This document shows, one piece after another, positions 1 to 64,000 of a stretch of 64,000 nucleotides of DNA. How positions within the stretch are numbered: the first letter of the stretch is position 1; every line of letters starts with the position of its first letter. A program made the translations under genes and the position numbers. Source of the stretch: Leptolyngbyaceae cyanobacterium RU_5_1 (GTDB lineage Bacteria > Cyanobacteriota > Cyanobacteriia > Leptolyngbyales > Leptolyngbyaceae); contig JAAUSG010000001.1 in NCBI GenBank assembly GCA_012034055.1, positions 1-64,000 of the forward strand, in the 5' to 3' direction. A model generated the notes under the pieces. That model did not search any database, was not told the origin of the DNA, and was given only the letters and a program-made list of their open reading frames with translations.

Positions 1-127
1 CCTTCGGGCACTGTTCTCCTCTCTCGCCTGCGGCATTGGTCGGAGAACGCACCCTCAGTCACGCGCCTTTCATCCCGACGCTCAACTGGGTACAGTTAGA
101 GCGCGGGGCTTCCCGTCTAATAGCTAA
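1..127. other. GC-rich block at window edge, unassigned
   Basis: This block holds the short hairpin CGGG-GCTT-CCCG near positions 101-114 and no convincing reading frame with a start. It could be the tail of a gene or mobile element that begins outside the window. A short plus-strand frame is open to about position 127, but its translation matches nothing I know. Confidence 0.25.
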
Positions 128-217
128 GTAGGATGGGCAAAGTCTGCGTGCCCATTCCCGTAGTCTATCGGGAGAGTATGGCGATGGGCAAAGGGCATCG
201 CCCTTTGCCCATCCTAC
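128..217. repeat. Dispersed inverted-repeat element (GTAGGATGGGCAAAG arms)
   Basis: The outer arms GTAGGATGGGCAAAG (128-142) and CTTTGCCCATCCTAC (203-217) are perfect inverted repeats. Inside the right half, GATGGGCAAAGGGC (183-196) and GCCCTTTGCCCATC (200-213) form a 14-bp stem with a 3-nt loop. Similar GTAGG...GGGTT / AACCC...CCTAC elements occur at 2658-2764, within 12940-13075 and near 26781-26864, so this is one copy of a dispersed family. Confidence 0.75.
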
Positions 218-266
218 GGTGATAGGTATGTTCTTTGTTAGAAATCTCCTTAGACACTGCTTCGCA

Positions 267-1025
267 TCAAGGTTCGCGGATCTGCTGCCGCAACTGCTCT
301 AGTTCTTTGTCTGTTTCAGGATCAGCGGCTGTTTGGCTGGGTGGCAACTGGGCTGATTGAGACTCTGGTAGGGATTGCTGGGATTTCATGGCGGCGAGTT
401 CAGCTTCAATGTCGTCAGCTTTGCCCAGCTCGGCAAACCGCTTTTCCAGGTCGTCTACGCCCAGTTCTGCTACAGCTTCTGACTGTGCTTCTAGCTGGAG
501 GACTTTTTCCTCCATGCGCTCAAAGGCTGCCATCGCGCTGCCCGTTCCAACTTGCCCCAACATTTCATTGATTTGTTGAGATGCCTTAGCAGAACGGGCA
601 CGGGCAATGTAGAGGTCTTTCTTGGTCTTGGCCTCAGAGATTTTGCTTTCCAGCTTCCTCATGTTCTGTTTGAGCTGGTCAACAATGCCCACCTGCTGAT
701 TCAACTGGGTTTTGAGGGCAGTAGCCGTTTCCTGATAGGACTTGCGACGGGTCAACGCCTCCCGTGCCAGGTTCTCATCCCCTTTCTGGAGGGCCAGTTG
801 CGCTCGTTGGTACCACTCATCAGAGGTGGATTCTGCCTGGGAGTACTGGCGCTCAGTGCGCTTTTGAGTCGCGATCGCCTGCGCCACCGCCTGCCGAAGC
901 TGAATCAGATCCTCCTGCATATCCAGAACAGTCTGTTCCAGAATCTTCTCCGGATCCTCAGCTTGGCTGACTAAGCTTGTTAAATTGGCACGAATCACCC
1001 GCCAGATTCGGTCAAACAGCCCCAT
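267..1025 (-). CDS. vipp1: Vipp1/IM30 (PspA-family) thylakoid membrane-remodelling protein
   Basis: A 252-residue ESCRT-III-like coiled-coil protein. It begins MGLFDRIWRVIRANL, the amphipathic helix used for membrane binding, followed by the PspA signature EDPEKILEQTVLDMQ and long charged helices to about residue 200. A linker rich in Q, S and P then leads to a last helix, ELEQLRQQIREP. That C-terminal extension is what separates Vipp1 from PspA, so I prefer Vipp1. Family members form oligomeric rings on the inner face of the plasma membrane or on thylakoids and protect or build thylakoids. It ends about 50 nt before the left-hand repeat region and is divided from the SPOR gene by a 66-nt gap. 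The start is ATG; the length is usual. Confidence 0.93.
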   Translation of the reverse strand: MGLFDRIWRVIRANLTSLVSQAEDPEKILEQTVLDMQEDLIQLRQAVAQAIATQKRTERQYSQAESTSDEWYQRAQLALQKGDENLAREALTRRKSYQETATALKTQLNQQVGIVDQLKQNMRKLESKISEAKTKKDLYIARARSAKASQQINEMLGQVGTGSAMAAFERMEEKVLQLEAQSEAVAELGVDDLEKRFAELGKADDIEAELAAMKSQQSLPESQSAQLPPSQTAADPETDKELEQLRQQIREP

Positions 1026-1091
1026 GACAATCTCCGTGAAGGTAGACTTTCATTCAATACTACCCTACCTTTCTGGCTGAAACCGTCTACT

Positions 1092-2518
1092 TCACGGCTT
1101 ATAAACTTCGGCTGGAACTCCTTGCTGACGAAGCTCCTCAACTCGTGCTTTGGCAGCCGCTTCATCTTTATAGGCATCGTATTGAACAATTGCTCCATCG
1201 GAGGTGTTGCGCAAGAAGGCAGTTGGAGATTTTTCGCGGGCCTGTTCTAAGGAGCGATCGCCCGTATAAGGACTGCCCACCTTGTATCCATAGTCACCCT
1301 TTTGAGTGGGGGCTGGGCTAGTTAGTGCAGGTAGAGCAGGCGACTGGGCAGGAAACGCTGGAGCGGCACTCTTCTTAAGAGGTGGTGGACTGCTCTTCTT
1401 AATGGGTGGGCTGTAGGAACGGGTGGGTGGCAGGGGTGTGTATGAGCTAACGGGTGGGGATCGGACGTGCTAGTAGCAGGTGGAGCATCGTAATAACTGG
1501 TTGCAGGGGCCAGTTTCCTGGGCACCACTGAAGCAGGGTCAGGGGCAAACTGGTTTACCTTCGGTACAGGCAAAACGGGTGTCTTTGAGGAACCAGGTTG
1601 ATTTGCGGGGTTGGAACGTCCTGAAATCCCTAAGTTTGCTGTTTTCGAGGAGCTGGCAGAGCCGGGCAGGTCTTTAGTCGTTGGATTGGGAGCAATGGAG
1701 TTGGGATCGACGGGTAGGGAACCCAGCGTTTCCAGATTTAAGCGATCGGGAAATTCCTGGTTCGCGAGATTTGGTTGCAGAACACCTGCTCCCGTTGCAT
1801 CAGGGTTGGAGGGTGTCGTCAACGTGTCCGACGGATTCAAGCCAAACCTGGCATTTCGAGAAGCAAATAGTTGAGTCAGGCTAGCTGGATTCATGATCAC
1901 AAATCCAAACAACACACTTGAGACGAGCAGCAGCAGCATTGAGCCAACTCCCATCGGTGTCAGCAAACTTTGCATGAAGCGTTGCTCAGTCTGAACCTCT
2001 GCTTCCTCTGCTGCCAAACTGCGCAGAAGTTCCTCAGACGACTCTAGATAGTCACCCGGTGCAACCGGGTCTAGCGATTCGGTCAAGTCAGTTTCTTCAG
2101 CGACCTTAAAGGCATACTGTCTGGCAAGTTCTTGCAGTTCAGGGGGCGCATCCGGGGTTGACTGGTGATCTGAAGCGCTTGGAGTAGTGGGAACGATCGC
2201 CAAATCAGGGGCCATTACGTCAGGGACAATACTGCCAGCTACTGCATCGGACGAAAATGGCTCGGACTGGTGAATAATCTGGGACACCTGAGGCCGTTCA
2301 TCAGCGGTCTCCAACACGGAGTCCAACGGCTTGGAGGCTTTTTGGGAATCGGATTGACGAACTGAGTATCCGCCCTTGCCGAGGGTTCGCTGACGCCGGT
2401 AGCGAACCAGCTCGTTCTCCAACTGGCTATCTAGATTCACCAAAGCATTGCGCAATAAGGGATGCAAGGGCATACGGGCAGGTTGAGTAAGGGGCATGAC
2501 TGGGGAAGATTGACGCAT
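1092..2518 (-). CDS. Single-pass membrane protein with C-terminal SPOR domain (frameshifted)
   Basis: The first frame gives an N-terminal cytoplasmic region, one transmembrane segment (about residues 195-215, GVGSMLLLLVSSVLFGFVIM) and a Pro/Ser-rich linker, then dissolves into an implausible His/Arg/Pro tail. Moving one base at the G-run 1456-1459 (one base missing) restores a Pro/Lys linker that runs directly into a SPOR domain (GYKVGSPYTG ... AAAKARVEELRQQGV) ending at 1092. SPOR domains bind denuded peptidoglycan, so an envelope or septal role is likely. I place the start at ATG 2518 because AGGAG lies 8 nt upstream; a TTG 18 nt earlier has no usable ribosome binding site. Whether the shift is real or a sequencing error cannot be seen from the window. 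Confidence 0.72.
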
Positions 2519-2584
2519 GACAGGACTCCTGACCAACTCCTCATTCGTTCACGATGTTTTCTTGCTGTAAATATTCCGGTGGCA

Positions 2585-2649
2585 TAGGGGCAGGTTTTGC
2601 CAAAGGTCTCGCTAAGATCCCCAGATTTTCTACCAAACCTGCCCCTACA
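2585..2649. repeat. Dispersed hairpin, TAGGGGC[A/G]GGTTT arms
   Basis: The left arm TAGGGGCAGGTTTTGCC and right arm AAACCTGCCCCTA enclose about 35 nt of variable loop. Related copies lie at 20536-20599, 28101-28165 and 38596-38661, with a half copy near 44177. The arms are conserved and the loops differ between copies. Confidence 0.75.
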
Positions 2650-2657
2650 GATTAAAT

Positions 2658-2764
2658 GTAGGATGGGTAAAGCCGTTCCGGCATACCAGAAAAGCGATAG
2701 CGTAACCCATGCGGGCGTTGGGTTACCCTGCGGGAAGCAAGCTATGTGCCTCAACCCAACCTAC
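2658..2764. repeat. Dispersed repeat, GTAGGATGGG ... CAACCTAC
   Basis: An element of the GTAGG/CCTAC family bounded by GTAGGATGGG and CCCAACCTAC, with internal GCGTAACCCATG and GTTGGGTTACC segments that pair with each other. It lies in the 5' flank between the SPOR and DciA-like genes. Confidence 0.6.
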
Positions 2765-2875
2765 AAAAGTTTTCTATTTAATTTATGTCCAATTAAGAAC
2801 AACATTTTCGGTAGTTTTCGGTTAATTCGGTTAATTTTGCTATAGCGGTCATTGATTCCGTTCAGGATTAGCGAA

Positions 2876-2950
2876 TTAAACCACGTTCAGCTCGGAATCT
2901 GTAGCTTTCCCTTCAGAAAAACTCCAGGTCTGGGCGTGGGCAAGGTTTAA
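2876..2950. repeat. 75-bp TTAAACC/GGTTTAA-bounded element
   Basis: The element starts TTAAACCACGTTCAGCTCGG and ends GTGGGCAAGGTTTAA, so its termini are inverted repeats. The centre AATCTGTAGCTTTCCCTT is shared with copies at 35914-35947 (left half only), 38471-38544 (inverted) and 59475-59549. It lies upstream of the DciA-like gene. Confidence 0.75.
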
Positions 2951-3034
2951 GTCCGACCTGAACAGAGGTTGAGCCAACGTTATACACGTCTTTACGCGAA
3001 ACGAACAAATTTCTGTTGTATCGATTCATTACCA

Positions 3035-3613
3035 ATGTCTCTCCAATCGCTTAATCAGGTTCTGGGCAATCTGAAACATCAATACAGAAACCGTGAACAG
3101 CAAACCCTCCAGCAAGTGGTGAGCTGTTGGTCTGAGGTTGTGGGTTCGATTGTGGCAGCTCAGACTCAGCCGTTGAGTATTCAGCGAAAAATTTTGCGGG
3201 TGGCGACATCTAGCTCGGCCTGGGCGCAGAACCTGGTATTTGAGCGTCAACGGATTATGGACAAGCTGAATCGATCGCTATCCGTTCCAATTGTCGATAT
3301 TCGCTTTTCGACGGCTCAATGGCACCAGACTGAACGCGACCCGTCCTTCGCCGGGGCTGAACAACAGGCAGAACTTTGGCGTGCTCATCCCAGCCGCCTT
3401 TCAGGTCAACCTGCTAGCCCACCCAATAGCCCATCGAAGCCTGAGCAAGAACCCAAACCCATTGATCCAGTTTCAGCCTTTCAATATTGGGCAAAGCAAA
3501 TGCGATCGCGCTCTCACCACTTCCCCCTCTGCCCCCAGTGTCAATGTCCCACCCCTCCCGGAGAAATCGATCGCTGGCAGGTTTGTGCGTTATGCGCTGC
3601 CAAGCGTTGGTGA
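3035..3613 (+). CDS. DciA-like (DUF721) protein with C-terminal zinc-ribbon-like motif
   Basis: A protein of 192 residues. The first 95 residues match the DUF721/DciA fold: LNQVLGNLKHQY, then VVSCWSEVVGSIVAAQTQPL and the strand LRVATSSSAWAQNLVFERQ. Members load or recruit the replicative helicase DnaB in bacteria that lack DnaC. The C-terminus carries CPQCQCP ... CALC, a likely zinc ribbon, joined by a Pro-rich linker. I chose ATG 3035 (MSLQSLNQ) because homology starts there; a TTG at 2969 would add 22 unlikely residues. It has no obvious operon partner. Confidence 0.8.
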   Translation: MSLQSLNQVLGNLKHQYRNREQQTLQQVVSCWSEVVGSIVAAQTQPLSIQRKILRVATSSSAWAQNLVFERQRIMDKLNRSLSVPIVDIRFSTAQWHQTERDPSFAGAEQQAELWRAHPSRLSGQPASPPNSPSKPEQEPKPIDPVSAFQYWAKQMRSRSHHFPLCPQCQCPTPPGEIDRWQVCALCAAKRW

Positions 3614-3973
3614 AGAAGCGTTATTCGGTAGAATTACCCAGCCTTACAAACCACAAGGGCCTAGCAAATAGGATTCCAATGATTCTCTAAGCGGCAATTA
3701 AGGAAAAGTATTTAAAATTTTTTAAGTGATTTCGCTTAACGTTTCGCTTGATCCCCACATCTTTTAAGAGGAAACCAGGCTGTTTTGCCCGATTGTATAT
3801 AAATGTTTATGTTTCCCTTGTAAATATGAAGACAATCTAAAACCCACTTTTTATCAAAGATCGCCCAAGAAATCGACTGCAACATGAATTCAGGAACTGG
3901 CGTATTTTAAAGTCGAGAAACTCCTGATTGACAATGGGGATCAGCACGTATCTTTTGTTTGAGAGACCTTTTT
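3614..3973. other. Intergenic, AT-rich, no gene seen
   Basis: This stretch is AT-rich around 3700-3850. I see no coding frame, repeat or convincing terminator. It probably carries the promoter of the small Cys-rich gene downstream. Confidence 0.4.
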
Positions 3974-4288
3974 ATGAAGACTTACACTTCCCCTATATCA
4001 TTTTGTCGCCATTGTCAGTACTACGTACCGGAAGGACGACGTGGGGGATCCTGTACAAAACTTAGCGTTTCAGTAAAAAGTTGTTGGAAAGCATGTAGTT
4101 TAGCCATTCCACCATTTGCTCCATCTTGGGAGGGATTAGGAGATATTATGCTCTGGCAACAAAGAGCGTTAGAGATGCAGGAATCTAGTGGATTGAGTTG
4201 CACAGATAGGAAAAGTTTTGAGACCACTGAAAAACTTCAACCCGCCCCAATTACTGTGACGGCAAGAACCAGTTCGGTTTGGATGTAA
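3974..4288 (+). CDS. Small Cys-rich conserved cyanobacterial protein
   Basis: A protein of 104 residues. The first half carries FCRHCQYYVPEGRRGGSC ... SVKSCWKACSLAIPPF, a C-x2-C ... C ... C-x3-C pattern that looks like a small metal-binding or redox-sensitive module. From memory, proteins with CRHC...GRRGG...WKACSLA...PPF recur in cyanobacteria without an assigned function. The second half is variable and Ser/Thr-rich. I start it at ATG 3974; a TTG 15 nt upstream is also in frame. There is no membrane segment or signal peptide, so it is likely cytoplasmic. Function unknown. Confidence 0.6.
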   Translation: MKTYTSPISFCRHCQYYVPEGRRGGSCTKLSVSVKSCWKACSLAIPPFAPSWEGLGDIMLWQQRALEMQESSGLSCTDRKSFETTEKLQPAPITVTARTSSVWM

Positions 4289-4330
4289 TCTTAGGGCTTG
4301 TTACAAAATAAATTCATACTTTTCTCTCTG

Positions 4331-4440
4331 GTTGCGAAGCTGGAGCTTCGCAACCCGTCTCAGAAAGCTCTGGCTTTCTTGTCAGATTCAGAAAGCTGGA
4401 GCTTCGTAGACGGCGTGACCAAATTGGAACTTGGTCACGA
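4331..4440. repeat. Tandem array of about four hairpin units with co-varying arms
   Basis: Roughly 28-nt units follow each other, each with a tight hairpin: GCGAAGCT-GG-AGCTTCGC, AGAAAGC-TCTG-GCTTTCT, an imperfect AAAGCTGGAGCTTCG, and GTGACCAA ... TTGGTCAC. The arms change between units but stay complementary. The array lies downstream of the Cys-rich gene and 3' of menB. Confidence 0.6.
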
Positions 4441-4472
4441 GAAGGAGTTGCAACAACCTTAGAAAGGTATTA

Positions 4473-4494
4473 GGTGGCAGGTGGCAGGTGGCAG
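4473..4494. repeat. Heptamer tandem GGTGGCA x3
   Basis: Three tandem GGTGGCA units follow the end of the hairpin array, just 3' of menB. Short heptamers of this kind recur across the window. Confidence 0.7.
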
Positions 4495-4520
4495 AAATGT
4501 TCTTGAACCTGTCACCCGTT

Positions 4521-5351
4521 TCAAGGCAACCAGGGATACTGATCAAAGTTTGGTGGGCGCTTTTCTAAAAAGGCCTGTTTACCCTCGGCTCCTTCCTCGG
4601 TCATGTAATAAAGCATTGTGGCATTTCCGGCCAGCTCCTGTAAGCCAGCCTGACCGTCGCAATCTGCGTTGAAAGCGGCTTTGAGGCAACGAATGGCGAT
4701 CGGGCTTTTCTCCAGAATTTCCTTTGCCCATTTGATCCCTTCGGCTTCCAACTGCTCAACCGGGACAACACAGTTCACCAACCCCATCTCCAATGCCTGG
4801 GTGGCATTGTACTGACGGCAGAGATACCAAATCTCTCTGGCCTTTTTCTGTCCGACAATGCGGGCTAAGTAACTTGCTCCAAAGCCACCGTCGAAACTGC
4901 CGACTTTTGGACCTGTTTGCCCAAAGATGGCATTGTCGGCGGCGATCGTCAGGTCGCAGAGGAGGTGTAGTACATGTCCACCCCCGATCGCGTACCCGGC
5001 GACCAGTGCGATTACAACCTTGGGAATGGAGCGAATTAGCTTTTGCAGATCCAACACATTCAGGCGGGGAATGCCGTCATCGTCCACGTATCCCGCCTGT
5101 CCGCGCACACTCTGGTCACCTCCGGCACAAAACGCATACTTTCCATCTGTGTGAGGGCCGGCTCCTGTGAATAGAACGACGCCAATCCGGGTATCCTCAC
5201 GGGCATCGCAGAAGGCATCGTAGAGTTCAAAGATGGTTTTGGGGCGAAAGGCATTGCGCTTATGGGGACGGTTGATGGTGATTTTGGCGATCCCGTTCGT
5301 TTTGTGGTACAGGATGTCTTCGTAGGGTTTGGTTACTTGCCAGTTGGTCAT
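4521..5351 (-). CDS. menB: 1,4-dihydroxy-2-naphthoyl-CoA synthase
   Basis: A 276-residue crotonase-fold enzyme that closes the ring of o-succinylbenzoyl-CoA to DHNA-CoA in phylloquinone synthesis. Crotonase hallmarks are present: [10 protein letters not shown], the MenB-specific [11 protein letters not shown] loop, oxyanion glycines in [16 protein letters not shown], and [17 protein letters not shown]. It ends in the typical MenB tail [13 protein letters not shown]. Length is normal and the frame is intact, unlike neighbouring menD. It follows menD on the same strand with a 66-nt gap that contains a palindromic repeat, so the minus-strand order is menF-menD-menB. Confidence 0.96.
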
Positions 5352-5358
5352 GGGGAAG

Positions 5359-5378
5359 AGACGCGATTAATCGCGTCT
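5359..5378. repeat. Palindrome AGACGCGATTAATCGCGTCT
   Basis: A perfect 20-bp palindrome in the menD-menB gap, the intergenic form of the element found inside menD, menC, menE, the CHAT gene and a haemagglutinin gene. It is followed by GTACAG, as in the menC copy. Confidence 0.8.
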
Positions 5379-5417
5379 GTACAGGATGTGAGATTTGCTG
5401 ATTGCTGACCGCGAAAG

Positions 5418-7247
5418 CTAGTTGCTGGGTATTGCAGCGAACTTACCTAGATTATTTTGACGCCAATGGGCATCTGCTTTGCGATCGGTGCAAATTTCTA
5501 ATACTCGGATGCCGGATGTCGGAAGCGGGTTCAACCGCTGTTGCAACTGGTCCCAATGGGTGATGCGTTCGTGTTCGACTCCGTAGGTGGCGCAGAGTTG
5601 GGCAAAGTCAATGGATTGGGGGGTGGCGAAAAAGGTCTCGAAGGGTGGGTCGAATTGAGCGATCGCCAGCATCTCAAAAATCCCACCGCCATTGTTGTTG
5701 ATTAACACGATGGTGAGATGTCCCACAAACGGCTGGTTGAGCAGAAACCCGTTCGTATCGTGCAAAAGCGCTAGGTCACCGGTCAGCATGACGCTCGGTT
5801 GCTGGTGGTGGGCGATCCCCAATGCTGTGGAAAGGCTGCCATCGATCCCGTTTGCGCCCCGGTTGAAATAGGGTTGAACTCTGGAGTCCCCAGGTGACCA
5901 AAAAAATTCTACGTCTCGCACTGGGGTACTACTGCAGATAAACAGTGGGGTTTCTGGGGGGGAGGCTCTGTGAAAGTAACCAGGCAACTTTGCCTTCAAA
6001 CAGCTCGGTCATTTGGTTGAGCGTTTGATCCAGCGATCGCCGCGTGTGCTCCTCTGCAGCACACCAGAGGCTGAGATAGGAACTGGCAGGTAAGGAATTG
6101 TCCAGCTTCGGTTCAGACGATTGCGCCAATAGTGTCTGAGCCAGCGCTTCCACCGAAATTTGCAGATGGGTCGTTTTGCCGTGCAGCGGATCGAGGTTGC
6201 GTCCACTGGGGTCAATGATCCATTGGCGCGGCTGGGTGGCTGCCAACCAGGTGCGGAGCTGCTTGCTAGTCGGCATTTCACCGATTCGGATCACTGTCTC
6301 TGGTGCTAGTTTTTCAGCCAGGGTGGGGTTGCGCAGGATCAGGTCATAGGTGGAAATCAGGTTGGGCACTAAATCGGCATAGTTGCGCAGGGGGGAAAGT
6401 CCTTCTGCCAGAACTGGATAGCCAAAGGTTTGGGAGAGGTGGGCGATCGCGTGGCAGTAGTGGGCCGCGATCGCGGTTGGGCCGGGCCGGCGATGATGAG
6501 GCCGTGGGTGGAGGTGTGCCAGTCGGGGAGGTGGAGGTGGGGAGGTGGGGAGATGGGGAGATGGGGAGATGGGGAGGTAGAGACGCGTTCGCGTAGCGTG
6601 TCCGCAGGACTCTTAATCGCGTCTCTACGAGGGGTGATGCAATTAAAGAAGGTGTTCGGGTTGAAGGTGAGGGCGAGGGATTGGGATTGGGGTTCGGGTA
6701 TGGGGGCGAGGGGTTCGCGGAAAGGGAGGTTGAGGTGAACGGGGCCGGGGATGGGGGATAAGGTTTGCTCCCAGCTCTGAATCACTGTCTGTCGTAGGTA
6801 GGCCAGCAGGGTGGGATCAAGAGCAGGGAGAGCTAATTCGGTGTGCCAGTTAGGAAAGGAGCCGTAGAGTTTGTGCTGGTCGATCGCCTGTCCAGCATTG
6901 CAGTTCCGCAGTTCTGGGGGGCGATCGGCGGTTAGCACCAACAAGGGCACACGACCTTCACGGGCTTCGATGATGGCTGGGTAAAAATTGGCTCCTGCGG
7001 TTCCAGAGGTACACATCAACACAACTGGGCGCTGTTGCTGACGGGCCATGCCAAGGGCAAAAAAACTGGCAGACCGCTCGTCTAAGACTGGAATGGACTC
7101 GATGTGAGGATGATTGGCAAAGGCGATCGCCAGGGGAGCCGATCGCGATCCTGGACAAATCACGGCTGTCGTCAGTCCCAATCGGTACAGGGTCTCTGCC
7201 AGGATGGAGGTCCAAACCAGATTGGTGTTGGTGAAGTCGATGGGCAT
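5418..7247 (-). CDS. menD: SEPHCHC synthase, frameshifted twice
   Basis: Thiamine-diphosphate enzyme joining isochorismate and 2-oxoglutarate in phylloquinone synthesis. Three consecutive minus-strand frames together make one MenD of about 600 residues. The N-terminal part has [18 protein letters not shown] and [16 protein letters not shown]; the middle restarts as [20 protein letters not shown]; the C-terminal part has [15 protein letters not shown] and the ThDP-binding [16 protein letters not shown] ... [12 protein letters not shown]. The first shift needs one added base near 6462-6464; the second is a G7 run at 5956-5962 that reads correctly as G6. Between the N-terminal and central domains is an inserted low-complexity stretch containing a 52-bp palindromic element. 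A decayed gene is possible, but the offsetting homopolymer errors suggest sequencing artefacts. Confidence 0.88.
6541..6628. repeat. In-gene insertion: GGGGAGAT tandem plus 52-bp palindromic element
   Basis: Tandem GGGGAGAT units (about 6541-6576) are followed by a 52-bp element (6577-6628) with arms GTAGAGACGCG and CGCGTCTCTAC. On the menD coding strand it reads [17 protein letters not shown]. The copy in menE (11718-11769) is base-for-base the same on its coding strand. Confidence 0.85.
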
Positions 7248-7327
7248 GGGGGGTAGGGATTAGGGGGTAGGGGTTAGGGGCTAGGGAGCTAGATTGATTG
7301 CCTCTCACCTCTCACCTATTGCCTTTC

Positions 7328-8776
7328 CTAAACTAGTGCAGCTAAGAGCGCCTGCAGTTTGAGCTGAACTTCGGCTAATTCGCGATCGGGATCCGATCCG
7401 GACACAATTCCGGCTCCGGCGAAGAGGCGGGCACGGTTGCCGTCAATCAGGGCAGAGCGGATGCCGACTGCAAATTCTCCATCACCGGTGTGGTTGACCC
7501 AGCCGATTGGGGCGGCGTAGAGCGATCGCTCAAATGGTTCATAGCGGCGAATGTGCTCACAGGTTAGTTCGCGCGGCATTCCAGCAACAGCGGGAGTTGG
7601 ATGCAGTTCTGCCAGAATATCGAGCAAATGCACCTGCGCCGGAACCGATGCCCAGATTGGGGTGTGTAAGTGCTGAATGTTGGATAGCTGCAGCAGACGC
7701 AGGGGCGATCGCTGGGGCATCAGCCCCAACTGGGAGAGCCGTCGAGTGATGAAATCAATCACAACTTGATGCTCATGAATTTCCTTGGTGCTATTCAGCA
7801 AGGTATTTGCCAGCCGGGCATCCTCACAAGCCGTCTTGCCGCGTGGGGCTGACCCGGCTAACGCATCGGTGACCAGTTGCTGCTTCTGTAGACATACGAG
7901 GCGCTCTGGACTGGCACCGATAAAATGTTGACCCCTGCCATTGCTAATCGAAAAAACGTAGCAGTCTGGGTAGAGACGGCGCAGGTTGTTGAGCGAATAA
8001 ACGCGATCGAATGACAGGGGTGAAACGATGTCTACCGCATGAGCGAGTACGATTTTGTTAAAAATATCAGTTTGAATAGACTCTAATGCGGCTCGAACCG
8101 CTTGCTTAAAGTGTTCGGTCGTCGTAACGTCTTGTTTCTGGAACAAGCCCTGGTGATGTGTGATTGGATTCAGCAATTCGTACTGAACCGAACGAATTTT
8201 TTGCAAAGTATGCCATACTTTACCAGCCGTTTGTTCCAGATCCGTTTTAGCGTCGATCGCCAGATTAGCGACAACAGTACAGCGGTTTTCGTAGTAGGAG
8301 ATCTGCCAGCTTGGCAAGAAAACTGTAGCGGCTGGAAAGCTATCAAATGCCTGACCTGACTGATTGTCTGCGAAAGAGAAGCTACAGAAAAAGTGAGGAC
8401 CAGAGAACGGCAAATGCAGATCTCCAGCCATAATTGTGGTAGCCAGGATGGATTGGATAAAGGCTTTTACTTGATTAAACCGATCGCGCCCTTCAACTTG
8501 GAGATGAATCGCTGAGTTAATCGCCGCGATCGCAATATGCTGACTTCTAAGACCGTCTCCGGTTGCCAAATCCCGTCTTTCAAAATAGAAGTTTAGTTGA
8601 TTGGAATCAGCAATTTCATTCAAAACAACCAATGGATCAACGGAGTCGATTTCCAATGAAATACTAACGATTTGAAAGCTATCTTTTTCACTAGAACCAT
8701 GCTTACAGCTTGAAAGAAATTGATAGAGGTCTTTACGGGTTTGAAATAGTTGATTGCAGTACGGTGTGACTGGCAT
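7328..8776 (-). CDS. menF: Isochorismate synthase
   Basis: A 482-residue chorismate-binding enzyme that makes isochorismate, the first committed step to phylloquinone. The C-terminal 250 residues carry the family signatures: FNKIVLAHAVDI, FIGASPERLV, LAGSAPRGK, STKEIHEHQVVIDFI, AELHPTPAVAGMP and the Mg-site end AGAGIVSGSDPDRE. The N-terminal 200 residues are poorly conserved, as usual in MenF/EntC. The frame is intact. It is the first gene of the minus-strand men unit and lies 80 nt upstream of menD; it diverges from menA across a 293-nt gap. Salicylate-type isochorismate synthases share the motifs, but the neighbours settle the pathway. Confidence 0.93.
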   Translation of the reverse strand: MPVTPYCNQLFQTRKDLYQFLSSCKHGSSEKDSFQIVSISLEIDSVDPLVVLNEIADSNQLNFYFERRDLATGDGLRSQHIAIAAINSAIHLQVEGRDRFNQVKAFIQSILATTIMAGDLHLPFSGPHFFCSFSFADNQSGQAFDSFPAATVFLPSWQISYYENRCTVVANLAIDAKTDLEQTAGKVWHTLQKIRSVQYELLNPITHHQGLFQKQDVTTTEHFKQAVRAALESIQTDIFNKIVLAHAVDIVSPLSFDRVYSLNNLRRLYPDCYVFSISNGRGQHFIGASPERLVCLQKQQLVTDALAGSAPRGKTACEDARLANTLLNSTKEIHEHQVVIDFITRRLSQLGLMPQRSPLRLLQLSNIQHLHTPIWASVPAQVHLLDILAELHPTPAVAGMPRELTCEHIRRYEPFERSLYAAPIGWVNHTGDGEFAVGIRSALIDGNRARLFAGAGIVSGSDPDRELAEVQLKLQALLAALV

Positions 8777-8815
8777 GTAATAGAAGACAACACAACTTTA
8801 TACCCAGTATAGTTC

Positions 8816-8832
8816 TGTGATTGCGCATCACA
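8816..8832 (-). promoter_or_regulatory. CRP-like inverted half-sites upstream of menF
   Basis: TGTGAT and ATCACA are separated by 5 nt, about 40 nt upstream of the menF start. Read toward menF they are followed by TATACT and TATAAA, which could serve as a -10 element. The spacing TGTGA-N7-TCACA is one base longer than the CRP/SyCRP1 consensus, so binding is uncertain. Confidence 0.3.
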
Positions 8833-9069
8833 AGCGCTTTTCAAGTGATAGATACCGCAATCACTGACCAGACATATCTGGACGATGAATCTCAACATGC
8901 ATCATGCAGATTCCCAAGTAATTTTCAGATCGGACAACTGTTTCAAAACATTTCATAATTTGTTTCAAAGTTTGAAGCTTCAGACCTCTACTTAGGAAGA
9001 TAAAACGCTGAATCGTAGAATGATTAGGCAACTTTAAGCCAACTGAAGCTGATTTGGCAACGTTACAGA
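8833..9069. other. menF/menA divergent promoter region
   Basis: The rest of the 293-nt gap between divergent menF and menA contains AT-rich sequence, two stretches of TTTCAAA/TTTCATAA type and no gene. Both men promoters must lie here. Confidence 0.4.
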
Positions 9070-9969
9070 ATGACTACTAGAACGGTCGATCGCTCCAACA
9101 AGAAGTTATGGCTGGCAGCCATTAAGCCACCGATGTATAGCGTCGCTATTATGCCGATTTGGGTCGGCAGTACCGTTGCATTCGCCGAAACGGGCGATTT
9201 TCAAGCGGACATCTTTGCCACCTTTCTCACCTCTGCCATCCTGATTCTGGCGTGGGAGAATCTCAGCAACGATGTGTTCGACTCTGAGACAGGCGTCGAT
9301 GTCAACAAGGCAAACTCGCTCGTGAACCTGACTGGCAACAAACCGCTGATCTTCTGGTTGGGAAACCTGTGTCTGGTGTTGGGGTTGTTGGGAATCGGGG
9401 CGATCGCGTTCTGGCAGCAAGATTTGACGGTGATCGGGCTGATTTTGCTCTGTTGTGGTCTTGGCTATATTTACCAGGGACCGCCCTTTCGCCTCAGCTA
9501 TCAGGGAGCCGGAGAAATCCTGTGCTTTTTCGCCTTCGGTCCGGTCGCCTTTGCCGCCGTCTACTACAGCCAGACCAAAGCCTGGTCATTCACTAATCTT
9601 GCTGCTTCCGTCGTGATTGGCATTGCTACCAGCCTGATTCTGTTCTGCTCCCACTTCAACCAGGTCAACGACGATGCAGCGGTCGGCAAAAAATCCCCCA
9701 TTGTCCGGCTGGGCAGCAAACGTTCGGCTCAACTGCTGCCCTGGATTTGTGGGAGCGTCTATGGTTTGACGGTTGTGTTTGTACTCCTGAAGCTGTTTCC
9801 AGTCTGGACGCTTCTGGTGTTTGCCAGCCTGCCCTACGCCCTCAAGCTCTGTCACCACATCGGCAGCCGCTATCAGCAACCTGAAACGCTGACCTTCTGC
9901 CGGTTCATTGCAGTTGCGTTTCACTTCTGGACTGGGCTGATGTTGGGAGTGGGGTTTGTGTTGGGATGA
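9070..9969 (+). CDS. menA: DHNA phytyltransferase (UbiA family)
   Basis: A 299-residue integral membrane prenyltransferase that attaches the phytyl chain to 1,4-dihydroxy-2-naphthoate. The first aspartate motif is NDVFDSETGVD (about residues 76-86), followed by NLTGNKP; the second is NQVNDDAAVGKKSP near residue 200. Around eight hydrophobic helices are visible. Length and frame are normal. Its stop overlaps the ATG of menC (ATGA at 9966-9969), implying translational coupling in a menA-menC-menE operon. In cyanobacteria the product feeds photosystem I phylloquinone. Confidence 0.94.
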   Translation: MTTRTVDRSNKKLWLAAIKPPMYSVAIMPIWVGSTVAFAETGDFQADIFATFLTSAILILAWENLSNDVFDSETGVDVNKANSLVNLTGNKPLIFWLGNLCLVLGLLGIGAIAFWQQDLTVIGLILLCCGLGYIYQGPPFRLSYQGAGEILCFFAFGPVAFAAVYYSQTKAWSFTNLAASVVIGIATSLILFCSHFNQVNDDAAVGKKSPIVRLGSKRSAQLLPWICGSVYGLTVVFVLLKLFPVWTLLVFASLPYALKLCHHIGSRYQQPETLTFCRFIAVAFHFWTGLMLGVGFVLG

Positions 9970-11023
9970 GGGGGGTAAGGGGGTCAGTTCGGAAATTGGT
10001 GGGACAATTTGTTCAGTTTGAGTTTCGTCCGTATGCTCGTCCGTTTTACAGACCTTTACAGACCAATCACGGTGAGTGGACGGTGCGGGAAGGAATTCTG
10101 ATTCGGCTGATGGATAAGTCAGGTCGGGTGGCGTGGGGTGAGATTGCGCCGATTCCCTGGTTTGGTTCAGAAACGCTGGCGGCAGCGCTGAAATTTTGTG
10201 GTCAGTTGCCAGCAACCCTCACTCGTGAACTGATTTTTCCATTCCCGATCATCTGCCTGCTTGCCAGTTTGGATTTGAGTTGGCGTGGGAGGACGTGATG
10301 GCAAGTGAGAAGTGGGGTAGAGACGCGATTAATCGCGTCTGTACAATTAATCGCGTCTGTACAGAGCAAGTGGGGAATAGGAAGAGGGATCAAATTGGTT
10401 GTTGCGTTTTGTTGCCAACTGGGAAAGCGGCGTTACAAGCTTGGCAGGAGTTTTGGCAGCGGGGCGATCGCACCTTCAAATTAAAAATTGGAGTAGAAGC
10501 ATTTGAGGAAGAGCTGCGGGTTTTTGAAGCGTTGGTTTCTGAGTTGCCGACGATCGCCCGTTTGCGGTTGGATGGGAATGGTGGATTGAGTGTTCAGCAG
10601 GCGATCGCGTGGCTGGAGGCATGTCAGCACATACCCAAGGTTGAATTTTTGGAGCAACCGCTGCCACCGGAGCAATTCGATACAATGCGGCAATTGGCTG
10701 AGCAATACCCGACCGCGATCGCCCTGGATGAGTCGGTTGCGACGCTGGCTCAACTTCAGAAGTGTTACCACAACGGTTGGCGAGGTGTGTTTGTGATCAA
10801 GCCTGCGATCGCGGGGTCTCCGTCCCAATTGCGCCAGTTTTGCCGAAATCATGCCATTGATGCGGTGTTTTCTTCGGCATTTGAGACTGCGATCGGGCGG
10901 CAAGCAGGATTGAAGCTGGCTGCGGAATTGGGAAATTGCGATCGGGCGATCGGCTATGGCACCACTCACTGGTTTGATCAGGGCGAGATGGAAGATTTTG
11001 ACCAGCTATGGCAGACCCTCTGA
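9966..11023 (+). CDS. menC: o-Succinylbenzoate synthase, frameshifted
   Basis: Enolase-superfamily enzyme that dehydrates SHCHC to o-succinylbenzoate. The first frame holds the capping domain (GEIAPIPWFGSETL) and ends at 10298 in a frame-shifted tail. One base missing in the C-run 10244-10246 explains it: the other frame gives PDHLPACQFGFELAWEDV. The barrel then follows with catalytic KLKIG, metal ligands in LRLDGNGG, EFLEQPLP and ALDES, and FVIKPAIAGS. Between cap and barrel is an inserted segment with [19 protein letters not shown], encoded by palindromic repeat copies. The gene overlaps menA by 4 nt and menE by 16 nt. Confidence 0.88.
10317..10364. repeat. Palindromic element, one and a half copies, inside menC
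   Basis: A 28-bp copy with core GACGCGATTAATCGCGTC (10317-10344) ends GTAC and is followed at once by a second half copy (10345-10364). On the menC strand it reads [15 protein letters not shown]. It lies between the cap and barrel domains. Confidence 0.85.
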
Positions 11024-12500
11024 GCTATCTAAAACAACGAGCGAACGATGATTGGCTCCTGGGTTACAACAGTCAAGAATTCTTTGAGCTGGTCGAGCAG
11101 GCACGCCAAACCCTAACTGCCCAGCAACAGACATCCCCCAATCCCTCCCCCATCATCCTGTTAGCAGAGCCTCATCCCTTAAAATTCCTCGCCCACTTCC
11201 TTGCCGCCTGCAGCACCGACTGCCACCTCTTCCTCTGCAATCCCAACTGGGCTGAATTGGAGTGGCAACAAGTGTTTGAACTCGTTCAGCGACCTAGTTT
11301 GGGGAATAGCCAAAGAAAGTAGGCATACAGAACTATGGAGACATGGAGACACTAAGACGCTTAAATCCAAAATCCAAAATCTAAAATCTAAAATCCCCAC
11401 TCCCCTAATCATGATTCCAACCGGCGGCTCCTCCGGCACACTCCGCTTTGCTATCCACACCTGGAAGACATTGATGGCGTCAGTGGCAGGGTTCCAGCAG
11501 TATTTCGGAGTCAATCAGGTGAACTCCTTTTGTGTGTTGCCGTTGTATCACGTCAGTGGACTGATGCAGTGTCTGCGATCGCTCACCTCTGGCGGAAAAC
11601 TCGCGATCGTCCCATTCAAATCCATTGGGGACGCCAATCTCCCCAACATCAATCCAGCAGACTTTTTCCTCTCCCTTGTCCCCACCCAACTTCAACAGCC
11701 TCCTCCCCCTACTCCCGGTAGAGACGCGATTAAGAGTCCTGCGGACACGCTACGCGAACGCGTCTCTACCCCACACCCCACACCCCATTCCCTGGCTTGC
11801 CCAATTCAAAACCATTCTCCTGGGCGGCGCACCAGCCTGGCCAGAACTGTTGAAACAAGCTCGACAACAGGGGATTCGACTAGCTCCCACCTATGGCATG
11901 ACTGAAACGGCATCCCAGGTTGTGACGCTCAAGCCGGATGACTTTCTCAGCGGACAGACGAGCTGCGGTCAGGTGTTGCCCCATGCTCAAGTCATGATTT
12001 GTAATGAGACTGGAGAAAAACTGGGTATCAATCATTTGGGAGTGATTACGATTCGGGCAGAATCATTGGCGTTGGGATATTACCCGGAGCCAGAGTTTCA
12101 GCACGGTTTTCAGACGGATGATTTGGGTTATTTAGATGCGCAAGGATATTTGCATGGGGTTGGACGGCGGAGCGACAAGATCATTACGGGTGGGGAGAAT
12201 GTGTTTCCAGCAGAGGTGGAGGCGGCCATTCGGGAGACGGGGTTGGTGGAGGATGTGTGTGTGGTGGGAATGAGCGATCGCACCTGGGGACAAGCCGTCA
12301 CGGCTGTTTACGTCCCTCGTCGCTCAGAACCAACTGCGCTTGAAACGTTAGAAGCATCATTAGCAAATCGTCTCAGCAAATTTAAGCAGCCAAAGCACTG
12401 GATTGCGATTGACGAACTGCCGCGCAATGCCCAGGGCAAGATTAATCGGCAAGACTTGATGGCGATGGTGCAGTCTCGCCCCACTGATTCAGCCAGGTGA
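11008..12500 (+). CDS. menE: o-Succinylbenzoate-CoA ligase, frameshifted twice
   Basis: Acyl-adenylating enzyme that makes o-succinylbenzoyl-CoA, the MenB substrate. Three frames make one protein of about 490 residues. Frame one covers the N-terminus to QQVFELVQ; frame two has the phosphate-binding loop IPTGGSSGTLRFAIHTW and LPLYHVSGLMQCLRSL; frame three has LLGGAPAWPELLK, APTYGMTETAS, DDLGYLD, GRRSDKIITGGENVFPAEVE and NAQGKINR. The shifts lie near 11287-11293 and 11695-11700 (an extra base, or two missing). Two repeat insertions sit in it: heptamers reading KSKIQNLKSKI and a 52-bp palindrome reading [17 protein letters not shown]. It overlaps menC by 16 nt and convergent menI by 59 nt. Confidence 0.88.
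11366..11400. repeat. AAATCCA/AAATCTA heptamer array inside menE
   Basis: Tandem units of the type AAATCCA/AAATCTA code for KSKIQNLKSKI just before the IPTGGSSG loop. The same heptamer class is found in intergenic regions (for example 20883-20910 and 51740-51768). Confidence 0.85.
11718..11769. repeat. 52-bp palindromic element inside menE
   Basis: The arms GTAGAGACGCG and CGCGTCTCTAC flank a central part reading through AAGAGTCCTGCGGACACGC. It is the exact reverse complement of the plus-strand copy at 6577-6628. As menD is on the minus strand, both coding strands carry the same 52 bases in the same frame. Confidence 0.9.
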
Positions 12501-12885
12501 TGATGGGATGGGGAAGGTCCTGGCGGGTTCTGGTAGCAGTGTCGATACAAACATGCCGGGTGAATGCTTTGCTAAGCGGTTTCTGAGTTGTGTCTGCCAT
12601 AAAAACCTGATAGCTGATTTCAAATTCGCTACGGCTGGTCGGGTTGGGAGTGAGATGAATGATGAGGCGATCGCCACAAACCATCGGCTTAAAAAAATCC
12701 ACACTGGCATGGGCGATCGCAAACGCCGTATCCCAACCCCCAAAAAAGGCTTGCAACTCAATTCCGGACGCCGCCAGTGACGCTTCGTAAGCTTCATGAC
12801 ACATCGCCAACACATTCGCGAAATATACGACTCCCGCCGCATCCGTATCCTGAAACCGCACAGTTCGTTGATAAGCAAAAACCAT
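12442..12885 (-). CDS. menI: DHNA-CoA thioesterase (hotdog fold)
   Basis: A 147-residue hotdog thioesterase of the 4-hydroxybenzoyl-CoA type, beginning FAYQRTVRFQDTDAAGVVYF with the catalytic Asp in QDTDAAG, then FKPMVCGDRLIIHL. In cyanobacteria this family (Synechocystis Slr0204 is the known member) hydrolyses DHNA-CoA to DHNA, the step between MenB and MenA. Its position beside menE supports that job. It is convergent with menE and their 3' ends overlap by 59 nt, so the C-terminal residues TAPSPSSLAD are written antisense to the end of menE. The frame is intact. Confidence 0.9.
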   Translation of the reverse strand: MVFAYQRTVRFQDTDAAGVVYFANVLAMCHEAYEASLAASGIELQAFFGGWDTAFAIAHASVDFFKPMVCGDRLIIHLTPNPTSRSEFEISYQVFMADTTQKPLSKAFTRHVCIDTATRTRQDLPHPIITWLNQWGETAPSPSSLAD

Positions 12886-12939
12886 ATCTACAACCTGATC
12901 GCAGGATCTCCTTTCGTCCCTAGCCCCTAGCCCCCTGGT

Positions 12940-13075
12940 TGACTGACAAATCTTTTTTGTAGGTTGTAGGTTGGGTTGAACACCGTTAAACCCAACGCTA
13001 GCCTTGGCTTGTTGGGTTACGCTATCGCTAACTCAACCTACGCAAGAATCGGAGTTTCGAGAGTTTTGTCAGTCA
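12940..13075. mobile_element. MITE-like element with 11-bp terminal inverted repeats
   Basis: TGACTGACAAA (12940-12950) and TTTGTCAGTCA (13065-13075) are perfect inverted ends of a 136-bp element with no coding frame of its own. The interior holds a GTAGGTTGGGTT ... AACTCAACCTAC repeat of the family seen at 128-217 and 2658-2764. No clear target duplication flanks it. Small size, inverted ends and lack of coding suggest a non-autonomous transposable element. Confidence 0.55.
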
Positions 13076-13090
13076 CTCAGCCCTGGCCCC

Positions 13091-13827
13091 TTAAAAGCTA
13101 ACCTTATAAAGCTGAAACACCTCTCCCGGCAAGTTCTTCACGAGTTTACCGGCAGAGGCTTTGATCAGTGCTTGCCACGCGGCTAGCGGCTCTAGAAAGA
13201 CTTCGCTGCCCAGGTAGGTTTCCAGGATTGCCCAATTTTCGGCCGTTGGGGTGTCTGGATCGACCACATCAAACACGAAAAAACCGCCCGGTTTCAGTAC
13301 CCGTTTGACCTCGGCCAGAACCTCTTTCCAGTAAGCTATTGGATAGTAGCAGCTTACGCCTGTCGCGATCGCACATCAAACTGCTTCGCCTCATAGGGCA
13401 ACTCATGCGCGGCACCCAACTGCACCCCCTTGAACAGTTTCGAGTTGAGCTGCGGTCCACGAGCATTCAAGACATCCCGCGCGGCTACACTGGCTTCCAG
13501 CCCATAGAATAGTGCCTCCCACTCTCGCCAGGGGTAAATCAGAAAACTAACGCCACAGCCAATATCCAGACAGCGTTGATTCTTCTGAGGCTTGACAAGC
13601 TGCCAAAACGGAGAGGTAAGCTTTGCCTGCAGTAGCCCAGAAGCCCGCTCCTGATAGATCGGCATTGTCTTCACTTCATCCGGCAAGTCAAACGCATTTC
13701 CCCGGTATTCATGGTTAAACCGGACAGCAACTGCTGCAATCTGGCTTTCCCAGTCATGGTTTCTCAACACACCAAAACCACTGCCAGCAGCAGTTTTATC
13801 AAAACGATCAGGCCGTTTATTGGGCAT
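13091..13827 (-). CDS. SAM-dependent class I methyltransferase, frameshifted
   Basis: The N-terminal frame contains motif I, CLDIGCGVSFLIYPW, and runs to FDV. The next residues should be AIATG and appear in the other frame when one base is added near 13372, inside the HIP1 context GCGATCGC-ACATC. That frame continues SCYYPIAYWKEVLAEVKRVL, LKPGGFFVFDVVDP and ends at 13091 (QLYKVSF). The intact product would be about 245 residues. The LKPGG(F)F post-motif is typical of small-molecule methyltransferases, but the substrate cannot be told. Nearness to the men locus invites comparison with MenG, yet the MenG/UbiE signatures are not evident. Confidence 0.72.
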
Positions 13828-13985
13828 CCTCAACTAAGTCTTAAAGGTTTTTGCCAAAGCCACCAAATTTTGGATTGTAGATTGTAGATTTGCGATTTTA
13901 GATTGAGTTGTTTACTCCGTGCTTGCAATTCAGTCACTGCAGCCAGTCCGAAATCTAAAATCTGCAATCATCAATCTACAATCCC

Positions 13986-14162
13986 TTACCCCTTCAGAGC
14001 TTTGTTGAAGTTCTGACGATAGGGCTTATTGAAGATCAAAACGGGCCACAATAGGGATAAGTAAAGACGCCCTTGACTGAAATTTGTCCGCCTGAACCCA
14101 GTCCAGAATTTCCAGATGCCAGCTCCGTAAACGACCAGCGCAATTACCCCAGCAATTTCCAT
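13986..14162 (-). CDS. 58-residue conserved-looking membrane protein
   Basis: A short frame starts MEIAGVIALVVYGAGIWKFW and continues with TGFRRTNFSQGRLYLSLLWP and a basic end, NKPYRQNFNKALKG. It has two hydrophobic segments (residues 3-20 and 33-44) separated by a basic turn, suggesting a small two-pass or hairpin membrane protein. AAAAGG lies about 8 nt before the ATG. The codon use and aromatic/basic pattern look like a real gene, and I believe similar small proteins exist in other cyanobacteria. It lies between the methyltransferase and the sugar-nucleotide gene. Function unknown. Confidence 0.62.
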   Translation of the reverse strand: MEIAGVIALVVYGAGIWKFWTGFRRTNFSQGRLYLSLLWPVLIFNKPYRQNFNKALKG

Positions 14163-14508
14163 GATTTAACCTTTTAACTGACTGACAGAATGTGAGCACT
14201 GTTCTATCCTACTCACAGGAGCTGGTTAGTCTGCAACCTGTAATGTAACGAGGTGTTTACGAAGATTTTCCTGCGTAACTGCGATCGCCTCTTTTAGACG
14301 ACACCCTGTCCCTATCTCCCCCACCAGAATGAAGAAAGGTGTTCATGGTTTGAGTCACAAGTTCCGCGCTGAATGACTGAATCAGCGGTATTTAAGCAAT
14401 TCGCGTTAGGCTTGAGATTCATGTTTGAGACTCAGCATTTGGACGTTTCAGCCTGAAAGTCACTCAACCAAATTTATTTAACAATGCGCAGGATAAAACG
14501 GAGGACGT
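14163..14508. other. Intergenic upstream of the sugar-nucleotide gene
   Basis: No coding frame or repeat of note is visible. GGAGG at 14501-14505 lies close before the ATG at 14509 and is a strong ribosome binding site. The promoter for the downstream gene should be here. Confidence 0.4.
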
Positions 14509-17056
14509 ATGCGAGCAGTTCTGATGGCAGGGGGTTCTGGAACAAGGCTCAGACCGTTGACGTGCGACCTTCCAAAACCGATGGTGCCAGTCCTGAATCG
14601 CCCGATCGCCGAACACATCATCAACTTGCTCAAACGCAACCAGATCAATGAAGTGATCGCTACTCTTCACTACTTACCCGATGTGATGCGGGATTACTTT
14701 CAAGATGGCAGCGACTTTGGTGTGCAAATGACCTATGCCGTGGAGGAGGATCAGCCCCTGGGTACAGCCGGTTGTGTCAAAAACGTAGCTGAACTATTGG
14801 ATGGAACGTTTTTAGTGATCAGCGGAGATAGTATCACAGATTTTGACCTGAAGGCGGCTGTGGAGTTTCACAAAGCACACCACTCAAAAGCGACCTTAAT
14901 TTTGACTCGCGTTCCCAACCCAATTGAATTTGGCGTTGTGATTACGGACGAAAACTATCGCATTCGTCGCTTCCTGGAAAAGCCCTCCAGCAGTGAAATC
15001 TTCTCCGATACGGTCAACACCGGCGCGTACATTCTGGAGCCAGAAGTTCTCAAGTATCTACCGCCCAACCAGGAGACTGACTTCTCCAAAGACCTTTTCC
15101 CACTCTTGTTAGAAGAAGGGGAACCGATGTATGGCTACATTGCTGAAGGCTACTGGTGCGATGTGGGTCACCTGGATGCCTATCGGGAAGCTCAATACGA
15201 CGGACTGTACCGCAAGGTAAAACTGGATTTCTCCTATGAAGAACGCAAGCCAGGGATTTGGATTGGTCAGAATACCTACATCGACCCATCGGCCCATATT
15301 GAAGCTCCCGTTTTGATTGGCAGTAATTGCCGAATTGGTGCCCGTGTGCAGATCGATGGCGGCACGGTGATTGGCGACAACGTCACCGTCGGCGCAGATG
15401 CCAACCTGAAACGACCGATCATTTGGAACGGAGCCATCATTGGTGAGGAGTCCCATCTACGCGCCTGTGTGATTTCGCGGGGAACACGGGTCGATCGCCG
15501 GGCCCATGTGCTGGAAGGAGCAGTGGTCGGGCCGCTCTCCTCGGTGGGTGAAGAGGCACAGGTGAGTCCCGGTGTGCGCGTGTGGCCCAGCAAGAAGGTC
15601 GAGCCGGGTGCCATTCTGAACATCAACTTGATTTGGGGACACGCTGCCCATCGCAATCTGTTTGGGCAGCGCGGAGTGTCTGGACTGGCCAATATCGACA
15701 TTACGCCAGAGTTTGCGGTGAAACTGGGAGCAGCCTATGGCTCTACCCTCAGACCTGGTTCTCATGTGGCGGTTTCTCGCGACCAACGCACTATTTCGCG
15801 GATGGTGTCGCGATCGCTGATTGCTGGACTAATGTCCGTGGGCGTCAATATTCAAAACCTGGAGGCAACAGCGATTCCGGTGGCCCGCTCGATTGTGCCG
15901 ACCCTGTCGATCGCGGGTGGCATCCATGTGCGCGTCCATCCCGATCGCCCCGACCACATCTTGATTGAGTTCTTTGACCATAAAGGCATCAACATTTCCA
16001 AAGCGCGGGAGAAGAAGATTGAAGGCGCGTATTTCAAAGAAGATTTCCGCCGTGCCCTGATTTACGAAATTGGCAACGTTGCCTATGCCAGTCAGGTGCT
16101 GGATACCTACGGGATTAGCTTTGAACGCCATCTCAATGTCGAAGCTGTTCGTCACAGCAGCTCCAAAGTCGTGATTGACTACGTGTACGCCGTCTCCGGA
16201 GCCGTGTTACCCCAGATTCTCGGTAAGTTTGGCTGCGATGCTCACGTGGTGCGTCAATGCCAGCCTCAGCCAGACCGCACCCACGAACGCCGATCGCGAA
16301 GCCCTACTCAGCCAGTTGGGGCATGTGGTGGAAGCGGTGAAAGCCAACTTTGGCGTCCAAGTCTACGCTAACGGAGAGCAACATGATCCTGGTGGACGAA
16401 GCCGGCAGCCCAATCCGGGGGGAAATGCTGACGGCGCTGATGACCGATATGCTGCTCACCCAGCACCCCAGAGGAACCGTCGTGGTACCAGTTCATGCCT
16501 CCAGTGCCGTCGAGCAAATCGCCCGTCGTCACGATGGCCGAATCATTCGCACCAAGGCCAACCCGACGGCGCTGATGGAAGCCTGCCAGACCAACCCAAA
16601 CGTGGTGCTGGGCGGCAGTGGCGAAATGGGCTTCATCTTCCCCCAACTGCATCCGGGGTTTGATGCCATGTTCTGCATCGCCAAGATCATTGAGCTGATG
16701 ACGATCCAGGAGCGATCGCTGGGTCAAATTCGGGCAGAGCTGCCGCGCATCAGCCACAAAAGCCACACCGTTCGCTGTCCCTGGTCGGCCAAGGCGCACT
16801 GATGCGCCATCTGGTGGAAACCCATCCCGTCGAGTGCCTGGAATTGGTGGATGGCGTCAAGATTTTCGACTATCACCACGATAGCTGGGTGCTGATTCTA
16901 CCCGATGCCGGGGAACCGCTTGTGCATATCTTTGCCAACAGCGGCGATCGCGGCTGGGTCGATGACACCTTGCGAGAATACCGCGTTCGTGTGCAGGAAT
17001 TTGTAGACCAGGAGCAGACCATCGAAGAGGAAGTGTACGCAGAAAGTTCGTACTAA
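14509..17056 (+). CDS. Mannose-1-phosphate guanylyltransferase/phosphomannomutase-type fusion, three frameshifts
   Basis: The N-terminal nucleotidyltransferase has [20 protein letters not shown] and [12 protein letters not shown], followed by a left-handed beta-helix of hexapeptides (about residues 240-370). A phosphohexomutase-like domain with [12 protein letters not shown] then continues in other frames: [47 protein letters not shown] and [12 protein letters not shown]. The last part, [20 protein letters not shown], ends at 17056. Breaks lie near 16243-16247, near 16380 (extra base) and at 16793-16794 (missing G). The corrected protein has about 845 residues, usual for the cyanobacterial GDP-mannose-type fusion. 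It probably supplies activated sugar for exopolysaccharide or lipopolysaccharide. Confidence 0.85.
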
Positions 17057-17110
17057 CCCTCCTCTGGTTATTTCGTCCATTGCTGGATTATTCAGTATCC
17101 GGCTTGAAAG

Positions 17111-17119
17111 TGCTAAAAT
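17111..17119 (+). promoter_or_regulatory. Extended -10 candidate for rpmH
   Basis: TGCTAAAAT fits an extended -10 (TGn-TAAAAT) 47 nt before the rpmH ATG; no clear -35 hexamer is present. The GGGAG near 17154 serves as ribosome binding site. Confidence 0.35.
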
Positions 17120-17165
17120 TACTAGCTGTGGCTTTTTTGTCGGGAACGTTTGGGAGAAAGATGCA

Positions 17166-17306
17166 ATGACTAAACGCACGTTGGGTGGCACTCGTCGCAA
17201 GCGTCGGAGAGTATCAGGGTTCCGTGCTCGGATGCGGACGAAGAATGGTCAGCGGGTTTTGAAGGCTCGCAGAAGCAAGGGACGGGTACGGCTGGCTGTC
17301 GTGTAG
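17166..17306 (+). CDS. rpmH: 50S ribosomal protein L34
   Basis: A 46-residue, highly basic protein: [20 protein letters not shown] with the L34 core R-A-R-M-R-T and the tail ending VRLAVV. It binds 23S rRNA in the large subunit. It is the first gene of the conserved rpmH-rnpA-PH-yidC-jag-yceD cluster and is followed by rnpA after only 6 nt. It is intact and of usual length. Confidence 0.97.
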
Positions 17307-17312
17307 GGTTGT

Positions 17313-17720
17313 GTGAGTGATGTGGGTCTCCCCAAAGTGCATCGGCTGAAACGGCGGCAAGACTTCAATCTCGTGTATCAGAAGGGAACCCGTTTCAAAA
17401 CCTCTCATTTAACTCTGCGCGTCTTACGGCGGCGATCGCAGGTCAGTACCGCTCAACTGCCTGGTAAACCGTTCAATCCAGCCTTACCCACCCGCCTGGG
17501 TATCTCCATTAGCTTGAAAGTAGATAAACGCGCTGTCGTTCGCAATCGCATTCGACGGCAGCTGCAGGCGATTTTTCGGCAGTTTCTGCCCCGGATTGTC
17601 GCAGGTTGGGATTTGATCGTGGTCGTTCATCCGCAAGCCGCTCAGTGCGATTACCTACAATTTCTGCAAGAATTAGAGCAGTTGTTAGTAGACGCTGAGG
17701 TGCTGAATGGGTATTCGTGA
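17313..17720 (+). CDS. rnpA: Ribonuclease P protein component
   Basis: A 135-residue basic protein that supports the RNase P ribozyme in maturing tRNA 5' ends. The signatures are LKRRQDFNLVYQKGTRFKT near the N-terminus and the RNR motif in KRAVVRNRIRRQLQAIFRQ near residue 80. The start is a GTG at 17313 or, as likely, the GTG at 17322 (VGLPKVHRLKRR), where homology begins. Its 3' end overlaps the PH-domain gene by 14 nt, consistent with tight coupling in the operon. Confidence 0.95.
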   Translation: MSDVGLPKVHRLKRRQDFNLVYQKGTRFKTSHLTLRVLRRRSQVSTAQLPGKPFNPALPTRLGISISLKVDKRAVVRNRIRRQLQAIFRQFLPRIVAGWDLIVVVHPQAAQCDYLQFLQELEQLLVDAEVLNGYS

Positions 17721-18093
17721 GGATGTTTACTACGAAGGGGGACCTCACATCGGAGATTTGATTATCAATGTCCTGATGGGATTCACCGTGATTTGTCTTC
17801 CCCTCACCGTGGGTGCGATCGTGCGGGCTTTGTGGCTGCGTTACCGGATCACCAATCGCCGTGTTTCGGTGACGGGCGGCTGGATGGGGCGCGATCGCTC
17901 CGACATCGTCTATACCGAAATTGCCAAGGTGGTCACGGTTCCCCGCGGAATTGGTGCCTGGGGTGACATGGTCATTACCCTAAAAGACGGCAGCCGCCTC
18001 GAATTGAGAGCGTTACCAAAGTTCCGGGATGTTGCTAACTACATCAACGACAAACTTTCGCCTGCTGCCAGAGCAGCAAGCAGTCCTACTTGA
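17707..18093 (+). CDS. PH (bPH2-type) domain membrane protein
   Basis: A 128-residue protein with a hydrophobic segment near residues 20-42 (IINVLMGFTVICLPLTVGAI) followed by a bacterial PH-like domain: YRITNRRVSVTGGWMGRDRS, then DIVYTEIAKVVTVPRGIG and ITLKDGSRLELRALP. In cyanobacteria a protein of this kind usually lies between rnpA and yidC, as here. A link to membrane-protein biogenesis is inferred only from this linkage. It overlaps rnpA by 14 nt. Confidence 0.85.
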   Translation: MGIREDVYYEGGPHIGDLIINVLMGFTVICLPLTVGAIVRALWLRYRITNRRVSVTGGWMGRDRSDIVYTEIAKVVTVPRGIGAWGDMVITLKDGSRLELRALPKFRDVANYINDKLSPAARAASSPT

Positions 18094-18215
18094 ATGCAGG
18101 GTAGCGTAGTAACCGTACTTGTCGATTGGTTAACCTGCACAGGTATGCTGGTTGATGGTATAAGGCCAAAATAGATTCAGCAAAAGCAAACTCAGAAAGG
18201 GTCGGGATAACGCGA

Positions 18216-19481
18216 ATGGACTTTGGGATCGGATTTCTTTCCAACAATGTAATGCTGCCAATTCTGGACTTTTTTTACGGGATTGTGCCGAGCTACGGTC
18301 TGGCAATTGTGGCTTTAACGCTGGTCATTCGCTTTGCGCTCTACCCTCTGAGTGCAAGCTCGATTCGGAACATGCGCCGCATGAAGGTGGTTCAGCCGGT
18401 TATGCAAAAGCGGCAGCAGGAAATTCGAGAGCGCTACAAGAATGATCCTGCCAAGCAGCAAGAAGAAATCGGAAAAGTGATGCAGGAGCTGGGCAACCCC
18501 TTAGCGGGCTGCTTCCCACTCTTGCTGCAAATGCCCGTGCTGTTTGCACTCTTTGCCACCCTGCGCGGATCACCGTTCTCTGATGTTCCCTATAACATCA
18601 ATCTGCAAATTCTTCCTGGCGATCAGGTTGAGCAGATTCAACCTCAAGCCTACGTTTCTAAGCCTCAGAACATTTACTTCTCGGACAGTGTGCATGCGCC
18701 GATCGCCGCGATCGCGCCGGGTGGCACCAAATTAGCCGTAGGCGAAAAGACGAAAATCGAGTTTCAAACGACCGAAGGCAAACCCTTAGATGCACTCCTC
18801 AGCGATTATCCTGAAAGTGCCACGAAACTCATCCCCCGCTTTGAAGCCATGAGTGGTTCTGAGCGGATCAAGATTAATCAGGACGGCACCATTGAAGCGC
18901 TGCAGCCTGGAGATGTGACTCTGAAAGGAGTTGTTCCAGGACTGGCCTCAGATAAGGGATTTTTGTTTATTGACAAGCTGGGACGGGTTGGGGCGATCGA
19001 TCCAGATGGCGCAATCCACTGGGATATTGTTGGCATGATCATCTTCTTTGGGGTCAGCATCTACATCAACCAACTGCTCTCTGGTCAAGGTGGCTCTAGT
19101 TCTAACCCCAATCAAGACACCGTTAACAAAATCACACCTGTGATCTTCTCCGGCATGTTCCTGTTCTTTCCCCTACCAGCCGGCGTGTTGATGTACATGG
19201 TGATCGCCAATATCTTTCAGACGGCTCAAACGTTTCTGCTCTCGCGAGAACCGCTACCTGAAGAGATTGTGAAGCTGGTGGAAGCTGAGGAAAAAGCGGC
19301 GGCGAAAAAGGACGGATCAGATGTGCTACCGTTCGAGCCAGGGCGATCGAAGAAAGAGGCAACCCAGCAGACCAAAAAGCGACAAGCGCCGGTAAAGAAA
19401 GAGCTGCCCCAAGCAAAGAAAGAATCATCACAGCAGGTTAAGAGAGAGTCGGGGCCGACCAAGAAAAAAGCCCAGAGTTAA
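18216..19481 (+). CDS. yidC: Membrane protein insertase YidC/Oxa1/Alb3
   Basis: A 421-residue insertase for thylakoid and plasma membrane proteins. The first conserved helix [20 protein letters not shown] has the functional Arg in the hydrophobic groove. The coiled cytoplasmic loop [20 protein letters not shown] follows, then [20 protein letters not shown] and the later helices [17 protein letters not shown] and [20 protein letters not shown]. Between helices 2 and 3 is an extra lumenal region of about 130 residues, and the C-terminus is Lys/Gln-rich, both usual in cyanobacterial members. It is followed 2 nt later by jag. Confidence 0.96.
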
Positions 19482-19483
19482 TC

Positions 19484-19972
19484 ATGGACACCACTAATCG
19501 AGAGCAACGGGGTCAACAATGGCTGCAGGAACTGCTTCAACTGGCTGGCTTGCCTGCGAAAATTAGCTTTGAGGCTAGCCCATCCTTTTGGGAAGATAGC
19601 TGCTGGCTGGTGATTGATCAGGCAGGGCTAACCCCTGAGCAGATTGAGACCTTAACGGGTTCAGATGGCAGTGTTCTGGACTCGATCCAATATTTGGGCA
19701 ACACAATCCTCAACCTGGGGTTGGAGCCAGACGAGCAAGGCGCATTCACAGTAGATTTGGCAGGGTATCGATCGCGCCGGTATGCCGAGCTGCGCGAAAT
19801 TGCCGAAAATGCCGCTGACCTGGTTCGCGAGGCGGGCAAAGAAGTCGAGCTAAAATCCCTTTCTGCTGCAGAGCGGCGTCAAGTGCATACAATATTGAAA
19901 GAGCATACGGATCTGGAAACCTACAGTCGAGGTCAGGAGCCAGACCGTCGCCTGGTTGTTCGGCTGTTGTAG
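19484..19972 (+). CDS. jag: Jag/KhpB-type RNA-binding protein (KH + R3H)
   Basis: A 162-residue protein. Residues 10-90 form a KH-like domain with LTGSDGSVLDSIQYLGN as the GxxG-like loop. Residues 90-162 form the R3H domain: YRSRRYAELREIAENAADLV and the Arg-His pair in LSAAERRQVHTILKEH. Partners of KhpA bind sRNA and mRNA and affect cell division in other bacteria. It is placed 2 nt after yidC, the standard order. The stop is 8 nt before the next gene. Confidence 0.92.
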   Translation: MDTTNREQRGQQWLQELLQLAGLPAKISFEASPSFWEDSCWLVIDQAGLTPEQIETLTGSDGSVLDSIQYLGNTILNLGLEPDEQGAFTVDLAGYRSRRYAELREIAENAADLVREAGKEVELKSLSAAERRQVHTILKEHTDLETYSRGQEPDRRLVVRLL

Positions 19973-19979
19973 AACTAAG

Positions 19980-20492
19980 ATGGAACCCATTTACATTCCT
20001 CGCCTCAATAGAGCACCTGAACGAACGGAAGTCGTCAAGTTTCATGAAGTGATTCCCGGTCTGGAAACGCTAACGCCTGTGCAGGGATGGATTCGGGTCA
20101 AGCATCAGGGCAATTACCTGGAAGTAGACGCCAGGGTGGATACGATTATCACATTGACCTGCGATCGCTGTTTGCAGCAGTACAACCATCGGCTGTCAAT
20201 TTCCCCTTCAGAACTGATCTGGTTGAACGAAGCCGCAGACGAAATTGACCCGATTCTGCTCGAACGAGATATTACGCCGGACGATCTTGTTGAGACCCTG
20301 TCGCCTCAGGGCTATTTTGATCCAGCCACCTGGCTCTACGAACAGCTTTGTCTGGAACTGCCGCAGCGACGGCTTTGTGATGCCCAATGTCAGGGAATTC
20401 AGCTCCCGGAGACCACTTCATCTCAACCCACCGTTGATCATCGCTGGGCCGGGCTAGAAGCCTTCAAGAACCAGCTTTCGGAACGGAATTAA
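19980..20492 (+). CDS. yceD: DUF177 (YceD-like) protein
   Basis: A 170-residue protein with the YceD pattern: a beta-rich N-terminus, TPVQGWIRVKHQGNYLEVDA, then LTCDRCLQQYNH and, near the C-terminus, LCDAQCQGIQLP, giving C-x2-C ... C-x3-C that may bind metal. YceD proteins act in rRNA or ribosome-linked processes and 23S rRNA accumulation in plants and bacteria. Last gene of the rpmH cluster. I start it at ATG 19980 (MEPIYIPRL), 8 nt after jag. Confidence 0.9.
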   Translation: MEPIYIPRLNRAPERTEVVKFHEVIPGLETLTPVQGWIRVKHQGNYLEVDARVDTIITLTCDRCLQQYNHRLSISPSELIWLNEAADEIDPILLERDITPDDLVETLSPQGYFDPATWLYEQLCLELPQRRLCDAQCQGIQLPETTSSQPTVDHRWAGLEAFKNQLSERN

Positions 20493-20535
20493 AATTATTT
20501 CCACCTGTAAATTTTCTGTTGATTGGCGATCGCTG

Positions 20536-20599
20536 TAAGGGCGGGTTTTGTCGTCAATCTGAGGTGATCAGCAGAGTCTGTGGCTAAACCCGCCCCTAC
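20536..20599. repeat. Dispersed hairpin, GGGCGGGTTT/AAACCCGCCC
   Basis: The arms GGGCGGGTTT and AAACCCGCCC frame a loop of about 35 nt. Same family as 2585-2649. It sits about 45 nt after yceD and may serve as a terminator-like structure, although no T-run follows. Confidence 0.7.
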
Positions 20600-20637
20600 C
20601 GTCAACGGGAAATTTACACCAAGAATTACTTTGCTGT

Positions 20638-20715
20638 CGGGACTTACGCAAACCTCGGAGGTTTAAGCCACTATCTTCGTCACGACGCTTGATTCTTGGT
20701 TAAACCTCCGAGGTT
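20638..20715. repeat. Hairpin element with CCTCGGAGGTTTAA arms
   Basis: It begins GGGACTTACGCAAACC. CCTCGGAGGTTTAA (20653-20666) pairs perfectly with TTAAACCTCCGAGG (20700-20713). A diverged copy with the same start and end context, GACTT...GCAAACCTCGGAG and CTCCGAGGTTTTGGTCAAAA, lies at 35949-36040. Confidence 0.75.
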
Positions 20716-20920
20716 TTAGTCAAAATGCGGATTGAATCTGACATCGTCGCGATGTTTACCGATCAGATGACGGACTGGTGTAGAAAGAAAAGAGAGGTCG
20801 CGGCAACTGCCTGACCTCTTCCTGCTCCAGTAATGATTTCTCAGTAAGTCAAGCAACTTTTATGCAACCTCATAGAAGTGATTTTGGATTTTAGATTTTG
20901 GATTTTGGATTGGAGGCACT

Positions 20921-22072
20921 TTGCTACTGCAAATTTTGAGCCGGGTTGTTGATCACCAAACGAAACGAAAACAGTATCAATTACGGGTTGGAGTAATGGG
21001 GCTCGTGATCGGAACGATCGCCAGCTTTTCTGCGCCTGCGATCGCCCAGTCTCCCGCTCCAACCCCACCATTGAACCGATTTGCCGATTGGTGCCTGAAT
21101 CAAAAAACGCTGGCTCCAGGTGCCCAACATACAGTCAAGTTACTCGTCCAAATTGCTCGGACAGAGGACTGTCAGCAAGCAGATAAAGCACTTTCTGAGC
21201 TAAAATCGCTGATTCTGTCAGATAGTCAAATCTCGGATTTGCGCCCGCTAGCCGCGTTGACCCAGCTCCAGGTTCTGCTGCTCAACAGCAATCAAATTAC
21301 CGATCTCGAACCACTCATCAACCTGACTAATCTTACCTGGCTCTCCCTCGACACCAACAAAATCACTGATTTACGCCCGTTGGCATCCCTAACCAAGTTA
21401 GAAAATCTGCTCCTCGACACCAACAAAATCACCGATTTAAGTCCCCTGGTATCCCTGACCAATCTGACCAGTCTGCTGCTCTACAACAACCAGATTTCAG
21501 ATTTAACGCCCCTGGCATCCCTGACGAACCTGCAGACGCTTGCCCTGTATCACAACAAAATCTCAGACATCAGCCCATTGGCATCGCTGACCAATCTGAC
21601 AGCTCTTTCCCTGTACGACAATCAGATTGTAGACCTCAGTTCGCTGGCATCGCTGACCAATCTCAAGACCCTACTGTTGTTTGAGAATCGCATTGCAGAT
21701 CTCCGCCCACTCACCTCGCTGACCAATCTCGAAACTCTGACCCTATTTGAAAACAAGATTTCTGATCTGAGTCCGTTAAGTCGCTTGACAAATTTGAGGG
21801 AGTTGCTGCTGGGGAACAATCCCGTTACTGACCTGAAGCCGTTGCGATCGCTGACCCGCTTGAATAAGCTTTCCTTGTTTAACACCAGGGTTTCTGACAT
21901 CCGTCCGTTGAAATCACTCACAACTCTGACCCGGCTAGATCTGTACAACACACGGGTCACGGACATCAGCGTACTCAAATCAATGCCCCGCCTGACTGAG
22001 CTGGATTTGCGTAAAACACCCCTCAAAACAAAAGTGTGTCCGATTAAGCCCACCTCTGTTTGTCGGTTTTAA
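20921..22072 (+). CDS. Exported internalin-like leucine-rich-repeat protein
   Basis: A 383-residue protein with a signal peptide (LRVGVMGLVIGTIASFSAPA, cut after AIAQS) and about twelve complete 22-residue LRRs of the bacterial LxxLxLxxNxIxDLxPLASLTN type, followed by a partial repeat and a short Cys-containing cap (KVCPIKPTSVCRF). Two Cys also lie before the LRRs (WCLNQ, EDCQQ) and probably form the N-cap disulfide. It likely binds protein or glycan partners outside the cytoplasm. The TTG start at 20921 has GGAGG 5 nt upstream; an ATG at 20996 with GGAG is possible but would remove the basic n-region. It has no clear operon partner. Confidence 0.85.
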   Translation: MLLQILSRVVDHQTKRKQYQLRVGVMGLVIGTIASFSAPAIAQSPAPTPPLNRFADWCLNQKTLAPGAQHTVKLLVQIARTEDCQQADKALSELKSLILSDSQISDLRPLAALTQLQVLLLNSNQITDLEPLINLTNLTWLSLDTNKITDLRPLASLTKLENLLLDTNKITDLSPLVSLTNLTSLLLYNNQISDLTPLASLTNLQTLALYHNKISDISPLASLTNLTALSLYDNQIVDLSSLASLTNLKTLLLFENRIADLRPLTSLTNLETLTLFENKISDLSPLSRLTNLRELLLGNNPVTDLKPLRSLTRLNKLSLFNTRVSDIRPLKSLTTLTRLDLYNTRVTDISVLKSMPRLTELDLRKTPLKTKVCPIKPTSVCRF

Positions 22073-22112
22073 GCTCAACAGTATGAAAGAAGCTACAGTC
22101 TCGTAGCAAATT

Positions 22113-22206
22113 AGGAGATTTCCAGGAAAGAAACTACCAAAAAATCCTGGTAAAGACGAACGGCCGTTCGTTCCTCCAGGGGTAAAATCTTTCTCAGAAA
22201 TCGCCT
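22113..22206. repeat. 94-bp duplicated 3'-flank element, copy 1
   Basis: It runs from AGGAGATTTCCAGGAAAG to TCTCAGAAATCGCCT and carries the 16-bp palindrome ACGAACGGCCGTTCGT. The copy at 23689-23783 differs only by one extra A. Both copies abut the stop codon of a minus-strand gene. Confidence 0.9.
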
Positions 22207-23447
22207 TACTTTAAAAATGCGAATTTACCATTGTTGCCATCTGGCTCCATTTTAATTTGCGCGACGTAGAACTCTTTCTGGATGATTTCGCCTTCGGGTG
22301 TGAATGAAATTTCACCGAGAGGCGTGGCGTATTTCCCTTTCAGCAATTGTTGGTTCAGTGCCACGCGAAGTTCGGGCAAAGGTTTCTGAGCAACCTGCGA
22401 TCGCTGGTCGATTTCCTGCAGCGCTTCCACAAACACCTGCACCCCAGCAAACGTTTGAGCACTGAATTGGGGCGGTTCCTTCTTAAACTGGCTAAGGTAA
22501 GCCTCGCGGAATGCCTTGTTGATTTTACCCGGTTGTTCCGGGCTGTATGCCTGAGCAATTAGCACCCCATCACAGAGGGCTTTGCAAACTGGAAATAGAT
22601 TAGAGGTATTGAGTCCATTACCACCGATAATCAACCCTTTGTAGCCTAGTTCGCGCAGTTGTCGTACCAGGTTGCCACCATCGGCTGCCAGTCCAGAGAT
22701 AATCACCAAATCGGGCTTGAGGTTGATGGCAGTGGTTGCCTGAGTCTGGAAGTCGGTGTCTGTTGTTTGAAACTTCTGAACGGTAACGATGTCTAGCGCT
22801 TGCTCCTGCACCGTTTGCTGAAAAATCTCGGTTTCAGATTTGCTAAAGGCATCGTTTTGGGCGTACAGAACAGCCACCTTTTTAATGTTGGGATTGATCT
22901 TGAGTGCCGCTTTGACTGAGTTAGGAGCCACGACTGATACTGGGGCCGAAACGCGGGCAATGTATTCACCAATTTCAGGAATGCCTTTTGCGGTGTTGGA
23001 TGGTCCAATCACAGGAACTTTGGCGCGATCGGCGATCGGGTTTGCACTGAACGCCTGCTGCGATAGAGTTGGCCCCACAATCCCAACCACTTTGTTTTGG
23101 GTAATCAACGTTTGAAAGGCGTTAATCGCCCCTTGCTCATCTCCCCCGGTGTCCTGAAACACTAGTTTGACTGGGGTGCCGTTAATGCCACCCTGGTCGT
23201 TGAAATATTTTTCCGCAATTTTCGCTCCGGCGACCTCTTCTTGACCCAGCAGGGCAACGTTACTCGTTTGAGCAACCCCGATTCCGATCGCGATCGCCCC
23301 AGTCCCGCTACCCGATTGAGGCGACTCGGTAGCCGTTGCACTGGGCTTCGGCGACGAGCTGCTACAGGCAGCCAATGCAACAGCTACGCAGGCAAACAGA
23401 GATAGGCGACGAGAGGTTTTCATGGGCGGATTTTGAATTTTAGACAT
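22206..23447 (-). CDS. Branched-chain amino-acid/urea-type ABC transporter substrate-binding lipoprotein
   Basis: A LivK-type periplasmic-binding protein of 413 residues. A lipobox, ALAAC-S, ends the signal sequence beginning MKTSRRLSLFACVAVALAAC. The type I PBP pattern follows: IGVAQTSNVALLGQEEVAGA, NDQGGINGTPVKLVFQDTGG, VGIVGPTLSQQAFSANPIAD, VAVLYAQNDAFSKSETEIF and LVIISGLAADGGNLVRQL. It should deliver an amino acid or small amide to a Liv permease. No permease lies nearby; the only Liv ATPase in the window is at 51.8-52.6 kb. ATG 23423 (MKTSRR) is a likely alternative start. It is flanked by direct copies of a 94/95-bp repeat. Confidence 0.88.
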   Translation of the reverse strand: MSKIQNPPMKTSRRLSLFACVAVALAACSSSSPKPSATATESPQSGSGTGAIAIGIGVAQTSNVALLGQEEVAGAKIAEKYFNDQGGINGTPVKLVFQDTGGDEQGAINAFQTLITQNKVVGIVGPTLSQQAFSANPIADRAKVPVIGPSNTAKGIPEIGEYIARVSAPVSVVAPNSVKAALKINPNIKKVAVLYAQNDAFSKSETEIFQQTVQEQALDIVTVQKFQTTDTDFQTQATTAINLKPDLVIISGLAADGGNLVRQLRELGYKGLIIGGNGLNTSNLFPVCKALCDGVLIAQAYSPEQPGKINKAFREAYLSQFKKEPPQFSAQTFAGVQVFVEALQEIDQRSQVAQKPLPELRVALNQQLLKGKYATPLGEISFTPEGEIIQKEFYVAQIKMEPDGNNGKFAFLK

Positions 23448-23688
23448 TCGATTTTAGATTGTAGGTTCAATCGAGGTTCCGGGAAGTAGAACAAGGAGGA
23501 ATGGTTAGTATGCGTGAGATCGCAGGATTTTAGGGAAAGGATAGCGGGATTAAGCGACGGTTTGAGATTTCTTGCAAGGACAGCGCTGGCGTGATGGATG
23601 AAATTTGACCATTGGACCAGGAGAACGGGGGGTCAAGCGAGTGCCTCGAAGTTCCAAAATCGAAAATCCAAAATCCAAAATGGTATTA

Positions 23689-23783
23689 AGGAGATTTCCA
23701 GGAAAGAAACTACCAAAAAATCCTGGTAAAAGACGAACGGCCGTTCGTTCCTCCAGGGGTAAAATCTTTCTCAGAAATCGCCT
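23689..23783. repeat. 95-bp duplicated 3'-flank element, copy 2
   Basis: Same as 22113-22206 apart from one extra A in GGTAAAAG. The pair lies in direct orientation 1.6 kb apart and encloses the substrate-binding-protein gene. Confidence 0.9.
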
Positions 23784-24864
23784 AAGCATTGTGGAAAACG
23801 TTGATCACCGCTTGGGCAATCTCCAGGTTGCCATCCGTTCGTGGTGCATTGGGCTGGTGAGGTGGCTGAAAAGGTTGATGTAGAAACTCCCAATTACCCT
23901 CAAAAAACTCAGTTGGCTGCAAAATTCGATTGGGCACATAATTCTGGGTCGCTTTGAGGAGCACAGCCGCTTCAGCAAAATCGTCGCGGGTAATGGAGAT
24001 GATCGGCAAATTCAGGCGACAGGCCTCGGAAAAGGTGCTGTAGCCCGGTTTGGAAATCATGCATTTGCAGATCGGCATTACATCCACCGGGCGATACTGC
24101 GGGCTGCTGAGTTTGAGTAGATTGGGCAAATCGGGAGCATTGCGATCGAAGGTGAGAAACTGCCAATCTGGAAATCGCTGCAGGTTCTGGTAGGGAATTT
24201 GCTCTAACCCCAACCCACCAAAGGTGAGGAGAACTATGTGTTCTTGGGGCGTTTTCAGGTTCAACATCTGCTGCAGTTGGGTTTCGCTATAGCGAGGCGA
24301 ACCACCCGTAAAGCCGACATCAGTGATGCTGGGAAAGGCACTCATGGGTTCGTGCAACGGCAAGCGAAAGAGCTGGTCACACTGGCTAAAGCAATCAGAA
24401 ATCCAGTCGGAAATCTCAATAAACTCGCCACCCCAGGCTCGGTAAATAAAGTCCCAGCCAAAGTTGCTCATCATGTAGCAGGGAATTTGAGCCGCTTTCG
24501 CAATCAGAGCGGCTATGGGTGGAATGTCTGCCAGGATCAACCCAACCCGATTTTGCTGAATGAAACTCACCTCAGACGCAATAATGGAGTTTTGCCTGGA
24601 CTTGAGCTGTTTCAGCTTCTCCAGCGTGGTGTCTCGGTCCATTATGATGCTGTCGCTTTGCACCACGCCAATATCGTAAGCACGGGGACGTAGGATGAAA
24701 TCACCCAAAATGTAGCCCTCTAGCAGCCAACGGGGAGCAGTCGTAACCAGAATCAGCAGCACGTCGGGATACAAACGCTGAACTTCAGCGGCAACGGAAG
24801 CCGCACGGGTGGCATGACCAAAGCCATGATTGGTAATGGCGAGATAAAGAATTGATTTATGCAT
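23782..24864 (-). CDS. GT-B glycosyltransferase (UDP-glycosyltransferase/MGT-like)
   Basis: A 360-residue GT-B fold protein. The N-terminal Rossmann half starts YLAITNHGFGHATRAASVAA (the G-x-G-H signature) and the C-terminal half has LLTFGGLGLEQIPY and the donor-site pattern CMISKPGYSTFSEACRLNLP. This resembles MurG/MGT-like enzymes and proteins annotated as glycosyl transferase family 28-like. The acceptor is unknown; a glycolipid or secondary metabolite is possible. It has no signal peptide, so it acts in the cytoplasm or at the membrane face. The stop codon abuts the 95-bp repeat. Confidence 0.75.
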   Translation of the reverse strand: MHKSILYLAITNHGFGHATRAASVAAEVQRLYPDVLLILVTTAPRWLLEGYILGDFILRPRAYDIGVVQSDSIIMDRDTTLEKLKQLKSRQNSIIASEVSFIQQNRVGLILADIPPIAALIAKAAQIPCYMMSNFGWDFIYRAWGGEFIEISDWISDCFSQCDQLFRLPLHEPMSAFPSITDVGFTGGSPRYSETQLQQMLNLKTPQEHIVLLTFGGLGLEQIPYQNLQRFPDWQFLTFDRNAPDLPNLLKLSSPQYRPVDVMPICKCMISKPGYSTFSEACRLNLPIISITRDDFAEAAVLLKATQNYVPNRILQPTEFFEGNWEFLHQPFQPPHQPNAPRTDGNLEIAQAVINVFHNA

Positions 24865-24915
24865 CGCCTCAAACTTCGATTTCGCTGGGAATCATTCTCA
24901 TAATTAAAATTGCTG

Positions 24916-25155
24916 CTATTTTTTGGACTCACAACCGATTCCATCCTGGTCAATATCAAAATCATGAGGATCGGGGGACAGAACCTTGAAATTACGATAG
25001 GGAATATCCTTGCAATCTAAGTTGGGGGGAGGTGGAGCAATGCAAACATCAGGATAAGCTTTGTCGCACTCAGCAGCCGATTGAGCGACTGGAGGCTGGG
25101 AAGTCGCCAGGGCGATCGCAACTGCCAGTCCTAACAAACCATAGAGCCACTTCAT
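24916..25155 (-). CDS. Exported excalibur-domain protein
   Basis: A 79-residue protein with a signal peptide (KWLYGLLGLAVAIALATSQP) and the excalibur Ca-binding motif at its end: DLDC-type start NLDCKDI ... and DIDQDGIGCESKK, which fits DxDxDGxGCE. Four Cys (CDKAYPDVC, DCKD, GCE) suggest two disulfides. Excalibur domains occur in cell-surface or secreted proteins. It lies 50 nt upstream of the glycosyltransferase on the same strand, with no known functional link. Confidence 0.85.
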   Translation of the reverse strand: MKWLYGLLGLAVAIALATSQPPVAQSAAECDKAYPDVCIAPPPPNLDCKDIPYRNFKVLSPDPHDFDIDQDGIGCESKK

Positions 25156-25227
25156 AGAATTAGTCCATCTACAGGGTGTTCACCATAGTTCCCTTAGCTT
25201 CATCGAACAGTACTGGTGTGGCGTGGT

Positions 25228-26598
25228 TCATTTTCCAGTAACCGCGATCGCGCCAATCGTCTTGAGGTCACCGTTGGGGGCGATCGTCCAGATGTCGTAG
25301 CTGCCCGTGACATCGCCTAAGTTATTGAGATCGACATTGCCACTGGCTCCCTGGTAGTTGATGGACTTACCCGCTCGAACTAGCGCGATCGCTTTACAGA
25401 CATCTGTCACTGGTTTACCAGGAGGATTTGCCACCTCCCGAATCCAATCTTTTACGGCAGAACCCGTTGGTGTTTTGGCCGCTTCAGTAGCAAGTACGAG
25501 CAGTGCCAATGCATCCCACGTATTTGGATCATAAATCTTGGGTTGCCGGTTGTATTCAGCCACATATCGCTGCTTGAAGTCAGCGATCGCTGGACCTGCC
25601 GCACTGGCAGCCGTCCCCACAATGCCAGCCGCAATATACTGACCCTGGCTGTTCTTCCCAATCAGGTCTGCAATCCTGGCTTCCTTCATGCCATCCGTGA
25701 CTATCACAGCGGTGTCTTGACCTAACAGCCCCTGTTGATAGGCAGTTTTCAGAATCAAGCTACCGGTTTCGGGATAGGCAATCAGCAGCACCGCATCCGG
25801 TTTGCCGCTGAACGCGGCTTTGACTTCAGACGCAAACACTGAGCTATCTGGCGGGTAGCGAATCGGTTTATTTTTGTTAATCACCTTACCGCCCAGTGCC
25901 TCTAATGCCGGAATGAAAGACGAGACTAGCCCATTCCCGTAATCGTTGTTGACGAGCAGCACCGCAATGGATTGAAATCCCTGCGCCTGTGCCAATTTTG
26001 CCAGTGCTTCTCCTTGAAACGTGTCCGGGGGAGCTGTACGAAACCAGAAGCCCTGGAAGTCCCCTTGACGGGCTCGTTGAGTGAACACCGGACTGGTGCT
26101 GGAGGGAGAAATAAGGATTGTTTGATTCCGGACAGCAATGTCTACTTGTGCGCCCGCGACCGAACTCGAAGCGGCTCCTACAACTCCAGTAACGCGATCG
26201 ACCTCTACTAGTTTTGTCATTGCGGACGCCCCGGCTGCAGGTTCGGTCTGGTCATCCTCAGCAATCAGCTCTACGGGTTGACCCAACACCCCTCCACAGC
26301 CATTGATGGTGTTGATCAGTAACCGAGCACTGTCTTGCATGGAGGAGCCATAGGGAGACAGATCGCCGGTAATCGGCAGCAGGGTGCCGATTGTTAGGTG
26401 GGTAGGCGGTTTGTTGGACTGGCAGGCAGAGGTCAGGAGCACAAGAGCAATCGCAATCCCTTGCTGTAAAAGCATTGCACTGCTTTGTCGTAGAGTTCCG
26501 AGCACCCGACGCCTGCAGCCGATGAACTCAGTCGGTAGCCCCGATCGCGATCGGGACTGTCTTATGCGATCGCAAATGGATTTCTGATGTGAATTCAT
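25228..26598 (-). CDS. ABC transporter substrate-binding lipoprotein (LivK/amide type)
   Basis: Second PBP type I protein of the window, 456 residues. The lipobox LTSAC-Q lies at about residue 59 after MLLQQGIAIALVLLTSAC. The body has IGTLLPITGDLSPYGSSMQD, NGCGGVLGQPVELIAEDDQT, VTGVVGAASSSVAGAQ and IAVLLVNNDYGNGLVSSF. Only about a third of the pattern matches its neighbour at 22.2-23.4 kb, so this is an old paralog or unrelated family member. The ATG at 26475 would leave the signal peptide without a basic n-region, so I keep the longer start; neither has a clear ribosome binding site. No permease is adjacent. Confidence 0.85.
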   Translation of the reverse strand: MNSHQKSICDRIRQSRSRSGLPTEFIGCRRRVLGTLRQSSAMLLQQGIAIALVLLTSACQSNKPPTHLTIGTLLPITGDLSPYGSSMQDSARLLINTINGCGGVLGQPVELIAEDDQTEPAAGASAMTKLVEVDRVTGVVGAASSSVAGAQVDIAVRNQTILISPSSTSPVFTQRARQGDFQGFWFRTAPPDTFQGEALAKLAQAQGFQSIAVLLVNNDYGNGLVSSFIPALEALGGKVINKNKPIRYPPDSSVFASEVKAAFSGKPDAVLLIAYPETGSLILKTAYQQGLLGQDTAVIVTDGMKEARIADLIGKNSQGQYIAAGIVGTAASAAGPAIADFKQRYVAEYNRQPKIYDPNTWDALALLVLATEAAKTPTGSAVKDWIREVANPPGKPVTDVCKAIALVRAGKSINYQGASGNVDLNNLGDVTGSYDIWTIAPNGDLKTIGAIAVTGK

Positions 26599-26739
26599 TA
26601 GTTTGATAAGCGCTCTAAATCCTACTGCTCGGAACCAATCTGAGTTTAGAGCAGTCAGCTTTTTTGGATGCTTTAAGTAGACGCTGAAGCAGTTTTCGCA
26701 CTAACCATTTCCAGTACTGGTGTGACTAGCATCAAAGTT

Positions 26740-26972
26740 AGGACTTACGCAGGTAAGTTAAGTTGGTGGAATTAAAATGAACCATCGTAGGACGGGTTGG
26801 CGATCGCGTAACCCATGCTGCCCAAAGGATTGATGCGTTACGGCTCTGCCTAACACGTCCTACGTTTATTTATGTCCATCTACTTCATCAGTAATTGGTA
26901 ATCGGATCTACAACCAATTCCCCACTACCGACTACCCGTCTAAACACAAGATCTTTCATTTGCGTAAGTCCT
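26740..26972. mobile_element. MITE-like element with 12-bp terminal inverted repeats
   Basis: AGGACTTACGCA (26740-26751) and TGCGTAAGTCCT (26961-26972) are perfect inverted ends of a 233-bp element without a credible gene. The interior contains a GTAGGACGGGTTGG ... ACGTCCTACG repeat of the dispersed GTAGG family. The end GGACTTACGCA also starts the hairpin at 20638. No target duplication is evident. Confidence 0.55.
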
Positions 26973-27212
26973 GAAAGTCTTAATGTGCAGTTTACCAGGC
27001 AATACAGAGGTTTTTCCAATGAGTTGATTTGTTTGTGACTTATCCCCCTATAATGTTGCGATGAATTTACAAGTGGCAATGAATGCCTCAGAATGAGTAG
27101 GCAAATATTCTCAGCCGAGCTACACTAGCAGGCGTCATCAGCAACGCCAAGCATTAAGAGGTACACGTTAGCTTGCTTTACTAGCCCTTTAGTTTTAGTG
27201 CCAGGAGCAGTC

Positions 27213-28055
27213 ATGAAGTCTTTGATTCGCTGGAGTGCCACCGTTGGTTTAGTGGGAATCACCCTGCTGGGTTCAATGTGGATTGGCACCACGCAAGTGC
27301 TTGCTCTCCCCCAAGAGCAAATTGTTCAAAAGTTGCGATCGGTACCTGTTTTTACCATTACCGATGGACGCGGTTCTCTGCTAGTGCTTGCGCCTCCTAA
27401 TGGACAAAAAGGTGGTCCGATTGCAGGAATATTCATCAGCCAGAAAGACGCTCAAGCATTTCTTGACAGGGAAAAAACCAGAAATCCGCAACTGAAGGAT
27501 GTTCAAGTATCACTGGTTTCCCTAGCACAGGTTTATGAATTCTATCAATCTAACAAAGGAAAACCGGATCAACTGTCATTTACCATCGTTCCATCCAAGC
27601 AGCAGTCTGATGCCGCAAATGCCCTGTTGAAACAGAACGGGAAACAAGCTCAACCATTCAATGGCACCCCCCTCTTTGTGATGGCAAGCCAAGACGGAGC
27701 TAAGGAGGGATTTTTGGTGGTGCAGCGAGGCAACCAGGCAGCCGTTCCGATGTTTTTTAACAAAGAAGAATTGCAGGCATTCATGGATCAGTTGAAGAAA
27801 CAGCAGTCTGATCAGTTTAAGAATGTGAAAATTCAGGTTTTTAGTCTAGAAGGTCTGATTGCAGAGATGCAGCGGAAACCAGATAAGGATACAGCCGGTA
27901 ATGATGAATTCCTGAGCAAAGTTCAACTGGTTCCTTCCAGGGAGTCATTGGAGTATGTTCGCTCCGTGACAGGTAAGCAGCAAAATCAGGGTCGTCCCCA
28001 GATTGCACCTGCTAATAAGCCAGCAACACCTGTTAAACCAGCTCCTAAACAGTAA
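27213..28055 (+). CDS. Tic22-family periplasmic protein
   Basis: A protein of 280 residues with signal peptide (SLIRWSATVGLVGITLLGSM, cut near VLALP). The Tic22 pattern is a duplicated domain: EQIVQKLRSVPVFTITDGRG, APPNGQKGGPIAGIFISQKD, then a second half with GTPLFVMASQDGAKEGFLVV and FFNKEELQAFMDQLKKQQSD. Cyanobacterial Tic22 chaperones outer-membrane proteins, such as Omp85 substrates, through the periplasm. I start it at ATG 27213, with AGGAG 7 nt upstream; a GTG at 27198 is in frame but less likely. The C-terminal end is Pro/Lys-rich. Confidence 0.88.
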   Translation: MKSLIRWSATVGLVGITLLGSMWIGTTQVLALPQEQIVQKLRSVPVFTITDGRGSLLVLAPPNGQKGGPIAGIFISQKDAQAFLDREKTRNPQLKDVQVSLVSLAQVYEFYQSNKGKPDQLSFTIVPSKQQSDAANALLKQNGKQAQPFNGTPLFVMASQDGAKEGFLVVQRGNQAAVPMFFNKEELQAFMDQLKKQQSDQFKNVKIQVFSLEGLIAEMQRKPDKDTAGNDEFLSKVQLVPSRESLEYVRSVTGKQQNQGRPQIAPANKPATPVKPAPKQ

Positions 28056-28100
28056 CCTGATCAGGACTAAGGCGATTTCTGAGAGAAAACATCCCGTTGG

Positions 28101-28165
28101 GTAGGGGCAGGTTTTGCCAGAATCTCTGCATCAAGCCGATAGCTTTAATGCCAAACCTGCCCTAC
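28101..28165. repeat. Dispersed hairpin, GTAGGGGCAGGTTT arms
   Basis: The arms GTAGGGGCAGGTTTTGCC and AAACCTGCCCTAC pair except for one missing C. It follows tic22 and is the same family as 2585-2649. Confidence 0.7.
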
Positions 28166-28227
28166 AGGCATTTTGTTTGCTAGAAATTACCTGAGGGAAT
28201 TCCGGTTGAGAGGGGCGGTTATTTGTT

Positions 28228-29223
28228 ATGTCTCTCACACCGCATCCAAAATCTGATTCAGAGCGGCTCTTGTCTTCGCATCGAAGGCAAGAGCTTGGTG
28301 TTTCTGGGCTGGAGTTGTGGCAGTGGTGGCAGGAGGCACGTCAGCAGGCGATCGCAGCTGCCATCCCTGCAGCCGAAGTGGACTGGCTGCTGCAGGAACT
28401 GGCAGGACTGGAACGATTGGAGCTGCGACTGGAGTCATTCAAAGCCCGAACTGACATTTCACTCAAGCTGCCATTGGATGACTTGACCCGACTCTGGCAA
28501 CAGCGGATTCAGGAGCGCATACCGGTGCAATACCTGACCGGAACAGCTCCCTGGCGAGAGTTTTCGTTGCAGGTATCGCCTGCTGTTTTGATTCCACGAC
28601 CAGAGACGGAGATAGTGATTGATTTGGCGGTCAAGATGGGGAGTTGGGGAAATAATTCAAAATTCAAAATTCAAAATTCAAAATTCATCCCGCCTCACCC
28701 CTCATCCCTCCACTGGGCCGACTTAGGAACTGGCAGCGGCGCGATCGCGCTTGGGCTGGCTGTTGCATTCCCGGAGGCGACGATTCATGCGGTGGATTGT
28801 AGTGCGGCGGCGTTGGCGATCGCGAAGGCAAACGCTGCAGCATACAATCTGACTGACCGAATCCACTTCTATCAAGGCTCCTGGTTAGAACCGCTCCAGC
28901 ATTTGAAGGGAAAACTGAGCGGTATCGTATCCAATCCACCTTACATTCCCAGTGCAATGGTGCCAGAACTGCAACCGGAAGTTGCCCAGCATGAACCGCA
29001 TCTGGCCCTGGACGGAGGGCTGGATGGCTTGGACTGGATTCGCCAGTTGGTTGCTGAGGCTCCTGACTATCTGCGATCGCAGGGGATCTGGTTAGTTGAA
29101 ATGATGGCGGGACAGGCGAAAACTGTGACTGATATGCTTCGGCAACAAGGCAGCTATCACGATATTCAGATTCATCCTGATTTAGCGGGGATTGAACGAT
29201 TTGCGATCGCGTACAGGAATTAA
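28228..29223 (+). CDS. prmC: Release factor glutamine methyltransferase with repeat insertion
   Basis: A 331-residue enzyme that methylates the GGQ glutamine of RF1/RF2. The N-terminal helical domain is followed by RIQERIPVQYLTGTAPWREF and LIPRPETE. The SAM motif ADLGTGSGAIALGLAVAFPE and catalytic NPPY in IVSNPPYIPSAMVPELQPEV are intact. Between VIDLAV and ADLGTGSG lies an inserted GNNSKFKIQNSKFIPPHP, encoded by AATTCAAA heptamer units (28654-28687). The frame is preserved. The insertion is in the loop just before the SAM pocket, so the enzyme may tolerate it. ATG 28228 has no strong ribosome binding site. Confidence 0.93.
   Translation: MSLTPHPKSDSERLLSSHRRQELGVSGLELWQWWQEARQQAIAAAIPAAEVDWLLQELAGLERLELRLESFKARTDISLKLPLDDLTRLWQQRIQERIPVQYLTGTAPWREFSLQVSPAVLIPRPETEIVIDLAVKMGSWGNNSKFKIQNSKFIPPHPSSLHWADLGTGSGAIALGLAVAFPEATIHAVDCSAAALAIAKANAAAYNLTDRIHFYQGSWLEPLQHLKGKLSGIVSNPPYIPSAMVPELQPEVAQHEPHLALDGGLDGLDWIRQLVAEAPDYLRSQGIWLVEMMAGQAKTVTDMLRQQGSYHDIQIHPDLAGIERFAIAYRN
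28654..28687. repeat. AAAATTC heptamer array inside prmC
   Basis: Four to five AAAATTC units are read in frame as SKFKIQNSKF. Arrays of the same kind lie in the CHAT gene (30561-30595) and mutS2 (47120-47160). Confidence 0.9.
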
Positions 29224-29273
29224 AAATTAAAAATTAAAAGTTAAAAATGGCTGCTTGTAGGGTTTCCCAATTT

Positions 29274-31919
29274 TTAATTTTTAATTTCTAATTTTGCATT
29301 GCCCTCCGCTTCACCAATCAGGGTAAATGCAGCCCAGTCAAGCGGTCGGGGATGGCTCTTCATCGTTTCCAGCATTGCCTGCCGCAACGCTCTGGCTTTG
29401 TCGGGGTGCTGCTGCAAATTCTGGTAGAACGACACCATCAGATGTGACGTTGAAACATCTGATACTGCCCACAGCGACACAACAATACTGGGGACTCCGG
29501 CTGAAATAAAGGCACGGGATAAGCCAATTACTCCATCACCGGTAATTCGTCCCCGGCCCGTATCACAGGCGCTTAACACCACTAACTCTGCATTCAGGCG
29601 CAAACCAAGAATTTCGTCTGAGGTGAGTAAGCCATCTCGTGTAGGCGGAGCAGGGGCCAGCGCGATCGCCCCCGGTACTCCGGTCTCTCCCATGTCCTGT
29701 CCATACTCCAGTAACCCGTGGGTTGCCAGGTGGATCAGTTTGGCTTGCGGCAACTGCTGCACCACGCGGCGCTCTGTTGCTTGATGTCCGACCAGGGCCG
29801 TTGTCTTCAGCAAGCTGGCAATTTGGTTGGCTTCTTTTTCGGCTTGGGGCAGTGGACTCAGGGGTTCAGAGTTCACCTTGGGCATGGTGGGGTTGCCGAC
29901 GATCAGGGTAGGGAGTGGGGAGCGATCTCGCTTCTCACTGCCGCTTGCCGCTTGCCTCTCACCCCTTGATTGTCTTGTTAACTCCAATACCTGAATGGCT
30001 GGAGCGGTGAGTGGGGTGTGTTGCTCTACCAGGTAAGTGCCATTGATATCCTGCAGGGCAGGGAAGGGAACCAGAAACAGGGATTCTTGTGGAATGAACA
30101 CGATCCGGGCATTGGGGTGCTTGGGGAGCAGGTCAGCGATCGGTTCAATCAGCAGTTGGTGCAAGCGATGCAGGGCTGGATTTTTCTTGCGGCGTTGAGA
30201 GGTTAGTGTACCAGATGCTTGAGAGGCTAGTGATGCTGGGGATTGGCTGGTTGCTGCATTGGTTGAGGACGCTTGTGCCACGAACGCGCAGTCTGTGGCG
30301 GGAACGAGACATCCACGACTGACTGCGACCAATTTGGCAAGCGTGAGCTGTTGCTGCCAGAGCGGTTTTAGATCGATGCGGCGAAACGAAACAGTGCCGC
30401 TTGGTGACACAACCCAGATGAACAGCTCCGCTTCTCGTGCCCGCTGCTTGCCACGGAACTTGAAGTCATCATCTGGCACGATCGCGTATTCCACCAGCGT
30501 GGCATTCTGTTGCCGAGCAACCTGTTTGATGTCGGCAATGGTGATGGGAGTGACAGTAGGGAATTTTGAATTTTGAATTTTGAATTTTGAATTCTGCCCC
30601 TGCTGCCTTCTCGCCAATAATTCCACAAACGCCCGCGCTCGTCCCCACTCGGTTGCTTCCAGGGCAGCTTCGGGCTGGTTGGCGGCGACTAACACTTGCT
30701 GTAGCAGGTTGTAGGTGTGCAGTTGGGTATCAAAGATAGACACGCGATAGTTGTCGCTGAGTCCGGGGCGCAGGGTGTCCAGGAGTTGAATGGCTTCTCG
30801 CAGGGTTGCTTCGGCGTCTGCTAGCTTGCCTGCATTAAACAGCGTGTGTCCGAGGTTATTGAGCGCTTTGCCCTGAGCTTCGGGGTCATTGAGCGATCGC
30901 GCCATCAGCAAGCCTTGCTGATGATACTCGATGGCTTTGGGGTAATCCTGCAAATCCTCGTAGGCTAGACCTAAGCTGCTCAACGCCTCACTTTCTCGCT
31001 GCCGATAGTGGATTTGTCGCGCGATCGCCAAGCTTTTCTGATAGTAGTCAATTGCAACATCGCGTTGATTGCACATGTGGTACACCGACCCCAGGTTGAT
31101 CAACGTACTAGCCTGTCCCTCCAAATCTTTGATAGAGCGGCTAATCTCCAAGCTCTGCTCGAAATTGACAATTGCCTCCTTGTCCTTGCCCAGGTTGGCG
31201 TAGATTGCGCCCAAATTCCCCAACGCCCGACCCTCGCCAACGCGATCGCTCATCTGTTCAGCAATCTTCAAGCTCTGTTGATAGGCAATCGTGGCGTTGT
31301 CGTAGTCCCCAACAGCTTCAAAGGCGTTGCCCAGGTTGACCAGAACCTGCCCCAACTCCTGACGATTGCCGATCGCCCGCATCAGTCTTCCGGCTTGTTT
31401 ATGCGACGCGATTGCCTGGCTGTAGTTGCCTGATTCTTTGTATGCAATCCCTAAATTGCTTAAGGCCCGTGCTTCTACACGATCATCCAGCCATTCAGCA
31501 AGGGGTAACAAGGCTTCGAGGATCGCGATCGCGTCTCGGTACTGTTCCAGACCAATATGCGCTGCTCCCAGACTGGCTAATACCAATCCTTCCTGCTGCC
31601 GATCTTCGAGTTGTTGATACAGCCTCCGTGCCTGCTGCCAGGACTTGATTGCCGCTTCAAGCTGTCCTGCCTGGTAGTGTTGATTGCCCTGTTGCAGGAG
31701 CTGGTTGGCTGTTGCTGCAGGATTAGGGAGAGTAGAGGGGGGTAGAGGAGATGGGGAAGGTGAGGGAGATGGGGGAGTAGAGACGCGATTAATCGCGTCT
31801 CTACGAGAGGCATAGGGGGTGGAGGCAGCAGGAGATGGTGGGATGAGTAGCAGCGTAGCGATCGCCATCCACCAAACCCACTTCCAACCCATCTCCCCCA
31901 TCTCCCCCATCCTCCCCAC
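29274..31919 (-). CDS. TPR-CHAT protein (caspase-like peptidase domain)
   Basis: An 881-residue exported protein. The N-terminus has a hydrophobic signal segment (WWMAIATLLLIPPSPAAS) and a Pro/Ser-rich stretch with [10 protein letters not shown] encoded by a palindromic repeat. About eight TPRs follow (for example GKALNNLGHTLFNAGKLADA). The C-terminal 330 residues form a CHAT domain with the catalytic dyad in KLIHLATHGLLEYG (His) and LVVLSACDTGRGRITGDG (Cys), then GVPSIVVSLWAVSD. CHAT proteases include separase-like and gasdermin-linked enzymes; the cyanobacterial TPR forms are mostly uncharacterised. A heptamer repeat reading NSKFKIQNSKF lies between TPR and CHAT. It is upstream of Uma2 on the same strand. 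Confidence 0.9.
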   Translation of the reverse strand: MGRMGEMGEMGWKWVWWMAIATLLLIPPSPAASTPYASRRDAINRVSTPPSPSPSPSPLPPSTLPNPAATANQLLQQGNQHYQAGQLEAAIKSWQQARRLYQQLEDRQQEGLVLASLGAAHIGLEQYRDAIAILEALLPLAEWLDDRVEARALSNLGIAYKESGNYSQAIASHKQAGRLMRAIGNRQELGQVLVNLGNAFEAVGDYDNATIAYQQSLKIAEQMSDRVGEGRALGNLGAIYANLGKDKEAIVNFEQSLEISRSIKDLEGQASTLINLGSVYHMCNQRDVAIDYYQKSLAIARQIHYRQRESEALSSLGLAYEDLQDYPKAIEYHQQGLLMARSLNDPEAQGKALNNLGHTLFNAGKLADAEATLREAIQLLDTLRPGLSDNYRVSIFDTQLHTYNLLQQVLVAANQPEAALEATEWGRARAFVELLARRQQGQNSKFKIQNSKFPTVTPITIADIKQVARQQNATLVEYAIVPDDDFKFRGKQRAREAELFIWVVSPSGTVSFRRIDLKPLWQQQLTLAKLVAVSRGCLVPATDCAFVAQASSTNAATSQSPASLASQASGTLTSQRRKKNPALHRLHQLLIEPIADLLPKHPNARIVFIPQESLFLVPFPALQDINGTYLVEQHTPLTAPAIQVLELTRQSRGERQAASGSEKRDRSPLPTLIVGNPTMPKVNSEPLSPLPQAEKEANQIASLLKTTALVGHQATERRVVQQLPQAKLIHLATHGLLEYGQDMGETGVPGAIALAPAPPTRDGLLTSDEILGLRLNAELVVLSACDTGRGRITGDGVIGLSRAFISAGVPSIVVSLWAVSDVSTSHLMVSFYQNLQQHPDKARALRQAMLETMKSHPRPLDWAAFTLIGEAEGNAKLEIKN
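30561..30595. repeat. GAATTTT heptamer array inside the CHAT gene
   Basis: About four GAATTTT/AAAATTC units read as SKFKIQNSKF on the gene strand, in the linker between the TPR and CHAT domains. Confidence 0.9.
31777..31804. repeat. 28-bp palindromic element inside the CHAT gene
   Basis: GTAGAGACGCGATT and its mirror AATCGCGTCTCTAC form a perfect 28-bp palindrome. It reads [10 protein letters not shown] in the linker behind the signal peptide and is flanked by GGGGGAGAT-type repeats. Confidence 0.9.
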
Positions 31920-31943
31920 TCTCTACCCTCCACTTTCTACCCT

Positions 31944-32681
31944 CTACTCCCCACTCCTCATCCCCTCAACTTCTTCCACCGATAGCCCCAGCGCTTCCGC
32001 AACCTGTTCCGCACTTAACCCCATACTCAGCAACCGAGGAGCTGCATCCCGTCGTGCTTGCTCTGCTTGCTGTCGTGCTCGTTCCGTTTCTGCATACGTT
32101 AACAACGGTTTGCCTGTTTGCGGATTGTAGAACCTCAGATCCCCATCAATGAGCCGCAACTCTAAACCCAACACCTCGCTGTAGAACGAAACAGTGCCAT
32201 CAGGTTGGTAGTTGGACAAGATAGGCTGATAAACACCATCAATCAGGCGAGAACCCTTCAGGGGTGGCTGTAAGTAGTCTCCCGTTGGGTCATACTGAAA
32301 ATACTCTAAAACTCCCAAATCGCGATATTTTCGGGGTTTCTCTGTCTCATCTTTCTCCTGGGTTGTCTTTGATGTCACTTCCAAAACAAAGCTGGGGACT
32401 TTGCCACCCTCTTCCCAGACCTTGTAGCTGCGGCGCTTCTTTTTCTCAACCCCAAACACGACAAACACATCAGGCGAGACAACGGCATCTGGAACACCCT
32501 GTTTGTAGTAGAGGAACAGATTGCCAGACACATACACATCGGGTCGGTGTTGGAAGTAAATGTTGAGCGCCTCAACACCATAAATCAAGTAATCGCGCGT
32601 CGGATCGCTTTCAGTCATGGGTTGCCCGTCGCCATCGGGGTAGATAATCTCAAAATCAAGCGGGGGGGTTGAGAGGTTCAT
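31944..32681 (-). CDS. Uma2-family (DUF820) putative endonuclease
   Basis: A 245-residue protein of the PD-(D/E)XK-like Uma2 family that is expanded in cyanobacteria. Family residues are DVFVVFGVEKKKRRSYKVWE (D as metal ligand) and FVLEVTSKTTQEKDETEKPR (E-V-x-S-K as the E-x-K core). The C-terminus is a charged helix (ETERARQQAEQARRDAAPRL) and a motif GLSAEQVAEALGLSVEEVEG. I start at ATG 32681 (MNLSTPPLDFE). The biological role of the family is unknown. It shares no length or sequence blocks with the remnant at 51.3-51.7 kb except the general fold. Confidence 0.82.
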   Translation of the reverse strand: MNLSTPPLDFEIIYPDGDGQPMTESDPTRDYLIYGVEALNIYFQHRPDVYVSGNLFLYYKQGVPDAVVSPDVFVVFGVEKKKRRSYKVWEEGGKVPSFVLEVTSKTTQEKDETEKPRKYRDLGVLEYFQYDPTGDYLQPPLKGSRLIDGVYQPILSNYQPDGTVSFYSEVLGLELRLIDGDLRFYNPQTGKPLLTYAETERARQQAEQARRDAAPRLLSMGLSAEQVAEALGLSVEEVEGMRSGE

Positions 32682-32766
32682 GCTGGCATCTCTCGATTCA
32701 ATTGAGGCTTGGCTCAACGATAGCATTTCATGCTAACGATTTTGGATTATAGATCGTACCTGTGTA

Positions 32767-35700
32767 CTAGTACTGTATTGGCGCAATCCGTTCGGGTGCA
32801 GAAATGCTCTTTTGCATCAGCTCCTTGTTTTGATTTGGGCTGGGAGGCTCATCTAGAATTTTGAGAATTTGTTCATCGTCTTGAGTGGTCGGGGTGCAGG
32901 GATTATGGGTTGGTGTGCTGGAAGCGACTCGATTTGAGCGATCGCCCTCGTCAGACAATTGAGGTTTAACAGCGATCGTGGTTGAGCGATCGCAGGCAGA
33001 CTCTAAATTCTGGTTTTGGAACTGCCGCTGAATCGTTTGTCCATCTGCTAGTGGATTGCCAGGATTCGTGCTACCAGAACTAGATCCAGGATTTGGGTCG
33101 GGATTGGGATTCGGGTTTGGGTTGGGGTTGGGATTGATGATGGGTTGGAAGGCGATTCCCTCAAAGGACCCTCCAACACTTGCATTGGTTACGCTCGCTT
33201 TGGTTGCGATCGCTCCGGCTGTTCCACTCACATCCGCTGGAAACTGCTCAGAGCCAAATGTCAGCGCTGAGAAAGTCCGATAGCGTAGAGCCGGTCCGGT
33301 GTAAGCAGATCCTGCCGTATCCTGAGTCAGCAACACATTATAGTTTGGTGTAATTTGAAACGTCGGCAACGGAGTTGGTACACCACCCACCACAAATTGC
33401 GTGTCACCGGTGCCGGTGATCGTCACAAACTGACTGGCAAGACTGTCACCGGATTGAGTCGTGTCAACTGAACGTCCTCCGTGTTGAATCCTTACCCTTG
33501 GTAGTCGATCGCTTCGTCGAGCAAGAATGCTAATTGGAATATCTTGAGATCGAACATCGACTACCACCGTTCGTTCACCTGTGGCACTGACTGACACAAT
33601 CGGTGCAGTAAAGCTGGGAGGCTGATTACCCGCTGGAATGATTTTACCATTCGCATCCAGAACCCCCTGCAATTTCAGAAATTGAATCAGATCTTCATTG
33701 CCAGGGGTGTCAATATTCACTCGTCTGATTACTAACGTGAGCAGCGGGTTGGGAGACAGCACCCCGGTTGCCTGAAATAGCCCAGGCGTGGTCACACTAA
33801 TCTCTGTGACTGAGGCTTGTCCAGTCGCAACAGCATCGATCGTTCTGACAACAATATCTCCAGCACTTGAAGTTAACCGCACCGAGTTGAGTGCCCGCAG
33901 GTTGCCGACTCGAATAGTGCCACCACTGGTCAAGTCCAGTCCTGTGACGTTGCCCAAGCTATCTGTAGAAAATCGAGCCGTCACATCCCCAGCCGTAATG
34001 TCACCATTGGCAGACATAACAACGCTTCCACCCGGTGGCGGAACTGGATTGCCTGGGAAAAAGTCTCCAAATCTACCCGCAATAATGGATCCTGAAACCG
34101 TGATGGAACCGCCGCTGCTGATATTGATATTTCCGCCTGGTGTAAACTCTGATGTATCCGGAGTTGCTGTGGTAATGCTTTGAGTAGTCACATTCCCGGC
34201 TGCTGACAAGATGACGGTTAAGGGTGCTCCTACTGTGGTGATGTTGCCCTGCACATCAATGCGCCCTGGTGTTGTTGCTCCAGTGGGATTCGTGAATTCT
34301 CCAGAGGGTACGGTGATTGGCACATTATTGGGGTTATCTAGGGCGGTTAGACCGGCCCGCAAAATCAGGGTGTGTCCTCCCCGGAGAAGGGCTTGATCGG
34401 CTGGGTTCGCATCGATCGCGCCCACGTCGGGCGCATTAATCGTAATTCCACCAGTAAAGGTGATACTGCCGATCGCCTCCACCTTCAACGAAGCACCCAC
34501 ATAGTCACCGGCAAAAAAGACATCCCCATCGGAGCTGATCACCGGATCATACAGACTGAAAAAAACTGCCGGACTGCCATTCAACGTGCGAATCAGGAAA
34601 TTCTCACGACTGCCAAAATGAGCATCTCCAGAAATAACCCCATCACTCATTAGAGAAAGACTGCCACCTGCTTGAAACGGTTTGCCCGTTTGCAGGTGAT
34701 TCAGCGCCAGGATATCAATACCTTGATTTCCCTGAATCGTCAAATCTCCTCCCGCCTGAACCAGAACCGGATTTTCAACGCTATCCCTCACCTGGACGGT
34801 GTTCTGTGCCAGCAGATTCAAATCTCCGGTGGTGTGCAATTGACTTTCCACCAACGTCAGATTGTTGCTAGCTGAAAGAGTTGCCGTTTGAGCCGTGACC
34901 AATTTTGCCACTACATCCCCATTTTCTATCTGCAATCCTGATCCAATTAGAGAGACACTGCCATTGCTATTGACGGTGACGCCAATTGCACTTGCCAAAT
35001 TGCCACCTGTTAGGAGTTTGGGGAGGGAGAGGGGCGTGATGGGTGAGGCGTTAAGAGTGGCTTTGTCAGCAATCGGTAAGTCCAGGCTGAGCAAGCTGCC
35101 TTGTTGAGTGACGCGAACTAGCTTGTCGCCCGGTATGGCTGCAACAGTAATGGTGCCTCCGTCTGCCGTGAGTGTTCCGGTGTTGATTACGGTGCCACCG
35201 AGTAGAGTAAGGCTTTGTCCCTGCCCGACTGTCAGGTTGCCTGCGTTAATAATGGTTCCCGGTTGCAGTGCCGTAAACGCAAAGCTGTTTGGCGTACCGA
35301 CCAGATTGGCGTAATCGTTTGTGCCAACAGCATTAAACCATCCCCCATTCCCCCTAGAGACGCGATTAATCGCGTCTCTACATCACCGAACCCAATCCCA
35401 TTCGCCGTCGTTGCCGTAAACGATCCGGGCACATTCAAACTGGCATTGGCACCGAAAATAATTCCGGCCGGATTCATCAGGTATAGATTGGCGTTGCTAC
35501 CTGTGACTTGAATCAGGCCATTGATCAGCGACGCTTCGCCACCCGTGACGCGACCCAAGATGTTTTGAATTGAGGGACTGGAGAGAAAGTTGGCGATTTG
35601 TCCAGTATCCAAACCAAACGTCTGGAAACTGTGGAACAGATTACTGCCTGCTTGGGTACCACCCGTGATATTGGTGGTGTTGCCACCCTGATTGAGGAGG

Positions 35701-35816
35701 GTCCCTGTGCCATCTGCTGTTGAGGTAATAGACTGTGCCTGAGCCAGCGCTGGCAGGGTACAGACCAACAAACTTGCCAAAATCGGCAGTTTACTGTGGC
35801 GATGGGTTGGGTTCAT
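32767..35816 (-). CDS. Two-partner-secretion haemagglutinin-like protein (TpsA), frameshifted
   Basis: The start [13 protein letters not shown] leads to a signal peptide ([18 protein letters not shown]) and the TPS domain: [60 protein letters not shown]. After GIGFG the frame is lost in a palindromic insertion reading VETRLIASL. One base missing in the C-run 35342-35346 restores [15 protein letters not shown] and the beta-helix continuing to 32767. The C-terminus has an Asn/Pro linker ([17 protein letters not shown]) and a conserved end, [11 protein letters not shown]. With the paralog at 38.7-40.8 kb it is a candidate TpsA adhesin; no TpsB is in the window. Confidence 0.82.
35354..35381. repeat. 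28-bp palindromic element inside the haemagglutinin gene
   Basis: A 28-bp copy, TAGAGACGCGATT plus its mirror, read on the gene strand as VETRLIASL, a different frame from the other insertions. It interrupts the GIGFG ... WFNAVG block conserved with the paralog at 38.7-40.8 kb. Confidence 0.85.
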
Positions 35817-35913
35817 GAGTGTTGGGAGTATACAGGTGATATGAAATCCAGTTAAACAATTTAAGGCTACGTAGGGGTGGGTTGTGCCTTGATTGAACTG
35901 TTCCATCAATGGA

Positions 35914-36035
35914 TTAAACCACGTTCAGCTCGGAATCTGTAGCTTTCAAGACTTATGCAAACCTCGGAGTTTTTAACCAGGAATCAAACATCATGACCAG
36001 CATGGCTGGAGTTGCTTAAGACTCCGAGGTTTTGG
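35914..36035. repeat. Half copy of the 75-bp element fused to a second hairpin
   Basis: The left half of the TTAAACC element (35914-35947) ends abruptly at AGCTTTC and is joined to a diverged copy of the CCTCGGAG hairpin element: ACCTCGGAGT (35961-35970) pairs with ACTCCGAGGT (36021-36030). The junction looks like one repeat inserted into, or recombined with, the other. Confidence 0.6.
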
Positions 36036-36040
36036 TCAAA

Positions 36041-36793
36041 ATGGCACTGGAAAACAGACGTAAACTCCACTCCAGGCTTAAACTGCTGGTAAGAATCAGC
36101 ATTGTGATCATTCTAATTATTGGAGCAAAGCAATTGGATTGGTATGCAGCCTTACAAAGCACCCTGCAGAGCGCACTGGTTTGGATCCAAGGGCTAGGAC
36201 CAGTTGGCGTCTTTGCTTATATCCTGATCTACACTCTGGCAACCGTTTTGTTCATCCCCGGCTCACTGCTGACGTTGGGAGGGGGTGCAATTTATGGCCC
36301 CTTTCTGGGATCTGGTTATGTCTTTGTAGCCGCCATGTTGGGGGCAACGATCGCCTTTCTGCTTGGACGCTATGCAGCGCGGGGATGGGTGAGTCAGCAA
36401 GTTGAGGGCAATGTCAAGTTCAGGGCGATCGATGAAGCGGTTGCCAGGGAAGGATTCAAAATTGTGCTTTTAACCCGACTCTCGCCAGTCTTTCCCTTCA
36501 ACCTGCTCAACTATGCCTTTGGAGTCACCAACGTTTCGCTACGGGATTACGTTCTAGGCTCGGTCGGGATACTTCCAGGGACTATCCTGTATGTGTATAT
36601 CGGATCCGTGATCGGCGATATTACGGCGTTAGCAGGTAGACGAGAACGAACCCTGGCGGAATGGATCCTCTATGTCATCGGTTTAATGATCACAGGGGCC
36701 GTCACGGTTTATATTACTCGCATTGCCAGGAACGCCCTCGATCGCAGCGTTGCTTCAGGAGTCGCTACCGATGTCTCAATCCCCGAAGACTGA
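36041..36793 (+). CDS. TVP38/TMEM64-family membrane protein (VTT domain)
   Basis: A 250-residue polytopic membrane protein with the VTT/SNARE-associated region: IYTLATVLFIPGSLLTLGGG, AIYGPFLGSGYVFVAAMLGA, TIAFLLGRYAARGWV, then VLLTRLSPVFPFNLLNYAFG and YVLGSVGILPGTILYVYIGS. VTT proteins such as DedA, YdjZ and TMEM64 are linked to phospholipid scrambling or metal and drug resistance. It overlaps the downstream oxidoreductase by 23 nt. Pairs of TVP38-like and mercuric-reductase-like genes recur in cyanobacteria, implying a shared but undefined task. ATG 36041 is preferred over a TTG 9 nt upstream. Confidence 0.88.
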   Translation: MALENRRKLHSRLKLLVRISIVIILIIGAKQLDWYAALQSTLQSALVWIQGLGPVGVFAYILIYTLATVLFIPGSLLTLGGGAIYGPFLGSGYVFVAAMLGATIAFLLGRYAARGWVSQQVEGNVKFRAIDEAVAREGFKIVLLTRLSPVFPFNLLNYAFGVTNVSLRDYVLGSVGILPGTILYVYIGSVIGDITALAGRRERTLAEWILYVIGLMITGAVTVYITRIARNALDRSVASGVATDVSIPED

Positions 36794-38321
36794 ATGCCTC
36801 GTTTTGCCCCCAGATGAATCCAATCAGCTCCTTGTGTCCCATGTTCACCCGCTGGATTGGATCAATCCCAAACCGGCCGAGCACTATGACCTGGTCGTGA
36901 TTGGGGCAGGGACGGCTGGACTGGTGGTCGCGGCTGGGGCGGCTGGATTGGGACTGGGCTTGAAAGTGGCACTGATTGAAAAACACCTGATGGGTGGTGA
37001 TTGTCTCAACGTGGGCTGTGTTCCCTCCAAGTGTGTGATTCGCTCCTCGCGAGTGGCGGCAGGACTGCGAGATACAGAGCGATTCGGGGTGCAGTCGGGC
37101 GATCGCATCGATGTTGATTTCCCAACCGTCATGGCACGGATGCGAGAGGTGCGGGCTGAGATTAGTCATAACGACTCTGCGCAGCGGTTTCAGCAGCTTG
37201 GCGTAGACGTATTTTTGGGACAGGGACAATTTCTATCCAACAATGAAATTGACGTAGAAGGGACAGTGCTGCGCTTTCAGAAAGCCGTGATTGCAACCGG
37301 TGCTCGTGCCACCCGTCCTGACGTCGAAGGATTAGTCGCTGCAGGCTTTCTCACCAATGAAACGGTTTTTTCCCTGACTGAACGCCCCCGTCGCCTCGCG
37401 GTGATTGGTGCTGGTCCGATTGGCTGCGAATTGGCCCAGGCGTTTCATCGATTGGGTTCCGAAGTAACGTTGCTGCACAAGAATGGGCATATTCTGGATC
37501 GGGAAGATGCGGATGCGGCGGAAATCGTTCAACAGGTTTTCCTGCAAGAAGGCATTCAGCTCCTCGTAAACTGCCAACTGGAACGAGTCGAGCAAACTGC
37601 CGATGGCAACGTGCTTCACTTCAGCCGGGATGGTCAAGCCAACAGCGTCACCGTGGATGAGATTTTGGTTGGAGCCGGACGCGCTCCCAACGTCGAGGGC
37701 TTGAATCTGGAGCAGGTTGGCGTGCAGTACGATTCGCGTCAAGGCGTCGTTGTCAATGATTACCTGCAAACCACCAATCCCAGAATCTATGCGGCAGGGG
37801 ACATTTGCATGAACTGGAAATTTACCCATGCGGCGGATGCGGCGGCTCGGATTGTGATTAAAAATACGCTGTTCTCGCCCTTTGGCTGGGGACGTTCCAA
37901 ACTCAGTAGTCTAGTCATGCCCTGGACGACCTATACTGCCCCCGAAATTGCCCATGTGGGACTTTATGAGCACGAAGCCAGGGCTAAGGGAATTGATATT
38001 GAGACGATTAAAATTCCATTCAGCAGTGTGGATCGGGCGATCGCGGACGGCGAGGAAAACGGCTTCGTCAAAATTCTCCACAAGCGTGGTTCTGACCAGA
38101 TTTTGGGTGCCACGATTGTGGCCAACCATGCTGGCGAGATGATTAGCGAAATTACCCTGGCGATCGTCGCCAAAGCCGGACTCAGCAAACTCTCCAGCGT
38201 CATCCATCCCTACCCCACGCAAGCCGAAGCGATCAAAAAAGCCGCCGATGCCTATCGCCGCACCTTACTCACCCCACGCACCAAAACAGTGCTAGGACTT
38301 TTAACCCGGCTTTCAAGGTAG
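36771..38321 (+). CDS. Mercuric-reductase-like FAD/NAD(P) disulfide oxidoreductase
   Basis: A 516-residue flavoprotein of the pyridine-nucleotide-disulfide family. The FAD-binding LVVIGAGTAGLVVAAGAAGL is followed by the redox disulfide GGDCLNVGCVPSK, NAD-binding VIGAGPIGCELAQAF, FAD contact YAAGDICMNWKFTHAADAAA and the C-terminal IHPYPTQAEAIKKAAD. The Cys pair and the His region match dihydrolipoyl dehydrogenase or MerA-type enzymes. It lacks the N-terminal heavy-metal HMA domain and the vicinal C-terminal Cys pair of true MerA, so Hg reduction is doubtful. It overlaps the TVP38-like gene by 23 nt. ATG 36771 (MSQSPKTE) is chosen. Confidence 0.9.
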   Translation: MSQSPKTECLVLPPDESNQLLVSHVHPLDWINPKPAEHYDLVVIGAGTAGLVVAAGAAGLGLGLKVALIEKHLMGGDCLNVGCVPSKCVIRSSRVAAGLRDTERFGVQSGDRIDVDFPTVMARMREVRAEISHNDSAQRFQQLGVDVFLGQGQFLSNNEIDVEGTVLRFQKAVIATGARATRPDVEGLVAAGFLTNETVFSLTERPRRLAVIGAGPIGCELAQAFHRLGSEVTLLHKNGHILDREDADAAEIVQQVFLQEGIQLLVNCQLERVEQTADGNVLHFSRDGQANSVTVDEILVGAGRAPNVEGLNLEQVGVQYDSRQGVVVNDYLQTTNPRIYAAGDICMNWKFTHAADAAARIVIKNTLFSPFGWGRSKLSSLVMPWTTYTAPEIAHVGLYEHEARAKGIDIETIKIPFSSVDRAIADGEENGFVKILHKRGSDQILGATIVANHAGEMISEITLAIVAKAGLSKLSSVIHPYPTQAEAIKKAADAYRRTLLTPRTKTVLGLLTRLSR

Positions 38322-38736
38322 TCCGGGAAAAGAGGTGTAACGCTTTCTTGAATTTGCCACTCGTCAATGGGTGCCGGGTTTAGACTGTGGACATCTGATG
38401 AAAGACTACCCGCCGGGGTAGTAGTTGAGCCAAATCAAACTTTTCAAAATAGAAGCATCTATCAACGGCATTAAACCTTGTCCACGTCCAGACCTGAAGT
38501 TTTTCTGAAGGGAAAGCTACAGATTCCGGGCTGGACGTGATTTACACTCTTCAACTTGGCTTAGGAATGCGAATTTAATAAAACCGCAATCTTTTGTAGG
38601 GGCGGGTTTTGCCGATCACTTCTGGTTTAAGGGTTCAATCATCTGCTAAACCCGCCCCTACGCCAATGAATTTTTGCATGGTATTAAATCCACGTTCCTT
38701 AGGGTTTACCAACAAAGCGTTACCTCTTCATCCCCC
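38322..38736. other. Intergenic, two repeats, no gene seen
   Basis: It holds an inverted copy of the 75-bp element (38471-38544: TTAAACCTTGTCCACGTCC ... CTGGACGTGATTTA) and a TAGGGGCGGGTTT hairpin (38596-38661). No coding frame was seen; the promoter for the downstream haemagglutinin should be near. Confidence 0.65.
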
Positions 38737-40815
38737 ATGAAACTCACATTTGCGATCGCCCAACTGTTGCTTGTGACAACGGTTGTGGTGGAGGCATTGC
38801 ACCCTCATGCATCCGCTCAGATTAGCGGAGCACCGGACGGAACCAACACGGTCGTTAATCAAGTCGGCAATACAGCTAACATCACCGGCGGCACCCAGGC
38901 TGGCAGCAACCTGTTTCACAGCTTTGAGCAGTTTGGATTGAGTGCTGGACAAATTGCTAATTTTATCCCCGGTGCCGCCATCCAAACCGTTTTAGGACGG
39001 GTCACGGGTGGCAATGCGTCGGTGATTGATGGTTTGATTCAAGTCACAGGCAGCAACGCTAATCTGTACCTGATGAATCCAGCTGGTGTTATTTTTGGCC
39101 CAAATGCCAGCCTGAATGTTCCTGGCTCGTTTACGGCAACCACAGCGAATGGAATTGGGTTTGGCTGTGGAGCATTGATTGACGGGTGTGGGAATTGGTT
39201 TAATGCCGTCGGAGCGAATGACTATGCGTCACTGGTTGGCAATCCAGGCGGCTTTGCCTTCACCATGAATCAACCGGGGGCGATCGTCAACGCCGGAACC
39301 CTGGCTGTTCCCACCGGACAAACGCTGAGTTTAGTCGGCGGCACCGTTGTCAGCACGGGAACATTGTCAGCTCCGGGAGGGCAGGTTGTAATTGCCACGG
39401 TTCCGGGTCAAAACTTTGTCCGCATTAGTGAAACCGGGCAATTGCTCAGTCTGGAGGTGCGATCGCTCACCGCTACCGAGAGTCTACCCAACACTTGGGC
39501 ACTGGCGATCGCTACCCTGCCCCAGCTACTCACAGGCTCAGGCTTTGGGAATGCAACCGGACTGGTCGATAACGGCGATGGCACCGTTTCTCTGGCTGGC
39601 TCAGGGGTACGGATTGAGAATGGGGATTTGGTGACCGCGAATGTTTCAGATAGCCCGATTACTGGCCCCAATGCCGTGTTCATGTCGGCGACTAGAACCT
39701 TAACGGTTGGAACGGTTGAAACCTTTGGCAACGGTGTTGGTTTTCCGCCAGAGTCTCAATCGATTATTCGACTATCGGCAACGGGCGCTATCACGGCTGG
39801 AGCCATTGATACCCAAACGGGATTCGGGGGGTATTCTGTCCAGCTCACGTCTACAACTGGGAACATTACCGTTGAAACAATCAGCGCTGGGCAGGGAGGC
39901 ATTGACATTACAGCCGCCGGACTGTTTAGGGCGATCGGCACATTCAGCCCGCCTGGATATAGCACTGAGCTAATTGATTATCCCTCTCAAGATCCTGAGT
40001 TTCTGCCATTTATTACCAGCAAGACTGGGTTAACAGAAGCGGAGTATTTCTCACTGCCATTTCCGGGTACAACCACTGGAGTCAGGGTTCCCGCACCGGT
40101 GAGTGTCCGAACGTACCTGGGTGACATCACCATTCGGCATGGAGGAGGATCCAACCTCCAGTACACCGATTCAGGACTGGTTGCCAGTGGCAATGCTCCC
40201 TTCGTCGTTGGTCCGCGTTACACTCCGGCAACCGGTGACCCGTTTGTGCCGCTCGACCCGACTGATGACTTTGCCAATTTTGCCACCGCTCCCTTCAGTC
40301 TGGTTAAGACTGGAACCTATACCCCAATTCCGATTCCGGATGGAGCAAGTGGAACCGTAGGAGCCATTGTCCGCACAATCCAGACAGATGGCAGCCTGAC
40401 GGTTGCCGTACAAGACCGAGTATTTGGGGTTCTGCCCGGACCGCAACCCCAACCCCAACCCCAGCCCCAGCCGCAACCGCAACCCCAGCCGCAACCGGTG
40501 CTCCAATCTCAATTGCCAGGTGACCGCACTGAAGTAGACGGACAAGGAGTACAGCGGCAGTTGAATAGCCAGAATTTGGAGTCCGCTTGCCCTCCGTCAA
40601 CCACGATCGCGACTACTCCTCAACCCTCTGATCCGGGCGATCGCTCCAACCAAGTTGCTTCCGGCACACCAACCCGTAATCCCTGCACCCCGATCACACA
40701 AGATGACGAACAAATCCTCAAGATTCTGGATGAGGCTCCCAGCCCCAACCAACCCAAAGAGCTATTGCAGAACAACATTTCTGCACCCGAACGGATTGCT
40801 CCCGTGCAGCGCTAG
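38737..40815 (+). CDS. Two-partner-secretion haemagglutinin-like protein (TpsA), intact paralog
   Basis: A protein of 692 residues beginning MKLTFAIAQLLLVTTVVVEA (signal) followed by the TPS domain: [75 protein letters not shown] beta-helical body follows, then a linker of alternating PQ (QPQPQPQPQPQPQPQPQP) and a tail ending in [12 protein letters not shown]. Start, TPS domain and tail match the paralog at 32.8-35.8 kb while the linker differs (PQ versus NP), so the linker has expanded or been swapped separately. The conserved tail could be a surface-anchoring or processing signal. No TpsB partner lies nearby. Confidence 0.88.
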   Translation: MKLTFAIAQLLLVTTVVVEALHPHASAQISGAPDGTNTVVNQVGNTANITGGTQAGSNLFHSFEQFGLSAGQIANFIPGAAIQTVLGRVTGGNASVIDGLIQVTGSNANLYLMNPAGVIFGPNASLNVPGSFTATTANGIGFGCGALIDGCGNWFNAVGANDYASLVGNPGGFAFTMNQPGAIVNAGTLAVPTGQTLSLVGGTVVSTGTLSAPGGQVVIATVPGQNFVRISETGQLLSLEVRSLTATESLPNTWALAIATLPQLLTGSGFGNATGLVDNGDGTVSLAGSGVRIENGDLVTANVSDSPITGPNAVFMSATRTLTVGTVETFGNGVGFPPESQSIIRLSATGAITAGAIDTQTGFGGYSVQLTSTTGNITVETISAGQGGIDITAAGLFRAIGTFSPPGYSTELIDYPSQDPEFLPFITSKTGLTEAEYFSLPFPGTTTGVRVPAPVSVRTYLGDITIRHGGGSNLQYTDSGLVASGNAPFVVGPRYTPATGDPFVPLDPTDDFANFATAPFSLVKTGTYTPIPIPDGASGTVGAIVRTIQTDGSLTVAVQDRVFGVLPGPQPQPQPQPQPQPQPQPQPVLQSQLPGDRTEVDGQGVQRQLNSQNLESACPPSTTIATTPQPSDPGDRSNQVASGTPTRNPCTPITQDDEQILKILDEAPSPNQPKELLQNNISAPERIAPVQR

Positions 40816-40885
40816 TCAGTTTTAAGCAGGGAGAGCCATCGCTCTACCCGATAGGGTGAGCGGCGGGAGGATGTCACTAACCTGA

Positions 40886-41827
40886 TCAGGCGGAGAGCGA
40901 TCGCACCGCTTCAGCAATCTGTTGCGAAATGAAAGGCAAAATGGATTCGTTTTTGCTCTGCTCTGGGCCTTCGGTAAACACGACGAGCAGGTAAGGCTTG
41001 CAGTTGGGCAGTTCGATGTAAGCCGCGTCATGGCGAACGCGGCTCATCAGTCCTGCCTTTGACCAGAGCCGTGCATCTAAGGGCAAGCCTGAACCTAAGA
41101 AGCCAGTCACCTGATTTTCGGAGTCTGCCAAAAGCACGTCTGGGTTGAGCGATCGCGCCATGAATGCCATCATGAACTGCGATCGCGCGGATGAGGCGGC
41201 GACACCGCCAATAATACTGTGCAGCAATCGGGCCGTGGCGATCGTCGTCAGCATGTTGCGGTTTTCCATCAGTTCCCCATAAAATGCTCGTTCACGCCCG
41301 TAGGGACCATCACACCAGGGTTTTTGGCAGACATTGATAGTTTGCAATTCTTCCCAGCCAAAGGATTGGAAGTAGCGGTTGACGAGATTACGCTGGTACT
41401 TCCAGGTTTCAAACGGGCCGGAGGACAACTCAGGACCACTGGTGGTTCCAGTCAGCACATCGATGACCAAACTGGTGGCATCGTTGCTGGAGTCTACAAT
41501 CATGTCTCGCATCGCCCGATCCAGTTCCGCAGACGGCTGCACCATACCGCGCTCCAGCCACTCCTGAATCGCAACCAGGTAGAACAGCTTGACTACACTG
41601 GCCGGGTAGATACACTCCACGCCGCGATAGCTGAAGCCACGCGGGGAGTATTTCCAAAACTCCTCTGGGGTAATCGCACCGCCTGTGTTGATTGGAACTG
41701 GCGGATCGTAAACCAACCAGGTCAAAGCAAGCTGATTGCGAACTAGTCCTGGAAAGGCTGACCAGGTTGCTTCTAAAATGCGATCGCCGACTTCCTCCAG
41801 TTGCGCGTCCTTATGAAAAAACACCAT
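40886..41827 (-). CDS. Serine hydrolase, class A beta-lactamase-like
   Basis: A 313-residue protein with beta-lactamase/DD-peptidase fold residues: the nucleophile in YPASVVKLFYLVAI (S-x-x-K), SSNDATSLVIDVL (S-x-N of the SDN loop), and SKAGLMSRVRHDAAYIEL (K-A-G in place of the KTG strand). There is no signal peptide; the first residues MVFFHKDAQLEEVGDRI are soluble. A cytoplasmic serine hydrolase or a penicillin-binding homolog is more likely than a resistance enzyme. It lies 70 nt after the convergent haemagglutinin and just 5' of the GmhB-like gene. Confidence 0.82.
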   Translation of the reverse strand: MVFFHKDAQLEEVGDRILEATWSAFPGLVRNQLALTWLVYDPPVPINTGGAITPEEFWKYSPRGFSYRGVECIYPASVVKLFYLVAIQEWLERGMVQPSAELDRAMRDMIVDSSNDATSLVIDVLTGTTSGPELSSGPFETWKYQRNLVNRYFQSFGWEELQTINVCQKPWCDGPYGRERAFYGELMENRNMLTTIATARLLHSIIGGVAASSARSQFMMAFMARSLNPDVLLADSENQVTGFLGSGLPLDARLWSKAGLMSRVRHDAAYIELPNCKPYLLVVFTEGPEQSKNESILPFISQQIAEAVRSLSA

Positions 41828-41830
41828 GCT

Positions 41831-42457
41831 TCATGCTTCGCGATTACTATCTCCAATCTTACGGTTGAGATCATGACTTTGTAGGATCAAGATCCAATCC
41901 ACTGCATCGGCTAAATCTTTTGCGATGTAGTCAGGCTTGGTGTGGTGTTGGTAGCGGCCACGGAGAACTTGTTCTCCGTAGCCAGTTTGAACCAGGATGC
42001 CAACGCAACCGGCATTGTGGGCCATGTCCACATCGGTGGCTTTGTCGCCCACCATGAAGCTGCGAGCAATATCTAAATCATGCTCCCAGGCGGCAGCAAT
42101 TAGCATTCCCGTGTTGGGTTTACGCCAAGTGCTGCAGCGGGTGTATTCGGCGTCAATGCCGCCTTCGGGTGTACTCAGGTAAGGACAGTAGTAGAGGGCA
42201 TCGAGGTGTGCTCCGGCTTCTTCTTTCAAGAGACGGCAGAGGCGATCGTGCAATGCATCGATGTGACTAGCTGGATAGTAGCCTCGCGCTGTCCCAGACT
42301 GATTGGAGACGAGGCAGCAGAAGAGTCCGCGCTCGTTCAGTCGCCGGACGGCTTGGGCGACGCCGGGTATTAAGTTCAAGTCTTCAACGTTGTGGATATA
42401 GCCTGCTTCGATGTTGAGGACACCGTCGCGATCGAGGAATACAGCGGGGTGGGGCAT
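41831..42457 (-). CDS. gmhB: D-glycero-D-manno-heptose 1,7-bisphosphate 7-phosphatase-type HAD protein
   Basis: A 208-residue HAD-superfamily phosphatase. Motif I is AVFLDRDGVLNIEAGYIHN, motif II LVSNQSGTARGYY, and motif III/IV FMVGDKATDVDMAHNAGC. A Cys cluster, YYCPYLSTPEGG ... RCSTWRKP, corresponds to the GmhB zinc loop. In Gram-negatives GmhB dephosphorylates heptose bisphosphate for LPS or S-layer sugar. I start at ATG 42457 (MPHPAVFLDRDG); a longer frame upstream runs through repeats and is unlikely. It follows the 42.6-43.4 kb gene on the same strand. Confidence 0.86.
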   Translation of the reverse strand: MPHPAVFLDRDGVLNIEAGYIHNVEDLNLIPGVAQAVRRLNERGLFCCLVSNQSGTARGYYPASHIDALHDRLCRLLKEEAGAHLDALYYCPYLSTPEGGIDAEYTRCSTWRKPNTGMLIAAAWEHDLDIARSFMVGDKATDVDMAHNAGCVGILVQTGYGEQVLRGRYQHHTKPDYIAKDLADAVDWILILQSHDLNRKIGDSNREA

Positions 42458-42581
42458 GGGTGGAGTTGGGAATGACGAATGACGAATGGCGAGTGGGGAG
42501 ATGAGAGGATGAGGGGACACGAATGGCGCTGGGAATTGCCGCGATCTCCTGGTACTCTTGAAGCGACAGTCCCGACGCACC

Positions 42582-43364
42582 TTACCGTCGCAGCGGTAAC
42601 CACTCTGGTACTCGAAACCGCATGAGAGTATCCGCAATCTCTCCCATCCGCCGCCGCTGATCCGCTTCTAAGGCTCCCGGTTGCCGAAAAATAGCCGCGA
42701 CCTCAAATTCTCCAGTGGCAGGGTCGCTGTAATTTTTTAACCTGGCACACAGAATGGCATCATCACCGATCGTTCCTTGCTGCTGGCAGTTCTTGAGATT
42801 CCAGGCAAAATCGACAGCGGCTCTGGGTGCTTGAATCCAGATGTCACAGCTTTCCACAAGCAGGCGAGGCGTGAGTGCGAGTCCCTGCTCTGCAAAGGTT
42901 TTGATCGTATACGGAACACATTCTGTCTTGATTCGATCCATTGCCTTCTGGTCTGCTTCTTCAACATTTTTCACCAGTGATGCCTGCCAACTGCCGAACC
43001 CCATATTGATCAGATGATTGGCTGGATCGGGGTGTCCGTAGTAAAGCCAGTTGGGAGTACCGTCGGCGTTCAGAGTGCCTTCAGCATTTCCGATCGCGAT
43101 CGCACCCGGTCCCAACCTACCGACCTCGCCGAAGAGCTGGTTGACCGCACCCGTGTTTGCCAAGACTCTCCCTTGCAGCAGTTGCTTTGCCTCTTCTAAT
43201 CGCCACTGCGCCCCTTTGGGAATCAGTGATAGCTCAAGCCTCCCCTTAAAGGCGGCTTGAACAAACTCAGGACACAGCAGGAGGAAGAATAGGATCGGAA
43301 AGACTGCTCCACACCACAGGTAGTAGCTAAACGGCTCAAGCTGAACTTTATCGCTTTCTGCCAT
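42582..43364 (-). CDS. Conserved hypothetical with one membrane segment
   Basis: A 260-residue protein. One transmembrane helix lies near residues 15-34 (YLWCGAVFPILFFLLLCPEF), with the remainder probably in the periplasm or cytoplasm. I can recognise QLLQGRVLANTGAVNQLFGE, NWLYYGHPDPANHLINMGFG, CDIWIQAPRAAVDFAWNLKN and FRQPGALEADQRRRMGEIAD but no named domain. Two Cys (CQQQG, LCARL) may pair. No family assignment is offered. It is upstream of the GmhB-type gene. Confidence 0.6.
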   Translation of the reverse strand: MAESDKVQLEPFSYYLWCGAVFPILFFLLLCPEFVQAAFKGRLELSLIPKGAQWRLEEAKQLLQGRVLANTGAVNQLFGEVGRLGPGAIAIGNAEGTLNADGTPNWLYYGHPDPANHLINMGFGSWQASLVKNVEEADQKAMDRIKTECVPYTIKTFAEQGLALTPRLLVESCDIWIQAPRAAVDFAWNLKNCQQQGTIGDDAILCARLKNYSDPATGEFEVAAIFRQPGALEADQRRRMGEIADTLMRFRVPEWLPLRR

Positions 43365-43516
43365 TGCTCACCGTAAGGTACACCATAGATACCTCTGCAT
43401 TACTCATTCCCATCTCCAAGCGTCTATTAGTGTTACGGATTACACGCTCTTTTGAACTATCCAGTCCATGATAGGCTCAATAACCCATTGCGAAGCACAT
43501 AAATCTTATTGGAGGA

Positions 43517-43588
43517 AGCGGGTAATGCGATTCGAACGCACGACATTCACCTTGGCAAGGTGACGCTCTACCACTGAGCTATACCCGC
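43517..43588 (-). tRNA. tRNA-Gly(GCC)
   Basis: A 72-nt cloverleaf on the minus strand: acceptor GCGGGTA/TACCCGC, D-arm GCTC/GAGC, anticodon stem TCACC/GGTGA with loop TTGCCAA (anticodon GCC), T-arm with TTCGAAT. The discriminator is T and CCA is not encoded. Confidence 0.97.
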
Positions 43589-43730
43589 AAAATTCAGACT
43601 CCTATTAGCATGACAAAACAGCATAGGGTCTGTCAATCTAATTTTGGATTTTAGATTGTAAATTTTAGATTGAATTTGAGGGATTGAGAGCTTTCGCCTC
43701 GTTGGTTGGGAGTGGTTCCCAAGCCTCAGA

Positions 43731-43768
43731 CACAAAAATAAGCGCATCTAGATAATCTAGTGCGCTTA
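43731..43768 (-). terminator. Hairpin followed by T-run, minus strand
   Basis: TAAGCGCA (43739-43746) pairs with TGCGCTTA (43761-43768), with an inner CTAGA-TAA-TCTAG stem. Read on the minus strand it is followed by TTTTTG, which fits a Rho-independent terminator. It lies between tRNA-Gly and the ferredoxin gene and would block transcription coming from the ferredoxin side toward the tRNA. Confidence 0.5.
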
Positions 43769-43912
43769 ATCCCTAACCCTTTCGGTGCAACGTACCCGTT
43801 TGTCCTTGATTCATAGCGTAAGGGCTAAGCTATAGAAAGTGGGTTCCGTTTAGATATTCTTTAGGATTTTGTTAAACAGCGTATTACAACCCGAATTGGC
43901 AACGGTAGTTCT

Positions 43913-44152
43913 ATGAGTGTCTGTATTCGCTTTTTGCCTGACGACGTTCTAATTGAGGCAGAACCGGGGGAACCGTTGCTGCAAGTTGCTAGCCGTGCCG
44001 GAGTATCGATTCCGACAGGGTGTTTGATGGGATCGTGTCACGCCTGTGAAGTGGAGCTGGATGATGGAGAAGCGATCTGCAGTTGCATTAGTAGTGTGCC
44101 TGCTGAGCGATCGCACCTGACCGTGAATTTGTTTTCAGACCCTACCTGGTAG
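43913..44152 (+). CDS. [2Fe-2S] ferredoxin-like protein
   Basis: A 79-residue plant-type-like ferredoxin. The cluster motif is GCLMGSCHACEVELDDGEAI, giving C-x4-C-x2-C, with the fourth ligand probably in CSCISSV. The N-terminal beta-grasp strand is VCIRFLPDDVLIEAEPGEPL. It is shorter than PetF (about 97) and lacks some surface acidic residues, so a minor ferredoxin for a specific partner is likely. It runs alone between tRNA-Gly and the convergent histidine kinase. Confidence 0.88.
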   Translation: MSVCIRFLPDDVLIEAEPGEPLLQVASRAGVSIPTGCLMGSCHACEVELDDGEAICSCISSVPAERSHLTVNLFSDPTW

Positions 44153-44197
44153 ACTGGCATACCGTAAATTCTGCTTTTGTACGGGCGGGTTTAGCTT

Positions 44198-45792
44198 CTA
44201 AATTGTGATCACCTGACTACTTTCAAACAGCCCAGAACCGTTGACCTCCAGGGGCAAATAAACGGTCATCACCTCACCCTGCCGGGGGCGTTCACGGACG
44301 ATCAGCTTACCACCCAATGCCTGGAACAGATTTTGGTGACTGCCAAATTCAGGCTGAGGCTGCCCGTTTCGGGTTGAAACATCAGCACTTGCCCAATTTT
44401 CTTAAACGCAGACTTGCCAGAACCCAGCAGTGAAAAGGTGCTTTCTTGACTATTCTGGGTCTCGTCTGGCTGAGACTGAAGCTGCAGTTTCAATTGGTCT
44501 CCAGCCAACGTGACTTCAACCTGAATATGGCTGCCCCCCGGTAGATTACGGGTGAATCGTTCAATCAGACTGGTGAGTGCCTGATCCAGGATGGTCGGGT
44601 CGCTGACCACGGCAGGCATTTTTTCCGGCAGAACAACGTCGAGGGTCATTTGGTGCTGGTTTGCCTGCTGTTGCCAGCGGGGAATGTTTTGTTGAAACAC
44701 CTCTGTTAGGGATGTACGAGTCAGGGACATGGGTGCCTGGCGTCTGGCTGAGGTTTCCAACTCAACCGCCCGGAAGATTAAGCCAAATCGGTCAATTTGC
44801 TCACTACATTCGCGATCGATGATGCCCAGCCGCCTGAGCACGTCCGGAGACAGATCTGTGCGCTTGAGCAGCGATCGCGTTAAGGTTCGAATGGTGGTCA
44901 ATGGAGTGCGCACTTCATGCGCGATCGCCTGCAGCAACTCCATATCCATGGAAGCCACTCCATCGCTACTAGACGCTCGTGTTGTCTGCTTGAATAGGGG
45001 GTCAGACGGTTGGTTTCCGAGTTTCACCTCACTGGTTCGCTCCGTCCGCAGTTCATCCAACGGTTCTGGCAAATACTCCAGCATCAAACGGCTAAACTGT
45101 GTCACTGTTCTGTAATTCGGTGCAACAGGCGGAAACCGCTGCACTAAGGCATCCACACAGTCAACCTGCTGGGAATTCATTAGCAGAATGCGAGGGCGAA
45201 GTGCTTCCCAGGCGTACTGCACCACTTCGGGCGCAAACGAAAACATGAATGCAGGGTCTTCGTTGAGCGTTTCTCCCAATACCATCACTAAACTGAACCA
45301 GGGCGTCATGACCAGGCAAAACTGCTCGGCTGCTAGGGGATCAGCGGGTAAAAGTGGCAGCACCGGGGTTGTTCGTTCATCAATACAGACTTTCTCGGCA
45401 GGAAGTAGCTGAAATGGTATCCAGGTTGGGGAATGCAGCGAATTGGCTGCCAGCGTCCAGGTAGCAAGATGGGCAATCAAGTCGGGATGGCCGAGAACCG
45501 GGGAGGGCCCCGATAGAACCACCCCTCTATTCACCCTCTCTCTGTCTACATCAATTGCACCCACTGGAGATTTACAGCCAGACAGAACCTGCTGCAGGAT
45601 TGTGCTCAATGCCGCGATCGCCCCACTCCACTCACGCTCAGCCCGCAACTGCCGCAGCGCCAAACTTCCAATACGCCGTTGGTAAGTTGCTAAGGTATTT
45701 CCATCGGAATCACTCTGCAAGCCGTCAACCATCCAGGTCGGATCGCTCAACGTCAAAACTTCACTTAAGGTTGGCAGCAGCCACTTAGGCAC
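44198..45792 (-). CDS. Sensor histidine kinase, frameshifted near its C-terminus
   Basis: The main frame gives 496 residues. A soluble N-terminal sensory region of about 290 residues matches no domain I recognise. The H-box is LLQAIAHEVRTPLTTIRTLT, followed by the dimerisation helices and a degenerate HATPase-like part (VSDPTILDQALTSLIERFTR). The frame then breaks at the T4 run 44331-44334 (one base missing): the other frame supplies QALGGKLIVRERPRQGEV and VYLPLEV and ends at 44198. Full length is about 530 residues. N- and G-box residues are weak, typical of the cyanobacterial branch with poorly conserved ATPase domains. Substrate regulator unknown; no response regulator is adjacent. Confidence 0.75.
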
Positions 45793-46142
45793 CCAATTAC
45801 CCCCTTGCAGTTATTGAACAAGCAACGTTCGATAGCTCATCATATTCGGCTACTACGAAGGTAGCTGGAATCAACATCAAATGGTAGTCGTTGAACCGAA
45901 CCAACCAGGTGGCAATTTCCGTTGCGGAACAGCTCGGCACCTGTTTACGCCTCTACATCCTTACGATACTAGTACTCTGGCACGCAGTTTTGATGGGTTG
46001 AAAACCTATCAAACCCCCATAAATTAATTTTTTCCGGGGTTTGGCAACCCCTCAAAACCACGGTGGTGGACTACTAGAACTGTTTTTAAGATTAAGATAC
46101 TCTCAACCAGGAGTTTCTAGACGTTGAAATACGGAGGCAATC
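45793..46142. other. Intergenic, no gene seen
   Basis: This gap of 350 nt contains an imperfect AACCTATCAAACCCCC-type inverted sequence near 46000-46050 but no coding frame. GGAGGCAATC directly precedes the ATG of the next gene. Confidence 0.4.
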
Positions 46143-46589
46143 ATGTTGGCTTGGATTGGAAGAACCGTTGTGATTGGTGCGATCGTTTGTACTGGCTTGC
46201 CGGTTAGTGCCCAAACCTGTGTACCGTTGCCCGTTGTGGGTGGAACTGGAACTGAAGTCCGCAAGACGATTTCAATTCCAAGTATCGGACCCCTCGCCCG
46301 CAGCAACTGGGATACTGGCTTTACGGTATCCGGTGGACCGTACAGTAACTACGTTGCCAGAATCACACCCCGAAGTGAGGGAAATTACGCGGTTCAATTG
46401 AATTTGAAGTACTCAAACAACTTGGTGGATAAAGTATTTGACGAGAACGTTGAGTTGACCAGAAAACAACCCCTCAAGATTACGGTTCCTCCCCGTAGCT
46501 CCGAAAATCCGGTTCAGATTGATCTGTCGGTTGGCGGGGGAGAGGTTGTTGGCAATACCTATACACTTTCTGTGGAAGGCTGTCGCTGA
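46143..46589 (+). CDS. Secreted two-Cys protein, paralog A
   Basis: A 148-residue protein with signal peptide MLAWIGRTVVIGAIVCTG, cut near VSAQT. The mature part has a Cys near its start (TCVPLPVVGG) and one at its end (VEGCR), plausibly a disulfide that closes a beta-sandwich. Recognisable blocks are NWDTGFTVSGGPYSNYVARI, NYAVQLNLKYSNNLVDKVFD and VQIDLSVGGGEVVGNTYTLS. Its inverted paralog at 50.7-51.2 kb shares start, blocks and ribosome binding site (GGAGGCAAT). The function is unknown; I see no known family. Confidence 0.78.
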   Translation: MLAWIGRTVVIGAIVCTGLPVSAQTCVPLPVVGGTGTEVRKTISIPSIGPLARSNWDTGFTVSGGPYSNYVARITPRSEGNYAVQLNLKYSNNLVDKVFDENVELTRKQPLKITVPPRSSENPVQIDLSVGGGEVVGNTYTLSVEGCR

Positions 46590-46831
46590 TTTTTGATGAG
46601 ACTTGAAACAATTGACGATTTCCTACGTCACTAGCAATAGAACTGGTTTGGCATCCAACTCGACCCCAGCACCGCTTGGGATTACCTCAAACGCTTGGGC
46701 TTTGGTCTTCAACCGATTGTCAGACGAACTTGGGCATTAGTCGGGCACCGTCCAGTCGGATTATGTATAACATCCCTACCAGCGAAAATAACATTTTTGG
46801 AACACGACCCAGTATTCCAAACCAAACGTAC

Positions 46832-49659
46832 TCACTTCAAGTAGGCAACGGTAACGCCAGCGCCGCCATCTGCTCGGCTTGCTAGCTCATAGCGATCGAC
46901 CAGCGGATGCTGCTGAAGAAAGGCGTGAACGCCCTGTCGGAGTTTGCCAGTCCCGTGTCCATGAATGATCCAGATGGCACCGCCTACACTTTGGGCTTCG
47001 GACAGGGCGCGATCGATCGCAGGTTCCGCATCAGCAACCCGGCTACCGCGAATGTCGATGGTGTTACGCGAGGTGCGGAGAGTTGGAGCAGAAGAGGCAG
47101 GGGGAGCAGGGGGAGCAGTTGAATTTTGAATTTTGAATTTTGAATTTTGAATTTTGAATTCTGTTGACTCCTGACTCCTGACTGGCTTTTCACCATCCAG
47201 GGATTCGATGTCGTCCAAGGCGATGGTCATTTTCATCTGGCCAAAGCGGACAGTCAGTTCGTCATTGTCATTGGCAGCGGTGAGCACTTCAGCGGTTTGT
47301 CCCAGGCGCGGAATGCGAATACGATCGCCCACTTGCGGTCGAAAACCGGGTTTGGGCTGGGGTTTGGCTTGTCGAGAGGGTAAGTGGCGATCGCTCAATT
47401 GGCTCAGTGCCTCGGTGGCTTGCTGGGCCGCTTGAGCCGTTACTGGACCTTGTTGCAACTGGCGAATCACCTGGGCAATTTCCCGCTTTGCCTGGGCGAT
47501 CGCGTCTTGAACGGCCTGTTCCTGGGACAACTGCAGCGCTCGCTCCCGCTCTTGCAGTGAAGCAGCCTTGCGCGAAACCTCTTGATATAGTCGCTCGGCA
47601 CTTTTCAACAACTGTTCTGCCTCTTGCGACTTGGTTTCCTGCCGACGACGTGCTCCTCCAATCCCGCAATCACAGCATTAACATCCTGAGAAGCCCCACC
47701 AACATAGGTTTGAGCCGCTTCAATAATTTCTTCCCTCAGACCCAAACGTTGAGCGATCGTCAACGCATTCGATCGCCCCGGAATGCCCCACAACAGTCGA
47801 TAGGTGGGTGCCAGGGAAACATCATCAAACTCTACGGAGGCATTCTCAAACCGCTCATCCTGATACTTGAGTGCCTTCAACTCTCCAAAGTGAGTCGTGG
47901 CGATCGTCAGTCCAGCGTGATCTGCGAAATATTTCAGTAAAGCGATCGCCAACGCACTTCCCTCAGAGGGATCGGTTCCAGCTCCGACTTCGTCAAGAAG
48001 AACTAGGGTAAGAGGGGAAGGAGGAGAGATTGCAGATTGCAGATTGTAGATTGCAGATTGGGAATTCTCCGTGTCTCCGTGTCTCTCTATCTCCTCATCC
48101 TCCCTTACCTCCTCTGCTTCCCCATCTTCCCCATCTCCCCCATCTCCCTCTGTCCTTTCTGCCTCCTTGCACCTCGCACCTCGCACCTCGCACCTTACTC
48201 CCAGCGCCTCCAAAATTCGGCTGATCCGTCGAATGTGTCCAGAAAAGGTGGACAGGCTTTGTTGCAAGGATTGTTCATCGCCAATGTCGGCTAGCACCTG
48301 ATCAAACCAGGGCAACTCGACGGGTTCACGGGCAGGCACAAATAGTCCCACCTTTGCCATCAAAACGGCTATGCCAAAGGTTTTCAGTGTGACGGTTTTG
48401 CCCCCGGTGTTGGGTCCAGTAATCGCAACCACACGAATATGGGGTTGCACCACTAAATCAACCGGGACAACCGGTTTCCCCTGCTCATGCTGCTGCTGCC
48501 AAACCAGAAGCGGATGGCGAAGCTGGCGGAGGGTGATGGGTTCGGATTTTGGATTGTAGATTGTAGATTTTAGATTGTTGGATTGAGGATTAGAGCCTGG
48601 TTCTGGGGCATTGGACTGATCGTCGGATTGTTCCAATCTACAATCTGCAATCTGCAATCTAAAATCACTGAACCGAGGCGGATTCGCCCCCAACCAGAAG
48701 CTATAGCGGGCACGGGCAGTAGCCAGATCCAGGGTGGTGGCGATCGCCAGTAGCCATTCCAAATCGGGCTTGACAACCGCCACTTTTTCGGTCAGGGCTT
48801 GGCGGATGGCTTCTTCTTCGACTTGCTCTTGCCGCTGCAGTTGGCGCAGTTGGTTGTTCAGGTTGACGGTTGCTTGCGGTTCAACATACAGCGTGGCACC
48901 GCTCATGGAGGTGTCGTGAACAATGCCAGGAATCGCATCTTTCTGCGGCGCTTTGACGGGGATCACAGACCGACCAGCGCGTTGGGTAATCAAGTGTTCT
49001 TGAACTGCACCCGCTTTGCGTTGCAGGATACTTTGCAAGATGCCGTAGACGCGATCGCGCCCCTGACGCAGTTGCTCCCGAATGCCTGCCAGCTTCGGAC
49101 TGGCCCGATCCAGGACATCGCCCTGATCATCAATGCAGTGATGGATGTCCTGCTCTAGTTCCGGATAGGTTCGCAGATCCTGAACCAGATCATTCAAAAC
49201 CAGCAAATCTGGATGGTCATCAATCACCCGCCGCAGCGTTCTTGCCCCAGCTAATGTAGTGGCGATCGTCAGCAACTCTTCGCCCAATAGAATCCCTTGG
49301 CGCTCTGCACGTTCCAAAAATTCGCCAATGTCGCCAATTCCGTCAAAACTCAACCCCCCTGTCAAGCGATTCTCTAGCTCATAAACGTCCCGCGTTTGCG
49401 CTAACAACGCCAGAGTTTCGTCTTGGCTAACGGGAATTTTCAGATTACGAGCCGCGATTGCACCCAGTTTTGTCGCCGCAAACGTTGAAAGGTGCTGGCA
49501 AAGCCGCGACCATTCCAAAAGTTCAAGAGTCTCCGCCTGTATCAAATTATCTAAAACGATGACTGCTCCTCCATTGTAGGGTAGAGGACAGGGGTCGAAG
49601 ACTCGCTGCCGTTTACTCAACAGGTTGTAATGATTAAAAAGACGATAGAGTCGCAACAA
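46832..49659 (-). CDS. mutS2: MutS2-type ATPase/endonuclease, frameshifted and with three repeat insertions
   Basis: The N-terminal frame carries the clamp and lever regions (TLELLEWSRLCQHLSTFAAT; DTSMSGATLYVEPQATVNLN), Walker A TGPNTGGKTVTLKT, and Walker B LVLLDEVGAGTDPSEGS. It breaks near 47650-47652 (a missing base after GEEEQ-like GLEEH); the next frame has RRRQETKSQEAEQLLKSAER and ends with a Smr domain (TIDIRGSRVADAEPAIDRAL, IWIIHGHGTGKLRQGVHAFL). Three low-complexity inserts are present: after ARYSFWLGANPPRFSDF, between the P-loop and Walker B (rich in D, E and G), and before the Smr domain (FKIQNSKFKIQNS). MutS2 acts on stalled ribosomes and on branched DNA. The start is uncertain; clear homology begins near 49560. 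Confidence 0.87.
47120..47160. repeat. GAATTTT heptamer array inside mutS2
   Basis: Five to six GAATTTT units read on the gene strand as FKIQNSKFKIQNS, in the linker between the core and the Smr domain. Confidence 0.9.
48030..48215. repeat. Low-complexity repeat block inside mutS2 (Walker A-B region)
   Basis: TGCAGATTGTAGAT-type, CCATCTCCCC-type and GCACCTCGCACCTCGCACC repeats give, on the gene strand, RCEVRGARCKEAERTEGDGG and SQSAIYNLQSAI. The normally short loop between Walker A and Walker B is enlarged by about 60 residues. Confidence 0.75.
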
Positions 49660-49696
49660 GCGCGATCGCCCACAGCCATCCCCTCACCCCCTCACC

Positions 49697-50527
49697 CTAC
49701 CCCCCTTCATGCTCCACCATAAACACATTGGCGTAGAGACTAGCTGTAATTTGCTGCCCCTGTTGCGTCAGCGAAAGATAACGAAGTGCATCCTGAATAT
49801 ACGGATGAATGTTCTGCCAGTAGAACTGAGGATAACTACGACGCAAATCTCCGGGATTCTGGTATCCCAGCACTTTGTTCATCCCCGTTTCCTCAAACTC
49901 GTAAAACAAAGCCGTAATTTTCCTCAAGTAACGCGGATCACTAAGCTGTCCAATCAAATCAGATGCTCTGACCAACCCTGGATAATTGATGGTGTCCTGA
50001 TGGTCTTCAGCCGCTGGAACTGGAAAACGGGTCAGTTCAATGTTGCGTTTAATTGTCTCCGTATCGAGCAGCTTGTGCCCACCAAACCGCTCCTCAATAA
50101 ATAACTTTCCCCGATCAACGTGATAGGCCGTGAGCGCTGCATCCGTAGCACCGGAGAGCAGGGAGATCATCGCTTCATCAATTCCAGTAGCACATAGATT
50201 ACTTCGATCCTGTCGGCACACTCCCCGCACATAGCCAATATCATGGCAGGCAAGGGAAATGATGAAGTGTAACCAATCATCGGGTGAAACCCCACCTTCA
50301 CGAATGTGCTTACCACGTAGCACCTCTTGCCCAACCAACGTGACTAAAATGGTGTGTTCAACGTCGTGATAGAGTGCATCGCTATTCGCAATATTTTCTA
50401 GAGCCATACCACCGGCCCAGGCAATGATGTCAGCGTAGTCAGATTTGAGATTGCCGTAGGTCTTTCGGTAACCTGCTTTTAGCTGTTGGACAAACGTGTT
50501 AATCAGGATTTCAGTGGCATTGAACAT
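49697..50527 (-). CDS. HD-domain metal-dependent phosphohydrolase
   Basis: A protein of 276 residues with HD-domain ligands in YHDVEHTILVTLVG (H ... H-x2) and HFIISLACHDIGYVRGV (C-H-D). A later His/Asp set, LTAYHVDRG and HQDTINYPGLVRASDLIGQL, completes the usual metal centre. Similar cyanobacterial proteins are annotated as HD-superfamily phosphohydrolases of unknown substrate, perhaps a nucleotide signal. I start at ATG 50527 (MFNATEIL) because GGAGG lies 7 nt upstream; a longer frame is unsupported. It is upstream of mutS2. Confidence 0.85.
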   Translation of the reverse strand: MFNATEILINTFVQQLKAGYRKTYGNLKSDYADIIAWAGGMALENIANSDALYHDVEHTILVTLVGQEVLRGKHIREGGVSPDDWLHFIISLACHDIGYVRGVCRQDRSNLCATGIDEAMISLLSGATDAALTAYHVDRGKLFIEERFGGHKLLDTETIKRNIELTRFPVPAAEDHQDTINYPGLVRASDLIGQLSDPRYLRKITALFYEFEETGMNKVLGYQNPGDLRRSYPQFYWQNIHPYIQDALRYLSLTQQGQQITASLYANVFMVEHEGG

Positions 50528-50675
50528 CGGTTGACCTCCAAGGGTCAGGCTTGAATAGATGGGGCGATGCGTTTTCTGCACAGAACTATGCCAATGCGTT
50601 TTCCCTGGTTGCACTACGCCGTGCTCTTCTCTGCAGCTAGGATAATACACTGACTCAGGTAGTGACCACAGCACA

Positions 50676-50706
50676 ACTCACCTGTAATGTGACACCACAG
50701 GTGAGT
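50676..50706. other. 10-bp-stem hairpin
   Basis: ACTCACCTGT (50676-50685) and ACAGGTGAGT (50697-50706) are inverted with an 11-nt loop. It lies between the 3' end of the secreted paralog B gene and the 5' end of the HD gene, both on the minus strand. No T-run follows, so an operator is as likely as a terminator. Confidence 0.45.
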
Positions 50707-50745
50707 AACAACATTATTAACAAACGCAGGGATTAAATGTTGACG

Positions 50746-51186
50746 TTAGCGGCATCCTGTAACGGAAGCCCTGTAAGTATTGCCAACAACCTCCACACCC
50801 CCCACAGACAGGTTCACCTGATAGGGACTTCCAGATACGCGCGAGGAACCCCTGATTTTAAAGGTTTGTCCTTTCCTGAGCTGAATCTTCTCGTTGAATA
50901 CCTTATCAACAGAATCGTTCTGGTATTTCAGGTTCATTTGAATTGAGTAGAGTCCCTCATTCAAAGGGGTGATCGTTGCAACATAGGAACTGTATCCACT
51001 TGCTGAAAAGTCGGTGTTCCAGTTATGGCGGGCAATAGGGCCGGCTCCTGGAACTGAGACTTTCTTTTGCACCTGATAGCCAGGGCCACCGACAACTTTC
51101 AACCCTGAACAGGTTTGAGCGCTGACTGGTAGTGCAGCAAACACGATCGCACCGACCACAGCCGTTCTTCCAATCCAACTCAGCAT
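50746..51186 (-). CDS. Secreted two-Cys protein, paralog B
   Basis: A 146-residue protein beginning MLSWIGRTAVVGAIVFAA with a signal cut near VSAQT. The same features as paralog A are seen: TCSGLKVVGGPGYQVQKK, NWNTDFSASGYSSYVATITP, YSIQMNLKYQNDSVDKVFNE, VNLSVGGVEVVGNTYRASV and a terminal TGCR. I place the start at ATG 51186 because GGAGGCAAT precedes it, exactly as in paralog A. The two lie in opposite orientation around mutS2 and the HD gene. Function unknown. Confidence 0.78.
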   Translation of the reverse strand: MLSWIGRTAVVGAIVFAALPVSAQTCSGLKVVGGPGYQVQKKVSVPGAGPIARHNWNTDFSASGYSSYVATITPLNEGLYSIQMNLKYQNDSVDKVFNEKIQLRKGQTFKIRGSSRVSGSPYQVNLSVGGVEVVGNTYRASVTGCR

Positions 51187-51249
51187 ATTGCCTCCGCAGT
51201 TAAACATCCTTTTGGAACTTTTTTTGGAGATAGGACTGACGCAAATGCT

Positions 51250-51651
51250 TCATAAAATACCGGATGAGGCTGCGTCTGGGTCAATCCCGCGCGATCGCAC
51301 TATTTCTGCCAGGCGATCGGCACGCTGCCGTTCTTACTCTGCTTTTTGTCGTTCTTGCTTCACCAACTCCACCGCCCAGGGCAGTAATTGCCCTGCCTCA
51401 TCCCACCAGCGCAGCCAATAGCCATCCCGTTCTTCTTTCTTGCCGCGCCAGGTGTCAAAGTTTGAAGCAATCAAATTCTCTGGCTGAATCCGCCCCGTGA
51501 GTTCTAAACTTTCGCGCAATGCGCCCGCAATCAGCGGTTGTCCAGTATTTTCCACAGGAGTATCATCCAGTATAAAGTCGGCGGGGGGCTTTTCCCAGGT
51601 GATGACCAATTCGGGGCGCTGACGAATGGGGGGATTGGGAGTAGCAACCAT
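51250..51651 (-). pseudogene. Uma2-family remnant with internal deletion and nonsense codon
   Basis: The first 63 residues (PPIRQRPELVITWEKPPADF, GQPLIAGALRESLELTGRI, LIASNF) resemble the N-terminus of Uma2 proteins. The sequence then jumps to GKKEERDGYWLRWWDEAGQ, which I know from the Uma2 C-terminus, so about 150 residues, including the PD-(D/E)XK core, appear to be missing. The frame stops at a TAA, but continues in frame as ERQRADRLAEIVRSRGIDPD to a TGA at 51250-51252. CAA to TAA would explain the nonsense codon. The product, if made, lacks the catalytic core. Confidence 0.65.
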
Positions 51652-51769
51652 CGCAGGGATCTCAAGACGAAGACTTCTTTAGTGTATGGCTGAAAGTGAT
51701 GGCGGTACTACGCCACCGGAAAATTTACAGCAAGCATCAATCTAAAATCCAAAATCCAAAATCTAAAAT

Positions 51770-52576
51770 TCATTCTCCTCCCAAATAGGCTTCAATCACG
51801 GCTGGATTATCTCTAACTTCGGCTGGATCGCCGAGTGCAATGAGTTGACCAAAGTCGAGAACTGCAATGCGATCGCACAAGCCCATCACCAGCGGCACAT
51901 GGTGTTCAATCAGTAGCACGGTCAGGTTGAACTGGCGGCGGATGGCGCGGATAAAGTCACTCAACTGCTGCTTTTCATTGGGATTCATGCCAGCAGCAGG
52001 CTCATCCAACAGCAACACGTTTGGGTTAAGGGCAAGGGCACGCGCAATTTCCAGCCGTCGCTGATCGCCATAGGCAAAGTTTTTGGCTTTTTCAGTGGCG
52101 CGATCGCCCAGTCCAACCAGGTTCAGCAGTTCATGGGCCGTCTCGTAGGTTTTGCGCTCCTCTTGCGGCGCAGGCGGTAGCCCCATCACACCGGTAAACA
52201 GACCACTGCGAGTGTGAATATGCTGCGCAATCATCACATTTTCCAGAGCAGTCAGATCGGCAAACAACCGAATATTTTGAAACGTTCGAGCAATACCCCG
52301 TGCAGCAATTTGAAAGGGACGCAGCCGAGAAATTTCCTCACCTTCGTGGAGCAGCTCTCCACTGGACGGTTGAATCAGACCCGTGACCAGATTAAACAGC
52401 GTCGTTTTACCCGCTCCATTGGGACCAATCAGCCCAAAAATCTCGCCTGGATGCACAGTAAACGAAACATGATTCACCGCCACCAGTCCACCAAAGCGGC
52501 GAGTCAATCCGTTCGCTTCCAGGACAACGGACGATTCAGGTTGGGCGATCGCATCCGTTGCCTGCGCTTGAATCAT
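51770..52576 (-). CDS. livG: Branched-chain amino-acid-type ABC transporter ATP-binding protein
   Basis: A 268-residue ABC ATPase. Walker A is [20 protein letters not shown]; the signature is [16 protein letters not shown] (LSGGQ replaced by a LivG-like variant), Walker B is [14 protein letters not shown] with the switch His in [12 protein letters not shown]. The GMNPNE and D-loop residues are diagnostic of LivG over LivF. It would power import of a branched-chain amino acid, urea or short amide. No permease (LivH, LivM) or LivF lies next to it; the two Liv-type binding proteins at 22-26.6 kb may be partners elsewhere in the genome. Confidence 0.94.
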
Positions 52577-52658
52577 GATCTGAAGACCGTGTGTTGGGAT
52601 ACTTGCAATTCTGCCAGTCGAACGTGGCCATTCTCAAGCTGTAGTCTGTGATTTCTAT

Positions 52659-53135
52659 TCATTCGCCAGACATATTTTGCTGACTGATTTGCTTATACAA
52701 CGCTTCATCTAATTGCCCCTTGCCAGTTTGAAACAGCCATCGCTCTAACCGACGGTTTTGATCCGTAAACTGTTTAGATTGGTCATTCTGTTTTGCTACG
52801 ACTAACCCATTGGAAATCAGTATTTCGTTGTAACCTTCAATGTTCTCGTTCGGTTTCGTGACAATCAATCCGCGATACCCCAGCCCCTCATTCACAGAGC
52901 TTTTTCCCTGGTGTTGAGGCAACGCTTCAAGTCGGCTGACAAATTCTTTGGCTTCTTGTGAGGTTAGCTCCCACTGGGGATTGGGTCTACCGCTAAATAC
53001 ATCCAGTTCTACTTGCATTTTTTCACCTCCTGAAAACGGGGTAACACATCCAAGTAAAGCAAGGAAAGTTAGGGAAAAGAATAAACCTGTAGTCTTTCCA
53101 GAAGTGGATTGAAGAAGTGAATTGGTTCGTTTCAT
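52659..53135 (-). CDS. Lipoprotein with VFSGRP domain
   Basis: A 158-residue lipoprotein (signal FFSLTFLALLGC, lipobox LLGC-V). The mature part begins with MQVELDVFSGRPNPQWELTS, continues GLGYRGLIVTKPNENI and ends in a charged tail, RRLERWLFQTGKGQLDEALY. The block [DN]VFSGRPxPxW ... GLG[YF]RGL is shared with the N-terminus of the protein at 55.2-56.1 kb. I know no named domain for it. It is the downstream end of the peptidase island and should sit at a membrane. ATG 53135 is selected (MKRTNSLL); a GTG 12 nt upstream is in frame. Confidence 0.65.
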   Translation of the reverse strand: MKRTNSLLQSTSGKTTGLFFSLTFLALLGCVTPFSGGEKMQVELDVFSGRPNPQWELTSQEAKEFVSRLEALPQHQGKSSVNEGLGYRGLIVTKPNENIEGYNEILISNGLVVAKQNDQSKQFTDQNRRLERWLFQTGKGQLDEALYKQISQQNMSGE

Positions 53136-53310
53136 AATAGAACACACAAACTAGCGTTAGCGTCACTGCAACTCGGCGATCGCCTGATTTATACCTGCTT
53201 GAAATGACGTTCAAAACGACTGGTAAGTTGCGGCGAAATGGCTATGGCTTTTAGGTTTGGATCGTGTTTTTTATACTTTTGAAAGTTATTAAAAGATAAT
53301 GCCTTTAAGT

Positions 53311-53538
53311 TTAAATCGCCTGCATCTCTTGATCCACCTCAACATCAACGACACCGGACACACTCTTTAGTTCTTGCATCCTGGATTGAGAAGCTTCGCC
53401 AGTAATGATGCCAGTACCAGGCAGCACGTTATTCACTTGCATTCCCATTGATTGTAAAGCGGTGGCTACAGACTGAATTTCTAGTCGATGTTGGTCATCA
53501 ACCGTGACGATAATCTGCTCTACGTGTTCGTCAGACAT
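53311..53538 (-). CDS. Free-standing I9-like (subtilisin propeptide type) inhibitor candidate
   Basis: A 75-residue acidic protein: IIVTVDDQHRLEIQSVATAL, QSMGMQVNNVLPGTGIITGE and LKSVSGVVDVEVDQEM. The beta-alpha-beta-beta-alpha-beta pattern and the ending in V-x-x-V-E-x-D match the I9 fold of subtilisin propeptides and small cyanobacterial or fungal inhibitors. A strong AGGAGG lies 7 nt before the ATG. It ends just downstream of the subtilase gene on the same strand (128-nt gap), suggesting an inhibitor or chaperone for that enzyme. It has no signal peptide. Confidence 0.6.
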   Translation of the reverse strand: MSDEHVEQIIVTVDDQHRLEIQSVATALQSMGMQVNNVLPGTGIITGEASQSRMQELKSVSGVVDVEVDQEMQAI

Positions 53539-53665
53539 ACCTGACCTCCTGTTAGCTATATTCCTTGGGCAACTGCCTTCACTATAGCTATCGCGAAGTG
53601 CTGAGTGTCTCAGCTTCAGGTACTGATTTAAGGGTGGGCAATGCCCACCCTTAGTTAGGCTGGCG

Positions 53666-54973
53666 TTACTGCGGGGACTGTGCCAGACCGCTACCTACAT
53701 CCGCGCTGGGTAACGGCATCCGCCTGGCTGTCCAGATTAGATAGAGCCACAGTAATGGGCCACGAACGCCGTATGCCTGGGAATACAGGGCCGCAATCCC
53801 GGCCACATGCGGAGTCGCCATGCTCGTACCTCTGAAAGACGCATAACGTCCTTTATTCATCGGTACCGATGAGTACACTGCGACTCCAGGAGCCGCGATA
53901 TCGACACTCGCTCCTAAGTCTGGGCCAGAGGTAGCTGAGAAGGAAGCCAACTGCAGTCCACTATCAATGGCTGCAACGGACATAATTGATGGGCTATTGG
54001 CGGGTTGTCCAACCGTACCGGGGGGCATGGAAACTTGTTGTCGATGGTTGCCTGCGGCAGCCACAATCAAGCACCCATTTTCCAGGGCCCGGCGACCGAC
54101 CGTTTCATAGGCCGTTGACGGGGTAGGCACCGTATTTCCTAACGACATCGAGATCACCTGACACTGATTGGCGATCGCCCATTCCATCCCAGCCAGAATC
54201 CAGGCACCATTCCCACTACCAGAATTGCTCAGAACCTTGCCCACATAAATGGTCGATTCGTAGGCGACCCCATACCGGCGGCCGTTCAGATCCTTAAATC
54301 CACAGGCCGTGCCAATGCAGTGAGTGCCGTGACCTTGCCCATCCTGAACCTCTTCTCCCGGTACGAACGACTGTGACACAATCGATCGCCCCCTAAAATC
54401 GGGATGGTTCAGATCCATGCCCGTATCCAGTACAGCCACTCTAATCCCCCGCCCGGTATAGCGTGAGGTGGTCGCTTTGGTTGCCTTCAAGCCCCAGGTA
54501 GATTGGGCATCGTCAGCAAATACCGCCATTGGCTGCGCTCCATTCCCGGTCTCGTGCGGTGCTGTTGTGGCAACCTTCTGATACAGGTGATCGGCGGCAT
54601 CGCGATAGCCCTGCAAATAATCTTTCTGTAATTCAACCTCAAGGGCGTAGAAGACCCGCTCTGGTTCAACGGCCAAAATCGCTGACTCCTCGCCTGCGGC
54701 GGACATCACTCTGCTCAAAGCCTCATCGTCCATCGAGACGACGGCCACTCCTAGAGTGGGGAACACTGCCCCACCCACTTCGTCGAGTTGACTCAGGTCT
54801 AGCGCAGACTCTGGGAAGTCTGCCGCATTGAGGAGTCCTGCAATGCCAGCCTGATCTCTCAGGGCAGCCACCCCTTCCGTTACGGAATTATCGCGGAACG
54901 TAACAATGTATCGTCCTGTTGTTTCATCTGCCTGGGCGGAGTTTGGAACGGAAAAACTAGCTTGTTCAGACAT
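53666..54973 (-). CDS. Subtilisin-family (S8) serine peptidase
   Basis: A 435-residue subtilase. The N-terminal I9-like propeptide (RYIVTFRDNSVTEGVAALRD ... ILAVEPERVFYAL) is followed by the catalytic triad in VAVLDTGMDLNHPDFRG (Asp), GQGHGTHCIGTACG (His) and FRGTSMATPHVAGIAALYSQ (Ser), with oxyanion Asn in LIVAAAGNHRQQ. It has no classical signal peptide; its start is MSEQASFSVPNSAQADETTG. The C-terminal end, ARRMPLPSADVGSGLAQSP, recurs in a remnant at 56.2-56.4 kb. AAAGGTG precedes ATG 54973. It is the centre of the co-oriented peptidase island. Confidence 0.94.
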   Translation of the reverse strand: MSEQASFSVPNSAQADETTGRYIVTFRDNSVTEGVAALRDQAGIAGLLNAADFPESALDLSQLDEVGGAVFPTLGVAVVSMDDEALSRVMSAAGEESAILAVEPERVFYALEVELQKDYLQGYRDAADHLYQKVATTAPHETGNGAQPMAVFADDAQSTWGLKATKATTSRYTGRGIRVAVLDTGMDLNHPDFRGRSIVSQSFVPGEEVQDGQGHGTHCIGTACGFKDLNGRRYGVAYESTIYVGKVLSNSGSGNGAWILAGMEWAIANQCQVISMSLGNTVPTPSTAYETVGRRALENGCLIVAAAGNHRQQVSMPPGTVGQPANSPSIMSVAAIDSGLQLASFSATSGPDLGASVDIAAPGVAVYSSVPMNKGRYASFRGTSMATPHVAGIAALYSQAYGVRGPLLWLYLIWTARRMPLPSADVGSGLAQSPQ

Positions 54974-55046
54974 AAACACCTTTTATTGATTGTTTGACGG
55001 TTGTGATCGGTAATCCAACACTTCTCGGTTTGTGTTGTCAATTTAG

Positions 55047-55131
55047 AGATCCCCCCCAATCCCCCTTGGCAAGGGGGGCTTTCAAACCAAGACTGGTAGG
55101 GGTTCCCCCTTAATAAGGGGGGCTAGGGGGG
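55047..55131. repeat. Dispersed C/G-run repeat, CCCCCTTGGCAAGGGGGGCT type
   Basis: Runs of C and G in mirror image (GATCCCCCCCAATCCCCC, TTGGCAAGGGGGGCT, CCCCCTTAATAAGGGGGGCT) form alternative hairpins. Similar arrays are widespread in cyanobacterial intergenic DNA. It sits between the VFSGRP protein and subtilase genes. Confidence 0.75.
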
Positions 55132-55213
55132 AGAGCGCAGAGCGCACGCTTCGCGAACGATGCAGAGGCTTCAGAGCTTCTACAAATAGTCCACAGATCG
55201 GGTACGGCAGCGT

Positions 55214-56143
55214 TTAATTAATCTTTTGACTTCGACAGGTGTAGAAGTAACCGCAGAAGATGGTGTATGGCCCGCGATCGCAGGTAGCTGGGTTAGAAAT
55301 AACTTTGCCACTGTTGTCAACATTCCGAACAGCTGTTGAACCGGGTTTGTGTGCCCAATACCCTTCCCGCATCAGGCGATACCAGTGAAAATCATTAAAG
55401 CCTGGACCGGGTGCAATCACCAATGCCACCAGATAGCGAGGTGCCTCCGAATCTGGGAAGCAATCATAGCGGCGATGCAATCCGTCGCATAGGGCAGCAC
55501 GGGTTACTTCTGCACAGTTAATGGCAGTGTACATATGACCGCAACCCCGCCCAGGCTGGGCGAAGGTATCTGTACGCTTATTGCTCGCATAGTTATAGCA
55601 GTTGTTGCGTGAGCGGATGTTAGGGTCATTGTTCCAGAACCCAGGATTGTAAGGCGATGTATCATAGGTACAGGACGCCGCTATCTCAACGGGTGCCTCC
55701 ACTGCCATCATCTGAGGCAATCCTTCAACATCGGGAACGGATACTCGACTTGTGGTCTCTAGCTGCTGTTGCAGGAAACTCTGGAGCATTTCTCCCAGGG
55801 GCAATCCCCCTTCGCTGATAGAAGCGGATTCTGGAGAGATTTCAGCACTACTCATAGAGCTAATCAAACGCTCAGCAATCTCGTTTGCTTTAGAACTAGT
55901 AGCACCAGAACCCGCCGCCATATACATGCTGGCGGGCAGTTCAAAGTCTTTAGACAGCTCATCAGAAAGGGGTTCAATCATCAGACCCCGAAACCCTAAT
56001 CCAGCTTCTACTGGTGCTGTCTGGGACACAACAGTACGATTTTTGGCAATCTCTTTAAGCATTGTGCGAGCTTCTTGCTCGTCTGTAATAATCCATTCAG
56101 GGTCGGGTCTTCCAGAAAAGACATTGGCAGTAATTCGTAGCAT
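55214..56143 (-). CDS. VFSGRP-domain protein fused to a candidate cysteine-hydrolase domain
   Basis: A protein of 309 residues. Residues 1-100 are a VFSGRP domain (TANVFSGRPDPEWIITDEQE, VEAGLGFRGLMIEPL). A Ser/Glu-rich linker follows. The C-terminal 150 residues start SCTYDTSPYNPGFWNNDPNI and hold NNCYNYASNK, then DFHWYRLMREGYWAHKPGST and VRNVDNSGKVI, a Cys ... His ... Asp/Asn order that resembles papain/CHAP-type hydrolases; several further Cys suggest an exported protein. The hydrolase idea is inference. ATG 56143 has AGGAG 8 nt upstream. No signal peptide is visible, which is odd for such a Cys-rich protein. Confidence 0.6.
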   Translation of the reverse strand: MLRITANVFSGRPDPEWIITDEQEARTMLKEIAKNRTVVSQTAPVEAGLGFRGLMIEPLSDELSKDFELPASMYMAAGSGATSSKANEIAERLISSMSSAEISPESASISEGGLPLGEMLQSFLQQQLETTSRVSVPDVEGLPQMMAVEAPVEIAASCTYDTSPYNPGFWNNDPNIRSRNNCYNYASNKRTDTFAQPGRGCGHMYTAINCAEVTRAALCDGLHRRYDCFPDSEAPRYLVALVIAPGPGFNDFHWYRLMREGYWAHKPGSTAVRNVDNSGKVISNPATCDRGPYTIFCGYFYTCRSQKIN

Positions 56144-56242
56144 CAATCATCTCCTAGCTTGTAAACGAATACGCCATCGATTGAATTTGCTATTCCGCAA
56201 TGGTTTGATTATGCCTGTAGCGATCGCACCTCGACACTACCC

Positions 56243-56446
56243 TTACGGGTGATTTCCCGCTGTCAACAAATATTGGCGAATCAGGGAGCCTGCACCAAGC
56301 CCTGAACCAACATCAACGGAAGGTAAGGGCAATCGTCGCGCCAATCGCGCCAGCAAATTCCAGAAATCTTGTCCTCTCAGTCCAGTTGCCTCGGCATGAA
56401 GCGCAGCAATACCGGTCAGATGAGGCGCATCTATTTGTGCAGTAGA
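56243..56446 (-). pseudogene. Subtilase C-terminal remnant
   Basis: The reading frame ends with QIDAPHLTGIAALHAEATGL and ARRLPLPSVDVGSGLG, clearly the tail of an S8 peptidase (compare ATPHVAGIAALYSQAYG and ARRMPLPSADVGSGLAQ at 53.7 kb). The GTSMA motif that carries the catalytic Ser reads STAQIDA instead, and everything upstream is unrelated. It is a leftover of a duplicated subtilase gene. It lies 100 nt upstream of the VFSGRP fusion gene. Confidence 0.65.
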
Positions 56447-56567
56447 AAATTGATGCTTACGCTGTTGCGATCGCATCCTCCGCAGAATGCTAATTTTTGG
56501 GGTTCTCCGATAAGTTGAAATACTTTTCGGTTGATCGATCAACTCGTTAATTTAGATTGACAAACCA

Positions 56568-57005
56568 CTAAGAGCGAATTTCGACAGCTTGCGCTGTGAG
56601 AGCCATGCTGTCGAAGTTAGACGGTTGTCCGCTGATCTGAACGCGAACTCCGGGCTTCAAGCTCCAGGGATTGATGGTGTTACCCTGTTGAGTCACCGTT
56701 GTGTTGGCTTGCAGAGCCACATAATAGCGCCCCGAATTTGTCGTGACCGTCAATTGCAAGGGCGATGTTTCCATCACTTGTTCAACAGTGCCTTCAATGA
56801 TCATGGCAATTTGGGGCGTGGCAGCGGTGGGCGTGGATGAAACCGATTGATCAGAAGAAACTGATTGATTGGGATCGTAGATGCTCATAGCAGCGGGTTC
56901 CTGGACGGTGGGCAGCGGAGAAGGCGCGGCTTGATAGCTTGTGCAAGCCAGCAACAGTGAACCCACGCCGATCAAACTGCCCCAGAGAATGGTGTTGAAG
57001 TGCAT
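56568..57005 (-). CDS. Lipoprotein with OB-like C-terminal domain
   Basis: A 145-residue lipoprotein (signal TILWGSLIGVGSLLLACTSY, lipobox LLAC-T). After a Ser/Pro/Gln-rich spacer, residues 70-145 read IAMIIEGTVEQVMETSPLQL, VTTNSGRYYVALQANTTVTQ and WSLKPGVRVQISGQ, a beta-rich domain resembling small OB-fold proteins. No family is assigned. It is co-oriented with the V8-like protease upstream and the subtilase remnant downstream. AGGAG and AGGAT precede ATG 57005. Confidence 0.65.
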   Translation of the reverse strand: MHFNTILWGSLIGVGSLLLACTSYQAAPSPLPTVQEPAAMSIYDPNQSVSSDQSVSSTPTAATPQIAMIIEGTVEQVMETSPLQLTVTTNSGRYYVALQANTTVTQQGNTINPWSLKPGVRVQISGQPSNFDSMALTAQAVEIRS

Positions 57006-57163
57006 ATCCTATCGTACTCCTGGAAAAAGATTGTTGTGCGCGATCGCGCCTGATCTCTATTAAGCCTGCTGCTGCATCAATCGTCGGGATGGTTTCCAGA
57101 ACTGATACAAAACCGGGTCGCGGCGATTTCACCCCTCTCCGCCGCGACCTGTCTATGATCGGT

Positions 57164-58096
57164 CTAGCAGGGAATATTTCGCCAAGCTAGCATATTGTCG
57201 AATACGGGTTTGGTGATCCGGGTCGCGCTGTTGGGACAACCACCATAGGCATGCACACCCACCGCATGACGTTCACCATTCAGAAAGCGCCAAACTGGGC
57301 TACCACTCTGTCCGCCAATGGTATCAATCATGTAGTAGATCTTGAGATCTTCAACGCGACTGATCGACCCTGCATTGAACCACATCGTGCCAACGGGCTT
57401 GTCTGCGGGATAGCCAGCCGTATTCACAAACAAGTTGTTGAGCGAGTCGTTGGAGAGGTGAGCAAAGCCAAACCAGCCGACTCGATTGCCCAAATTGCAG
57501 TTGGGCAGAATGATGGCACCGTAGTCAAATTCGGGTTTGCTGTCTTGAGTCCAACCCGTGACACTGCGGAAGGAAGTGCCCACTTGAGAACCATAGGGAC
57601 GAGCATTGCCATCCATGCCAGGCACAACTTCGATCGAACGTGCCCAGCCGCCATTGGCTCTGCTGAAAACACAGTGTCCTGCCGTCATGACCGTGCGAGC
57701 ACCGATAAACCAACCGGTGCCAACAAATTGAGCACCATCGGGAAAGGTAATGAACAGTTTGCAAATCCAGCGCCAGGGCAGGTTGGTCGCAGGGGTAATG
57801 CGAGTGCGATCGTCGGCACCACATACAGTTTCTGGAGACAAATACACAGTAGCAGCCGCATCGGGCAAATTAGCAAGGGCAGGTGCGCCAACACCATCAG
57901 CACTGACTTCACCAAGTGCTCGAGTGGGATCAAACCCAGCAACCATTTCAATCTCACCTTGAGTCGATTCGCCCTGAAAGTCTGTTGCAATCAGTGATTC
58001 TCCGCTCAATGTGCTACCGTCGCTTGATACTGCTTCGTGCAGTTTGGCAGCAACGGTTGCTTGCTGCTCAGAGGAAACCGTTTCGTGCATTCCCAT
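57164..58096 (-). CDS. V8/glutamyl-endopeptidase-like serine protease (chymotrypsin fold)
   Basis: A 310-residue protein. After an N-terminal region of about 110 residues with no signal peptide (MGMHETVSSEQQATVAAKLH), the protease domain has the triad in GARTVMTAGHCVFS (His), KPEFDYGAIILPN (Asp) and DTIGGQSGSPVWRF (Ser), with strands FVGTGWFIG and HAVGVHAYGG. The S1B group cleaves after Glu or has broad use. The N-terminal region may be a propeptide: GGTLSG-type DGSTLSGESLIATD. Two Cys (GHC, CGADD; last residue C) could make disulfides. It is the first gene of the peptidase island. Confidence 0.92.
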   Translation of the reverse strand: MGMHETVSSEQQATVAAKLHEAVSSDGSTLSGESLIATDFQGESTQGEIEMVAGFDPTRALGEVSADGVGAPALANLPDAAATVYLSPETVCGADDRTRITPATNLPWRWICKLFITFPDGAQFVGTGWFIGARTVMTAGHCVFSRANGGWARSIEVVPGMDGNARPYGSQVGTSFRSVTGWTQDSKPEFDYGAIILPNCNLGNRVGWFGFAHLSNDSLNNLFVNTAGYPADKPVGTMWFNAGSISRVEDLKIYYMIDTIGGQSGSPVWRFLNGERHAVGVHAYGGCPNSATRITKPVFDNMLAWRNIPC

Positions 58097-58504
58097 GTTT
58101 ATTCTTCTCCTTAGATTTGATAGTTTTCACGTGGATGCAGTACGAGATTAATCAGGGAGTCAGAAGTCAGAATCCAGAATTCAGGAGGTTTTTGCTGTTT
58201 TGGCGGCAGCTGAATTCTGACTAATGCGGTCGTTCACTTAGAGAACGTATATCGCTGCAGATAACCTGCATGATTGATGCCGTGATGCTCGTGTAGTCGG
58301 TCTGTATCTCTTTCGATTGTGGCTGGGGCGATCGCGATCTGACGGTACCCGCAGGGGGTGATTTTGCTTGTTCGCCAATTATTAGGCAGCACAAAACAGC
58401 CGCAGGCATGCAGCTTGAGGGTGAGTATAAAGCAAGACGAAGCGAAACGTCGTTCCACTTCGTCCTGCACTCAATTCATTTTCAGCGATGCTGAGCCAGA
58501 ATCG
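58097..58504. other. Intergenic, no gene seen
   Basis: This stretch has a tGACGAAG ... CTTCGTC inverted pair (58436-58463) and a short frame on the minus strand that shows no family features. I do not call a gene. Confidence 0.4.
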
Positions 58505-59326
58505 TTAGCGCTTGATCAGCAAAGATTTGACTTTCCGCAACCCTCTTCTCACGACGCTCTCAGGTTGCTCACCTGTGGAAACATCCTCATCAGCAGAACG
58601 TGCCCGGAAAATCGTCGAATGATCGCCTTTGAGCTGCTTCACCTCACTTGCAGGGCGTCCATTGCTGTAGTAGTAAAGTGCTAACGATTTCCGAGTCCAA
58701 CCCTCAGGACAGGTGACCGGATCAGGATGTCCGTGGTAGGAGAAATCATTGGTATTAAAAATCACACATCGATTGAAAATTGGCAGAATTTTTTTATAGG
58801 AGCGAGTCATGTCCTTATCCCATAGCTCCAGGTGCCCCCCATATTCTTCCTGCCAATCGCGATTGAGATAAAGCAGCAGATTCAACCGACGGTCTAACTT
58901 CAACTTGCTACTTTTGTTGAAATCAACGTGCATTTTTAGATATCCACCCGGTTCAATCTGATGCAAACCACCCCCTTCAAAATGAGGATCGGGAATAATC
59001 CCGTCAATACCGGTTAACATCTCCAGGAATTGAATAAAGGTTGAAGAATTCAACTGATACAGCACAAGACAGGTTGCATCACCCATCCGCTGTTCATTGG
59101 CAGACGCTAGCTTTCGCTCTGCAGGATTACTAAATGATTGCCAATCAATCTCGCGAGGTTTGGGAAACTCTTTCAAAACCTCGTCCAGGATCAACTCAGG
59201 CAAAAAGTTATCGATGACGACGTGTTGGAATGGTTCAGCGTTCTGGTATTCCTCACGGTACCGAAGCACTAGGTCTGCCAGGTATTGTGGATCTAGGCGA
59301 AACTTTAAGGTTTCAGTTGCTTGCAT
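58505..59326 (-). CDS. 2-Oxoglutarate/Fe(II)-dependent oxygenase
   Basis: A 273-residue prolyl-hydroxylase-like dioxygenase. The jelly-roll ligands are LKMHVDFNKSSKLKLDRRLN (H-x-D) and FSYHGHPDPVTCPEG (distal His), and Arg in GWTRKSLALYYYSNGRP binds 2-oxoglutarate. The N-terminal block FQHVVIDNFLPELILDEVLK and YGGHLELWDKD are typical of the family close to 2OG-Fe(II) enzymes acting on proteins or small molecules. The substrate is unknown. It is divergent neither from nor operonic with the protease; it is upstream of the island on the same strand with a 400-nt gap. Confidence 0.88.
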   Translation of the reverse strand: MQATETLKFRLDPQYLADLVLRYREEYQNAEPFQHVVIDNFLPELILDEVLKEFPKPREIDWQSFSNPAERKLASANEQRMGDATCLVLYQLNSSTFIQFLEMLTGIDGIIPDPHFEGGGLHQIEPGGYLKMHVDFNKSSKLKLDRRLNLLLYLNRDWQEEYGGHLELWDKDMTRSYKKILPIFNRCVIFNTNDFSYHGHPDPVTCPEGWTRKSLALYYYSNGRPASEVKQLKGDHSTIFRARSADEDVSTGEQPESVVRRGLRKVKSLLIKR

Positions 59327-59805
59327 TGAATTGCCTCAAGCTCTTTTAGAAGAGTGAACATGTGATCAACTGGTAAGAGATGGTATCCAGGGACTTGCAG
59401 ACAAACAAAGTACCATCAATACCACAATCTGTACGGGCGAACGGCCGTTCGCCCCTACCTGCACCACTGGGATGTTAAACCACGTCCAGCTCGGAATCTG
59501 TAGCTTTCCCTTAAGAAAAACTCCAGGTCTGGACGTGGACAAGGTTTATTTTCATGCATGTCCCTTACGGGTTAACCAACCTAAAGCAAATTCCAGGGCA
59601 GCTATTCAGACCACATCTCTGCCTGCATGATGTCTATGACTGGAGTTTAACTTAAGTTTAGGGGCAGGCAAATGGATAGCTAGACTACTGTCTTGAATTT
59701 TACTGAGTATTTGATTTTGTTGAGGATTTGATAAAGCGTTTGTTCATAAACTCAGTAAATTCCGCTGAGATTAGATGGATGTCCTGGTTAACTACTCTTT
59801 GAGTA
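59327..59805. repeat. Intergenic region with a 75-bp element copy
   Basis: It contains a copy of the TTAAACC/GGTTTA element at 59475-59549 (TTAAACCACGTCCAGCTCGG ... CTGGACGTGGACAAGGTTTA) and, before it, GGGCGAACGGCCGTTCGCCC at 59428-59452. No gene seen. Confidence 0.7.
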
Positions 59806-60855
59806 CTACCCTTCAAGAATTTGCAGCCGAATGGTGCGATCGCCCGTCTCATCCAGGGACGTCTCAATCACTTCGTTGGACAAACATCCCAAACAGCTTA
59901 GTAGTGTTCTGAGCTGAGGGGTACTCTCGCCACTATCGAGATAGACCCGCTCGGTTAAACTATTCAGCCGCTTCCAGGTGAGGTAAAGCTTGACGGCCGT
60001 TTGCTCCAGTTGGGCAGCTTGATTGACCAAATCTGCTGTGGAACTGAGGCAGCCGATGCGGAGGGCTTCTTCGAGTGCCAATTCCAAATTGAGTGATCCA
60101 TTCGACAAGGCCTGCACTCGCGTAGCGGCTTCCAGGTATTTGGCTAGATAACGGGCTTCGGCTGTCACCTGTTTCAAAGTGTCTATATCTGGGCTTTCGG
60201 CGACAGCAGCGCACAGCGTCGTTTGATGCGTCTCCGGAAGCTTCTGCATTTCCTTGACCAGGGGAGCAAGATAGCGAGTTGGCAAGGTCTGATCGGACGC
60301 TTTTTCCCGCACGGCTGCTGGGAGCAGATCAGAGGTCATTGCAGTCCACTCATCAGAGAGCTGGCGCACTTCACGACGGGTGATCCGGCGATCGCCCCGC
60401 CGTGCGGCATCGCTGACAATTTGCTGCACTTCTGGATCGGCTTGTGCGGTTTCAACAAACGCCCGCTTGCTGAACTGGTTGACATCCTCCGGCTCTAAAT
60501 AGCCACCCTGCAACAACGTGTCGGCACCATTGGCTAGCTCAATCAGTGAATACGCCTGGCTTTTGCTAATCTCGCGATCGCTTAACCAATTCAGGAAACC
60601 GGTTCCCCGTCCGTCTCCATTACGCTTTTCGCGATCGCGCACCGCCCGCAAAATTCGTCCGCGCCAAATATCAGCCTGCAAATTGCAGCGATCGCAGATC
60701 TGCCAGGCCTGGTCAATCTGCTGCTGAAAATCAGCATCGGGAATGAGATCGTCCTCTGGATCGGGAAGCTGAAAATGGAGATTGGCGATCGCCTCTGGGC
60801 TGGAAGATACCCGACGCATCTGGACGATATTGGAGGAACTGGCAGCTTGAACCAT
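59806..60855 (-). CDS. Conserved cyanobacterial hypothetical, possible DNA-binding protein
   Basis: A 349-residue mostly helical protein. The segment GTGFLNWLSDREISKSQAYS ... LIELANGADTLLQGGYLEP resembles a ParB/KorB-like helix-turn-helix, and DAARRGDRRITRREVRQLSD a second helical unit. The N-terminal ICDRCNLQADIWRGRILRAV carries a Cys pair (C-x2-C) that might bind metal. C-terminal half: TLLSCLGCLSNEVIETSLDE. I do not know its role; a nucleoid or transcription function is a guess. No membrane segment. Confidence 0.6.
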   Translation of the reverse strand: MVQAASSSNIVQMRRVSSSPEAIANLHFQLPDPEDDLIPDADFQQQIDQAWQICDRCNLQADIWRGRILRAVRDREKRNGDGRGTGFLNWLSDREISKSQAYSLIELANGADTLLQGGYLEPEDVNQFSKRAFVETAQADPEVQQIVSDAARRGDRRITRREVRQLSDEWTAMTSDLLPAAVREKASDQTLPTRYLAPLVKEMQKLPETHQTTLCAAVAESPDIDTLKQVTAEARYLAKYLEAATRVQALSNGSLNLELALEEALRIGCLSSTADLVNQAAQLEQTAVKLYLTWKRLNSLTERVYLDSGESTPQLRTLLSCLGCLSNEVIETSLDETGDRTIRLQILEG

Positions 60856-61058
60856 GCGCTTACTTCGGATCTCAACAGCCGGATTATTATTGCATGCTTA
60901 GTCAAATCCAGACGTAAAGAGATCATTGCGAGTCTTGTGCGATCGTCGATCACTATAAAGCGTTCTGACCACGCCTGCAGCCGTCTTCGCGCATGGTGGA
61001 CAGGGGAACGAATTTGAGGGCGGCGATGCCCGGTATAGTGTCAAGCCGTGATTCCGAA

Positions 61059-61223
61059 ATGGCTGCCGTCCAGGAACGGTTCAACTTAACGGATGCGATC
61101 GGCGATCGCTTCTTTACCAAAGGGTTTGAGAACCTGCCAGCCTTAACGGATGCCGATCAAACAGCCCTGGCGCATCTTCAGCAGCGGTTTTTTGAGCATC
61201 GAGACCGTAGCTCTTTGCCTTAA
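61059..61223 (+). pseudogene. Short fragment resembling the start of a restriction-type R protein
   Basis: 54 residues: MAAVQERFNLTDAIGDRFFT, KGFENLPALTDADQTALAHL, QQRFFEHRDRSSLP. I recall EHRDR ... openings of this kind as the first part of longer cyanobacterial proteins, some annotated as restriction or DUF-type. It stops before the expected continuation. It could be an intact small protein, so the pseudogene call is weak. Confidence 0.35.
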
Positions 61224-61260
61224 AATTTGCAGCGCATGTCATGATTCCCTCATCCATGTC

Positions 61261-62031
61261 TCAAAATTGGTAACTCATGACCTGAATCACCATGCCGCTC
61301 TTAGGTAAATCTTGAGGTTGGAGCGCAATTGAGCTACCAGTCCGGCGGACGGTAGTTCCACTCATGAGTTTCAGGAAATCGTCTACTGGCACAATGTCAC
61401 AGCTATCTTTCGCGGTTGCCCTGGTACGGAAGTGGGTTGGAATAATGACTTTGGGATTTAAGACCTCAATAGCCTGCTTTGCCTCTTCGGGTCCATAGGC
61501 CTTAGCTCCGTTGCCGACTGGAATCAGCAGCACATCTGGACGCCCCATCAGAATCTTTTGTTCAGTGGAGATGGGAGCCGCCGCCCCGCCCAAGTGCAGT
61601 ACATTAATCCCGGCTTGTTGCCACTTCCAGGCCACGTTGACACCAAACCGCTTACCACCCATGCGATCGTGGTCTGTACTGATGCCCTGAATTTGCCTAC
61701 CCCCGATCTGATAGGCTCCTGCTTCATACAGCAAGCGGGGGTTTCCAGGAACAACTTCCACGGCCCCCTCATCCAGCAATTGACTGCTGATTAAAACCAA
61801 ATCCGTCGCCACCCTGGGAGTGCGATAGCCTGCTGTACAGCCCTTGGCGCGAAATGGATTGACTAAAATTCGCGTTCCGCCACCTGTGAACAGAAAACAG
61901 GTGTGCCCCAACCACTGAACAGAAAGGGGAACGCGTTGAGCCTGGTAGCTCTCAAATTTTGACCCAACTCCCATGCCAAGCGCTGTTAAAAAACTCGCTC
62001 CTGTAAAGCGCATCAACTGCCGCCGTTTCAT
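61261..62031 (-). CDS. MBL-fold protein with Tat-like signal, catalytic metal motif altered
   Basis: A 256-residue UlaG-like metallo-beta-lactamase-fold protein. The N-terminus MKRRQLMRFTGASFLTALG has an RR and a hydrophobic stretch like a Tat signal. Blocks are VQWLGHTCFLFTGGGTRILV, GISTDHDRMGGKRFGVNVAW, VLHLGGAAAP, RPDVLLIPVGNGAKAYGPEE and VIIPTHFRTRAT. The usual H-x-H-x-D-H is absent: at its expected place it reads LISSQLLDEGAVEVV. Some ligands (H in GHTC, DHD, H in PTHFRT) remain. It may be a non-canonical or non-hydrolytic family member. It lies in the ybeY-dgkA-trpG neighbourhood. Confidence 0.75.
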   Translation of the reverse strand: MKRRQLMRFTGASFLTALGMGVGSKFESYQAQRVPLSVQWLGHTCFLFTGGGTRILVNPFRAKGCTAGYRTPRVATDLVLISSQLLDEGAVEVVPGNPRLLYEAGAYQIGGRQIQGISTDHDRMGGKRFGVNVAWKWQQAGINVLHLGGAAAPISTEQKILMGRPDVLLIPVGNGAKAYGPEEAKQAIEVLNPKVIIPTHFRTRATAKDSCDIVPVDDFLKLMSGTTVRRTGSSIALQPQDLPKSGMVIQVMSYQF

Positions 62032-62136
62032 AGTCTCCTCATCTAACCACTATTGAATTGAGAATGATGAGTGATGAATCTTAAGTTGGAGTTGGTGGAA
62101 ATCCACCGAAATTCAGCACTCAAAATTCAAAATTCA

Positions 62137-62766
62137 TCATTTACTGATTGAGGCAAGAAAGTTCCGCAGAAGCGGTTTACCCACAGCCGTTAGCACACTT
62201 TCGGGGTGAAACTGCACGCCTTGAATGTGAGGATAGTGCCGATGTCTCACGCCCATAATGGTGCCGTCATCAACCCACGCGGTGATTTCTAGCACCTCCG
62301 GTAACTCTTGCCGCTCAATCACCAAACTATGATACCGAGTTGCGGTCAACGGATTTTCGAGTTCTTGAAAAACACCAAGCCCGGTATGGTGAACTTGAGA
62401 CGTTTTACCGTGCATCAGAACAGGCGCAGAGACGATCTTGCCGCCAAAGACTTGACCAATACTTTGGTGCCCCAGACAAACGCCCAGGATAGGAAACTGT
62501 GGTCCTAATTCTGCAATCAAACTGAGGGAAACCCCTGCATCATCCGGGCGGCCAGGGCCAGGAGAAATCACAATGCCATCGGGCTGGAGCTGGCGAATCT
62601 GTTCGAGGGAGATTTGGTCGTTCCGGTATACCTGAATTTCGGTTGCGACTGGAAACTCCGCGCCAAGCTCACCCAAATACTGGACCAGGTTATAGGTAAA
62701 GCTATCGTAGTTATCAATAACAAGAATCAAAGGATTCCACTCCTGGTTGGGGCGGACTTGGGACAT
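62137..62766 (-). CDS. trpG: Anthranilate/aminodeoxychorismate synthase glutaminase subunit
   Basis: A 209-residue class-I glutamine amidotransferase that supplies ammonia to TrpE (tryptophan) or PabB (folate). The start LVIDNYDSFTYNLVQYLGEL is diagnostic; the nucleophile is in ILGVCLGHQSIGQVFG, and the His-Glu pair in VQFHPESVLTAVG. ISPGPGRPDDAGVSL and VLMHGKTSQVHHTGLG complete the family pattern. In cyanobacteria the same subunit may serve both enzymes, so trpG/pabA is interchangeable. Operon with dgkA and ybeY is possible on the minus strand. Confidence 0.95.
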   Translation of the reverse strand: MSQVRPNQEWNPLILVIDNYDSFTYNLVQYLGELGAEFPVATEIQVYRNDQISLEQIRQLQPDGIVISPGPGRPDDAGVSLSLIAELGPQFPILGVCLGHQSIGQVFGGKIVSAPVLMHGKTSQVHHTGLGVFQELENPLTATRYHSLVIERQELPEVLEITAWVDDGTIMGVRHRHYPHIQGVQFHPESVLTAVGKPLLRNFLASISK

Positions 62767-62870
62767 AGGAATTAGAGAATAGGGGCTAGGGATTTTAGAT
62801 TGCAGATTTTAGATTGGAAATTCTCCCCATCTCCTCACTCCTCACGATTCACGCGGTTAGCCTGCTTATC

Positions 62871-63359
62871 TTACGCTGAAATCGTTTGGAGTAGAAGCCA
62901 CAGCTTTAGCCATAGTTTAGGTAGCATCAGTGATCCGGCGACACTCACGGCTACCAAGGCTGAGATGAGTACGGCTGCAGCGGCACAGTCTTTAGCAATC
63001 TTGGCCAGGTCGTGGTAAGTTTGCTTGACGGTTAAATCGACTACCGACTCGATCGCCGTATTCAATAGCTCCATCGTCAGCACCGCTCCAACGGTTAGCC
63101 CGATAATTGCCATTTCTACAGCCGTTAGCTGCAGAAAAACGCCCAAACTAACGGCCAACGCGGCCACGAAAACATGAATACGAAAGTTGCGCTGAGTCTG
63201 GAATGCATAGCTGACACCAGACCAGGCATATTTGAAGCTAATTAACAGACTAGGGGCGACTCGCCATGACAATTCCCGGTTTAACTTCATTCCCTGCACT
63301 ACCTTGCCATTAGGGGACTCGGGGTTTTGAGTTTGGAGTTCAGGAGGCATAGATTGCAT
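62871..63359 (-). CDS. dgkA: Diacylglycerol/undecaprenol kinase
   Basis: A 162-residue integral membrane kinase. The family pattern is SFKYAWSGVSYAFQTQRNFR, the catalytic Glu/Asn stretch LTMELLNTAIESVVDL and the KIAKDCAAAAVLISALVAV helix. Three membrane helices are visible. It phosphorylates diacylglycerol (Gram-negative type) or undecaprenol (Gram-positive type); which one is unclear here. ATG at MKLNRELSWRV could be the true start. It is 100 nt upstream of trpG on the minus strand. Confidence 0.93.
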   Translation of the reverse strand: MQSMPPELQTQNPESPNGKVVQGMKLNRELSWRVAPSLLISFKYAWSGVSYAFQTQRNFRIHVFVAALAVSLGVFLQLTAVEMAIIGLTVGAVLTMELLNTAIESVVDLTVKQTYHDLAKIAKDCAAAAVLISALVAVSVAGSLMLPKLWLKLWLLLQTISA

Positions 63360-63462
63360 CGTGTTAATTATTGAATCAGACTGAAGAAGCTGTTTTCCGG
63401 GAAATACGAACTTACCTGAATGAGCAGGCTGCTCTTAGTTTGCCTGAATGCTAGAGAAAATT

Positions 63463-63999
63463 CTAGCTGGATGCCATTGAAAGACCAACCGTATCGAGCA
63501 AAGTCTGTTGTTTGGATAGCATCCGAACCAGACTTTCATGATCGGGATGATCCCAGCCCAATAAATGGAGCAACGCGTGGCTGGCTAGCCATGCAAGCTC
63601 TGTTCTCAATAGGTGCCCCTGGGTTTGAGCCTGTTGCCGAGCCGTATCGACTGAAATGATAATGTCGCCAAGGTAGAGCGGTAGATCGGATTGAAGAGCA
63701 TCTGGTTGTGGACAGTGCGTTTCTAGAGCGGCAAAGGCCAGCACATCAGTCGGCTGATCTTGCTGCCGGTACTGGGCATTGAGGGACTGAATGTCGCGAT
63801 CGCTGGTCAATCTCAAACTCAACTCATAGGACTGAATTGGAGATAAGTTGGGCTGTAGCGTTTCCAGCCAACGGTGAAACCAGAATGACCAGGTTTCTAG
63901 AGCAATGGGGTATGACTCCAGGGAAGCGCGATCGCCAACCGGGAACGTTGCCTCCTGATCCCAACCATCAGCTTCTGTCAAACAATCCTGGATGCACAC
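63463..63999 (-). CDS. ybeY: Endoribonuclease YbeY, start may lie beyond the window
   Basis: A 178-residue frame that begins with a GTG at the very edge; an upstream start outside the window cannot be excluded. The zinc motif is SHALLHLLGWDHPDHE, close to the HGxLHLxGyDH consensus with the first Gly replaced by Ala, and the QYRQQDQPTDVLAFA block is typical. YbeY matures the 3' end of 16S rRNA and takes part in rRNA quality control. Its ybeY-dgkA-trpG order is often seen in cyanobacteria. Confidence 0.88.
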   Translation of the reverse strand: MCIQDCLTEADGWDQEATFPVGDRASLESYPIALETWSFWFHRWLETLQPNLSPIQSYELSLRLTSDRDIQSLNAQYRQQDQPTDVLAFAALETHCPQPDALQSDLPLYLGDIIISVDTARQQAQTQGHLLRTELAWLASHALLHLLGWDHPDHESLVRMLSKQQTLLDTVGLSMASS

Positions 64000-64000
64000 C

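Follow-up and report, generated by a model that had tools for sequence, protein, structure and literature searches.

A double-foot GTAG palindrome, probably a RAYT-associated REP, dispersed within and between genes of Leptolyngbyaceae cyanobacterium RU_5_1

In cyanobacteria, RAYT genes of TnpA_REP subclass 2.4 can harbour double-foot REPs, inserted in frame between the HuH and Tyr motifs (PMC6006769). GTAG-tagged REPs also occur within ORFs, with uvrA among the hosts, and the GTAG-12, GTAG-15 and GTAG-16 families are cyanobacterial (PMC3733652). The latter paper draws the likeness of REPs to the palindromic elements of Rickettsia, of which RPE-4 and RPE-6 are CGTC-tagged, and states that CGTC repeats have no known dedicated transposase.

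The palindrome described here resembles the REPs of subclass 2.4 (PMC6006769) in its GT[AG]G 5′ end and the complement of this at the 3′ end, its long hairpin, its cyanobacterial host and its RAYT-internal site. GTAG-12, -15 and -16 (PMC3733652) are alike in the GTAG tag, the short palindrome, the association with RAYTs and the copies within ORFs. The Rickettsia elements share with it the palindromic, in-frame insertion into unrelated genes; however, the CGTC tag of RPE-4 and RPE-6 is absent here, where the element has GTAG ends, measures 28 or 52 bp, is linked to a RAYT and is read in two frames. The analogy with Rickettsia, which an earlier note on this DNA had proposed, is fair and is also found in PMC3733652. 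That note knew of no description of such an element, a statement that has to be withdrawn, given that intragenic GTAG REPs (PMC3733652) and in-frame double-foot REPs inside cyanobacterial RAYT genes (PMC6006769) have been published. What is new is the REP itself, the high rate at which it occurs within genes of one genome, and its link to C-rich linkers. In the text consulted of PMC6006769 we found no description of this exact core, of many copies in housekeeping genes of one genome or of C-rich flanks, and the matches of a literature search with the palindrome sequence bore titles unrelated to cyanobacteria.

The window, i.e. the whole stretch of DNA that was analysed, comprises 64,000 nt of the draft genome of Leptolyngbyaceae cyanobacterium RU_5_1 (5.6 Mb, 382 contigs, 88% complete). 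The 18-mer core GACGCGATTAATCGCGTC occurs exactly at window positions 5360, 10322, 31782 and 35359 (0.02 occurrences expected by chance), and two 52-bp forms are present at 6577-6628 and 11718-11769, confirming that the palindrome and its longer form are real. The full 28-base sequence is GTAGAGACGCGATTAATCGCGTCTCTAC. It is predicted to fold into a stable hairpin in the 20-40 nt range, with a 12-bp stem and a z-score of -6.98. Ends follow the pattern GT[AG]G at the 5′ side and C[TC]AC at the 3′ side, most copies reading GTAG...CTAC and some showing end variants. One of the three reading frames of the element contains stops and the other two are open, reading RDAINRVST and VETRLIASL, as had been noted earlier. 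The copies are many and dispersed, as in a REP: the whole draft genome contains 33 exact 18-mers and nine with one mismatch, and 54 copies were catalogued when arm-matched and 52-bp forms were included with the 18-mers, a count obtained by pattern searches of a draft genome, from which diverged copies can escape. The arm-matched family is present in 31 of 42 family genomes, with cores that differ yet remain self-complementary. No target-site duplication beyond chance was detected at the element, either among 53 copies here or among 42 in relatives.

The 52-bp form contains an inner two-hairpin repeat, whose 23-mer core lies at 6590-6612 (+ strand) in the menD copy; the repeat is also present at 11734-11756 (- strand) in the menE copy. 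The core has 27 matches genome-wide (at most three mismatches), some of them with compensatory changes. The small dispersed repeats (SDR) of Nostoc, reportedly the subject of Elhai et al. in 2008, are dispersed repeats of 21-27 nt with a compensatory two-hairpin fold. The inner repeat resembles the SDR in its length of about 25 nt, its two small hairpins and its compensatory variants. The 52-bp form is best regarded as the REP into which a second, SDR-like repeat is nested. The GTAGAGACGTTACATGTAACGTCTCTAC palindromes of this genome were set apart as a separate family, since they have other, shared flanks. Two further repeats were seen in the window: copies related to another double-foot REP, with core GAACGGCCGTTC, at 22150-22175, 23727-23752 and 59431-59456, this REP being also found inside RAYT genes of relatives; and a dispersed repeat of about 75 bp, in both orientations and up to 95% alike, at 2876-2949, 35913-35947, 38470-38544 and 59475-59548.

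The identity of the element is best approached through the RAYT genes. In a relative (G027), an intact RAYT contains the exact 28-mer in frame, between its HuH motif and its Tyr region, and a broken RAYT of the present genome (locus L161, contig C205) contains it at the same HuH/Tyr position, so that the same REP is found inside RAYT genes in both. The intact protein carries the subclass 2.4 motifs NHIH, WQ and YIQTNP, the last being one residue off YIxNNP, and in a motif comparison the majority row of 14 RAYTs fits NH[IFV]H, WQ and YIxNNP. An internal double-foot palindrome was found in 10 of 33 distinct RAYTs, inserted in phase 0 (6) or phase 1 (4) and never in the stop phase, in agreement with what has been published for subclass 2.4 (PMC6006769). 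Because the exact element sits inside RAYT genes, the RAYT system would explain it. We therefore consider the palindrome to be, with a probability of roughly 85%, a double-foot GTAG REP, the non-autonomous miniature partner of a RAYT of TnpA_REP subclass 2.4, which would presumably mobilise it. Copy number did not simply follow the presence of a RAYT: at the thresholds used, no RAYT was found in G015, G017 and G020, despite many element copies. A second RAYT of the present genome (L256, contig C109) is cut by the contig end and flanked by other palindromes. Around this gene and a RAYT of G034 (L242), palindromes of the TTACATGTAA type, of which the present genome has seven, are flanking and not internal.

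Within the window, Pfam searches and the orthologs of about 20 relatives bore out the gene identities given in the earlier note, i.e. menD (a TPP enzyme), menC, menE, a CHAT gene and a TPS-domain haemagglutinin gene. That note placed the element inside all five, with four of the five using the RDAIN frame. In-frame insertion holds for three. In menD the 52-bp form (6577-6628, - strand) adjoins CCCCATCT heptamers and is locally in the RDAIN frame; in menC a 28-bp copy (10317-10344, + strand), behind which a partial second copy extends to about 10365, is in frame and again read as RDAIN; and in the CHAT/TPR gene a 28-bp copy (31777-31804, - strand) lies in an N-terminal Ser/Pro linker, in the same frame. 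The RDAIN count is clean for these three only, because the frames of menE and the haemagglutinin gene change at the element. In menE the reading is RDAIN upstream and VETRL downstream of the 52-bp form (11718-11769, + strand), whereas in the filamentous-haemagglutinin gene the VETRL frame leads into the copy (35354-35381, - strand, 1 mismatch) and RDAIN follows, with a net length change of 14 nt relative to the intact paralog at 38950-39400. Reading every one of the five window insertions as an in-frame peptide was therefore rejected. A sixth copy (5355-5382, 2 mismatches), additional to the five of the earlier note, is non-coding and lies directly upstream of the menB start, outside the menB frame.

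Frame breaks also occur outside the element. Compared with single-ORF orthologs from about 20 relatives, menD is broken near 6465 and 5955, menC is broken near 10240, and menE changes frame twice, at 11290-11390 and at 11680-11790, the element lying within the second interval. Heptamer arrays, e.g. (AATCCAA)n, were observed at 11358-11399, 28648-28703, 30547-30610 and 47114-47177, and one of them sits inside menE, coinciding with a frame break. The genes menB, menF and menA are intact. The breaks in menC, menD and menE (5433-12500) reflect either decay of the phylloquinone pathway or assembly indels. If those of menD, menC, menE and the haemagglutinin gene were all assembly errors, the five window insertions would be in frame in the living cell. 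The draft state of the genome, with its 382 contigs and 88% completeness, the run of seven C at one of the menD breaks and the failure to find a second copy of menC, menD or menE in the draft genome all speak for such errors. However, two of the breaks fall at the element itself, genes elsewhere in the genome (HyuB, L146, and DUF1822, L164) likewise change frame at the element, and MutS, UvrA and other long genes are intact in the same assembly. We regard assembly errors throughout as a doubtful though not negligible explanation, and one that competes with the frame correction only and not with the REP reading.

Genome-wide, 18 of the 54 copies lie in frame within genes, as judged from ORFs and Pfam domains. 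Their hosts are TrpD, a TPS-CHAT protein, two histidine kinases, ChlH, a DALR protein, a 1102-aa ORF, a PMT-like transferase, a methyltransferase, a Gfo/Idh protein, MutS, UvrA, DUF1688, a CAP protein and LarC, together with menD, menC and CHAT of the window. The proposal that the element adds peptide to proteins in frame is thus upheld outside the window as well, with TrpD, UvrA, MutS, ChlH, the methyltransferase and DUF1688 among the examples. Pfam domains flank the element on both sides in these hosts, except in CAP, CHAT, DALR and the 1102-aa ORF, where domain evidence is one-sided and the in-frame call therefore rests partly on the open frame. The in-frame element is often located in a flexible linker of a conserved protein, to which it adds about ten amino acids. 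In four other genes (menE, haemagglutinin, HyuB and DUF1822) the frame changes at the element, and several copies are found where genes end or ahead of start codons. Among the 42 copies in relatives that share the core, a single one is located in a long gene, namely LeuS of G020, compared with 18 of 54 here (Fisher P = 8e-5, a value to be taken as a guide, since copies within one genome are not fully independent). This genome has unusually many in-gene insertions, while its relatives keep nearly all copies between genes.

Insertion-free orthologs, with which the earlier note had called for a comparison, were found for three genes: the peptide is absent from UvrA of seven relatives, from the methyltransferase of three, and from LeuS of six when compared with G020. 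In the case of LeuS, close relatives lack 42 bp comprising the element and an apparent decayed neighbour. Other sites are less simple. The TrpD linkers of five relatives are of near-equal length and C-rich (LPTPHSPLPTP), and the ChlH linkers vary in length and show no clear insertion. In HyuA (L178:3074-3101) the REP is recognisable, with 26 of 28 bases matching, but the orthologs of three relatives are equally long there, for which reason this gene was left out of the in-frame tally; HyuA of one relative (G040) reads VEIQLIASL at the element site. With a net length change of about zero in TrpD, ChlH and HyuA, simple insertion fails to describe every case. An ortholog with the peptide at an identical position, which in distant species would have refuted the earlier note by its own account, was encountered once and weakly, as a decayed copy in the same linker of DUF1688 of G015 (L343), and most of the orthologs checked lack it.

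The earlier note would also have taken a frame distribution expected by chance as a refutation. The 18 in-frame copies comprise 13 read as RDAIN and 5 as VETRL, which is not significantly unequal (P values computed on the near-identical splits 13:6 and 12:5 were 0.17 and 0.14), and a strong frame preference was therefore dropped. A chance-like ratio does not refute in-frame insertion itself. It does bear on whether the palindrome could be a distinct protein-coding element like the Rickettsia RPEs, retained because its hosts benefit from the RDAINRVST peptide. In-frame copies in many proteins, 13 of the 18 in a single frame, would fit such an element, but both open frames are used, most orthologous sites lack the peptide, most copies are not in frame inside genes (in relatives, 41 of 42 are outside long genes), and the GTAG ends and the RAYT linkage place it among the REPs. 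We consider a useful peptide very improbable, and the peptides are presumably tolerated. A MITE moved by a DDE transposase, suggested by the short, perfectly palindromic and dispersed copies and by the existence of a longer size variant, is more improbable still, as the exact element is carried by a RAYT and the lack of target-site duplication beyond chance in both copy sets speaks against a duplicating MITE.

For the RAYT-associated REP, the flanking sequences give a hint as to where it lands. At least 50% C on one strand (15 bases on each side) was found in the flanks of 40% of the copies here, compared with 1.7% of random positions and 2.4% in relatives. Self-similarity of the flanks at period 7 is raised (0.308 vs 0.253), as it is at other periods. 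At the UvrA, TrpD and DUF1688 sites, relatives free of the element have C-rich or heptamer-array linkers, which suggests that the C-rich tracts may have preceded the element. The linkers of relatives at the Gfo/Idh, ChlH and LeuS sites show weaker or no C enrichment, those of ChlH and Gfo/Idh being mostly not C-rich. In addition to the decayed DUF1688 copy of G015, other palindrome-like sequences occur in the same linker of ChlH in G014 and G025 (L304 and L306), the G014 palindrome being single-copy among its matches in that genome. Linkers of conserved enzymes could tentatively be regarded as landing pads shared within the family, colonised by heptamer arrays first and then by REPs of different RAYT families, which insert into the arrays; this is plausible on the basis of a few genes, and we hold it to be somewhat less probable than its negation.

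The mechanism that we propose is as follows. The REP hairpin, whose two feet are GTAG and CTAC, would presumably move in single-stranded form by the action of its RAYT, an IS200/IS605-like Y1 transposase, and leave no target-site duplication. Its landing sites would often have been C-rich, heptamer-like tracts, some of which belong to flexible linkers in conserved proteins. With two open frames out of three, it would leave many host genes readable with about ten extra residues, whereas other landings would break the gene.

The RAYT that carries the exact element provides a testable transposase-substrate pair, and the tolerance of conserved enzymes to foreign peptide can be read from natural experiments, namely the in-frame REPs in MutS, UvrA, TrpD and ChlH homologs. 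If C-rich heptamer arrays attract REPs, this would explain why a third of the copies are in frame inside genes here, while nearly all of those in relatives lie between genes. Furthermore, if shared landing pads exist, the same linker would carry different repeat-coded peptides in different species, and mobile non-coding DNA would regularly supply proteins with linker sequence.

Follow-up and report, generated by a model that had tools for sequence, protein, structure and literature searches.

The window analyzed here, a 64,000-nt stretch of DNA from Leptolyngbyaceae cyanobacterium RU_5_1, carries on its minus strand a two-gene module that recurs in about ten phyla and is not named as a family in Pfam, NCBIfam or PHROGs. 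One gene encodes a fusion protein, V-C, in which an N-terminal domain marked by the motif VFSGRP (V) is joined to a C-terminal domain with invariant residues of catalytic type (C); the other encodes V as a free protein. A second conserved pair, a leaderless S8 subtilase followed by a free propeptide-like protein of the I9 type, lies in the same island. From the gene pairing, the co-variation of the partners, the packing of the domains in the model and the neighboring protease–inhibitor pairs, we infer, with about even confidence, that V-C is a cysteine hydrolase (most likely a papain/NlpC-type protease) with V as its prodomain, that free V inhibits or chaperones it in trans, and that S8 and I9 are a second such pair. 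In this scheme, V would be a regulatory prodomain packed on the catalytic C domain, and free V would be a loose copy of that prodomain, held in the membrane as a lipoprotein in RU_5_1. The leaderless subtilase and the free I9 propeptide would follow the same principle, and the island would consist of cassettes of two genes each, one for a protease and one for its inhibitor. That the enzymes are proteolytic, that V inhibits, what the substrates or targets are and that the leaderless enzymes are exported are all predictions of the scheme.

All seven genes of the island (52659-58096, minus strand) are open reading frames in one orientation, as the sequence-only reading had reported. The island contains the following features, given with the evidence for each.

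57164-58096, minus strand: leaderless V8/glutamyl-endopeptidase-like serine protease (Trypsin_2 match and structure matches)
56568-57005, minus strand: possible DUF5666-like (OB-like) lipoprotein (sub-threshold match)
56243-56542, minus strand: subtilase remnant, the C-terminal piece of a second subtilase (sequence identity)
55214-56143, minus strand: V-C fusion of 309 aa without a signal peptide; VFSGRP domain (V) at the N-terminus, putative cysteine hydrolase (C) at the C-terminus (relatives, AlphaFold2 model, Foldseek)
55823-56143, minus strand: V part of the fusion, approximately residues 1-107 (FSGRPxPxW and LGxRG blocks are conserved; model)
55217-55672, minus strand: C domain of the fusion, residues 158-309 (invariant columns in 68 sequences)
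55598-55600, 55385-55387, 55349-55351 and 55316-55318, minus strand: invariant C-domain codons for Cys182, His253, His265 and Asp276, respectively
55011-55175, strand not assigned: interspersed repeat between V-C and the intact subtilase (more than 40 matches in the genome)
53666-54973, minus strand: leaderless S8 subtilase P0003 with intact catalytic motifs (PF00082, E 7.6e-50)
53311-53538, minus strand: free I9-type propeptide-like protein P0004, 75 aa (gene pairing; best PDB profile matches are subtilisin propeptides)
52659-53135, minus strand: free V protein, a proposed membrane-anchored inhibitor; lipobox ALLGC, its Cys encoded at 53046-53048 (gene pairing; model pLDDT 92)

In the window, 2.1 kb holding the subtilase, the free I9 gene and the repeat separates V-C from free V. 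In the nearest relative, Phormidium LEGE 05292 (V-C 84% identical), V-C is adjacent to the gene of a free V lipoprotein, and in FACHB-63 the gap between the two is 5 nt. The window is a rearranged version of a pair that adjoins in its relatives, and the pair may have been split by the S8–I9 cassette or by a rearrangement around it. The repeat, whose matches are spread over the draft genome, has inverted stretches of the CCCCCTTATTAAGGGGG type. Elsewhere in the window, a MutS2-like open reading frame (47605-49659) contains in-frame stretches (e.g., QSAIYNLQSAIS and CEVRGARCKEAE) that resemble translated interspersed repeats inserted into a coding gene.

The three genes upstream of V-C differ in how well they can be assigned. 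The V8-like protease matches Trypsin_2 (E 4e-7), and its closest solved structures are glutamyl endopeptidases (E 1.6e-20). Its closest plasmid relatives sit amid other peptidases, with no constant partner gene among them. On a Tropicibacter plasmid (L129:1864-5555), the V8-like gene is flanked by genes for a radical SAM protein and an M23 metallopeptidase, possibly a peptide-processing cluster. The lipoprotein scores 17.9 bits against a DUF5666 cut-off of 27, a weak match on which it may be called OB-like or DUF5666-like, and its membership of the V-C system is putative. The subtilase remnant is 72.5% identical to the subtilase of locus L043 and 42% to intact P0003, and its nearest relative is the FACHB-63 subtilase; because of this difference, and because only a C-terminal piece is present, it is the 3′ part of a different, decayed subtilase copy.

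In a scan of about 85,000 genomes, 124 relatives of V-C were found and 80 loci were kept; the pairing counts below use 79 informative loci, as one further locus stops at a contig end. The hosts include Cyanobacteria, Actinobacteria, Alphaproteobacteria and other Proteobacteria, Bacteroidota, Myxococcota, Nitrospirae, Acidobacteria, Gemmatimonadota and Planctomycetes (Brocadia), together with one contig labeled as a Nitrososphaerales archaeon, a metagenomic assignment that may err. V-C is rare in cyanobacteria (2/386 genomes), and plasmid copies occur. A viral scan with the fusion as query returned one broken copy (L097). Neither V nor C matched any Pfam, NCBIfam or PHROGs family, none of 68 fusions and 59 free V proteins had a consistent Pfam match, the PADLOC models of anti-phage defense gave generic protease matches and none for V-C or free V, and no mention of the motifs was found in the literature searched. 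A V profile recovers both copies from the genome (1e-38 and 6.5e-12). The claims made from the sequence that the domain occurs twice in the island and cannot be named thus hold: the two copies are true homologues of a domain that is real and conserved. Two matches of single proteins were rejected, one to alpha-L-arabinosidase 6d25 (phmmer E 0.0027), which disappeared with the family profile, and one of free V to VWA (E 0.025, below the cut-off). Two other arrangements were noticed. On a Vibrio plasmid (L013:2625-6705), amide hydrolases are clustered: a V-less C-domain protein lies beside a C45 peptidase, a protein resembling N-terminal asparagine amidohydrolase and another with an asparaginase domain. 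In the myxobacterial loci L062, L079 and L086, a small (~82 aa) Tat-signal-like protein is encoded just downstream of V-C, with or without a free V.

Cys182, His253, His265 and Asp276 are invariant in the C domains of 68 diverse fusions from many phyla, within the conserved blocks NNCYNYA, QPG, DxHW and HKPG (HKxG). The spacing C-x70-H-x11-H fits a triad of the papain/NlpC type, and judged by these residues C appears to be a thiol hydrolase, in agreement with the earlier suggestion of a possible hydrolase as the fusion partner. An invariant Cys, an invariant His and a third polar residue are what papain-like or NlpC/P60 enzymes have; a significant family match to them was found neither with Pfam, nor with PDB profiles, nor with Foldseek against the PDB (best E 0.19). 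Most entries in the weak Foldseek list for the V-C model are thiol proteases, among them USPs, the C39 peptidase of PCAT1 and RavD, and each entry is insignificant by itself. The model (55217-56143) does have significant fold matches to three predicted giant-virus proteins, F2Y2U4, M1HB16 and Hokovirus A0A1V0SF80, which presumably cover C. Neither a solved structure nor a family match identifies C as a peptidase, and it is a candidate one. Three further conserved cysteines (158, 210 and 297) hint at an oxidizing environment. The AlphaFold2 model of V-C has a mean pLDDT of 89 and a pTM of 0.86 with a disordered linker at 135-151; because this pTM extends across two domains joined by a disordered linker, V probably packs against C. 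In an Anaeroplasmataceae phage, a protein encoded near a holin gene (L016:4249-6459) has a signal peptide, a V8-like protease and a C domain in one chain, uniting two enzymes that are neighbors in the window.

Among the alternatives to a protease, C could be a peptidoglycan amidase or another NlpC/CHAP-type thiol hydrolase or transferase, with V as its regulator. The C-H-H spacing resembles that of NlpC/P60 and would suit such an enzyme, but the genes next to V-C encode proteases rather than wall enzymes, and the phage just described, in which C is fused to a V8-like protease, has hosts that are not known to have a cell wall. We regard a non-protease C as rather unlikely. Our confidences in this and the other readings are not exclusive of one another, and a C domain of this kind is compatible with V as a regulator.

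In 62 of the 79 loci, the gene immediately downstream of V-C, in the same orientation, encodes a free V, whose domain starts between -1 and 217 nt past the fusion stop; in the remaining loci free V is divergent (2/79), upstream (1/79) or absent (14/79). A tree of V domains puts all 76 fused copies together and 59 of the 64 free copies in a second group, and because the two groups are nearly separate, an old duplication that has been kept as a pair is indicated. The distances among free V proteins also correlate with those among C domains (r 0.70; 0/1000 permutations). An inhibitor in trans is not obligatory, since 14 loci lack an adjacent free V. Two other observations speak against such an inhibitor as well. 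First, cyanobacterium G197 has an orphan gene for an exported free V (L150:1477-1950), with no V-C found in that genome. Second, the model of free V has no Foldseek match in the PDB and no likeness to I9 or known inhibitors.

Some of these observations also favor V as a binding or targeting domain for a substrate, a surface or a partner, in which case free V would be a non-inhibiting adaptor, receptor or decoy. A V fold without a counterpart among known inhibitors, loci without a free V and free V anchors that differ between phyla would all be expected of such a domain. Against it, the model packs V on C, the gene pairing and the co-variation with C are strict, and the neighboring genes form other protease–inhibitor pairs. 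We consider this reading unlikely and prefer V as a prodomain with free V as its trans-acting copy.

No V-C fusion has a signal peptide. A hydrophobic N-terminal stretch (a lipobox, signal peptide or membrane anchor) is present in 15 of 65 free V proteins and the rest are bare, as counted with a strict threshold and mechanically chosen start codons. Phormidium, Microcystis, FACHB-63 and Spirosoma likewise combine a soluble V-C with a free V that is exported, so that the soluble and membrane-anchored forms noted in the window are not confined to it. However, most free V proteins are without an evident anchor or signal peptide, and a surface system controlled by proteolysis, as had been proposed for the island, is therefore not general. 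The co-occurrence with proteases and inhibitors stands, but V more probably serves as a component of a protease and of its inhibitor than as a surface receptor or a target of the neighboring proteases. Free V proteins that carry a signal peptide or lipobox accompany fusions that do not, and a meeting of the two would require another export route for the enzyme.

This asymmetry could also be explained by effectors and immunity: V-C and the leaderless proteases encoded beside it would be effectors that reach the surface or interior of rival cells, and free V, often an exported or lipid-anchored protein, would protect the producer. Three observations are in keeping with this: in Gram-negative bacteria, a leaderless enzyme that has conserved cysteines is found next to a partner that is exported; the distribution is patchy and includes plasmid copies; and G197 has an orphan free V. 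On the other hand, an immunity gene would be expected always to be adjacent, and the loci without free V depart from that; a free V homologous to the enzyme's own N-terminal domain would be unusual for an immunity protein, and most free V proteins have no evident signal. In addition, no secretion-system gene or delivery family recurs among the shared neighbors of V-C. We find a role in rivalry improbable and retain a protease with its prodomain-like regulator as the preferred reading.

In the second pair, P0003 has the S8 catalytic motifs VAVLDTG, GHGTH and GTSMATPH with Asp, His and Ser, belongs to the subtilases and has no signal peptide in its sequence. Its small neighbor P0004 has no Pfam match, but the best PDB matches of a profile built from 12 P0004-type relatives are Tk-subtilisin propeptides (E 0.0024, full length), and the profile also hits an ordinary subtilase from a myxobacterium in its propeptide region (5e-6). 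By homology to subtilisin propeptides, P0004 thus belongs to I9, as had been recognized by eye. It is only weakly similar to the N-terminal region of P0003 itself (hhalign probability 20%). A free I9 gene directly follows a P0003-class subtilase in 16 of 17 loci, five of which are plasmid records reached independently of V-C, and the subtilase with its free I9 is a second conserved pair. In the myxobacterial V-C genomes, a search for a P0003-class subtilase with a free I9 gave weak matches and no separate I9 gene.

P0003-class subtilases (E <1e-70) occur in 12 of 50 V-C genomes, and in five of these 12 the S8 gene lies within ~3.5 kb of V-C/V (Roseicella, Paractinoplanes, FACHB-63, a proteobacterial MAG and Spirosoma). 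Rough arithmetic for random placement, with a 10 kb target in a genome of ~6 Mb, gives an expectation of ~0.02 against the five seen. The five genomes come from Cyanobacteria, Proteobacteria, Bacteroidota and Actinobacteria, and three of them have the gene order V-C, V, S8, I9. The corresponding position in Phormidium is occupied by a Peptidase_C1 (E 3.5e-12) and a chagasin-type C1 inhibitor, I42 (E 5e-21). The commonest Pfam families among 109 nearest neighbors are S8 (4) and C1 (3), and the families with two matches include M28 and M20, whereas for 109 control genes taken from these loci at distances above 4.5 kb, no peptidase is among the 25 families listed. The sequence-only reading had proposed to look for VFSGRP proteins together with proteases and I9 elsewhere, and S8 and I9 genes do accompany V-C/V in five other genomes, or C1 and I42 in their place; as a general association the idea holds less well, since ~90% of V-C loci are without an S8/I9 neighbor. 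That scarcity, together with the repeat and the gene remnant inside the island, is what would be expected if V-C/V and S8/I9 were independent accessory genes that met at random in an accessory region, a view that we regard as highly improbable given both cassettes together in five further genomes of four phyla, three of them in the same order.

A wider proposal is that V founds a new class of prodomains and inhibitors for new leaderless cysteine peptidases, and that this two-gene cassette is stacked with S8–I9 and C1–I42 into modular islands with signal-peptide-independent export and membrane-bound inhibitors. We offer it tentatively and think it doubtful as a whole. If V does inhibit C, the module would be a new protease–inhibitor pair and would provide a testable rule, in which an enzyme with a prodomain is followed by a gene for the free prodomain.

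Compared to known systems, the V-C/V module shows several partial likenesses. First, papain-like cysteine peptidases carry an N-terminal inhibitory I29 propeptide, and free I29 copies act as inhibitors. V-C/V likewise has a proposed N-terminal prodomain and free copies of it, but C has no sequence match or significant fold match to C1, nor V to I29. Second, the C domain shares with NlpC/P60 a Cys followed by a His and a second His about 12 residues on, while it has no Pfam match or significant Foldseek match; its NNCYNYA, QPG and HKPG motifs are not known from NlpC/P60. Third, the phage C domain weakly matches DUF7689 (PF24738; E 0.029), whereas none of 68 fusions does so at E 0.1; a search of the genome with DUF7689 gave no matches, and its controls likewise gave none.

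The principle of a protease with a stand-alone propeptide-like inhibitor is already known, while the enzyme family described here is not. POIA1 of Pleurotus is a stand-alone subtilisin propeptide-like inhibitor. SUB1-ProM of Plasmodium, a stand-alone protein of the same kind, is a proven potent inhibitor (PMC6993865). As in the island, a free propeptide-like gene lies next to subtilase genes, and these proteins may serve as the pattern on which the free I9, and by analogy free V, can be understood. V differs in having no sequence relationship to I9 and in accompanying a putative cysteine hydrolase; if the proposed rule is true, it would nevertheless have a proven parallel in subtilases. In Myxococcus xanthus, the subtilisin-like protease PopC has no signal peptide, and its partner PopD forms a complex with it and blocks its secretion (PMC6434023). 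The V-C/V pair has no counterpart in that system. P0003 resembles PopC in being without a signal peptide and in having a small partner gene directly downstream (16/17 loci). Inhibition of C by V would also draw attention back to an open problem that PopC has posed, the way in which proteases that have no signal peptide exit the cell.
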